A DNA stretch of 40,576 bases from Bacteroidales bacterium (GTDB lineage: Bacteria; Bacteroidota; Bacteroidia; Bacteroidales; JAADJA01): assembly GCA_026984135.1 (NCBI GenBank), contig JALSSR010000208.1:1-40576 (forward strand), in the 5' to 3' direction. The notes beneath the pieces were generated by a model. It was given only the letters and a program-made list of their open reading frames with translations. It did no database searches and was not told the DNA's origin. Positions 1-40,576 of this stretch are shown here, piece by piece. Every line of letters begins with the position of its first letter. Position 1 is the first letter of the stretch. The position numbers were made by a program, and so were the translations under genes.

Positions 1-788
1 GTTCCGTTGTTATTTACAAAAACATCTGTAGCATCAATTGAAGAGACTGTTATATCTTCATTGTAACTACCGGGGGAAAATCCGGCTTTCATTCTGGTAA
101 AGATTGTTGTTGATGAAACAGTACCACCGGTTTGCGTCAGAATTATGATGTTTGTAAATCCGAAAGTTGAGGTTAAAGATATTTCAAAATGTGCAGGAGC
201 TGACAGAGTTATGTTGTCGGTTAAATCGGTTCCGCTTACGGAAAATGATTGTTCGTCTGAAGGTCCGTTTCCCTGGTAATATGCGAATCCTGATAATGTA
301 TCAGGATTAACGGAGATTACCGGAGCAGGACCGGACAAATTACCGGTTAGAACAAGATCATTTATCCTCAAATCTCTTGTTCCGTCTGTTTTAGACCATC
401 TTAACCTGACATTCGTACTTGAAACAATGCCGATATCCCATACAAAATCTGTATAACTATTCGGAATGCCGGATATTATATGCGTTCCTCCGTTCCAGGT
501 TGTTCCACCGTCTGTTGAAATCTCAATTGTGCATTCGGGTGCCGTACCCGAGCCGTATGACCTCAGGTTGGAGGTTAGTTGAAGGCCGGAGTATCCGTTC
601 AGATCGTAAGCGGGACTTATAACATATTCGCCGTCGGTTATCAAATAATAGCCTGATTGTTGTATTCCTTCATTAACCCAACCGGCAGGTAAGTCGGAAC
701 AGCCGTTGCTGAATATTGTTTCCTGACTAAATCCCGTGTAAGATATTGCGGTTAATAATATAATAATTAGTAGCTTATATTGTTTCAT
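1..788 (-). CDS. Secreted protein of unknown function, partial (runs off left edge)
   Basis: Absent from the ORF track because it is edge-truncated. Reverse-strand translation from ATG at 786-788 gives MKQYKLLIIILLTAISYTGFSQETIFSNGCSDLPAGWVNEGIQQSGYYLITDGEYVISPAYDLNGYSGLQLTSNLRSYGSGTAPECTIEISTDGGTTW..., open to position 1. It has a signal peptide and beta-sandwich-like extracellular sequence. Confidence 0.85.
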   Translation of the reverse strand, partial: MKQYKLLIIILLTAISYTGFSQETIFSNGCSDLPAGWVNEGIQQSGYYLITDGEYVISPAYDLNGYSGLQLTSNLRSYGSGTAPECTIEISTDGGTTWNGGTHIISGIPNSYTDFVWDIGIVSSTNVRLRWSKTDGTRDLRINDLVLTGNLSGPAPVISVNPDTLSGFAYYQGNGPSDEQSFSVSGTDLTDNITLSAPAHFEISLTSTFGFTNIIILTQTGGTVSSTTIFTRMKAGFSPGSYNEDITVSSIDATDVFVNNNG

Positions 789-814
789 AGTTTGTTTGTC
801 AGTTAATTGTATAA

Positions 815-1960
815 TTAATTGCTTGTCGTAATACTTACCTGCATTATATTTCCATCTGTTTTATAATCTATGGAAGTGCCAGAGCCGGAATAGCCGAATA
901 TTTTAAAGTAATAAGTTGTGTTCGGTTCCAGATTGTCGAACATACAATTTTCGACTCCGTAGTTCACGTTCAGGTTCCAGAAGTCATCGGAAACTGAGAT
1001 TCCGTCAACGGGAATTGCAATCGCATCGAATCCGCTGTCGCTCATTCTGATAAGGTAAGCATCCGGCAGATAGGTGCCTGTTGCATCCGTCCAGGTGAGC
1101 GTTATGTTTTGTGCTGCAAAGTCTGTAGCCTGGTAAGCGGGTTCCGTGGCAAGACCGTCGCCCCATATCAATCCAATATATTCGGGGTGATCAATAAACG
1201 GATTTCTGTTATTTTGAAGATTGTAAATAGCATTGTTTCTATCTATTTCTTTTTGGCTTACAGGGTCGTTATTACTCCACTCAACGAGCATATTTTTAGC
1301 CCATTCTTTAAGCTGACTTCCGTCAACCATATCGCTACCGGGCCAGCTTCCGTCTTCACCGTAATAGCGTGTTGCCATATAGAAATAGTTACGAGCCACA
1401 TCACCTTTGTATTCGTCAATGGGTTCAAATACGGTGCCGCTGTAACCCGGGTATATACAACTGCCCAGTTTACTTCCGTTCTGTGAAATCCAGGTATAAG
1501 AACCCACTTCTCCGTACGGGTAATTACTTCGCTGGCTATTCACAAATCCGTCGGCGGGCATAACCTGAAAAAGGTCTGAATACATCGGAGAAACCTCCCC
1601 TCCGAACCAGCTTTTGGGAAAAGTATGTTCCCTGTTGTAACAGTCACCTTCCTGGGAATATGTACCGCATTGGTCACCGCCGAAGGTGTATTCATACGGA
1701 GGTGTTCCACCCGGAACATCGGAATAGATATCCCACACTTTTCCGTTGGATTTTGCATCGGTGCTTTGGAAGTCTGTCCACAGTTGACTGTACGACCTGA
1801 CCGTGTGGTTATCAATAATATCGTGCAAGGCCGACTGCAAAGGTGTTCCGCTCAAGCCCGCAGCCGGATCGTAGTATCCCGGAGGTATTTGGCCGTATAA
1901 TAAAGCAGGCCATAATAATAGTTGAAAATAAAAAATAAAATTAAAAGATAGTCTGTTCAT
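815..1960 (-). CDS. Secreted endonuclease I (EndA/NucM family) with C-terminal FN3-like region
   Basis: N-terminal signal peptide; GTPLQSALHDIIDNHTVRSYSQLW, CYNREHTFPKSWFGG and YSDLFQVMPADGFVNSQRSNYPYGEV are typical endonuclease I motifs; the C-terminus resembles fibronectin type III. Confidence 0.9.
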   Translation of the reverse strand: MNRLSFNFIFYFQLLLWPALLYGQIPPGYYDPAAGLSGTPLQSALHDIIDNHTVRSYSQLWTDFQSTDAKSNGKVWDIYSDVPGGTPPYEYTFGGDQCGTYSQEGDCYNREHTFPKSWFGGEVSPMYSDLFQVMPADGFVNSQRSNYPYGEVGSYTWISQNGSKLGSCIYPGYSGTVFEPIDEYKGDVARNYFYMATRYYGEDGSWPGSDMVDGSQLKEWAKNMLVEWSNNDPVSQKEIDRNNAIYNLQNNRNPFIDHPEYIGLIWGDGLATEPAYQATDFAAQNITLTWTDATGTYLPDAYLIRMSDSGFDAIAIPVDGISVSDDFWNLNVNYGVENCMFDNLEPNTTYYFKIFGYSGSGTSIDYKTDGNIMQVSITTSN

Positions 1961-1986
1961 AGTACATATTTAACATTATGGGGATG

Positions 1987-1994
1987 CAAAAGTA
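1987..1994 (-). promoter_or_regulatory. Putative Bacteroidota -7 element (TAnnTTTG; reads CAAAAGTA on +) for the endonuclease I gene
   Basis: CAAAAGTA on + is TACTTTTG on -, 27 nt upstream of the ATG at 1960. Confidence 0.45.
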
Positions 1995-2627
1995 CTATTT
2001 TCTTCCGAAGTCGGCAGGAATTTCACCCCAGTATTTTGTTTCCCATTTCAGGATTTCATTTGGGAAATCGTTATTTTTCAACCATACCAAAGCTCTGTCC
2101 ACCATTTGGAAAAGTTTTTCGTTTTTTGGCCGGCGCCGAAGGTTTGTTTTGATTTTTTTCTTTTTGACCCAGCTTATAGCAGTACGCGAATCGGAATAAA
2201 TCGGGATTTTACTACCTTTTTGTTTTAGCAATGCCAAACCATGGACAAGTGCAAGAAATTCGCCGATATTGACTGTTCCTTCCGGAAACGGTCCTTGTCT
2301 GAATATTTCTCTTCCGGAGCTTGTATAAACGCCTCTGTATTCCAGTACTCCCGGGTTTCCTGCGCAGGCGGCATCAACCGACAAGCTGTTTGCAACGGGG
2401 TTTCCCACAAGTTTACGTTTGTCATCGGTAAAGTTGAGGATACGTTCATCCATACCGATATAGTTTTCGCTTCCCTCTCTGAAAGCTTTTTCGGCAAGCT
2501 CTTTATCTTTGAATGATTTAAAAACCGGATTTGGATAGCCTGTGATTTGCTTTTTACATTCATCCCAGGTTTGGTATATTCCCGGGGTATTTCCTTTCCA
2601 GACCACATAAACTTTTTTAGCTGCCAT
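1995..2627 (-). CDS. rnhA: Ribonuclease H with N-terminal viroplasmin-type (RNase H1 N) domain
   Basis: MAAKKVYVVWKGNTPGIYQTWDECKKQITGYPNPVFKSF matches the Caulimovirus viroplasmin domain, followed by an RNase HI core (SVDAACAGNPGVLEYRGVY...GTVNIGEFLALVHGL...IPIYSDSRTAISWVKKKK). The ATG at 2627 is preferred over the ORF-track start at 2657, which falls inside a terminator-like stem-loop. Confidence 0.9.
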   Translation of the reverse strand: MAAKKVYVVWKGNTPGIYQTWDECKKQITGYPNPVFKSFKDKELAEKAFREGSENYIGMDERILNFTDDKRKLVGNPVANSLSVDAACAGNPGVLEYRGVYTSSGREIFRQGPFPEGTVNIGEFLALVHGLALLKQKGSKIPIYSDSRTAISWVKKKKIKTNLRRRPKNEKLFQMVDRALVWLKNNDFPNEILKWETKYWGEIPADFGRK

Positions 2628-2631
2628 ATCG

Positions 2632-2671
2632 CAATAAAAAAGCTTTACACCTCCCAATGAAATGTAAAGCT
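2632..2671 (-). terminator. Rho-independent terminator-like stem-loop downstream of the 75-aa gene
   Basis: Perfect 9-bp stem AGCTTTACA (2641-2649) / TGTAAAGCT (2663-2671), followed in the minus direction by TTTTTATT. Confidence 0.6.
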
Positions 2672-2696
2672 ATTAATAAATACATCTGATAATTAA

Positions 2697-2924
2697 TTAT
2701 TCCTCCTTATTAAGGAAAAATGTCTTTTTGGTTCCGTATGCCGCACCCATTACCAACATAACTATTAGTCCGCCGCCAATCGGCGCTCCTCCGCCAACAG
2801 GAAGGTCTCCTCCTCCGGGACCTCCGGAACCCGGATCAGGCGGATTATCCGCAAATATATTTGACACAAAAGGGCTTGCTGTGAAAAACAGGACGATCAG
2901 GACTGAAGTAATAAGTTTTTTCAT
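2697..2924 (-). CDS. Short secreted protein with Gly/Pro-rich centre and PID-CTERM-like C-terminal sorting signal
   Basis: MKKLITSVLIVLFFTASPFVSNIFA signal peptide, then DNPPDPGSGGPGGGDLPVGGGAPIGGGL, a short hydrophobic helix (IVMLVMGAAYG) and a basic tail (TKKTFFLNKEE). Confidence 0.75.
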   Translation of the reverse strand: MKKLITSVLIVLFFTASPFVSNIFADNPPDPGSGGPGGGDLPVGGGAPIGGGLIVMLVMGAAYGTKKTFFLNKEE

Positions 2925-2990
2925 AACGCTATATTTTGATAAGAAGTAGTTTTAATACATAATTTTAATTTTCAAACTTCGCAGATTTTG

Positions 2991-3008
2991 ATTGTACAAA
3001 TGTACAAT
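2991..3008. promoter_or_regulatory. Perfect 8+2+8 inverted repeat ATTGTACA-AA-TGTACAAT, candidate operator
   Basis: Perfect dyad in the divergent region between genes 2697-2924 (-) and 3159-3995 (+). It overlaps a minus-strand TACATTTG -7 box (CAAATGTA, 2997-3004) with CAA/TTG at 3024-3026, 19 nt away. Confidence 0.5.
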
Positions 3009-3129
3009 TTCTTTTTAAAAAGTCAAGAGTTTTTAAAAAAAATTTTTTTTTATTCGGCTCCAATTCCCGATTTGTTTTTTATATGAATAAAAAAAGAGAG
3101 ATATTAATTTAATAAATAATTGAATTACT

Positions 3130-3137
3130 TATCTTTG
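3130..3137 (+). promoter_or_regulatory. Putative Bacteroidota -7 element TATCTTTG for the pseudouridine synthase gene
   Basis: TATCTTTG matches TAnnTTTG and lies 22 nt before the ATG at 3159. It lies inside the longer ORF beginning at 3120, which supports the 3159 start. Confidence 0.45.
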
Positions 3138-3158
3138 CAAAAGTTTAAAAATATAATT

Positions 3159-3995
3159 ATGACACGAAATAACAGGCGGGAAGATAATAGAAAAAAGAGT
3201 GATTTGAAGAAAAAATATACCGGTGGGGTACGAAAAAAGGTTGAAAAAACTAATGATAAAGGGAAATTTTCGCCGGATGGGATGATAAGGCTGAATAAAT
3301 TTATAGCGAATGCCGGTATTTGTTCAAGAAGGGATGCTGATCAGCTTATTGAATCGGGAGTAATCAGAATTAACGGGAAAACAGTTACCGAACTTGGTAC
3401 CAAGGTTGCTCCCGGTGACAAAGTACAATATGGAAATCAAACTCTTAGACGGGAGAAATTATATTATGTTTTGTTAAATAAACCGAAAGGTTTTATTACA
3501 ACAACAGATGATCCCGGAAACCGGAAAACGGTTATGGAATTGGTTAAAAATGCTTGCAAAGAGAGAATTTATCCTGTCGGGAGACTTGATAAAAACACAA
3601 CCGGTTTGCTTTTATTCACAAATGACGGTGATTTAGCCAAACGATTGACACACCCGAAACATAGAATCAAGAAAGTTTATCATGTAGTTTTGGACAAAAG
3701 AGTGTCGAAGAATGATATGTTAAAAATTGCCGAAGGATTTATGCTGGATGACGGTTTCGTTAAAGCTGATGCAATTGCTTTTGTAACCGATTCGGATAAT
3801 AAAAAAGAGGTTGGTATTGAACTCCATTCGGGACGCAACAGGATTGTGAGACGTATTTTCGAATCCCTTGGATACAGGGTTGAAAAGCTGGACAGGGTTG
3901 CTTTTGCAGGTCTTACAAAAAAGGATATTCCGAGGGGTAAATGGAGGTACTTAACCGATAAGGAAATATCATTTCTGAAAATGTCAAAAAAATAG
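3159..3995 (+). CDS. Pseudouridine synthase (RsuA/RluB/RluE/RluF family) with N-terminal S4 domain
   Basis: S4 domain IRLNKFIANAGICSRRDADQLIESGVIRINGKTV; catalytic region VGRLDKNTTGLLLFTNDGDLAKRLTHPKHRIKKVYHV; ELHSGRNRIVRRIFESLGYRVEKLDRV. Confidence 0.93.
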   Translation: MTRNNRREDNRKKSDLKKKYTGGVRKKVEKTNDKGKFSPDGMIRLNKFIANAGICSRRDADQLIESGVIRINGKTVTELGTKVAPGDKVQYGNQTLRREKLYYVLLNKPKGFITTTDDPGNRKTVMELVKNACKERIYPVGRLDKNTTGLLLFTNDGDLAKRLTHPKHRIKKVYHVVLDKRVSKNDMLKIAEGFMLDDGFVKADAIAFVTDSDNKKEVGIELHSGRNRIVRRIFESLGYRVEKLDRVAFAGLTKKDIPRGKWRYLTDKEISFLKMSKK

Positions 3996-4055
3996 GCCGG
4001 GATTCAAAAAAATTTAATAATTATGCAAAATATTTACAAAATAACATTCTTAAAT

Positions 4056-4649
4056 ATGAAAAAATTATTCTTTTTGCTTTTTGCTGCATCAATGCTTGCA
4101 GCCTGCAACAATTCAGAAAACAGTGCAACAACGGAAACCTCTACTGACAAGCAGGTTTCGGAAGCTCCTGTTGCCGTTACACTTGCCGAATTCAGCGATA
4201 AAGCGAGTGACCTTGTCGGGAAACAAATCGTCTTTACCGGGATAGTGGATCACACTTGTAAACATGGCGGAAAACGGATGTTTCTCGTTGACGAAAATTC
4301 GGATGCATCCTTAAAGGTTGAATCGGGTGAAAATATTTCCAGCTTTGACGCAAGCCTCGAAGGAAGCGAAGTTAAAGTTGTGGGTGTGGTTAATGAAAAA
4401 GTAATTGACAAAGCCTATCTCGACGAATGGGAAGCCGATGTTCAAAAAGAGATCGAAAGTTCAAAAAACCTACACATGGGAAACCACGAAAAGGGAAAAG
4501 AAAAGGAAGAGGATAACGAAGCGGAAGAGAGTATGAACCAGATAAAAAATCTGAGAAAGATGCTTGCCGAATCAGGGAAAGATCATCTTTCTTTTTATTC
4601 TGTGGATTGTGTTGAATATGAAGTTATTCCGACTAAGGAAGATAAATAA
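4056..4649 (+). CDS. Lipoprotein with OB-fold (tRNA_anti-like) region
   Basis: MKKLFFLLFAASMLAAC lipobox; LVGKQIVFTGIVDHTCKHGGKRMFLVDENSDASLKVE...EVKVVGVVNEKVID resembles an OB-fold. The start is moved to 4056 from the longer ORF at 4023. Confidence 0.75.
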   Translation: MKKLFFLLFAASMLAACNNSENSATTETSTDKQVSEAPVAVTLAEFSDKASDLVGKQIVFTGIVDHTCKHGGKRMFLVDENSDASLKVESGENISSFDASLEGSEVKVVGVVNEKVIDKAYLDEWEADVQKEIESSKNLHMGNHEKGKEKEEDNEAEESMNQIKNLRKMLAESGKDHLSFYSVDCVEYEVIPTKEDK

Positions 4650-4658
4650 TTTCTTGGC

Positions 4659-4689
4659 AGGTCAGGTTATTTTTCCTGACCTTTTTTTT
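4659..4689 (+). terminator. Rho-independent terminator
   Basis: Stem AGGTCAGG (4659-4666) / CCTGACCT (4675-4682) followed by a run of T, immediately after the stop at 4649. Confidence 0.8.
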
Positions 4690-4709
4690 GTTGTGTAAAA
4701 TTTTTTCGG

Positions 4710-5267
4710 ATGAAAATTAAATGGAGGAAATGGAATCGCGCTATCCATCGCGATCTTGGGTATATCTTTTTTGCTATGACTGTTATTTATGCACTGTCCG
4801 GAATAGCGATAAATCATATTAACGACTGGAATCCGAACTATGTCATTAAATCAAAAGATGTACATGTTAACCTGCCGGCAAACAAAAACGAGATCAGCAA
4901 ACAGACAATTTTGAACATGCTCAAACAGTTTGGGGAGGAAGATAATTACAAAAAACATTATTTTCCGGGCGGGACAAGGCTAAAAGTCTTCCTTGACGGC
5001 GGAAACCTGGTGGTTGACCTTCAGTCGGGAAATGGTGTTTTGGAAAACATTCACCGAAGACCCGTTTTTCACGCAGTTAATTTTTTACACTATAATCCGG
5101 GAAAATGGTGGACATGGTTTTCCGATATTTTTGCCGGTGCATTAATTATATTGGCCATAACAGGACTTTTTATTATCCGGGGTAAAAACGGTATAAAAAG
5201 ACGGGGTGCAATTCTTACAATTATCGGAATAATTATTCCAATTCTTTACTTAATATTTTTTTATTAG
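4710..5267 (+). CDS. PepSY-associated transmembrane family protein
   Basis: RKWNRAIHRDLGYIFFAMTVIYALSGIAINHINDWNP ... ENIHRRPVFHAVNFLHYNPGKWWTWFSDIFAGALIILAITGLFII; multiple TM segments. Confidence 0.8.
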   Translation: MKIKWRKWNRAIHRDLGYIFFAMTVIYALSGIAINHINDWNPNYVIKSKDVHVNLPANKNEISKQTILNMLKQFGEEDNYKKHYFPGGTRLKVFLDGGNLVVDLQSGNGVLENIHRRPVFHAVNFLHYNPGKWWTWFSDIFAGALIILAITGLFIIRGKNGIKRRGAILTIIGIIIPILYLIFFY

Positions 5268-5452
5268 AAAAATATTATATAACTTGCGGCTGTTATTAAA
5301 GAAAAAAGAGTGTTTTTTCTTAAGTATTTTAGCTATAAAGCTTTGATAGAGGGAGCTTTATGCCGAGATAAACAGCAAATCAAGTGAAGTGCTTATTTGA
5401 TTCTGAAAGAATGAAAATAGTGTGCTTTTGGTAAAATAAGAGGTAAATTATT

Positions 5453-8400
5453 ATGTCTGTGAAAGACATTAATGAAAAAAATTTAGAGAACCGTGAAAAG
5501 GGATTGGCTAATCCCGATGTCGGACAAAAAACCGGTGTGCCTGATAAAAAATTATTATCGGGTAAAGTGAGGTTTTTTGAAGATATCCTGCAGGCCTTGC
5601 CCGATACACTTATCGCTATTTTTAATAGGGACGGGAAGTATATTGAAGTTTGGGGAAGTCCTGATTTTAGCAATCTCAACTACCTGTCACCCGATAGACT
5701 CAGGGGAAAACTGCAAAAAGAGATTTTACCACCTGCATCCGCCGCTGTATTGCAAAACAAGATTGAAGAGGTTTTCGACACCGAGAAACCCGAAATGTTC
5801 AGACTCAGACCTGAAACACCCGCCGGGGTTAAGCGGCTGGAAGTATATCTTTCACCGTTACCTTCGGAGGATGACAAGCCGACTTTAGTGGTCGGGGTTT
5901 TCAGAAATATAACGGAGGCTGTAAGCCGTGAGGAAAAATTTGCTTTAACATCCGAAAAATTTGAAAATTTTATTGACAAGGCTCCTGAAGGATTGGCTTC
6001 ACTGAATTCAAAAGGAATAGTAACTTATTTAAACAATACCCTTCTTGAAATATCCGGTTTTGATGAGAGTGATTTTATTGGGAAAAAATTCTCCAAATTA
6101 CCGATTCTCCTTCCCGAAGACTATTCCGGATATGAGAATATTCTTGACACTATCATAAAAAGTCGCACCAATGAAGTGTTTGAGCTTGAGTGGAAGACAA
6201 ATGACGGTAAAACCCGTTGGAGTGAACTGCATTTTGTGCCTATATTAAAGAATGAGCGCTTCACGGGTTTTAACATTACATTTATTGATATCACCGAAAG
6301 GAAAAATATAGAAAGCGACCTTATAAAAAGCAAGCAGGCATATAAAATTATCATCGAAAATGCCCGTGAAGCAATTTTTGTGCTTCAGGACAGTCATATT
6401 AAATTTTGTAATTCGAGAATGCTCAGGCTTGTTGATAGTAGTATGAATGAACTTGAGATATCGCTTATTAATGAGTTCATCCATCCGCATGATTATCGCA
6501 TTTTCAATAAGGCTACCTCCGACAAACTTGCCGGTTCTTCAGATACGGAAAAAACTGTTTTCCGGATTATTGATAAAAGTGGGAACATCAAATGGGTTGA
6601 GTGTAATTTTGTTGTTATAGACTGGGAAGGTAAACCGGCACTACTGTCGTTTGCAAGCGATATAACCGTTCAGAGAAACTTAAGAGAAAAGGAAAAGCAA
6701 TACCTTAAAAGTCTGGAATTGCTTTCGGAGAAATCTATGGAGTTTGCCGAGCTTAAGCCCGGAGATGATGTTTACGGTTTTCTTGGGGAGAAACTTTTGG
6801 AAATGATTGAAGGGGCGGTAATTGTGATTCTTTCCTATGACCGGATAACCAGCCGGATAAAGATTGAACACCTTGCCGGGGAAGGGATATTGAAGGTTAA
6901 ATTTGAAAAGATTATTTCAGAAAAACATACCGGTTTCGGTACAAAGGTTAATGCCGACCTGCTCAGAGATCTTTTATACGGAAAATTACTTAAGTACAAT
7001 GATGGTCTTTTTGAACTTGGGAATACTATCTTTCCGCGGGCTATTTACAAAGAAGTAAAAAATCTGGACGAGCTTGGTGATATATATATGATTGGCCTTG
7101 CGGAAGATAATGTTGTCTTTGGAAATGCAATGATATTCCTTCCGAAGGGTGTTCAGATCGGTAATGCTGAAACAATTGAAACAATAATTAAGTTCGGCTC
7201 AATTGCCTTGCAAAGAAATCTTGTGGAAGATGCTCTTCGTGCAAGCGAGGAAAAGTACAGAAGAATATTTGAATCATACCAGGATGTTTATTTTAAACTT
7301 GATATTGACGGTACAATCATAGAAATAAGCCCTTCGGTAGAGAAAACAGGAGGCTATACCCCGGATGAATTACAGGGTGAGCCTGTTGATAAACTATATT
7401 TCGATGCTACCGAACTATCCTCAATAAACCGGATTCTTTTTAAAAACGGAATGGTTGAGGATAGAGATATCAAACTGTTGAAAAAGGATAAATCGGTGAT
7501 ATTTGCATCGTTAAATGCAAAGTTGCTTAGAAGTGAAACCGGAAAGCCTGTTGGTGTAGAGGGAGTCATCAGAGATATTACCGAAAGGATAAAGGCAGAA
7601 GATGATTTCAGGAAAAGTGAGGAGAAAATGCGAACGCTTGCCGATTTTACCTATAACTGGGAATATTGGTTAGGCCCTGACGGAGAGATGGTTTATATGT
7701 CGCCTTCTTCGGAACGAATTACCGGATACAGTGCCGATGAATTTATTAAAAACCCCGATTTACTGGTGGAGATAACTCATCCGGATGATACAGGGTCATT
7801 TAAAAATCATCTCATTAAGGAAAAAGAACTGGATAGGGTACTTGAATTTGATTACAGAATAGTTACACGGCAGAATAAGGTTAAGTGGATAAATCATATT
7901 TGTCAGAAAGTGTATGGAGATGACGGAAGATATCTCGGACGCAGGGCAAGTAACAAGGATATTACAGACAGAAAAATTGCCGAAGAAGAATTGCGTAACA
8001 GCGAAGAGCGGTTCAAAGCACTTTTTTATGAGGCACCGGATGCTATCGTTGTCCAGAACTACAAGGGGATAATTATTGATGCTAACCCTGCCGCTTACAA
8101 ACTTTACGGTGTTGAAAAAGACAAGTTTATCGGGGAATCAATTTTTGAGTTTGTGCCAAAGGAAAACAGAGAGGAGTTCAAGGTTGATTTTTCGTTGTGG
8201 ACTGAAGGAAAGCCGGAAAGTAAACGGTGTTTAATTGTTTCATCCGGCGGAGAATCAATTCCTGTTGAAATCCACTCCAGCAAAATACAATATTCGGGTA
8301 AAGAAGCTTTGATGTTTAATATTAGAGACATCACCGCAATTGTTGAATCGGAAAAGAGATTAAAGGAAGCCAAAGAAAAGGCGGAACAAGCCGATATGCT

Positions 8401-9508
8401 TAAGTCAATGTTCCTGGCTAATATGTCGCACGAAATACGTACTCCGATGAATGCCATAATCGGGTTCTCGGAAATATTGTCCGATGAGGAATTGTCGAAG
8501 GAAGAAAGAGAGGAGTTTATCAGGTATATTACCCAGGGTAGTAATACTTTGATGAATCTTATTGAAGATATTATTGATATAACGAAAATAGAAGCAGGTA
8601 AAATTAAGATAAATCTTACGGAGTGTAATGTTAGTGATTTGATGGACGAGCTTTATGCTACCTTCCTGAAGATAAAGAATAAAAACGGGAAAAAATCTCT
8701 TGAATTAAGACTTAATAAGCCTGTTACAAATAAGGGTTTTACTATCTCCACTGATCCAAGCAGGATAAGACAAGTGTTATCCAACCTGCTCGGCAATGCA
8801 CTTAAATTTACTGATGAGGGATTCATTGAGCTCGGTTTTAATCTTGAAGAAGAAAACCAGATCGAATTTTATGTTAAGGATACCGGAATTGGTATTCCAA
8901 AGCAAAAACAGAAACTGATTTTTGAAAGATTTGGTCAGGTTGAAGAAGCGCAGAATAAAGAACGGAAAGGAACCGGTCTCGGACTTGCCATTTCGAAAAA
9001 ACTTGCCGAGTTGCTTGGCGGCGATCTTACGGTAGAGTCGGAGGAAGGTGTGGGTTCCACTTTTAAGTTGAAACTTCCCGTTACTCTTGCTGCTGGAAAA
9101 GTTGTGGAGAAAAAAGTTGAGGAGAAAACACCTGAGATCAACTGGGATAATAAGGTTATTCTTATTGCCGAGGATTCGGTGTTGAATTATACATATCTTG
9201 AAGCAATACTGCAACGAACAAATGTAAAGCTGATATGGGCAAAAGATGGTAAAGAGGCTGTTGAAATATGTCAGAAAAATGAAGATATTGATATTGTTTT
9301 GATGGATATTAAAATGCCTGTGCTTGACGGACTTAATGCCATAAAAGAGATTAAAAAATTCCGTAAAGACCTTCCCATTATTGTACAAACCGCTTATGCA
9401 ATGCCCGAAGACAGAGAGCGTAGCTTTGCTGCGGGCAGCGATGATTATCTTACCAAACCGCTTAATGCAAACGAACTGTTTAAAACAATCGGCAAATTTA
9501 TGAATTAG
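5453..9508 (+). CDS. Soluble multi-PAS hybrid sensor histidine kinase with C-terminal receiver domain
   Basis: About six PAS-like segments (e.g. FENFIDKAPEGLASLNSKGIVTYLNNTLLEISGFDESDFIGK; FKALFYEAPDAIVVQNYKGIIIDANPAAYKLYGV) and a GAF-like segment; HisKA MFLANMSHEIRTPMNAIIGFSEIL; HATPase RIRQVLSNLLGNALKFT...GTGLGLAISKKLAELLGG; REC ILIAEDSVLNYTYL...IVLMDIKMPVLDGL...DDYLTKPL. No obvious N-terminal TM segment. Confidence 0.95.
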   Translation: MSVKDINEKNLENREKGLANPDVGQKTGVPDKKLLSGKVRFFEDILQALPDTLIAIFNRDGKYIEVWGSPDFSNLNYLSPDRLRGKLQKEILPPASAAVLQNKIEEVFDTEKPEMFRLRPETPAGVKRLEVYLSPLPSEDDKPTLVVGVFRNITEAVSREEKFALTSEKFENFIDKAPEGLASLNSKGIVTYLNNTLLEISGFDESDFIGKKFSKLPILLPEDYSGYENILDTIIKSRTNEVFELEWKTNDGKTRWSELHFVPILKNERFTGFNITFIDITERKNIESDLIKSKQAYKIIIENAREAIFVLQDSHIKFCNSRMLRLVDSSMNELEISLINEFIHPHDYRIFNKATSDKLAGSSDTEKTVFRIIDKSGNIKWVECNFVVIDWEGKPALLSFASDITVQRNLREKEKQYLKSLELLSEKSMEFAELKPGDDVYGFLGEKLLEMIEGAVIVILSYDRITSRIKIEHLAGEGILKVKFEKIISEKHTGFGTKVNADLLRDLLYGKLLKYNDGLFELGNTIFPRAIYKEVKNLDELGDIYMIGLAEDNVVFGNAMIFLPKGVQIGNAETIETIIKFGSIALQRNLVEDALRASEEKYRRIFESYQDVYFKLDIDGTIIEISPSVEKTGGYTPDELQGEPVDKLYFDATELSSINRILFKNGMVEDRDIKLLKKDKSVIFASLNAKLLRSETGKPVGVEGVIRDITERIKAEDDFRKSEEKMRTLADFTYNWEYWLGPDGEMVYMSPSSERITGYSADEFIKNPDLLVEITHPDDTGSFKNHLIKEKELDRVLEFDYRIVTRQNKVKWINHICQKVYGDDGRYLGRRASNKDITDRKIAEEELRNSEERFKALFYEAPDAIVVQNYKGIIIDANPAAYKLYGVEKDKFIGESIFEFVPKENREEFKVDFSLWTEGKPESKRCLIVSSGGESIPVEIHSSKIQYSGKEALMFNIRDITAIVESEKRLKEAKEKAEQADMLKSMFLANMSHEIRTPMNAIIGFSEILSDEELSKEEREEFIRYITQGSNTLMNLIEDIIDITKIEAGKIKINLTECNVSDLMDELYATFLKIKNKNGKKSLELRLNKPVTNKGFTISTDPSRIRQVLSNLLGNALKFTDEGFIELGFNLEEENQIEFYVKDTGIGIPKQKQKLIFERFGQVEEAQNKERKGTGLGLAISKKLAELLGGDLTVESEEGVGSTFKLKLPVTLAAGKVVEKKVEEKTPEINWDNKVILIAEDSVLNYTYLEAILQRTNVKLIWAKDGKEAVEICQKNEDIDIVLMDIKMPVLDGLNAIKEIKKFRKDLPIIVQTAYAMPEDRERSFAAGSDDYLTKPLNANELFKTIGKFMN

Positions 9509-9514
9509 GATTTT

Positions 9515-12500
9515 TCATTTCTTTTTGAATGCAATCTGCCTTGAATCGGCTTCTACCACATTTTCAATAAAATCCTTAAAATCCCGATATCCGTCCAGTG
9601 CCACATAATCGTTTTTAATAATGAATTTCTGAGTTAAATGAAGTACATTACCTTCCTTTATAAACTCTTTGGAATAATCGGCATACCGGCAACTGAAGTT
9701 TGAATTTTCCGGTATCTCCGCCAATTGCATACCCTCGGGTATTTCAATATCAACGGTCTCCATATTCTTTTCAAATCCAAAATACATTCCTATTTCTATG
9801 GGGTATTTTCGGTCTTCGGTATTTAAAAAATCCGCCGACTCCTGAATATACTCGAGAGGTAACTTAAGAAGATACAGATCGCTGATCTTTGAAAAGACAT
9901 TATCAACTTTATATGAAAAAGAGTAAGTGAGAGTATCGGAATTATCCATCAGACTTTCATTAAAATCAACGGAAATCAGTTTTACTCTCGGATAATTCAG
10001 ACTTATGGATTGTTGAATATCTTTATTCCTTTTTTCGTTACCCTCGTCACGGTAACCACTTCTCATCATTGCCGCATCATATCCTGTTTTCAGATTTTTC
10101 TTTTTAACAATCATACTGTTGCCTTCAAATTTAACGGTTCCTATGCGCCGAATAATATTTTTTGCCCGCGTCGGAGGGTCAAGAAGGAAGGGTTTATAAT
10201 CTTTATCCCCGTCACCCGCTTCGAGTGCAAAAGAGTTTTTAAGGTAATAGCTGAAAGTGGAAAATGGTTGATAATCGGCTGTCAGTTCAATATAATAATC
10301 TTTTCCGTTCAATGTGGCTTTTGCAATGGCATGATTAAACTCAATCATAGGTACGGAAATCTCATTTTCGCCGTTATCCCTTGTGTTTATTAAAACAAGA
10401 CTTCCGTCAATACCGACTTCGCGGCAGAGTGCAACAAAAAGGGTGGATACATCCTTGCAATCACCGATTTTCTTATTTATAACTGCCGAAGCCTTTTGCG
10501 GTATTATGCCGTTTTGCAAAAACGGAACGGAAATATACCTGATATTGGTTACAATATAGTTGTAAATGATCTTTGCCTTTTCATAATCGGAGATATCCCG
10601 TTTGTCCTTGAAAAGTCCGGTTGCAACTTCTTTAACTTCAAAATCGGGATTGCTTTTGTTTCTGTAAACGTCATAGTACCAGTTAGATATATCATTCCAG
10701 GAATCATAGTTAGAATAATATAAGATTTCACCGAAATCCTCAAGCGACGGCATAAACGATTCGTATCTTATTGCCTCCATATTTTTCTCCGACCACGTGT
10801 ATAAAGTGAAGTCGTCTTTTTCTTCAATAACAGGTTCCAGAGAAGAGTTCTTTACCTTATAATTGAATTTGCGACCATTTTCTACAAGCAGACTATATTT
10901 TGACATAACATAGGGATAAAATCCTTGAAAATAATGCTTACCCCAAAAACGGTTTATAACCGTGCTGCCGTTATAATATTCCGTTTTATATATTACAAGA
11001 ATGGCATCACCTGCTTCAAGAGACTCAAAAACAACATGATCATTATTTATCGTGGCTTTAAGTTTGTTACCGTTACTTTTCAATACTTCCGCCTTATCAA
11101 TTCTCACCCTTTCATTATTGGAAACGGAAAAAACATACTCTTTCCAGTCGTCAATGCCCGTAGCATCGAAAACCTTTACCATAAAATATGTTTTCTCCTC
11201 ATTTCCGCCGCCCGAATAAACAACCGACTGTGTTTCGTCAAGCAAGACAAGGCTGTTATCTTCGGGATAATCGGAATCTGAGGGGGAGTTTTTATAAATT
11301 TCATAGACGTCGGGTTTGTCGAAATAGTCAAAAATATCGGGTTTGTCTTCAAGACGTCTTATGTTTTTTCGTGAGTCGTAATCGTTGGGATTATATGCAA
11401 CACTTTTTTTGTAATATTCGATTGCTTTTTCATTTTCATTAATTTGTTCGTAGGAATTGGCAATATTTTTATAATAATCACCTACAAAAGGCGCTATTTC
11501 CGAAGCTTGTTTGAAGTAGTTTATCGCTTTAATATAACTTCCTGTTTTGGAGTAGTGATCACCCATTAACTTTAAATATCCCACAGCCGTCGGATTATGT
11601 TCCAATACTTTATCAAAATATGATTGGGCTTTGGGAGGATTACGATTTTCAAAGTAATAATTAACCAATGCCATTAAAACATCATCATTATACCTTTTTT
11701 TTAAATATTTTTTTAATACGGCTTCAGGAGTACTTGTTCTCTTTAAAGCCTTATCAATGTTAAATTTCAATATAACAAATTGTGAATTTTCCGGGAAATT
11801 TTCATAACCTTTATAAACAAGTTTAATAACATCTTCATACTGTTCCTCTTTCAAACCTATTGATATCATTTTTCCATACCAAAAGCTATCTTCCCCTCTA
11901 ACTTTTTTGTATTGCTCAAGTATCTCTTTTGCTTTATCAATATCATCCTCGTCCATAGCATCATTGAACAGTAAAATGAGGGACGCAGGATTATCGGGGT
12001 CAACCTTTTTCATCTTGTCAAGAGCAAGATAATACTCGGTTGAGTTGTCTTCTCTCAAATAAACTTCCGTAAGTTTTGAAATGATATAAGAGCAGTCCGG
12101 AGATTTGTCAAGTGCTTTTGTAAGGATTTTACGTGCTTCATATTTCTTGTCGTTTCGCAAATATGTTTCTGCAAGCATTAACTGATATACAAGTTTGTCG
12201 GGATGCTGCTCCATCATTTTTTTAAAATATTCTTCTGCAAATAACGGATACGATGTACTTTGAAAATCCTGCTCTTGCGGATATTGATTGAATTGTGTGC
12301 CGAATGTCAAGCCGTCAATATTTTTACCCGATTCATCCGTAACCCGCATCAGAAAATTGGAATTTGTAATCTCGCTTGTGCCTACCTGAATCAGTATTCT
12401 GTTAAATCCTTTATAAAGTTTTGCACTGAAAGAGTATGTGTCAATACCGTTATTTCTTTCTTTGGGTTCGCTGAACATCAGTTTGTCATTGCACCAGAGC

Positions 12501-13273
12501 TTGAGTGAGCCGGATGTTCCTATTCTTATTATTACCTCCTGATCTACAGGGCTTTCACAAAAAGTCTGTGCAAAAATGATGGAATTATCGGTATAGAAAT
12601 GATGAGGAAAACGGATCCAGCGCCCGGGAAGGGTTTTGTTAATATCAATCCAGTGAATATCCGCTCCGTATTTATTTTTGAAAGTATTATCAGGCTTTGC
12701 CTGATGAATGGGCGGAAAATCCTTATCTAAACCCGACCCGGAAATATTTTCAAACTCTCCGACGGCCTGCCACTGCATTATTGCTCCCACATTCAGGAAA
12801 AAATCATTGCCTTTGGAAAAATTATTTGTAGCCTCATAATGCTTCCCGAGGACAAAATTTGCAGATACCCGCATGGTTTCATTTATCGAAGTGGAATTTG
12901 CAATGTCATTAAAAAATTCAACCTGTTCTTTACCTTTTGCAGCTCCGTATTTTCCGTTAATACTTTCGGTGTACCACAAAGCAAAAAGGTATGAGGAAGG
13001 TTCTTTTTCAGCTTTATAAAACCTTTGAAAATAGGAAAAGGCATCCTCCGGTTTTTCATCTACACTTGCCATAAGCGACATAGCAAGGTTTGCCTCAGCC
13101 ACAACCGACGGGTTATCTTCATTTGCCGCTAAAGTAAAATATTCACGGGCTTTTATGTAGTCATTTGTTTTGAAAAATTCCCAACCTTTACTCAGATTGG
13201 ATTCATCCGCCAACAATGACGTGGAGAAAAATGAAATAAAAACAAAAAGGATTAGAATCTGCAACTTTTTCAT
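9515..13273 (-). CDS. Secreted TPR / DUF3857 / transglutaminase-like protein
   Basis: Signal peptide; TPR-rich N-terminal half; DUF3857-like YSGGGNEEKTYFMVKVFDATGIDDWKEY...; transglutaminase core IIPQKASAVINKKIGDCKDVSTLFVALCREVGIDGSLVLINTR...FNHAIAKATLNGKDYYIELTADY (Cys/His/Asp). Confidence 0.88.
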   Translation of the reverse strand: MKKLQILILFVFISFFSTSLLADESNLSKGWEFFKTNDYIKAREYFTLAANEDNPSVVAEANLAMSLMASVDEKPEDAFSYFQRFYKAEKEPSSYLFALWYTESINGKYGAAKGKEQVEFFNDIANSTSINETMRVSANFVLGKHYEATNNFSKGNDFFLNVGAIMQWQAVGEFENISGSGLDKDFPPIHQAKPDNTFKNKYGADIHWIDINKTLPGRWIRFPHHFYTDNSIIFAQTFCESPVDQEVIIRIGTSGSLKLWCNDKLMFSEPKERNNGIDTYSFSAKLYKGFNRILIQVGTSEITNSNFLMRVTDESGKNIDGLTFGTQFNQYPQEQDFQSTSYPLFAEEYFKKMMEQHPDKLVYQLMLAETYLRNDKKYEARKILTKALDKSPDCSYIISKLTEVYLREDNSTEYYLALDKMKKVDPDNPASLILLFNDAMDEDDIDKAKEILEQYKKVRGEDSFWYGKMISIGLKEEQYEDVIKLVYKGYENFPENSQFVILKFNIDKALKRTSTPEAVLKKYLKKRYNDDVLMALVNYYFENRNPPKAQSYFDKVLEHNPTAVGYLKLMGDHYSKTGSYIKAINYFKQASEIAPFVGDYYKNIANSYEQINENEKAIEYYKKSVAYNPNDYDSRKNIRRLEDKPDIFDYFDKPDVYEIYKNSPSDSDYPEDNSLVLLDETQSVVYSGGGNEEKTYFMVKVFDATGIDDWKEYVFSVSNNERVRIDKAEVLKSNGNKLKATINNDHVVFESLEAGDAILVIYKTEYYNGSTVINRFWGKHYFQGFYPYVMSKYSLLVENGRKFNYKVKNSSLEPVIEEKDDFTLYTWSEKNMEAIRYESFMPSLEDFGEILYYSNYDSWNDISNWYYDVYRNKSNPDFEVKEVATGLFKDKRDISDYEKAKIIYNYIVTNIRYISVPFLQNGIIPQKASAVINKKIGDCKDVSTLFVALCREVGIDGSLVLINTRDNGENEISVPMIEFNHAIAKATLNGKDYYIELTADYQPFSTFSYYLKNSFALEAGDGDKDYKPFLLDPPTRAKNIIRRIGTVKFEGNSMIVKKKNLKTGYDAAMMRSGYRDEGNEKRNKDIQQSISLNYPRVKLISVDFNESLMDNSDTLTYSFSYKVDNVFSKISDLYLLKLPLEYIQESADFLNTEDRKYPIEIGMYFGFEKNMETVDIEIPEGMQLAEIPENSNFSCRYADYSKEFIKEGNVLHLTQKFIIKNDYVALDGYRDFKDFIENVVEADSRQIAFKKK

Positions 13274-13375
13274 ATAATGTAGTGTCTTTGGTATAAATAT
13301 TTTACAAATTAATGAAAAAAATTTTTACAGACAAAATTTATTATTCTCTTTATTTCCATTTTTATAATAAATCCT

Positions 13376-15904
13376 ATGAAAAAGCAATTTATTATTCTGA
13401 TTTCCGCAATATTTTCAGCTCTTTTCTTTTTACTTTATCCGTTTAATTCGGGAAATGAATCTCATAAAAAAGATCAATCTCCCAACGATTGGTTTTTCCG
13501 TCAAAGGGCATTTCCCACCGGGCAAATCCCTCACGATGTATATTTGAAAGCTTTGAAGCAAAGTTTGGAGATGAAAAAGCAGTCTGCAACCAAAGAAGAT
13601 AAACTATGGGAATTTGCAGGCCCCACAAATATCGGAGGCCGCATTTCCGATGTTGAGATGTATCCCGATGATATGCAGACCATTTTTGTTGGAGCGGCTT
13701 CCGGTGGAGTTTTTAAATCGGAAGATGCCGGAAACACCTGGACTCCGGTTTTCGATGATGCTCTTAGCCTTTCGATTGGTGATATTGCCATAGCTCCTTC
13801 AAATAAAGAGATAATGTATGTCGGGACGGGAGAAGCCAATGCCGGCGGTGGCTCTCTTGCTTATGACGGTGTCGGCATTTACAAATCAATTGACGGAGGA
13901 GATAACTGGGAGTATGCAGGTTTGCCGGAAAGCGGTAGTATCGGTAGGATCGTTGTCAATGCAAATAATCCTGATATTGTGTATGTTGCGACAATGGGTA
14001 GTCTGTTTGGTAATTCTCCCGACCGTGGCGTTTACAGATCGCAAAACGGCGGCGATACCTGGGAAAAGGTATTGTTCGTTTCGGATTCCACAGGTGCCAT
14101 TGACCTTGCCGTAAATCCCAATAATCCGGATATCGTTTATGCCGCAATGTGGGAGCGTATCCGTCGTCCCGACAGAAGAAGCTACGGCGGCCCAACCTGC
14201 GGAATATATAAAACCGAAAACGGAGGCGACACCTGGACAGAACTTTCTGGAGGACTGCCAATGTCAAACAACGGTCGCATAGGAATTGATATATCAAAAT
14301 CCAATCCTGATATTCTTTATGCTATTTATGCCGACAAAACAGGTTACTTCAAAGGTATCTACAAAACTCAAAACGGAGGAGATTCGTGGATACAGGCCGA
14401 CGACGGCAGTATTCAATATCAGTCTTATGGCTGGTGGTTCGGAAGGATAAAAGTTGATCCTGTAAACCCAGATATTGCTTATGCCATTGCATTTACACTC
14501 TATAAAACATCCAACGGAGGAATAAGTTGGAACGATGTTTCGGGTTATAACGTTCATGTTGACCAGCACGAACTTTATATTCATCCCGAAAATAACAATT
14601 TACTTGTTCTTGGTAATGACGGCGGACTTTATATTTCACAAAACGGTGGTAACTCGTGGACAAAGAAAAACACACTGCCCATAACACAGTTCTATACCGG
14701 TGAGATTGATAATCAATATCCTCAGCGACTTTACGGCGGGGCACAGGATAACGGAACAAACAGAACGATGACCGGAAACTGGGGCGACTGGGAATCAATA
14801 TATGGTGGCGACGGCTTTTATGTATTGGTTGACCCCGAAGATAACAACTATGTGTATGCCGAATCGCAGTACGGAGGTTTGGGACGTTCTACAAACGGCG
14901 GCAGCTCTTTTACCGGAGCAACAAACGGTATCAGCTATTCCGACCGTAACAACTGGAATACACCCGTGGTTTTTGATCCTTCAAACCCGCAAATTCTCTA
15001 TTTCGGTACGCAAAAAGTTTACAAATCAACGAACAGGGCAGTTTCCTGGACCGCAATCAGCAATGACCTTTCCAACGGTTCAGGCGGCGGAAACCTGACC
15101 TTCGGAACCGTAACAACAATTGCCGTTTCTCCGCTTAATCCCGAAATAGTTTATGCCGGTACCGACGATGGAAATGTTTGGGTTAAAAACGGTAATGAGT
15201 GGACAAAAATCTCGGACGAACTTCCTGTCCGATGGGTCACAAGGGTTGCCGCCGACCCTCATTCCGAACAAACAGCTTATGTCACGCTGTCAGGATACAG
15301 GTATAACGAATATTTGCCTCACGTTTTCAGGACAACAGACCTGGGTGAAAACTGGACGGATATTTCGGGGAATCTGCCGGAAGTTCCTGTAAATGATATT
15401 ATTATAGATCCGGAATATGATTCGGTGTTGTATATTGCAACCGATGCCGGAGCTTTTTACACAAGGAATCTCGGGGCAACCTGGAACATTATGGGGACAA
15501 ACCTGCCCAATGTTGTTATTTGTGATTTTACTCTTCACAATGACACTCGAAAACTGGTTGCCGCAACTTTCGGGCGTTCGATGTACAGTTATGACTTGAA
15601 TCAGGATACGATTTATACTTCCGTGAAACCGGAAATTTCTGATGTGAATATTGGTGAAGTAAGCATTTATCCGAATCCTTTCAAGGAATTTGTAAATATT
15701 TCCTTTGAGTGTGGAAAAAATGTTGCAGGTAAAGTGGAGATATTCGATATTGGAGGTAAAAAAATTGCAACCATCTTTGAGGGAAATATAAAGCAAGGAT
15801 TAAATCAATTCAGATGGAGACCGGTAAATTCAATAGGAAGAATATTCTTTGTGAAGGTAATGGCGGGAAGGGAGACAATCAGCAGAAAAGTAATATTTGA
15901 ATAA
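13376..15904 (+). CDS. Sortilin/VPS10-type BNR-repeat secreted protein with T9SS sorting domain
   Basis: Repeated YKSxDGGDNW / YRSQNGGDTWEKV / YKTENGGDTWTEL Asp-box-like motifs; C-terminal VSIYPNPFKEFVNISFECGKNVAGKVEIFDIGGKKI...ISRKVIFE. Confidence 0.9.
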   Translation: MKKQFIILISAIFSALFFLLYPFNSGNESHKKDQSPNDWFFRQRAFPTGQIPHDVYLKALKQSLEMKKQSATKEDKLWEFAGPTNIGGRISDVEMYPDDMQTIFVGAASGGVFKSEDAGNTWTPVFDDALSLSIGDIAIAPSNKEIMYVGTGEANAGGGSLAYDGVGIYKSIDGGDNWEYAGLPESGSIGRIVVNANNPDIVYVATMGSLFGNSPDRGVYRSQNGGDTWEKVLFVSDSTGAIDLAVNPNNPDIVYAAMWERIRRPDRRSYGGPTCGIYKTENGGDTWTELSGGLPMSNNGRIGIDISKSNPDILYAIYADKTGYFKGIYKTQNGGDSWIQADDGSIQYQSYGWWFGRIKVDPVNPDIAYAIAFTLYKTSNGGISWNDVSGYNVHVDQHELYIHPENNNLLVLGNDGGLYISQNGGNSWTKKNTLPITQFYTGEIDNQYPQRLYGGAQDNGTNRTMTGNWGDWESIYGGDGFYVLVDPEDNNYVYAESQYGGLGRSTNGGSSFTGATNGISYSDRNNWNTPVVFDPSNPQILYFGTQKVYKSTNRAVSWTAISNDLSNGSGGGNLTFGTVTTIAVSPLNPEIVYAGTDDGNVWVKNGNEWTKISDELPVRWVTRVAADPHSEQTAYVTLSGYRYNEYLPHVFRTTDLGENWTDISGNLPEVPVNDIIIDPEYDSVLYIATDAGAFYTRNLGATWNIMGTNLPNVVICDFTLHNDTRKLVAATFGRSMYSYDLNQDTIYTSVKPEISDVNIGEVSIYPNPFKEFVNISFECGKNVAGKVEIFDIGGKKIATIFEGNIKQGLNQFRWRPVNSIGRIFFVKVMAGRETISRKVIFE

Positions 15905-15910
15905 TAGATA

Positions 15911-15932
15911 GAGACGCACGGCCGTGCGTCTC
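15911..15932. repeat. 22-bp perfect palindrome GAGACGCACGGCCGTGCGTCTC
   Basis: Self-complementary over 22 bp with no spacer. It begins 7 bp after the stop of 13376-15904 in a convergent intergenic gap. Confidence 0.85.
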
Positions 15933-15940
15933 AACTTACC

Positions 15941-16255
15941 CTATGTCATAAACTGCTTAACAGGAGATAATTCCTGTTTAAAACCTTCTTTTTCACAAAA
16001 GGGGCAATATTCAAATTCTTCACTGAAAACGTATCCGCATCTTTCGCATTTATATTTACGCTCCGTATAGGGTATCATCTTACGGTGTCCGGAACTGAAA
16101 TAGAAGGCAAGTCCGAGAACCGGTGTTAAAAAAAGGCTTCTCCAAAAAAGTTTGCGTGAGCCTATCTCACGATTTTTCCCGATTCTTGAAAAAAGAAAAA
16201 CAATTACAATATATAGAACAATCAGTGCAATTAGTATCAGATTCTTCTCCTCCAT
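15941..16255 (-). CDS. Small membrane protein with C-terminal zinc-ribbon
   Basis: Two hydrophobic segments, then YKCERCGYVFSEEFEYCPFCEKEG (CxxC...CxxC). Confidence 0.75.
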   Translation of the reverse strand: MEEKNLILIALIVLYIVIVFLFSRIGKNREIGSRKLFWRSLFLTPVLGLAFYFSSGHRKMIPYTERKYKCERCGYVFSEEFEYCPFCEKEGFKQELSPVKQFMT

Positions 16256-16281
16256 TCTTTTTAGTAATTTTTACAAAAAAA

Positions 16282-16289
16282 CAAAAGTA
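16282..16289 (-). promoter_or_regulatory. Putative Bacteroidota -7 element (CAAAAGTA on +, TACTTTTG on -)
   Basis: Matches TAnnTTTG, 27 nt upstream of the ATG at 16255. The octamer is identical to the one at 1987-1994, and the spacing is the same. Confidence 0.45.
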
Positions 16290-16321
16290 ATATTTAATTT
16301 CTTAAATACAAATCTATTTTA

Positions 16322-17452
16322 TCAACCGATATAAAAAATATCGGATGCAATTGCATCGGCAAAAAGTTTCCCCTTTTTTGTCAGCCTGTAAATGCCATTA
16401 TTGCAAATTACATTTTTTGCATTGATATGCTTCCGTATCTCTTTAATATAGTGGCTTGTAATATTCTTTCCAAAAGTATCTTCAATATATTTTATATCTG
16501 TTCCCCATACTGTCCGCAAAGATGTCATTACATATTCATTGTATTTTTGTTCCAAGGTGAGAATTTCCTGTTCCACAATTTTTCCACCTTTTTTCATTCC
16601 CTCAATGTATTTGTTCAGGTTGGCAATATTCCATCGTCTGCTATTTCCGTCGAACGAATGTGCCGACGGACCGAGACCAAGATATTTTTTCCCCTGCCAG
16701 TAACTTGTGTTATGCTTTGAATAAAAACCTTCTTTTGCAAAGTTTGAGATTTCATAATGGATATAGTTTTCATTTTTCATAGCATCCATAAGGATTTTAA
16801 AATGACGAACTGCTTTTTCTTCATCAACATTTTCCATTTTACCCTTTCTTATCAAAACATCAAGGGCTGTTTGCGGCTCTACCGTTAAAGCATAAGATGA
16901 AAGATGAGGGATTTGAAAATTCAGGAACTTTTCGATATTTTTTCCCCATTTGTCATCTGTTAAAGTCGGGATACCGTAAATCAGGTCAATAGTAACATTT
17001 TTATATCCGGCATCAAGGACGGATATTACCGATTTTTCAGCTTCGCTGCCGGAGTGAACGCGGTTGAGATAGTTAAGGTCGTCATCAAAAAAAGACTGGA
17101 TTCCGATACTGAATCTGTTAACGGGTGTATGTAGTAATTCCTTGATTTTTTGCCTTGAGATATCATCGGGATTAGCTTCGATTGTAACTTCGGGAGATGA
17201 TATTATCCTGTGATATTTTGAGAGCCTCTCAATAATTTTGTCTATTTCACCGGCATCTAATAATGAAGGCGTACCACCTCCGAAATAGACGGTTTCAATA
17301 TGTTCGCCGGAAAGGTAATCCTTCTGTATTTCCATCTCTTTTAAAAGTGCGTCAACAAAAACATCTCTGTATTTGACAGATGCCAGTGAATAGAAATTGC
17401 AATAGTTGCATTTCTGTTTGCAAAACGGTATGTGAATGTATATTCCTGCCAT
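16322..17452 (-). CDS. hemW: HemW-like radical SAM protein (coproporphyrinogen III oxidase-like / heme chaperone)
   Basis: MAGIYIHIPFCKQKCNYCNFYS (CxxxCxxC), VYFGGGTPSLL, EANPDD, RFSIGIQSF, DLIYGIPTLTDDKW, YEISNFAKEGFYSKHNTSYWQGKKYLGLGPSAHSF. Confidence 0.93.
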   Translation of the reverse strand: MAGIYIHIPFCKQKCNYCNFYSLASVKYRDVFVDALLKEMEIQKDYLSGEHIETVYFGGGTPSLLDAGEIDKIIERLSKYHRIISSPEVTIEANPDDISRQKIKELLHTPVNRFSIGIQSFFDDDLNYLNRVHSGSEAEKSVISVLDAGYKNVTIDLIYGIPTLTDDKWGKNIEKFLNFQIPHLSSYALTVEPQTALDVLIRKGKMENVDEEKAVRHFKILMDAMKNENYIHYEISNFAKEGFYSKHNTSYWQGKKYLGLGPSAHSFDGNSRRWNIANLNKYIEGMKKGGKIVEQEILTLEQKYNEYVMTSLRTVWGTDIKYIEDTFGKNITSHYIKEIRKHINAKNVICNNGIYRLTKKGKLFADAIASDIFYIG

Positions 17453-17478
17453 TTTAATTTTTATGATATAGAATCAGG

Positions 17479-17528
17479 CTTCGACTTTGCTCAGCCTGAC
17501 AGTCTCGACACTCTGAACGAAGTCAAAG
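17479..17528. repeat. Imperfect inverted repeat (REP-like) in intergenic gap
   Basis: Arms CTTCGACTTTGCTCAG (17479-17494) and CTGAACGAAGTCAAAG (17513-17528). 13 of 16 positions are complementary and the other 3 are transitions compatible with G-U pairing; the loop is 18 nt. Confidence 0.75.
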
Positions 17529-17535
17529 AGCGATC

Positions 17536-20013
17536 TTACCTCCTCTTCAATTTCCAAATCCAAAATCCCATTATCAACAACAAAATAATCAAAAGCGGGA
17601 ATACAATTCTTGTCATTGCAGCCCATTTAATATCATCATTCAGAAGTTTCATATGTTCGTGGTCGCTGTGCGGTATCATTCCGAGCATTTCACCGGCAGC
17701 GGCAATGGCTTTGGTGAACAGGGTTCCGTTTGGAACATCCTGATGGCAGGAGATACAAACTCCGGCACGTTCCATTTTTTCGCGTGTATGTTGCGAAAGC
17801 GGTCCGGAAAGAGGCCAGTGATGTCCAACGGTTTGAAGTTGCTTTCCGTCGCGCGTAACCACCTGCGACAAGTCCATGGGCAGGTCTTCTATTTTAGGTA
17901 TTTGCGGACGGGAATGTTTACTCAAATTATTCCCTTTTGCATCTTTCAAGTCCTCGTATCTGTCCTTTGTGTAACCGGTCATATATCTTCCGTCGCCGAC
18001 ACCGTAACCGAGAGCTTTCGGGTTTGTGTGGCACGAGGCACATTCTCTTGCCTCGGCGCTAATGGTATGAGGTTGTGCCGGAGTCATATCAATGCCGCGC
18101 TGACCTTTTTCTCCGCCACCTTCCATTCCGGGGGGTGTACGCCATATCTTATTTGAAACCAGTGTTTTGCCGTCATTGTCAATAACTGTGGTTATCTGTT
18201 GACAACCGGGGATTATGGGTGTTACCCTGCCTTCTCCGTTAACGCCGAGTACGGGATCTTCCCACCTGACATAGGTGCGGCCTTCCCTTGATTTTCCCGG
18301 AATCATTTCTTTTTCCGTTTTATTTTGCGATTCCGCCGTTTCGCCGTTGGCGTGGTGTGCTTTTCCTGCCTTAATCCAGTCAAGGGTGCTTTTATTATCG
18401 GAGAAGTCAACCTGAACGTGGCAACCGTAGCATTGCGGAGCCCAGGTTGCATGGCAGGCATAGCACTCCATCTTTTCAATATGCTCACCGATTTTAACCA
18501 TTGCCGTAACAGCTTTTTCAGGATGTTTCCACGAATTATTTTCATTCAGTTTTTTAAGGGTCGGTGCTTCAAAATCCAATCCGTTAGCAGAATGAACAAT
18601 AACGTCATTACCTTCGCGGACGACATTTCCGAGAGGATTGCCTCTTGCCGAAAGCAGATAACCGTCTTCAGGATCGTAAATTGTCGAAAAATCCTTTTGC
18701 ACATCAAGCAATTTGTCCGTCACACCTCTCGGAGTGTTACCTGTTTCCATGCCGAATTCATCCTGAAATCCCAAAGGTAGCTCCCAGGGATATTTTTCCG
18801 GTGTGCCGTGGCAATCGGCACATTCTATCTCGACGGCTCCAAGTGTTGTTCCGTCAATATTTCCGTTGCCGTGCATCGAAATTGTTGTGTGGCAATCCTG
18901 ACAAAGCAAATTGCCTTCGGGATTGCCATCACGGCTTTTTATCTGATGATGGACATCATCTTTGATATACTGATACCTTTTTCCGTGCAATTTCGGTTCA
19001 CTACTTCCGTTGTCATTCCAGGGAGTGTCGTAAGCTGATTCTATCATTCCGAGATAGGAAACTCCAATACGCTTTCCGCGATTATGACAGGTTGTACACT
19101 GCTCCGAAGGAATACCGGAATATGTCTTTCCGTTGACCTTAACCTTTGCTTTTCGCGATGACTGAATCGAATGAACAAGAAGATGACCGCGTTGGTTTTT
19201 CGGGATAGTAGGGTCATTTCCTTCGTAAAAACCTTCGTCGGTATAAGGAATATGACAGGCCGCACAACCCATTCCGCGATAATCACCCCGTCGTTGCTTA
19301 CCTCTGACACCAACGTGGCAACGAAGACATTCGCCTCTGAGATAAGTAAAAATAGCTTGCTCGGGATGTTCCGTGAGCGAAGAAGTATCTGTTGAGGGCA
19401 CCTCCGCCAGTTTTTCGGGAAAGACCTGTGGATATTTCTTCATAAGCTTGTGCATATAATCTTTGTATTGCGTTGTTCCCCATTTGGGTATGGGGCCGTC
19501 AGGGTCGTCAATATCGTAATTTCCCCATTTGACTTCATATCCTTCCAAAGCACCCCAGCCCCAGGTGGCACCCTGAATTTTTCCCGCTTCGGTCTGCATA
19601 AGATTTCTGTGCAGATTATAAACGTGGTCTTCGTGGCATTTTCCGCAAGTGCGGTCATTGGTCCACATCGAACCGGGATGAACGATCATATCTTTGTGAG
19701 CAATATCTTTGTTCTTTTCTTCCGCCGGATTACCGTAATGGCATACAACACAGCCGTTGGGGTCACCTTCTTTCCTGCCCTCTTTATATATTGCCTGCAT
19801 CATTTTCGACTCATGCTGCCTTATGGGTTCAATACCTTCATGACAAGCAAGACATCCTTTACCCTCCACAGGAAAAGATTGTTGAACTTTTGATTTAACA
19901 GCAGTGGTAGTTTGTGTACTTTTGTCTTCCTGCTGTGGTGCCATTTCAAATGCCAGAATTATTACAGGAAGAAGCATGAATAACATTATTTTTACCTTTG
20001 TAAAATTTTTCAT
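17536..20013 (-). CDS. Dodecaheme c-type cytochrome with C-terminal transmembrane anchor
   Basis: Twelve CxxCH motifs (CLACH, CVVCH, CGKCH, CLRCH, CAACH, CTTCH, CQDCH, CADCH, CYACH, CYGCH, CASCH, CISCH). N-terminal signal-like MKNFTKVKIMLFMLLPVIILAFE; C-terminal IVFPLLIILLLIMGFWIWKLKRR. ATG at 20013 preferred over the ORF-track start at 20166. Confidence 0.93.
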   Translation of the reverse strand: MKNFTKVKIMLFMLLPVIILAFEMAPQQEDKSTQTTTAVKSKVQQSFPVEGKGCLACHEGIEPIRQHESKMMQAIYKEGRKEGDPNGCVVCHYGNPAEEKNKDIAHKDMIVHPGSMWTNDRTCGKCHEDHVYNLHRNLMQTEAGKIQGATWGWGALEGYEVKWGNYDIDDPDGPIPKWGTTQYKDYMHKLMKKYPQVFPEKLAEVPSTDTSSLTEHPEQAIFTYLRGECLRCHVGVRGKQRRGDYRGMGCAACHIPYTDEGFYEGNDPTIPKNQRGHLLVHSIQSSRKAKVKVNGKTYSGIPSEQCTTCHNRGKRIGVSYLGMIESAYDTPWNDNGSSEPKLHGKRYQYIKDDVHHQIKSRDGNPEGNLLCQDCHTTISMHGNGNIDGTTLGAVEIECADCHGTPEKYPWELPLGFQDEFGMETGNTPRGVTDKLLDVQKDFSTIYDPEDGYLLSARGNPLGNVVREGNDVIVHSANGLDFEAPTLKKLNENNSWKHPEKAVTAMVKIGEHIEKMECYACHATWAPQCYGCHVQVDFSDNKSTLDWIKAGKAHHANGETAESQNKTEKEMIPGKSREGRTYVRWEDPVLGVNGEGRVTPIIPGCQQITTVIDNDGKTLVSNKIWRTPPGMEGGGEKGQRGIDMTPAQPHTISAEARECASCHTNPKALGYGVGDGRYMTGYTKDRYEDLKDAKGNNLSKHSRPQIPKIEDLPMDLSQVVTRDGKQLQTVGHHWPLSGPLSQHTREKMERAGVCISCHQDVPNGTLFTKAIAAAGEMLGMIPHSDHEHMKLLNDDIKWAAMTRIVFPLLIILLLIMGFWIWKLKRR

Positions 20014-20144
20014 CAGAATTTCATTAAATTTGGACAATAAAAGTAGTAATAAATAGTGATAGCGACATATGTTTTTTATTTTACTGCTCTTTTTTACGCC
20101 GTTTGATAAATTTATTTGCTTGGTGAAAGACGTTAAATAGCTGT

Positions 20145-20726
20145 ATGACAAAGTACTTAAAGGCAATTGACGATAGAAGACTGTTTAAAAAAGTTAAGAA
20201 GGGCGATGTAAAATCCCTGGAAATACTTTTTGAACGGTATTATAATCCTCTTGCCAATTTTGCCTTCTTGTTTTTAAAGGATGAAGAAACTTCAAAGGGA
20301 ATTATATCGGAGCTTTTCATCAGTATTTGGGAGAAGCGTGAAAGTATTGTCATCCGCGATAGTCTGAAATCATATTTATATAAAAGCGTTAGAAATGCAG
20401 TTATCTCTTTGAAAAGAAAGGAAAAATGGACTGCAGTGAGTTTTGAAGAAATAGAAATAAATAAGATTGAGACAATTACACCCGAGACCCTTCTGCTAAA
20501 TAAAGAATTTGATGAAAAGGTTGAAAACCTGCTTCTTGATTTACCGAAGAAAGCGGGATTGGTTTTTCGTATGAAAAAAATTGACGGGTTAAGATATAAG
20601 GAAATTGCCACTATACTTGATATTTCGGAGAAAACAGTTGAAAATCATATTGGTAATGCCGTAAAAAGATTAAAGAGTATTCTTGAAGAGCACCCTGAAT
20701 TGTGGGACTATTTTCAGAACAAATGA
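20145..20726 (+). CDS. ECF-type RNA polymerase sigma factor (Bacteroidota sigma-70 family)
   Basis: Region 2: DVKSLEILFERYYNPLANFAFLFLKDEETSKGIISELFISIWEKRESI; region 4: LPKKAGLVFRMKKIDGLRYKEIATILDISEKTVENHIGNAVKRLKSIL. Confidence 0.92.
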   Translation: MTKYLKAIDDRRLFKKVKKGDVKSLEILFERYYNPLANFAFLFLKDEETSKGIISELFISIWEKRESIVIRDSLKSYLYKSVRNAVISLKRKEKWTAVSFEEIEINKIETITPETLLLNKEFDEKVENLLLDLPKKAGLVFRMKKIDGLRYKEIATILDISEKTVENHIGNAVKRLKSILEEHPELWDYFQNK

Positions 20727-20739
20727 CCCAATGATATGA

Positions 20740-22341
20740 TTACTGAGGCACTTTAGAAACTTTCCCCATATTTTCAACGGAAATATCATTTTTATCGGGA
20801 TTGTTAACCTGCGTATTGAGATTGAAATCCGCATTAAAATATCCTCTTTTACCTGCTTTTTGTGACCAAATCTGAATGTCGGAAGAATTAATTGTATCGT
20901 TACCATTGCAGTTTCCACCATACATACCCCATCTGTTTGTTGCAAGCTGTTTTTGACCGTCGGTTCCGAAAGCCTGGCTGTTTGAAGTTGTAAAATTGTA
21001 GGAATAAACTCCGTCGGACAATACAAGAGCACTTGCCGACATTATCCCGAGGTGGTTTCTGTGTCTTATAACGACAAAAAGGGAGTCGGAAAAGGAATTG
21101 TCAAATGTAAGAAATGACGAACCGTCCAAGTCAACAATGGAGCCGTCGTTTAAAAGAAAAGCAGCTTTTTGTGCAATTGTTGTTGCCGACGTAGCTGACG
21201 AAGGGCTGCTTGCGTCTCTAAGTTCCGTAAGAACCCAGTCAACAACGCCGTTGGGAACGGAATCAACATATTCGGTTCCCTGATAATTCCAGGGAGGTGT
21301 GTTAAACGGTTGTTGTAATGGGATAACACCGGCTTCGGACAAGGTTGTATCCATATCACTTCCATTGAAAGCACCTTCAAGGAAAGCTGTTATGTTAAGA
21401 TGTAATCGTAATTTTATTGCCATCGGAGAGCTTGTGTCTCCCACTGCAAAAGCCGAAAGTTCCGTAATTCCCGAACGGGAAATAAAATAGGGATTATTAC
21501 CTTCCGCCGCCACTTCCGTCTGAGGATTCCAGCTTCCCAAATGAAAATGACCGATGCCGGAATGAACTCTGTCGAAATTAATACCTTCGTTATTTTCATT
21601 CCAATATGTTGTTACAGTGAGGTTTGACCCTCCGGGAATTTGTTCCGTGATATCCCAGGTATTGTTTACACAGTGGTCTATCTCCGAAACGGTTGTTCCC
21701 GAAAGACCTTCATCCAAAACGTCGTTAAAAACTCTCACTCCGAAATAGTCGGAAAGTCCCGAATTTTTTAAAATTATCGGTGTGAAAGAAGTTTGAGTCC
21801 CAATAGGAAATTCGACATTTGCGGTGTCAACTTCCATAAAGAGTCTGCCGCTGTTTCCCGCATTGACATAACCGGATTCCGAACTTCCCGAAATTACCGC
21901 TCCCTGCTCCAAAAACAGATTGTTAGTGTCAAGGGATAGCAAGCCGGACGAAAATATCAATTTATTGGAGATGGAAATACCGTTTGTGAGTAATACATCA
22001 TTTTGGATTTTCAATTTGTTGAAGAGGGTACTATTCGTTCCGCCGATTATCTGTTCCGTTTGGCCGTCGAAGATAACAAAACCGGCGGTGTCGGTAAGGA
22101 TATTACCTGAAACGCCGTTATTATACCAGTTGTCGAGAATAGTAATGTTTCCCGAGTTAAGAAATTGTCCGTTTGAAAGGTTTATAAGCTCCGAATTGAG
22201 TGTTAAATCAGAGCCGTTGGAGATGATGACTTTAGCACCGTTATTGACAAAAAACTGGGCAAAGACGATTTCCGGAGCCGAAAAAAGAAGAATCAACGGC
22301 AGCAGAAGACAAAAACCTATATGTTTATAATTACTCTTCAT
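20740..22341 (-). CDS. Secreted protein with dockerin-like C-terminal module
   Basis: Signal peptide MKSNYKHIGFCLLLPLILLFSAPEIVFAQ; module LRLHLNITAFLEGAFNGSDMDTTLSEAGVIPLQQPFNTPPWNYQGTEYVDSVPNGVVDWVLTELRDA...FVVIRHRNHLGIMSASAL; C-terminal YGGNCNGNDTINSSDIQIWSQKAGKRGYFNADFNLNTQVNNPDKNDIS...KVPQ. Confidence 0.82.
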   Translation of the reverse strand: MKSNYKHIGFCLLLPLILLFSAPEIVFAQFFVNNGAKVIISNGSDLTLNSELINLSNGQFLNSGNITILDNWYNNGVSGNILTDTAGFVIFDGQTEQIIGGTNSTLFNKLKIQNDVLLTNGISISNKLIFSSGLLSLDTNNLFLEQGAVISGSSESGYVNAGNSGRLFMEVDTANVEFPIGTQTSFTPIILKNSGLSDYFGVRVFNDVLDEGLSGTTVSEIDHCVNNTWDITEQIPGGSNLTVTTYWNENNEGINFDRVHSGIGHFHLGSWNPQTEVAAEGNNPYFISRSGITELSAFAVGDTSSPMAIKLRLHLNITAFLEGAFNGSDMDTTLSEAGVIPLQQPFNTPPWNYQGTEYVDSVPNGVVDWVLTELRDASSPSSATSATTIAQKAAFLLNDGSIVDLDGSSFLTFDNSFSDSLFVVIRHRNHLGIMSASALVLSDGVYSYNFTTSNSQAFGTDGQKQLATNRWGMYGGNCNGNDTINSSDIQIWSQKAGKRGYFNADFNLNTQVNNPDKNDISVENMGKVSKVPQ

Positions 22342-23920
22342 TTTTGGAATTATCGTTAATTGTTTTTTCCGTATGACCGGGCAAAAGGCCGTTATGATAA
22401 GGTATTGTATCGAAATCCGGTTTTTGTAAAAAATTACCGGGAGCGGCTATGTTTTCGGAAGCAGCCGGGCCGATTTTTACCGCCCCGACAGTACGTCGAA
22501 TTTTAACGCCGTTTGTTGCACCGCTATAAGAAATTGATTCGTGATAGACTCCACCTGACCCGTGGTTGGAGCCCGCAACCAAAATAAGTTCCAGTCCGGG
22601 ACCGTGTCCTGCATTAGCCTTGTTTAAAGCGGTTTGCAGCGAAACACAAGGTTTTACGGAAGTCCCGACCGTAGAGTTAAGGTGATGTCCCTCATCAACA
22701 TAGATTGATTGTGTTTGCCAATAGTGGTTCATTGCCGCTTCCGTGTCGTCGGCTTCAAAACTGGTTCCTTTATTACCCTGGTTTGGCGGATTACAACCAC
22801 CGTGAGTATGGATACCAATAGCTGTTGAATATACCCCGCTAACGCCGCTGCTCATAATAGCACTTCCCGAATTACCTCCTTCGGTATCAACAAGATATTC
22901 CCAATAGACATCATTTGAACCGTTAAAATATTCACCGAGATTATCGCCGATATCATATTGCAATGTCTGGCTGTCGGAATTATAATAACCGGTGCATCCC
23001 GAAGGAGTATGGTCGGTTCCGAAGCCCCGTATTTGAATATTTGCCGGATTGAGATTTCTTGACAAATGATAGTATGCACGTTGTGCTTCGGCAGGAGTGA
23101 GATTGGTATTTGAGTTTGTTCCGCAATTAAAAATTCCCCAATCATCTCCGGTACCGCCTTCCTGCCACACTCTGCTTGAATAGATTATCGGATATTGGTC
23201 TTCAACGGCACAAGGGACAAGAGTTCCGTCACAAAGGGATTGCGGAACATTGAACTGGATGACCTGCAAATCGTAACTTGAAACATTTACACAATGACCT
23301 GCGGTAAGGTAAAAACCACCTGCCGTGATAAACCCCGTACAGCCTATAGGTAAAATTCTTCCGTCAACGTAAGGATAAGAACTGCTGACACGATTATCGG
23401 CTCCGCAAAGGTCAACCGGAGGCTGTTCGCCATAAAAGTCACCGATAGTCATCTCACTGATTTTCAGTGTTATTCCTTTGTCTCCGGGTGCCACAAACAG
23501 AAAAACATCAGCACCTTCGCCTTTAAAGAATGCGGTTTGGTTTTTCCAGACTGAAACTGACGAAGCATTAAAATATTGAATGTCGCCGTCCTGTTGTGAA
23601 ACTATTTTAATATAACTGTTATTACTAAGATTCACATCTTCAAACCTTAATCTTATCCAGGGTGCCGATTCTTTGGTGCTGACGGATTTTTTGAAAACCA
23701 AATAGTCTTTTTCGGGATATTTGACAGTATGAGCCGGAGTAGGATGATAATGAAAAAATTGGCTGTACTCAACCATTTGTGATGTCAACTCTTTCCCGTC
23801 GTGTGTCCCGAAGTCAACGGCAAGTTGCTTTCGGTGGAATGGCAATTCAGCCGTTTGTGAAAATGTTCGTCCCACAACAACGAGTAAAACAAGTGATATT
23901 ACAGCTATTTGCCTTTTCAT
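22331..23920 (-). CDS. Secreted trypsin-like serine protease
   Basis: GCTGFITAGGFYLTAGHCVN (His), GGTGDDWGIF (Asp), DTEGGNSGSAIMS (Ser); signal peptide. The start overlaps the upstream stop (ATGA). Confidence 0.87.
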   Translation of the reverse strand: MKRQIAVISLVLLVVVGRTFSQTAELPFHRKQLAVDFGTHDGKELTSQMVEYSQFFHYHPTPAHTVKYPEKDYLVFKKSVSTKESAPWIRLRFEDVNLSNNSYIKIVSQQDGDIQYFNASSVSVWKNQTAFFKGEGADVFLFVAPGDKGITLKISEMTIGDFYGEQPPVDLCGADNRVSSSYPYVDGRILPIGCTGFITAGGFYLTAGHCVNVSSYDLQVIQFNVPQSLCDGTLVPCAVEDQYPIIYSSRVWQEGGTGDDWGIFNCGTNSNTNLTPAEAQRAYYHLSRNLNPANIQIRGFGTDHTPSGCTGYYNSDSQTLQYDIGDNLGEYFNGSNDVYWEYLVDTEGGNSGSAIMSSGVSGVYSTAIGIHTHGGCNPPNQGNKGTSFEADDTEAAMNHYWQTQSIYVDEGHHLNSTVGTSVKPCVSLQTALNKANAGHGPGLELILVAGSNHGSGGVYHESISYSGATNGVKIRRTVGAVKIGPAASENIAAPGNFLQKPDFDTIPYHNGLLPGHTEKTINDNSKNEE

Positions 23921-24867
23921 TTCACAGGATATTTTTCGGATTTCAGTTCCCTGTTTTCTTCTTCAAGAGTTTTCACTCTTTTGTTAAGGTCAATAATATA
24001 TAGACTGAGTTCCTCGACTTTTTCGAGAAGTTTTTTCTGAATATCACCCACTTCATATCCTCCGTTATCTTTTATTTCTTTTGCGGACGGTATTCCGGGG
24101 AGATGTTTGTTCTCGTTAATACTTTTTTCCATCTCCTCAATAGAAGGAAGTCCGTAATTTTTCTCAAAGACATAGTCGGGCCAGTAGTTGAAATCATCAA
24201 TAAGTATCTCCTCACAAGCTATTTTCCCATTGACAGAAAGCCTGTATCCCGAGGCACCGGAAGATGAACCTATAACAACATTACCCGTAGGGTCAATGAC
24301 AAGTCTGTCAACGTTGCCGTTTCTTAGCCTCAGCCTACCGGAGGATTTGTTAGTGATGTAGAGGTCGTCTCCAAAAGCTTGTATCCAAGCTTTCATAGAG
24401 CTGCCGTGATAAAAGGTCATCATCGGGTCGGAAGTGGATTCAAGTCTGAACAATTCAATACCTCCGGAAACGTGCAGGGGGGCGGACGGGTCATTTGTGC
24501 CGACACCTATTTTTCCCGAATTATAGTAAATATTTGAACCGTTTTGCTGCCAAAAATCATCGTTGGCACGTCCGAGTTTTTGCCACGAAATGCTGTCGAA
24601 ATAGTAATATCCCGGATTATTGTCGGTTTGATAAATCAAGAGACCTTTGGCGGGAGAAACTGGACGCTGAGCAAATGTCATTCTCGGAACAAGAAAACCC
24701 AGCCCCGTTGCCTGAACGTCAAGCATAGCGGAGGAGTCGGGCAAAGCTCCATCCATATTAACAGCTACCTGCGAATAGCCTGATACGGTTGAGATTATAA
24801 ACCCGAATATGATAATGACATTTTTTAAAAAAGATTTTCTTTTACAATGAACATCTAATGTTTTCAT
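23917..24867 (-). CDS. Tail-fibre-like secreted protein (peptidase S74 / endosialidase-chaperone-like C-terminus)
   Basis: AMLDVQATGLGFLVPRMTFAQRPVSPAKGLLIYQTDNNPGYYYFDSISWQKL...GKIGVGTNDPSAPLHVSG...YRLSVNGKIACEEILIDDFNYWPDYVFEKNYGLPSIEEMEKSINENKHLPGIPSAKEI; C-terminal coiled coil. Confidence 0.8.
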   Translation of the reverse strand: MKTLDVHCKRKSFLKNVIIIFGFIISTVSGYSQVAVNMDGALPDSSAMLDVQATGLGFLVPRMTFAQRPVSPAKGLLIYQTDNNPGYYYFDSISWQKLGRANDDFWQQNGSNIYYNSGKIGVGTNDPSAPLHVSGGIELFRLESTSDPMMTFYHGSSMKAWIQAFGDDLYITNKSSGRLRLRNGNVDRLVIDPTGNVVIGSSSGASGYRLSVNGKIACEEILIDDFNYWPDYVFEKNYGLPSIEEMEKSINENKHLPGIPSAKEIKDNGGYEVGDIQKKLLEKVEELSLYIIDLNKRVKTLEEENRELKSEKYPVK

Positions 24868-24878
24868 TTTTGAGTATT

Positions 24879-26045
24879 TTATTTTTCGTTTATCATTAAT
24901 AGCAATTTGTTGAGGTCTTGTTGTAATATTGTTTTTGTTTCAGCGTCTTTTTCCGAGGCAACGGCACTTTTAAAATCGGGTATTGCATCAGTATATTCGG
25001 TTTCGACGAGGTAACCGGCAGCCTTTAGCCTCACATTTTTCGATTTACTCCTCAATAATCCTTTCGACCAACGTATGGAAGGTCTGGAACGTATTGAATA
25101 GAGGTTATCAATAGCACCGATAACAACCGAATCATCATCACTGAAAAGTTTCCAGAAGTTTTCCGACTCAAAAGATATTGTAGGAGGAAAGTAAAGGATT
25201 TCATGATTATTAATTTGCGGTCTGACAACCGTTTCAGGGTAAGAGATAAGTTCTTTGCCGGCAACATATCTTGCCATACGGGGAACTATCCAGCGCATTC
25301 CTGCGGTAGCTTCGGGATGACCGACGGAGACAAAAACTTTTCCCTTTCCGTACGTGGAGGTTAAAAAAGCAGGTTTACCGGGTGTCAATCCTTTCGGGTC
25401 TCCCTTGTGAGTTGCAATATCCGTTGTTATGGTTGCAAGAATATCCATACTTTCCGGCTCAAAAACATCATATATCGGGCCGTCATAATACTGAACAAAG
25501 GAAGTTGTCCGGTTTTCTAATTCGGGAAATATCTTAGCCCCTTTTTCCGACAGTTCAAATCCTATCAGTCCTCTTCCGCGGTTATAGTGGAAACGGTATG
25601 TGTGGGCTTTTATGATTTTTAAACTCGGATAACCGTCGGTCGTAGCAAAAAGATATCCACCTGCACAAATTCCCACAATTCCTTTTCCCGATTTTGCAAA
25701 ATCCTGAACTTTTTGTGCAGCTGTCTGTCCCAAATTATTGAATTCTTTGCTGCCGCTTCCTCCCGGGAAAATCATAACGTCAAGGTTATCAAGAATTCCG
25801 TTTTGTATATCATAAGCCGTAACGGCTCTGCCCTTGATACCTTTATCAATCTTCAATGCCTCAAGGGTTTCGAGAATACATACCGCACTGGCACCGTTAC
25901 CGTTAAAGACACCCACATTCAATAATTCTTTCGCTTTTTTTTCATTCTTTTGTTTCTCTTTGTTCACCTCTGTGCAACCGCCGGAAAACAATAGGACGGC
26001 AATTAAAAAAAGCAAAGTTGGAAAGTTGTAATATCCTTTTTTCAT
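24879..26045 (-). CDS. BPL_N / GATase1-like lipoprotein
   Basis: Lipobox-like LLFSGGC; DNLDVMIFPGGSGSKEFNNLGQTAAQKVQDFAKSGKGIVGICAGGYLFA (GxCAGG nucleophile elbow); VSVGHPEATAGMRWIVPRMARYV. Confidence 0.8.
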   Translation of the reverse strand: MKKGYYNFPTLLFLIAVLLFSGGCTEVNKEKQKNEKKAKELLNVGVFNGNGASAVCILETLEALKIDKGIKGRAVTAYDIQNGILDNLDVMIFPGGSGSKEFNNLGQTAAQKVQDFAKSGKGIVGICAGGYLFATTDGYPSLKIIKAHTYRFHYNRGRGLIGFELSEKGAKIFPELENRTTSFVQYYDGPIYDVFEPESMDILATITTDIATHKGDPKGLTPGKPAFLTSTYGKGKVFVSVGHPEATAGMRWIVPRMARYVAGKELISYPETVVRPQINNHEILYFPPTISFESENFWKLFSDDDSVVIGAIDNLYSIRSRPSIRWSKGLLRSKSKNVRLKAAGYLVETEYTDAIPDFKSAVASEKDAETKTILQQDLNKLLLMINEK

Positions 26046-26084
26046 TTATTTATAATTTAATATTTCATTCCGCCGACTTACAAG

Positions 26085-26110
26085 TAAAAACCGGCATTTA
26101 ACGGTTTTTA
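26085..26110. terminator. Small stem-loop, possible terminator or attenuator between 26124-27350 and 24879-26045
   Basis: Perfect 9-bp stem TAAAAACCG (26085-26093) / CGGTTTTTA (26102-26110), with a T run in the distal arm in either orientation. Confidence 0.4.
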
Positions 26111-26123
26111 TTTCTCAAATAAA

Positions 26124-27350
26124 CTAAGAGCCTATGTTATACTTATCAAATGTTTGATACAACATTTCTATTTTTCTGTCAACCGCATCATAGTATTCTT
26201 TCATCTCTTTGGTGTTCATTCCGTTTTTTCGCCACTTATCCAAATATTTTTCACCCTCATAAAGAATCATATTCTCAAAGGGTTTGATTTTTTGCATAAT
26301 ACCTGTGTTATCGCCGTTGATTAGGGCGTTAATATTAATGTAATACTTTGCATGGGAACCGAGACGATATGAATAAACCTTTTTTTTCTGTTCAAGTGCA
26401 TAATGGCAGAGGGGTGCATCTTTTAAGCTGTCGTCGTATTGCATTACTTGTGGCAGGATGCCGTCCTTATTCAACCACACGGGTATTGTAACGGTTGTAA
26501 GCGGAAACCCGAGCATTGTCCACATTGTAGTGAATGCGGGGTCTTCCCCGTTTTTTACTCCCTGTACTATACAAGATGACGAGCTACCGCTGCGCGGGAT
26601 AAAATCCTTAAAAAAGACCATTTTTTCGGTATTCTCCGGTAAGTTGCCATATTCCGCAACAAGGTCGGTTCCCGTTAGCGAATGAGTAAGGTTTCGCGAT
26701 ATATCATCAACTATTGTTCTGTATGTCAAGCTATTGTTTGCAACGGCATCTCTAAAGACTTCATCGGCCGTAACATACCTGATATAACCGCCTCCCTTTC
26801 CCATTTCGCCTGTAAACGAGTAGTTTGTACGGATAAGGTAGCCGTAAGGAGCAACCGCAGGGTCATTGGCATCAATTTTAGCATACTTAAAATTACCCAA
26901 TTCAAAATATGCGGCACCGCCCCGGGCATCAATAACTCCGAAATTGGCTTCCAGTCTGTAAGGCTTTTTGCGTTTGTCAAGAAATTTCTCAAAATCCGCA
27001 ATTGTGGCACAATTTTGCAAAGCCTCTTTCATCAATCTGCCTTCGTAGCCTGTCTGAGTAATAGTGTCGTTATTCAGATTATAACTTGCGGAGTTCATAA
27101 TGGCAAACCCTTCGCTGTTGTAACCTATCCATATACTTTTTCCCGAAGTGTCAATGGAGTTTACCAATCCGACACAGGAATACTTTCCGTCTTCGAAGAT
27201 TACAATTCTGTTGTTAACGGCCCAGGTATCGCGGTGTTTCAGCAAAAGAGGGCGACCGTCTTTTGTGTATTTTCCTGAAATGACGGCAGTTGTACACGAA
27301 AACAACTTTGCCGAAGCCAGAATGAGAATTAATAAAAGAGCTTTTTTCAT
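26124..27350 (-). CDS. Ntn-hydrolase family linear amide C-N hydrolase (C45 / choloylglycine-hydrolase-like)
   Basis: MKKALLLILILASAKLFS|CTTAVISGKYTKDGRPLLLKHRDTW; candidate N-terminal nucleophile Cys directly after the signal peptide; IGYNSEGFAIMNSASYNLN; EANFGVIDARGGAAYFELGNFKYAKID. Confidence 0.78.
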   Translation of the reverse strand: MKKALLLILILASAKLFSCTTAVISGKYTKDGRPLLLKHRDTWAVNNRIVIFEDGKYSCVGLVNSIDTSGKSIWIGYNSEGFAIMNSASYNLNNDTITQTGYEGRLMKEALQNCATIADFEKFLDKRKKPYRLEANFGVIDARGGAAYFELGNFKYAKIDANDPAVAPYGYLIRTNYSFTGEMGKGGGYIRYVTADEVFRDAVANNSLTYRTIVDDISRNLTHSLTGTDLVAEYGNLPENTEKMVFFKDFIPRSGSSSSCIVQGVKNGEDPAFTTMWTMLGFPLTTVTIPVWLNKDGILPQVMQYDDSLKDAPLCHYALEQKKKVYSYRLGSHAKYYININALINGDNTGIMQKIKPFENMILYEGEKYLDKWRKNGMNTKEMKEYYDAVDRKIEMLYQTFDKYNIGS

Positions 27351-27360
27351 AGTTTAAAAT

Positions 27361-28851
27361 TTATTTTTTTTCGGGGAACCAGCCTCCGTTTGAAGTGTTA
27401 ATTCCATCTGCATTGGCAACGCCGCCGAAGGTATAAATACCCATTTCCATAACCATCAGTTCTTTTGCCGGAATCGGGAAATGGAGTAGTGTTCCGTACT
27501 GTAACATATCTCGCCGGCGCATATCAAAGAAAGCGATACCGAAGCCTGTTTGTATCAGCTCGATATCACGCTCATAGAAAATAGCCTTGAGTAAATCTTC
27601 TTTTGAGATAGTTTCTTCGAGGGGTGCTAATCCGCCTCTTTCCGTCCTTGAACCGTCATTAACGATTTGTACGGCTCCGGCGATGTCACCGAGTTCTGCA
27701 AGAGCTTCGGCTTTAATAAGGTCGTTTTCGGCCAAAATAAAATCAGGTGAAGGGCCTGTGGTAGTAGTTATTGAAAGAGGGTATCTGACATATTCATAAT
27801 TTGAATAATGGTAGTAACCTCTTTCCGGCTTCATATTGTTTTGTGCATTAAATGCAAAATCGGAATCAAGTCTTTTATCGTCAGATACTGCTTTTTCAGG
27901 ATTATGTCCGTCATCCGGGAAACGCCATGGATAATTCGGATCCATAAGGTTTATTATTCTACAGTCAATTCTTGCCCAGCCGGGTCTTACGGTATAGTGA
28001 CGGAACCAACTTCTCCAGGTTGATCCGTCCATATAAGGAGCAAGGTCTTGTTCAATACCATTTTCTGCATAATGCAGAACTCTGTTCCAGTCTGTTTGAC
28101 TGTTTTGCTGTTTATTTCGCGGTGCATAAATAAGAAATCTTGCAGCAAAGGAGTTTGCAAGCTGAGCAATCTCATCATCAGTATATTGCGAACCGTTAAT
28201 ATAATTATCAGGGAGAGTGAAAGAGACTCCCGGTCTGTTACAAATTGCAATCGCCGAGTCGAGAGATACAATGGCCGCTTCGACCACATCCATATAAGGT
28301 GATAGGGGTGTGGTATTCGGATCGGAAAATTCTTTCATTATAAATGCTTTGTCATACACCAGTCCCAGATAACCAAGTGAAAATCCCTGAATCAAATAAC
28401 TAATTGCCCTGACCTTTTGTGTTTCATCAACGTCGTCAATAACTATTTCCATACCACCCTCAATTTTTTCAAGTACTGAATTCATCATCACAAGATTACC
28501 ATAAAGTTCTTTCCAATACTCCTCATAAATATGTGCATACGTGTACGACACAGAATTGTTAAACGGTTGCCGTGGTTCCATTGACAAATGATACATTCCG
28601 CTGTTAGCCCAGGAGCACGTGCCCTGGTCGGCGGCAACCCACATTGACATACGTGGAGAGATGCTGGAATTATTTGTCATAAACCAATTATAAAACCCGC
28701 TTAAAGCTATACTGTTAACATCTTCAGGGTTTTTTAATGCTCTTTCCTTATCAGGATCATTCAGATTTTTAACATCCAAATCTTTCGTACACGAACCGAT
28801 TAGGATGGCAAATAATGTAAATGCTAAATAAAATATATATCTGTTTTTCAT
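27361..28851 (-). CDS. SusD/RagB family outer-membrane lipoprotein
   Basis: Lipobox LIGSC; DPNTTPLSPYMDVVEAAIVSLDSAIAI; FILAENDLIKAEALAELGDIAGAVQIVNDGS; IFYERDIELIQTGFGIAFFDMRRRDML; LHFPIPAKELMV. Confidence 0.93.
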   Translation of the reverse strand: MKNRYIFYLAFTLFAILIGSCTKDLDVKNLNDPDKERALKNPEDVNSIALSGFYNWFMTNNSSISPRMSMWVAADQGTCSWANSGMYHLSMEPRQPFNNSVSYTYAHIYEEYWKELYGNLVMMNSVLEKIEGGMEIVIDDVDETQKVRAISYLIQGFSLGYLGLVYDKAFIMKEFSDPNTTPLSPYMDVVEAAIVSLDSAIAICNRPGVSFTLPDNYINGSQYTDDEIAQLANSFAARFLIYAPRNKQQNSQTDWNRVLHYAENGIEQDLAPYMDGSTWRSWFRHYTVRPGWARIDCRIINLMDPNYPWRFPDDGHNPEKAVSDDKRLDSDFAFNAQNNMKPERGYYHYSNYEYVRYPLSITTTTGPSPDFILAENDLIKAEALAELGDIAGAVQIVNDGSRTERGGLAPLEETISKEDLLKAIFYERDIELIQTGFGIAFFDMRRRDMLQYGTLLHFPIPAKELMVMEMGIYTFGGVANADGINTSNGGWFPEKK

Positions 28852-28862
28852 TTTTTATTGAT

Positions 28863-31800
28863 TTAAAATGTTATTTGTAAGGAGCCTGAAAAAGTTCTGA
28901 AATTGGGATAACCGAAGTCATCAAAATAGTAGTTTGTCAGGTCACTTCCCGAAGCCACTTCCGGATCGTATCCTGTATATTTTGTTATTGTAAAAACATT
29001 TTGTGCCTGAATACCAAGCCGTATTGACTTGATAAGTCCTCGTGCAAACCAGGCCATTTGGTCTTTGTTGAATGTGTAATATAGTGAAATTTCCCTCAGT
29101 TTTAAAAATGAGCCGTCTTCAACAAAATAGGAATTAACTTCAGTATTCTTATAAAATGTACTGTAATAGTTTATTGATTTTTTCTCACTCTCGGGCTTTC
29201 CGAACTGGTCAAATTCAATTGCTCTTAAATCCCTGAAAGTATATTGACGTGTAAAGTTATAAACATCACCACCATTTTTCCAAGCAAGAAGGAAATATAA
29301 CGTAAATCCCTTAAAATCAAATGTGTTGGATAACGAAAGGTTGAAATTCGGATTGCCGTTACCGATTTGAACTTTATCGGCAAGACCGTCATTGTCAATA
29401 TCGAGGGCAACGGGTATTTCATCATTAGTGCCTTCGGTACCTTTAGGAATAACATAACCGTCGGAGTTTAACTGATAGTCATCAATGGTTTTTCCTGCCG
29501 GAAGTTGGTTGGCCATCTCATCCAGACTTTTTACCCATTTATACCCGTACATAACTGCAAAGGTCTCTCCTTCACGGAAATAAAATGCGTTTTTCGGTCC
29601 TGTGTTATATGGCGGGATAACCAGTTTAGTTATTGTTTGACGAATTCTGTCGAACATAAGATTAATGTTCCAGTTAATATTGTTATTTTTAATTATTGAA
29701 GAAGATAAAGTTGCCTCAAATGCCTGGGCATTAATATCTCCAACATTTGCCCATTGATTAGAGTATCCTGTGTTTGAAGGTACGGGAGCATTTCTGATTG
29801 CGCCTTTGGTATTTGAATTTGAATATACAAATTCAAAGGAAAAACGGTTCAGAAAATCCATATTCAACCCGACTTCAAATTCTCCTGTAATGGAAGGTTT
29901 AAGGTTTTTGTTACCCATTGTGCCGGGAACAACATAACTACCATTTCCCGACCAGGTTTCATACTGCCAGCTAAATCCCGGGCGCTGACCTGAAGTCCCG
30001 TATGCTGCTCTTACCTTTAATTCCTGTATGCCGGGTATTTCAATTCCTTGTGTAATTCTGTACGCTCCTGATATTCTGTAAAAGGGATGCCATCTTTCGT
30101 TTGCGCCAAAAAGAGAAGACCCATCCATACGATAAAGCATAGAGAGTAGATATTTGTTTTGGTAATCAAGATCAACAATGCCGATGTAGTTTATTGCTAC
30201 TTTTTTCCCTTCATATGAACTCATGGAGCCTTTTGTCGGGTCAGTCCAGTCTAATTGAGGAACATCCGCAACACTGAATTCCCGGCCCGTGACCCAGAAA
30301 TCATTATAGCTTTGATTCTCATACAGGTAGCTGAGTTTGAGTTTTCCTGTGAAATCGTTTATCTGTTTAATATAGTTTATTGTAGTCTGAAAGTTTTGAT
30401 TAAACTCATAATATGACTCTTTATAAAGGCTTCCTTTAATGTAAGTAGGAGCATCATACAGATATCCTTTTGGTGTATAAGTATTCCATTGTTTGTTTCT
30501 GTATTCGTAGGAATATTTAACGTTTGCGGTCAATCCTTCATAAATATCCCATATTGCTCTTACATTACCGATAAAGCTCATTCTCTTGGAATTTCTTTCA
30601 CGATATGCCAGCGGATAGAGAGGGTTTTGGGCTATGCTCCAGGGATCAGGATCTACAAGATAAGGTGTCCCGTTATCATTTGGTTGAGTAAGATCAACAT
30701 CTGGCCCCATAAACAATAGATCGTTGAATGTTGCATTTGAACCGGGGTTATCCGAATTTGTTGTCAAAAACAGATTTGATGTGGAAATTTTTATCTTTTT
30801 CGAGACATTATGATCAAGATTCAAACGCAAGTTATTCCTTTTATAACCTTCTGTTTCAAAAAGTATTCCCTGCTGGCGGTTGTGTTCATACGACACCATA
30901 AAGCTAGAGGTTTTTGAAGCTCCTGAAAAAGAGATATATGATGTACTGTAGGCACCTTTTGTATAAAACAGGTCCTGATTATTATATATTTTAGCATATG
31001 GCTGATCGGCATAAGTTTTATCAGGGTCATTCAGGATTCTGTTTCCGCTAATGGGATACCCGTCGTCATTATACCAAATGCCGGCGTATCTTGTATAAGA
31101 ATAGTCTTCCCAGTCATCGGCAAGTTTATACGGATGGTGTGTGCTAAGTTCAATTTGTTTTGCAAGCTTCTGAAATCCATATTCCTGTCTGAAAATTACA
31201 GATGTTTTATCTTTTCCCGAGGCTTTACCTCTTTTGGTTGTGATAACAATTACCCCGTTTCCTGCCTGAGAACCATACAGAGCCGATGCGGCAGCTCCTT
31301 TTACAACTTCATAAGATTCAATATCATCGGTATTGATATCAGCCAGATTTGTATAAAGAATTGTCCCGTCAAGAACGATCATGGGTTTCTGATTACCGGT
31401 TAGTGATGATGACCCGCGAATTCTTATTGCAGCACCGCTTCCGGGCAAACCGTTTGCTCTAATAACATCCATACCGGCTACCTTACCTTGTAAAGCGGTT
31501 GCTGCGGAAGAGGGAGGTGCTTTATCAATCTCGCTTGCATCAACTTTAGTAACACTTACGGTTAGGTTTTTTCTGGGTGTTGCACTTGCAACTCCTGAAA
31601 TAACGACCTCTTCCAGTCCGAAAACATCTTCTTCGAGCTGAACATTTATTTCCGTTTTTCCGGCTATGGGAACCTCAACCTGCTTGTATCCCATAAACGA
31701 AAACACCAATGAAGCGGCATCTTCCGGAACGGTAATTTCATACTTGCCGTCAATATCTGTTGCAACTCCGATAGTTGTTCCTTTAACAAAAACATTGACA

Positions 31801-32255
31801 CCCGGAAGAGTAGTTCCGTCGGTTTTTGATGTTACGGTTCCTTTAATTGTTTTTTCCCCACCCTCCTGACCTTTTTGCTTTACCGGTACCGGCTTTTTTT
31901 CAACCTCTTTTTCCTTGATTACGTAATAATCATCTCTTAATTTTTTAAATTGAAAATCAGTGCCGTCGGTGAGCTGATTCAATGCCTCTTCAGCATCTTT
32001 ACTTTTAAGGATTTTTTTAGAATCCTTATTTATTTTATTAATTATTTTTTTGTCCTTCTTGGCTGCCTGAGCATCAATAGTTATTGAAATGTCGTATTTC
32101 GATTCTATCTTTTCAATAAACTTTTCAACTCCGGCAGTGCTGTTATCACCCTGTCCGTTGCTTATCGCTATCGAAGGAAACCCCAGGACACTTAGGAAAA
32201 ACGTCAAGATTAATCCAAATCTTGAGAAAAGTAAAAGTCTGTTTTTCATATACAA
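28863..32255 (-). CDS. SusC/RagA family TonB-dependent receptor with N-terminal STN domain
   Basis: STN-like KFIEKIESKYDISITIDAQ...AEEALNQLTDGTDFQFKKLRDDYYVIKE; CarboxypepD_reg-like IKGTVTSKTDGTTLPGVNVFVKGTTIGVATDIDGKYEI; plug GKVAGMDVIRANGLPGSGAAIRIRGSSSLTGNQKPMIVLDG...YEVVKGAAASALYGSQAGNGVIVITTKRG. Confidence 0.96.
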   Translation of the reverse strand: MYMKNRLLLFSRFGLILTFFLSVLGFPSIAISNGQGDNSTAGVEKFIEKIESKYDISITIDAQAAKKDKKIINKINKDSKKILKSKDAEEALNQLTDGTDFQFKKLRDDYYVIKEKEVEKKPVPVKQKGQEGGEKTIKGTVTSKTDGTTLPGVNVFVKGTTIGVATDIDGKYEITVPEDAASLVFSFMGYKQVEVPIAGKTEINVQLEEDVFGLEEVVISGVASATPRKNLTVSVTKVDASEIDKAPPSSAATALQGKVAGMDVIRANGLPGSGAAIRIRGSSSLTGNQKPMIVLDGTILYTNLADINTDDIESYEVVKGAAASALYGSQAGNGVIVITTKRGKASGKDKTSVIFRQEYGFQKLAKQIELSTHHPYKLADDWEDYSYTRYAGIWYNDDGYPISGNRILNDPDKTYADQPYAKIYNNQDLFYTKGAYSTSYISFSGASKTSSFMVSYEHNRQQGILFETEGYKRNNLRLNLDHNVSKKIKISTSNLFLTTNSDNPGSNATFNDLLFMGPDVDLTQPNDNGTPYLVDPDPWSIAQNPLYPLAYRERNSKRMSFIGNVRAIWDIYEGLTANVKYSYEYRNKQWNTYTPKGYLYDAPTYIKGSLYKESYYEFNQNFQTTINYIKQINDFTGKLKLSYLYENQSYNDFWVTGREFSVADVPQLDWTDPTKGSMSSYEGKKVAINYIGIVDLDYQNKYLLSMLYRMDGSSLFGANERWHPFYRISGAYRITQGIEIPGIQELKVRAAYGTSGQRPGFSWQYETWSGNGSYVVPGTMGNKNLKPSITGEFEVGLNMDFLNRFSFEFVYSNSNTKGAIRNAPVPSNTGYSNQWANVGDINAQAFEATLSSSIIKNNNINWNINLMFDRIRQTITKLVIPPYNTGPKNAFYFREGETFAVMYGYKWVKSLDEMANQLPAGKTIDDYQLNSDGYVIPKGTEGTNDEIPVALDIDNDGLADKVQIGNGNPNFNLSLSNTFDFKGFTLYFLLAWKNGGDVYNFTRQYTFRDLRAIEFDQFGKPESEKKSINYYSTFYKNTEVNSYFVEDGSFLKLREISLYYTFNKDQMAWFARGLIKSIRLGIQAQNVFTITKYTGYDPEVASGSDLTNYYFDDFGYPNFRTFSGSLQITF

Positions 32256-32258
32256 TAA

Positions 32259-33221
32259 TTATTTAAGGTTAATTATTCCGTTTTCTTCTGTTATTTTTTT
32301 ATCCGTTATATATGCAATAGCTTTAAGAATCAGATTAGGGTCGTCGGAGGGAGCAGATCCGAAAAGTTGTTTCTGCAGAGTCTTTCCGTCTTCAATATTA
32401 ATATTCAAATCATACGAATCTGAAAGAAAATCAACGGCTTCACCAACAGTACAATACTTAAAATGAAGCTTTTCGTTTAACCAGGAAAAATAGAGATTTT
32501 TGTTAACTCTATTTTGTTTAACAAAGTTGCCGTTTAAAAAAATGATTTGTTCTCCACTTTGTGATAAAAAGAACGACTTGTCCGATTCTGCCGAGGAAAT
32601 ACGCACTTTACCCTCGTTCAAAACTACCTGTATCCTTTCGGAAATATCGGAGACAGTAAATTTTGTTCCGAGAACCGTAACTGTAATATCCTTTGCATGA
32701 ACCCTGAAAGGATGAGCCGGATTTTTGGTTATTACAAAGTAAGCACGTCCAACAATGTTTACCTCTCTTTTAAAGCGATTTAACCAGTCGTTTTTGTAAG
32801 ATATTCCGGAATGTTTATCCAATGTAATCACCGAGCCGTCCGGTAGTGTAACCTTCATTGTTTTTTCAGAATTATTGCTAAATAAATGTTCGTTTGTTAA
32901 ATTATTATATAGAATAATTCCCGCACCGATTGAAAGTAAAATAATTATGGAAGCGGCAATTTTCATCCACATTCCGCCAATGCCGATTGCGGCCTTTTGT
33001 ATATCGTGTTCCGTATCAGTATCAATTTTCTCAAATATCTCTTTCCTGATTTGCGAAATATCAAATTGGTTAACATCAAAGATATTGCTGTTATAAATCC
33101 GTTCAATCACGTTATACTCATCCCGATGACTCTTTTTCCAGGAATGTGCCAATTGCATTTCCTCCGCAGTTGCTTCTCCTGCAAGGGATTTGATTACAAT
33201 ATTAATTATTTTATCATCCAT
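32259..33221 (-). CDS. FecR family anti-sigma factor
   Basis: N-terminal cytoplasmic region, single TM (IAASIIILLSIGAGIILY), MKVTLPDGSVITLDKHSGISYKNDW..REVNIVGRAYFVITKNPAHPFRVHAKDITVTVLGTKFTVSDI. Confidence 0.93.
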   Translation of the reverse strand: MDDKIINIVIKSLAGEATAEEMQLAHSWKKSHRDEYNVIERIYNSNIFDVNQFDISQIRKEIFEKIDTDTEHDIQKAAIGIGGMWMKIAASIIILLSIGAGIILYNNLTNEHLFSNNSEKTMKVTLPDGSVITLDKHSGISYKNDWLNRFKREVNIVGRAYFVITKNPAHPFRVHAKDITVTVLGTKFTVSDISERIQVVLNEGKVRISSAESDKSFFLSQSGEQIIFLNGNFVKQNRVNKNLYFSWLNEKLHFKYCTVGEAVDFLSDSYDLNINIEDGKTLQKQLFGSAPSDDPNLILKAIAYITDKKITEENGIINLK

Positions 33222-33233
33222 AACAATCGGGTT

Positions 33234-34892
33234 TTATTTTTTTATAACTTTTCGGGTTATTATATTGTTATCATATTTTACTTTTATCAGGTAAATACCT
33301 TTGTCCCAGTTGGTTGTATTTATCTCTTTAGTGCCGTTCAGGATTTCGGAATTAAAAATCAATTTACCGGAGATATCATAGATATACAAATTCGGTTTAC
33401 CGGAAATAGTCCGGTTTGATTTAATTAAAATTTTACCTGAAAAGGGATTCGGAAGGGTTGTGAAATCTGCCGATACTTCCCAATCGTTGTTAGCGGTCAA
33501 AATATCCAATTGTACTTCATTCGACCAGGTTGAAGGATACCAGTAATCGTTAACTTTTGCCCTGACCCTGTAAGAATGAATATCTGCAGGATTGTTGACA
33601 ACAATGAGTAATGCCGTGTCCTGATAGTCATTGGTAATTGTCTCCCAAGCTCCCGAGTTAATTTTTTGCTGCACCTCAAAGGCATTAACATCAATGGTAT
33701 GTGTATATTGCCATTTTAAAGTGAACATATTGGTATCAATATGCATTTGAGCATCATTCAAATAAACATTGGGAATAAAATCAAGAACACCACCGAGTAT
33801 TGTAGTATATCCGCCGGAATTGAAACCGTCCTGAATTGTAAACCAGCCGTTTCCGGAGCCCCACCAGCCCATATTGAGGTGATACCAGCGCGAGCCGTCG
33901 TCTTTTATCCAGAGCCCGTCGCAAACGATGGAATGGCCGCCACCGCTGTTATTTTCCACTGCAAGAATAACAGGGTTTGCCTCAATGATGTTTTTGTCGA
34001 GACGTTGCCAAAAGACGGAAGAGCTTTCCTGCTTGTAAAATGAATAAAACCTGAAGTAGTTGGAGCCCGTTGAAGGAATTTTGTTAACATTTGATGTGGA
34101 ACCGTTATACTCAAAATTCATTTCAAGTGCCACTGCAGCATGGAAAGCAAGTTCTCCGGCAGCTTCTCTTTGGGGGTCGGTGGAAGCCTGATTATTGTAT
34201 TTGTTTTTCATTAACCCCCATTTGTAGTATGTATTACCAAAGTCGGCACTATATGTTCCCGTTGAACTTCCAAGTCCGTCGTAGTATTCATGGTAACCCT
34301 CACCCACAGGAGGCCATTTGTAATAATGAAGAAGTGTTGAGAGCGAAATAGCCACACAACCTGCCGCATAGTGGTTCGGAGTATAATAATTCGTGACATT
34401 TATAAGTTGTCCCGTATTATTATGACAATTTACCTGTCCCCAAAGAGTATAAACATAGGGTCCGTAAATAATATCATCAACCGACTTTGCAGATTTTTTT
34501 CGGATTCCCGAATTAATAACCTGCTTCCGTGAGTTTGAAATATTATTAATGAGAGAGAAAACAGGATTATCTGCAATATTTGCCTCATCAGGAATATTTT
34601 CCGTCAATGAAAAGCCCAAAACCGGATTTGGAAATGCAAATGCGGAAACAATTACATAGCCCTGAGGTTTGAGATTAAAGACATAAGCAACCGGTTTGTT
34701 ATCATTGGAGATCATATACCAGTTATCGCCGGAAACCGAATTATCGGTTTGTTTTTTAATATTTGCTTTTGATATGAAAACTGTGGCTGACGAGAAAGCC
34801 CTGTCAAAACCAATGTTCTGAGATAAGGTAGCAGTAATAGCAAATAGTATGAGTAAAGTAGTTAAAATAGTATGTTTTACATTGGTTGTCAT
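33234..34892 (-). CDS. C10 family (streptopain-like) cysteine peptidase with T9SS sorting domain
   Basis: Pro-domain-like YVIVSAFAFPNPVLGFS; YTLWGQVNCHN; HYAAGCVAISLSTLLHYYKWP (Cys); GGGHSIVCDGLWIKDDGSRWYHLNMGWWGSGNGWF (His); C-terminal PNPFSGKILIKSNRTISGKPNLYIYDISGKLIFN. Start moved to 34892 (MTTNVKHTILTTLL); the ORF-track start at 34940 lies inside a palindrome. Confidence 0.88.
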   Translation of the reverse strand: MTTNVKHTILTTLLILFAITATLSQNIGFDRAFSSATVFISKANIKKQTDNSVSGDNWYMISNDNKPVAYVFNLKPQGYVIVSAFAFPNPVLGFSLTENIPDEANIADNPVFSLINNISNSRKQVINSGIRKKSAKSVDDIIYGPYVYTLWGQVNCHNNTGQLINVTNYYTPNHYAAGCVAISLSTLLHYYKWPPVGEGYHEYYDGLGSSTGTYSADFGNTYYKWGLMKNKYNNQASTDPQREAAGELAFHAAVALEMNFEYNGSTSNVNKIPSTGSNYFRFYSFYKQESSSVFWQRLDKNIIEANPVILAVENNSGGGHSIVCDGLWIKDDGSRWYHLNMGWWGSGNGWFTIQDGFNSGGYTTILGGVLDFIPNVYLNDAQMHIDTNMFTLKWQYTHTIDVNAFEVQQKINSGAWETITNDYQDTALLIVVNNPADIHSYRVRAKVNDYWYPSTWSNEVQLDILTANNDWEVSADFTTLPNPFSGKILIKSNRTISGKPNLYIYDISGKLIFNSEILNGTKEINTTNWDKGIYLIKVKYDNNIITRKVIKK

Positions 34893-34917
34893 AAATATAG
34901 TTTTTTTAAATATTTGT

Positions 34918-34950
34918 ACGGTTTGCAGTGCCTCAGGCACTGCAAACCGT
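34918..34950. repeat. Perfect 15-bp-stem, 3-nt-loop palindrome ACGGTTTGCAGTGCC-TCA-GGCACTGCAAACCGT
   Basis: Exact inverted complementarity between 34918-34932 and 34936-34950, between the C10 peptidase gene and the upstream repeat-protein gene. Confidence 0.93.
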
Positions 34951-34959
34951 CACTTCATT

Positions 34960-37020
34960 TTATTTTGAAATTATCATTTTACGACTGACAGATTTGTCGT
35001 TAACTTTTAGAGAATAAGTATAGAGTCCATTTGCCAGATTTTCCGTATTTATTTTAATTATATGATTTCCATTTGTTTGTCTGCCTTGATTACTTGTATA
35101 AACCATTTTGCCGGTTATGTCGTAAATTGTAAGTTCAACATCAGCCGTTTCCATTAGTTTGTAAGTAATATTTGTAAAAGCGTTTGCCGGATTGGGTGAA
35201 TTTTGCAGAAGTGTAAAGTCGGCCTTCTGAAATTCTTCAACTCCCTGAGCCTGTTCCTCAAAGAAGTCCAGAGCATCTGCAAAGAATGCATCTGTATTTT
35301 GACGTGTATCAATCCGGGCGGTTTCAACGGTCAGAGTGTATATTCTCCAGTTTCCCTGCACCATATAAACACCCGAATAGTAATCACTGTAAACATAACT
35401 TGCAGGTCCCATTTTATAGATTCCCTGAGCCTGATCTGTTATATCCAGTGCATCTGCAAACCATAATCCGTCGGCATAAAACCATTTGACGGGAGTGAAG
35501 GTGCATATGGGATTACCCGGAACAACATCAAGCTGTGGCAAGGGGTCTCCGTCAACGTGTGATTGTGCAACATAAGCACTTATCCCGAGTTTATCATACA
35601 TAAACGACCCGGGTTCGAAGATGTCAAAAGCTCCTCCGTAAATATCAAAAATCCAGTCAAGTCCCTGCAGCCAAACCATTCCCCCTTCATCAAGATATTG
35701 CATTAAAGGAGCATTGAATTTAAGATTTTCATCTACTGCTCCGGGAAGCGTATCGCTGACATCCCAAAGATATAAGTTAACACCGTCATTACCTGTGTAC
35801 CATATAACGAGGTCATAAGCCGATAAGGTCTCATAATCGGGGAAATCGCCTGTTGTAACAGTGTTATAGACATTATGAATATAGCCCAAATTCACAAGAG
35901 AAGTGTCAATTACTTTGTATCTGTCAACACCATTGGCGTTATCGTTTACCAGCAAAACCGTAAAACCTCCGCCCTGGTTTGAAATTTCAATTTGTACGGA
36001 ATCAGCCACACCGGAACCGTCCACAGCACTTGCCACAACCCAAACAGTACCGTTACCGTTATCTGTGCCCGAAGCTTGCAAAAGACCGTTTTGATCAATT
36101 GATGCAAGTACGCCGTCACTTGAAACGGACCAGTAAACAAAAGGTATAGTGGCATCTTCGGGAAGTACTTCTGCGGAAAACTGCAAAGTGCCATAGTTTT
36201 CATCAATTGTTGTTGCTCCACCATCAGCGGAAACATTAATTTGTTCCACAAGCACTCCCGGAGTTGCAAATTGCTCGAAATATGTAAGAGCCTGCGAGAA
36301 AAACTCAACAGTATTTTCATGTGTGTCCAGTCTTGCCGTTTCAAAAGCACAGGAGAGTACTTTACCATCACCTTTCTCGTTATAAATAGCCGAAAAGTAA
36401 TCGGAAAAATCATATCCCGAAGGTCCCATTCTATATACAGACTGACCTGTAGGTGAAGGCATCAAAGCATCCACGAACCACATCGTTTCATACCACCATA
36501 ATAAGGGGTCAATGGAAAAGATTCCGTTTCCTTCAACAAGGTCAAGTTGAGGTACACCGTCGCTCCAAACTCCGTCGTCAACGTGTGATTGTGCCTGATA
36601 AAGTTCAATTCCGAGGTAGTCGTAAACAAATTCACCGGGCAGGAAAGTTGCGGGGGTGGAGTATTTGTCAAACAAAAAGTCCAAACCCTGTACCCAGAAC
36701 ATACCACCGTTGTCAATGTAATCCATTATGGCTTGATTCTCAGTATCGTCACCATTCCAAAAATAGAGTGATGCGGCATCATTTCCCGTGTACCAAATGA
36801 CCAAATCAAAAGGAGCCATAAATTCATAACTCGGCCCTCCCAATTCTACGGTTGCATCCCAATATCCGTATGAAAAACCTGCTTCGGTTATTGCTTGTTT
36901 TATTGTGTCAACCCTGTAGTTAAGCCCGTTGTCATTAACAAGTAAAATAGTCATTTGAGCTTGCGACACATAGAAAAGCCCCATCAGTAATGCAAATGTA
37001 ATTAATAGATGTTTTTTCAT
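34960..37020 (-). CDS. T9SS-exported protein: two GATase-like (Rossmannoid) repeats plus one BIG2-like Ig domain
   Basis: Repeat 1 MTILLVNDNGLNYRVDTIKQ...DLVIWYTGND...GGMFWVQGLDFLFD; BIG2-like INVSADGGATTIDENYGTLQFSAEVLPEDATIPFVYWSVSSDGVLASIDQNGLLQASGTDNGNGTVWVVASAVDGSGVADS; repeat 2 FTVLLVNDNANGVDRYKVID...; CTD LLQNSPNPANAFTNITYKLMETADVELTIYDITGKMVYTS. Confidence 0.85.
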   Translation of the reverse strand: MKKHLLITFALLMGLFYVSQAQMTILLVNDNGLNYRVDTIKQAITEAGFSYGYWDATVELGGPSYEFMAPFDLVIWYTGNDAASLYFWNGDDTENQAIMDYIDNGGMFWVQGLDFLFDKYSTPATFLPGEFVYDYLGIELYQAQSHVDDGVWSDGVPQLDLVEGNGIFSIDPLLWWYETMWFVDALMPSPTGQSVYRMGPSGYDFSDYFSAIYNEKGDGKVLSCAFETARLDTHENTVEFFSQALTYFEQFATPGVLVEQINVSADGGATTIDENYGTLQFSAEVLPEDATIPFVYWSVSSDGVLASIDQNGLLQASGTDNGNGTVWVVASAVDGSGVADSVQIEISNQGGGFTVLLVNDNANGVDRYKVIDTSLVNLGYIHNVYNTVTTGDFPDYETLSAYDLVIWYTGNDGVNLYLWDVSDTLPGAVDENLKFNAPLMQYLDEGGMVWLQGLDWIFDIYGGAFDIFEPGSFMYDKLGISAYVAQSHVDGDPLPQLDVVPGNPICTFTPVKWFYADGLWFADALDITDQAQGIYKMGPASYVYSDYYSGVYMVQGNWRIYTLTVETARIDTRQNTDAFFADALDFFEEQAQGVEEFQKADFTLLQNSPNPANAFTNITYKLMETADVELTIYDITGKMVYTSNQGRQTNGNHIIKINTENLANGLYTYSLKVNDKSVSRKMIISK

Positions 37021-37046
37021 AATTGTGTTTTTTATTATTTATAAAT

Positions 37047-40000
37047 TTATTTAACTATTATCATTTTATTTGTTACAAAAGTAGTGTTAATCCTGAAAGT
37101 ATAGATGTAATAACCACCGGAAAGTCCTAAATCCTTTACCGAAATTTCATATTTATGGTTACCCTTTCCCTGAACACCGAAATTATTGTTATAAACAACC
37201 TTTCCGAAAATATCGTAAATGGTTAATTCAACATCTGACGGTTCATTCAGGTTGTAAGAGAAAGTTGTGAAATCAGAAACCGGATTGGGATAATTGCCTG
37301 AAACTTCAAAATTCGACACTACATTGTTGTCCGTTCCCACCAAGGTATGGAAATACTCAAGCACTTCATAAAACAACTCTTCGGTATTTTCAGGAGTATC
37401 AATTCTTGCGGTTTCCACGGTAAATGTAAATATTTTCGATAAACCATGGACATTGTAAACTCCGGCATAATAATCATCAAAAATATATCCCGCCGGTCCC
37501 ATTTTATAAATACCCTGAGCTTCAGGAGACATGGCAAGTGCATCCGCATACCAGAGTGTTGCATAAGTCCACTGAATGGGAGTTAGGGTGCAAACGGGAT
37601 TTCCAGGAACCACATCAAGCTGGGGAACGCCCTGTCCTCCGTCATCGGCATATGTTTGGGCAAAGTAACTTGAAACTCCCAAATAATCATAAACAAACTG
37701 CCCTTCGGCAAAGTTATCCGGTGCGGCACCATAAACGTCATAGAAAAAATCAAGACCCTGTAACCAGACAATTCCTCCCTCGTCAAGATACTGGATAAGC
37801 GGTGCATTGAATTTGTAATTGTTTGTATCGCTTGTATCCCAAAGCTTAAGATCAACTCCGTCATTTCCGGTGTACCATATTACCACACTATATTGCGAAA
37901 GGGTATTGTAATCGGGGAAGTCGTTAGTGACGACAGTATTATAGATATCATAAGTGTATCCGAGATTGTTCAGTGCCGTATCAAGCTCCAGATACCTGTC
38001 AACTCCGTTGGCATTGTCATTGACCAGAAGTATCTGATAACTGTTACCCTGATTTGAGATGGTTATCATTAAGGAGTCGGCGACACCGGAGCCGTCAGTT
38101 GCTTCGGCTTTAACCCACACGGTTCCGTTACCGGCAGTTGTCCCTGTAGCCTGCAAAAGCCCTGTTTGATCAATTGTAGCAGTGGCTGTTCCGTTTACCA
38201 CACTCCAGTAAACTACCTGATTGGTTGCGTTGGAAGGTTCTACATCAGCCAGCATTTGTAATGTGCCGCCGTTTTCCTCAATTGTTGTTGCTCCGCCTTC
38301 TCCCGAAACCGTAATGTCGGTGACAAGTATGTCTCCGCCCGAGATACTTTCAAAATAGGAAAGTACCTGATTAAATAATGTATCGGTATTTTCCTGAGTA
38401 TCAATTCTGGCGGTTTCAACTGTAAAAGTAAAAATTTTGGAATCATTATAAACGTTGTAAACACCTGCAAAGAGAGTATCAAAAACATATCCTTCGGGGC
38501 CTAAATTATAAATTCCTTCGGCCGAAGATGTCATTTCCAAAGCATCAACATACCACATGGTGCTGTATGTCCATTGCACCGGGGTAAAGTTACAAATAGA
38601 ATTTCCGGGAACAACATCAAGTTGTTCAACTCCCGTTTCGCCGTCATCTACATGTGATTGTCCGAAATATGAATAGACGCCCATATAATCGTAAATAAAT
38701 TGTCCGGGAGAAAAATAATCGGGAGCGCCCCCGTAAATATCATAAAAGTAGTCCAGACCTTGGAGCCATACTATTCCTCCGTTGTCAAGGTACTGGATCA
38801 GAGGCTCATTAAATTTATAATTATTTGTATCGCTAACATCCCAAAGTTTCAGAGCCGTTCCGTCATTTCCGGTGTACCAGATAACGGCATCATAATATGA
38901 AAGAGTGGGTAAGTCGGGATAATCACCGGTTATTGCAGTATTATAGACATCGTAGGCATAGTTGAGTATATAGAGTGTCGTGTCCAAAACTTTATATCTG
39001 TCGGTTCCGAAATTATTATCGTTAACAAGCAGCACTTCAAAGTCGGCACCCTGATTAGAGATGGTAATCATTATCGAGTCGGCAACTCCCGATCCGTCAA
39101 TAGCTTCCGCCTTAACCCAAACCGTGCCGTTACCAATTGTTGTCCCGGTGGCTTTCAACAAACCGTTTTGATCAATGGCAGCTTTTCCCGAACCTTCAAT
39201 AACACTCCAGTAAACCGTAGGATTGGTTGCATTGGGAGGTTGTACATCGGCAAACATTTGGAGTGTGCCGCCGTTTACTAAAATTGTAGTTGCTCCACTG
39301 TCACCCCACACCGAAATATCGGTTACGGGAATACCACCGCCCGATATACTTTCAAAATATGTAAGAACCTGGCTGAAAAGTGTGTCGGTATGTTCTTCAG
39401 TATCAATTCTTGCAGTTTCAACGGTTAAGGTAAAAATCTTTGAGTCGTTGTGTATATTATAAACACCCGCATAATAGTTATCAAAGACATAACCTTGCGG
39501 TCCCATTTTATAAATACCTTCTGCATCGGGAGTCATTTCCAGAGCATCGGCATACCAAAGAGTGGCATAAACCCATTGTACGGGAGTAAATGAACAAAGA
39601 GTGTTACCCGGTACCACATCCAGTTGAGGTAATCCTTGTCCGCCGTCGTCGGCATAAGACTGAGCCGCATAGGTCATGATTCCCATATAGTCATAGACAA
39701 ACTGGCCGGGAGTAAAGCTGTCAGGTGCGCTTCCGTAAACATCATAAAGAAAATCAAGGCCTTGAAGCCAGACTATACCGCCGTTGTCAAGGTATTGTAT
39801 CAGAGGCTCGTTGAACTTGTAATTGTTCGGGTCACTTGTATCCCAAAGATAAAGGTTTAGGCCGTCATTTCCCGTGTACCAGATAACAACATCATAAGGG
39901 CTTAATGTGGAAATACCCGGGAAATCGCCTGTCTCAACCGTATTGTAAATAGTATGTGCCACTCCGATATTAGTCAGAGTTGTATCTATCTCTTTGTATC

Positions 40001-40109
40001 TGTCGGTTCCGTTAGCATTGTCATTTACAAGCAAAACGGTGAATTGGGCATTAACCGCAACGGAAAACATCAATAAAAGAATACCTGCTATTATGTAACT
40101 TTTTTTCAT
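37047..40109 (-). CDS. T9SS-exported protein: three GATase-like (Rossmannoid) repeats plus two BIG2-like Ig domains
   Basis: Three copies of [FY]xxLLVNDNxxGxDRYxxxDT...DxVIWYTGND...LIQYLDxGGIVWLQGLDxxYDxYG...PQLDVVPGN..C, two BIG2-like modules, and CTD NYPNPVSDFTTFSYNLNEPSDVELTIYDIFGKVVYNN. Confidence 0.87.
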   Translation of the reverse strand: MKKSYIIAGILLLMFSVAVNAQFTVLLVNDNANGTDRYKEIDTTLTNIGVAHTIYNTVETGDFPGISTLSPYDVVIWYTGNDGLNLYLWDTSDPNNYKFNEPLIQYLDNGGIVWLQGLDFLYDVYGSAPDSFTPGQFVYDYMGIMTYAAQSYADDGGQGLPQLDVVPGNTLCSFTPVQWVYATLWYADALEMTPDAEGIYKMGPQGYVFDNYYAGVYNIHNDSKIFTLTVETARIDTEEHTDTLFSQVLTYFESISGGGIPVTDISVWGDSGATTILVNGGTLQMFADVQPPNATNPTVYWSVIEGSGKAAIDQNGLLKATGTTIGNGTVWVKAEAIDGSGVADSIMITISNQGADFEVLLVNDNNFGTDRYKVLDTTLYILNYAYDVYNTAITGDYPDLPTLSYYDAVIWYTGNDGTALKLWDVSDTNNYKFNEPLIQYLDNGGIVWLQGLDYFYDIYGGAPDYFSPGQFIYDYMGVYSYFGQSHVDDGETGVEQLDVVPGNSICNFTPVQWTYSTMWYVDALEMTSSAEGIYNLGPEGYVFDTLFAGVYNVYNDSKIFTFTVETARIDTQENTDTLFNQVLSYFESISGGDILVTDITVSGEGGATTIEENGGTLQMLADVEPSNATNQVVYWSVVNGTATATIDQTGLLQATGTTAGNGTVWVKAEATDGSGVADSLMITISNQGNSYQILLVNDNANGVDRYLELDTALNNLGYTYDIYNTVVTNDFPDYNTLSQYSVVIWYTGNDGVDLKLWDTSDTNNYKFNAPLIQYLDEGGIVWLQGLDFFYDVYGAAPDNFAEGQFVYDYLGVSSYFAQTYADDGGQGVPQLDVVPGNPVCTLTPIQWTYATLWYADALAMSPEAQGIYKMGPAGYIFDDYYAGVYNVHGLSKIFTFTVETARIDTPENTEELFYEVLEYFHTLVGTDNNVVSNFEVSGNYPNPVSDFTTFSYNLNEPSDVELTIYDIFGKVVYNNNFGVQGKGNHKYEISVKDLGLSGGYYIYTFRINTTFVTNKMIIVK
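37344..38039 (-). repeat. Repeat unit C (GATase-like domain, no following Ig domain)
   Basis: Begins YQILLVNDNANGVDRYLELDTALNNLGYTYDIYNTVVTNDFPDYNTLS; ends near EVLEYFHTLVG before the CTD. Confidence 0.8.
38040..39041 (-). repeat. Repeat unit B (334 aa, GATase-like plus BIG2-like)
   Basis: FEVLLVNDNNFGTDRYKVLDTTL...ISNQGNS; exactly 1002 bp by residue count, with boundary codons checked in the DNA. Confidence 0.85.
39042..40043 (-). repeat. Repeat unit A (334 aa, GATase-like plus BIG2-like)
   Basis: FTVLLVNDNANGTDRYKEIDTTL...ISNQGAD; exactly 1002 bp by residue count, with boundary codons checked in the DNA. Confidence 0.85.
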
Positions 40110-40131
40110 AATTATAATTTTTCAAATTAAA

Positions 40132-40164
40132 CAGCTCATCCCGCATTCTATTGCAGGATGGCTG
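40132..40164. other. Stem-loop between the partial upstream gene and the repeat-protein gene
   Basis: CAGC-T-CATCCCGCA / TGCAGGATG-GCTG with one bulge and one mismatch. No strong T tract follows in the minus direction. Confidence 0.4.
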
Positions 40165-40213
40165 TCCGGATATCATCTGCGAAGATGTATATTAAAATTT
40201 AAAGAACGTCATA

Positions 40214-40576
40214 TTATTCGGGTACCTGGCATTGCTTTGTCTTGTTATCGAGCCAGATATCATTTTTATCTTTGTTATCCGATTGTCCGTCAAAAGTGAC
40301 ATCACTTGACAAATAACCCCGGGTTCCTGCTTGCGGATACCATTCCTGTGTTGCATCATCTATATCAATAATACCGTCGGCATTGGCATCGCCGCCATAC
40401 ATTCCGTAAACTCCACCGCCCAGGTCTTTTTGGGCATCGGTACCGTAAGCTTTTGTATTACTTGTTGTAAAGTTATAGCTATAAACATTGTTGAATCCCG
40501 ATAAAGCATTTGCCGACATTATGCCTAAATGGTTTTTATGCCAGATGACGACAAAAAGGTTATTGCTTACCGTTTC
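40214..40576 (-). CDS. Secreted protein with dockerin-like C-terminal module, partial (N-terminus off right edge)
   Basis: Reading from the edge: ETVSNNLFVVIWHKNHLGIMSANALSGFNNVYSYNFTTSNTKAYGTDAQKDLGGGVYGMYGGDANADGIIDIDDATQEWYPQAGTRGYLSSDVTFDGQSDNKDKNDIWLDNKTKQCQVPE. The frame is open to the edge, so the ORF-track start at 40519 is internal. Confidence 0.85.
   Translation of the reverse strand, partial: ETVSNNLFVVIWHKNHLGIMSANALSGFNNVYSYNFTTSNTKAYGTDAQKDLGGGVYGMYGGDANADGIIDIDDATQEWYPQAGTRGYLSSDVTFDGQSDNKDKNDIWLDNKTKQCQVPE

Follow-up and report, generated by a model that had tools for sequence, protein, structure and literature searches.

The 40,576-nt contig analysed here (the window) carries a gene cluster that is conserved among Bacteroidota and is probably dedicated to feeding on protein-derived peptides (probability of roughly 0.6). 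Its core has the order (repeat proteins)-C10-FecR-SusC-SusD-Ntn-BPL_N-ECF sigma. The peptide reading draws on the conserved synteny of these genes, the conservation of their catalytic residues, the likeness of the Ntn hydrolase to C69 dipeptidases, the lack of glycan-active enzymes, the presence of LamG proteins, and a glutaminase gene found directly upstream of the Ntn gene in two other loci (L111 and L131).

Organization of the Locus

Eleven ORFs lie on the minus strand between positions 20740 and 40109. They are listed below with the ECF sigma factor gene, which belongs to the locus, and a partial gene at the contig end.

40214..40576, minus: GATase-like-repeat and dockerin-like protein, C-terminal 120 aa, truncated by the contig end
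37047..40109, minus: 1020-aa surface repeat protein carrying three GATase-like repeats and two Big_2 domains, with a sorting tail for T9SS (Pfam)
34960..37020, minus: 686-aa surface repeat protein with two GATase-like repeats, Big_2 and a T9SS tail
33234..34940, minus: C10 (streptopain-like) cysteine peptidase; I69 propeptide inhibitor domain, T9SS tail (PF01640, E 5e-34)
32259..33221, minus: FecR-type anti-sigma factor (PF04773, E 1e-15)
28863..32255, minus: SusC/RagA TonB-dependent outer-membrane transporter (TIGR04056, 616 bits)
27361..28851, minus: SusD-like lipoprotein lid (PF07980)
26124..27350, minus: exported Ntn hydrolase with Cys19 as nucleophile; intermediate between C69 and C45
24879..26045, minus: BPL_N lipoprotein (PF09825, E 1e-13); class-I amidotransferase-like domain and C-terminal helical repeats
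23917..24867, minus: tail-fibre-like surface protein, accessory; same-place orthologue in L072/L053 and L073
22331..23920, minus: trypsin-like serine protease, accessory (PF00089, E 1.4e-5); His209/Asp260/Ser351
20740..22341, minus: accessory secreted protein whose C-terminal module is dockerin-like; L072 and L073 have orthologues
20145..20726, plus: ECF sigma factor, convergent with the operon (PF04542/PF08281)

The gaps and overlaps described for the eleven genes in the first-pass annotation were all reproduced from the ORF coordinates, and its assignments of C10, FecR, SusC, SusD, BPL_N and the trypsin-like protease agree with the Pfam and TIGR04056 matches. The gaps measure 3 bp (FecR/SusC), 11 bp (SusC/SusD) and 10 bp (SusD/Ntn), and the overlaps 4 bp (fibre/protease) and 11 bp (protease/dockerin-like), while the Ntn/BPL_N gap of 78 bp is looser than its neighbours. 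That annotation overlooked the ECF sigma gene, 13 bp from the operon end and tail to tail with it, as well as the twelfth co-directional ORF, cut at position 40576. Among orthologous loci, the C10/FecR gap spans 1-25 bp in 9/10, the SusC/SusD gap 3-49 bp in 15/15 and the Ntn/BPL_N gap -17 to 35 bp in 10/10. Such repetition indicates that the spacing is not due to chance, and the gene spacing suggests that the whole operon may be co-transcribed. The Bacteroidetes promoter motif TAnnTTTG occurred at chance-level frequency in the window, and the 105 bp upstream of position 40109 contained no copy.

The window is an entire contig, and the locus carries on to contig C273, which encodes a LamG protein and more surface proteins. 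The N-terminal part of the protein cut at position 40576 was found at the end of C273 (L192:10640-13702). The G149 fusion protein matches the C273 end with its residues 1-816 (70%) and ORF 40214-40576 with its residues 824-941 (60%), an alignment according to which about four residues are missing between the two.

Conservation of the Gene Set

Loci were compared among the best 80 named relatives of the Ntn enzyme, counting assessable loci only, so that denominators differ per gene. In one clade of the Ntn tree (49 rows, support 100), BPL_N is present in 42/42 loci, always adjoining the Ntn gene, SusC/SusD in 30/34 and C10 in 22/26. The corresponding values in the sister clade are 0/22, 3/21 (with a non-orthologous SusC) and 0/17, and the presence or absence of BPL_N switches once on the Ntn tree. 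FecR was detected in 20/30 loci containing SusCD vs. 0/50 others, a repeat protein of the GATase-like type in 14 of these 30, and an ECF sigma factor in nine named SusCD-containing loci, nearly always right after BPL_N and on either strand. The first-pass annotation had made its grouping of these genes depend on their co-occurrence in other genomes, and such co-occurrence is what the counts reveal.

The synteny spans Bacteroidales, Marinilabiliales, Saprospirales and Flavobacteriales, and many Bacteroidota from the sea and from sediments carry the locus as a unit. One carrier is the named strain Labilibaculum euxinus A4, whose locus (L103) comprises FecR-SusC-SusD-LamG-C10-Ntn-BPL_N. SusCD/C10 and Ntn-BPL_N are still found together in the divergent arrangement of Saprospiraceae and the altered gene order of Flavobacteriaceae. 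This pattern shows that the gene set is inherited together. In other variants of the locus, a LamG protein adjoins SusD or C10; LamG domains can bind sugars, which calls for caution with a peptide-only reading. The eleven-gene locus originally proposed held for the core from the repeat proteins to BPL_N, whereas the fibre, trypsin-like and dockerin-like genes form an extra block common to the window and two genomes, a lineage add-on.

Surface Proteins and Peptidases

The C10 peptidase and the repeat proteins bear T9SS export tails. Membership of the C10 family is indicated by the catalytic Cys/His and the I69 propeptide, all present, and Cys195 and His336 are kept in 22/22 aligned sequences, one being the window's own and the other 21 locus relatives. 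The triad of the trypsin-like protease is likewise kept in both syntenic orthologues. The AF2 model of the 1020-aa repeat protein (pLDDT 94.5) matched GATase-like folds in Foldseek, in agreement with the first-pass view of the repeats as GATase-like. Despite this fold, no nucleophile cysteine is conserved across 17 aligned repeats, which argues for binding or spacer modules and excludes the enzymatic role that had been allowed for them. The 1020-aa protein is probably a substrate-binding or scaffold protein. The dockerin-like C-terminal module (~220 aa) occurs at ~45 places in the genome, and the 20740-22341 protein gave no match to Pfam dockerin.

Ntn and BPL_N Hydrolases

Both enzymes carry export signals and have a complete set of catalytic residues. 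Cys19 of the Ntn hydrolase lies right behind the signal peptide and is invariant in 19 orthologues, as are Arg40 and Asp41; the AF2 model (pLDDT 89) adopts an Ntn fold with an N-terminal nucleophile. The earlier label of a C45/choloylglycine-type enzyme could not be sustained, as the protein scored 34.8 bits against the NCBIfam C45 model (cut-off 85) and hhalign favoured C69 (probability 87.6) over AAT (30.9). The window enzyme did not match the AAT family model, which its orthologue L179 (41% identical) passes. C69 cysteine dipeptidases are the top fold match in Foldseek and share an N-terminal CT(T/N) motif and a DG at about +12/+13. However, Pfam C69 gave no match even at a permissive E and the structural matches are 14-16% identical, so that the likeness lies in profile-profile and fold comparison only. 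The search for solved relatives by sequence found none.

The true amidotransferase-like enzyme of the locus is predicted to be the BPL_N lipoprotein. All 12 sequences compared share the motifs GICAG and GHPE, the lipid Cys24 and the Cys/His/Glu residues, and Cys127 with His243-x-Glu245 corresponds to the GxCxG nucleophile elbow and H-x-E pair of class-I glutamine amidotransferases. Unlike these, BPL_N is lipid-anchored and stand-alone, with a helical-repeat C-terminus and no synthetase partner.

Transport and Regulation

SusC and SusD, by sequence an outer-membrane import pair, are 46-67% and 51-73% identical, respectively, to their counterparts in syntenic loci, and the best paralogue of SusC in its own genome reaches 27% over most of the length. 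In profile scores, the dextran (8AA4) and levan SusC rank above the peptide importer RagA (PDB identities from PMC7618045), so that RagA/RagB is not the closest sequence, and no close solved relative of SusD was found. The transporter sequence consequently gives no pointer to peptides, and it was discarded as a substrate guide since it does not separate peptide from glycan. The locus brings together an ECF sigma factor, FecR and a TonB receptor with a weak N-terminal STN-like signalling domain (E 9e-5, 22.7 bits, below cut-off). The sigma factor encoded at 20145-20726 is probably the partner of the FecR protein.

Proposed Function and Alternative Explanations

The C10 peptidase, with the trypsin-like protease in the window's lineage, would cut protein at the cell surface, where the GATase-like-repeat and LamG proteins may hold or display the substrate. 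Oligopeptides would then be imported via SusCD by a pedal-bin mechanism, and cargo in SusC could signal through the STN domain to FecR, releasing the sigma factor and switching on the locus. In the periplasm, the Ntn enzyme may split a linear amide or peptide bond in a dipeptidase-like manner, and BPL_N may hydrolyse a second amide, such as glutamine or a gamma-glutamyl amide. RagAB is an established case of peptide import by SusCD, and for BT2263-64 there is a structure with bound peptide (PMC11817032, PMC11992087).

A classical polysaccharide utilisation locus (PUL) can be ruled out: a SusC/SusD pair is present, but no CAZyme was recognised in the window operon, the syntenic cores of other genomes or C273. 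The first-pass annotation had reported no glycoside hydrolase, polysaccharide lyase or sulfatase, with which Pfam agrees, and had counted glycan enzymes past the window edge as evidence against its proposal; none was present on the C273 stretch examined. Its proposal of a peptide or amide locus rather than a PUL stands in the missing CAZyme, the synteny joining the genes and the intact active-site residues. It is unlikely that the C10 peptidase cuts glycosylated proteins and SusCD takes up glycopeptides, with enzymes encoded outside the locus stripping off the sugars. The mucin locus BT4240-50 offers a precedent (PMC11992087), the window SusC is nearest to glycan SusCs, and LamG (ConA-like) domains occur in the extended locus and its variants. 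However, no syntenic core contains a glycoside hydrolase, the neighbours past the sigma gene in other genomes are housekeeping-like, and a glycan substrate leaves two dedicated amidases unexplained.

Ntn-BPL_N is the most conserved unit, above C10 or SusCD, as would be expected if the locus served one special amide-linked compound (an N-acylated peptide, lipopeptide, isopeptide or gamma-glutamyl polymer). In that case Ntn would be the dedicated acylase/amidase, and C10 would only liberate the compound. The Ntn fold also resembles acid ceramidase, penicillin acylase and bile salt hydrolases (Foldseek), and in L046 a more distant, T9SS-tailed Ntn homologue adjoins genes for gamma-glutamyltranspeptidase and a Mur-ligase-like protein, with identical gene order in L048. 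This explanation is nevertheless rather improbable, as C69 dipeptidases outscore AAT/C45, the frequency of C10 and the trypsin-like proteases suggest ordinary protein, and no acyl-chain catabolism gene was seen in the locus. Three genomes of the same genus (L050-L052) have the order HK-Ntn-BPL_N-cytochrome without SusCD or C10 alongside, suggesting that both amidases may have a wider role, and Ntn-BPL_N also occurs without SusCD in L077, L089, L104 and L108. It is nonetheless very improbable that a transport block (SusCD/C10) lies by chance beside a housekeeping pair (Ntn-BPL_N) independent of it, given that both halves stay together in most assessable clade loci despite rearrangement and that the SusD-Ntn gap is short in most loci.

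Relationship to Known Systems

To our knowledge, RagAB of Porphyromonas gingivalis is not encoded alongside its own peptidases or amidases, and we know of no locus combining SusCD, surface binding proteins and peptidases. RagAB and BT2263-64 resemble the present system in SusC/SusD architecture and in surface proteolysis ahead of import, and cooperation of surface binding proteins and peptidases with peptide-importing SusCD has been postulated (PMC11817032). Unlike RagAB, here the peptidase, binding proteins, import pair, amidases and regulator form one locus, with a SusC that scores glycan SusCs above RagA. The Bacteroides thetaiotaomicron PUL BT4240-50 also combines a peptidase, SusCD and ECF sigma/anti-sigma factors, but has an M60-like peptidase and glycosidases (PMC11992087), the latter being absent here. 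The levan and dextran utilisomes (White et al. 2023, PMC7618045) likewise have their surface binding proteins and surface endo-enzyme encoded in one locus with SusCD. In the present case, by contrast, the endo-enzyme is a peptidase, the periplasmic enzymes are putative amidases and no glycan-active enzyme is found.

No published description of this gene set as a system was found in a literature search, a provisional result given thin coverage of subscription journals, which makes the locus a good candidate for a protein-feeding equivalent of the well-known sugar-eating gene clusters, dedicated to that role. Research on Bacteroidota has dealt almost wholly with glycan degradation, although protein is among the major foods available in marine sediment. 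Tentatively, the locus could be a dedicated peptide utilisome, a single regulated machine in which the surface peptidase and SusCD are joined by the repeat scaffold. It would be specialised in linkages that are amide-rich or out of the ordinary (glutamine, gamma-glutamyl, isopeptide), to be opened by the paired periplasmic Ntn and amidotransferase-like hydrolases, two undescribed enzyme families, and would represent an ancient way for sediment Bacteroidota to obtain nutrients. The finding provides a widely conserved, concrete locus, including that of L. euxinus A4, for testing a peptide utilisome, and defines from sequence an Ntn/BPL_N enzyme pair as candidate amidases.

Gene Content and Extent of the Locus

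The contig under study (C208, one entire contig of a 4.17 Mb draft genome) carries the eleven minus-strand genes that the first-pass annotation had proposed at 20740-40109; an ORF check found all of them in place, with agreeing spacings, and family searches backed the names C10, FecR, SusC, SusD, BPL_N, trypsin and repeat proteins. An ECF sigma factor gene was absent from that gene list. The principal features are as follows:

20145-20726 (+): ECF sigma factor (family search), ending 13 bp from the operon end
24879-26045 (-): BPL_N, an amidotransferase-like lipoprotein
26124-27350 (-): exported Ntn hydrolase
within 20740-40109 (-): C10 peptidase with I69 inhibitor domain and T9SS tail (family search)
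within 20740-40109 (-): surface repeat proteins with Big_2 and T9SS tails (family search)
40214-40576: ORF truncated at the contig edge, encoding only a protein's C-terminus
contig C273, upstream part: LamG protein with a weak T9SS tail
contig C273, upstream part: two further surface proteins
contig C273, upstream part: histidine kinase
contig C273, upstream part: DUF748 protein

The rest of the cut protein probably lies at the end of C273, another contig of the same genome. This join was deduced from the relative G149, in which the junction is intact and a single protein combines GATase-like repeats with a dockerin-like C-terminus; its residues 1-816 align with the C273 end (70%) and residues 824-941 with the cut ORF (60%), leaving a gap of ~4 residues, or roughly 11 bases. 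The fusion gene in G149 is followed by two more repeat proteins, C10, FecR, SusC, SusD, Ntn, BPL_N, and the fibre, trypsin-like and dockerin-like genes, the same order as in the window. The reported lack of glycan-active enzymes held in family searches of the window genes and also past the window edge, among the upstream genes of C273.

A module of ~220 aa with dockerin-like Asp-rich motifs, found at the C-terminus of 20740-22341, occurs at ~45 places in the genome, as the C-terminal end of dozens of large secreted proteins. It has no Pfam match and could represent a domain for sorting or anchoring that has so far escaped recognition. The locus is adjoined by a large multihaem outer-membrane cytochrome of MtrC/MtrF type (17536-20166, -) beside a HemN-like radical SAM gene, with the same neighbours in other genomes of the genus.

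Conservation of the Gene Set

Of the 149 genomes of relatives, 33 had an Ntn orthologue; named genomes added hundreds more (524 confirmed, the best 80 of which were compared). Their neighbourhoods repeatedly show, whole or partial, the order (repeat)-C10-FecR-SusC-SusD-Ntn-BPL_N-sigma, the kind of conserved synteny that the first-pass annotation had proposed as a check. Saprospiraceae have Ntn-BPL_N and the SusCD-C10-repeat half in divergent orientation, and in Flavobacteriaceae and Labilibaculum SusD is followed by a LamG protein and C10.

Placed on a tree, 81 Ntn proteins separated cleanly into two clades. In the clade of 49 rows, assessable loci had neighbouring BPL_N (42/42), SusCD (30/34) and C10 (22/26), versus 0/22, 3/21 and 0/17 in the other, whose three SusC belong to a different type (153-359 bits, where full-length orthologues reach ~1090 or more). 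Fisher p values for the association of clade with neighbours were below 1e-7, but these rows are not statistically independent. The tree shows just one change in BPL_N status, which makes this a single old association, long retained. The window SusC shares 46-67% identity with those of syntenic loci and 27% with its best full-length paralogue; the genome yielded no more than about three proteins of the SusC type. At L138 and L059, an unrelated sigma-FecR-SusC-SusD set is succeeded by an Ntn from the other clade and then by a PKD-domain protein, an arrangement that suggests repeated recruitment of this Ntn family into SusCD loci.

The core set is C10, FecR, SusC, SusD, Ntn, BPL_N and sigma. The fibre, trypsin-like and dockerin-like genes form one block, which the window shares only with L072/L053 and L073. 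Three same-genus genomes have the histidine kinase directly before Ntn-BPL_N and the cytochrome gene directly after; in these drafts, the SusCD half and sigma factor are absent on the contig bearing Ntn-BPL_N, so that the block appears gainable or losable around a stable pair.

Among the best 80 loci, FecR was detected in 20 of 30 with SusCD versus 0 of 50 others. The sigma gene was found in nine SusCD loci, nearly always immediately after BPL_N, on either strand. Together with FecR and an STN-bearing SusC (a weak domain match), it forms the usual TonB-receptor/FecR/ECF arrangement.

Enzymes and Repeat Proteins

In C10, Cys195 and His336 are conserved in 22/22 aligned sequences. Ntn has an invariant Cys immediately after the signal peptide, and its structure model (pLDDT 89) was closest to a C69 cysteine dipeptidase, followed by CV2077 and acid ceramidase, and also penicillin and bile-salt hydrolases, at TM-scores (~0.4-0.5) that indicate kinship at fold level only. 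The earlier C45/choloylglycine-type label stands as regards an Ntn hydrolase, not as regards C45, since profile comparison favours C69 (probability 87.6 versus 30.9 for AAT/C45). The protein falls below the curated cut-offs of both families and is therefore assigned no further than to the Ntn hydrolases, at a position between C69 and C45. BPL_N conserves Cys127, His243 and Glu245 in 12/12 sequences, the Cys-His-Glu pattern of class-I amidotransferases, here carried by a lipoprotein.

The surface-protein repeats do adopt the proposed GATase-like fold in their model (pLDDT 94.5), with matches including GH42 enzymes, GATases, OST48-containing complexes and IFT52. The suggested processing role is not upheld, as the repeat alignment contains no nucleophile; we infer binding or scaffold modules.

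Other gene neighbourhoods were also noted. In two Flavobacteriaceae, the gene immediately upstream of Ntn-BPL_N encodes a glutaminase (L111:8672-9586 and L131:9042-9956; Pfam match for the L131 protein, which the L111 protein resembles), a hint, no more than a lead, that glutamine or ammonia may be involved. At L046:11030-16870, a T9SS-tailed, distant homologue of Ntn has a gamma-glutamyltranspeptidase and a Mur-ligase-like gene as neighbours, an arrangement resembling a poly-gamma-glutamate gene set; L048:7723-13549 matches this locus in gene order and lengths, from which its gene names were inferred.

Proposed Function

Most likely, protein would be cleaved at the cell surface, peptides would be taken in through SusCD and two kinds of amide bond would be opened in the periplasm, under the control of the locus's own sigma factor. 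Peptide is favoured as the substrate because of the enzymes, not the transporter: the SusC search ranks the dextran (8AA4) and levan (8A9Y) utilisome importers (PMC7618045) above RagA. The main rival to this peptide reading is still a glycoprotein, as for BT4240-50 (PMC11992087). Elsewhere in the genome, another SusC/SusD pair (L193; C214:29204-32146) has ROK-type kinases and a protein resembling a GH2-type glycosidase in its vicinity, which makes it likely that this organism possesses a glycan locus too.

No description of the gene set was found in the literature searched. The general plan of SusCD, surface enzyme, binding proteins and sigma/anti-sigma is known; as far as can be told, the composition is new, combining an external peptidase with an internal pair of hydrolases, one Ntn and one amidotransferase-like.
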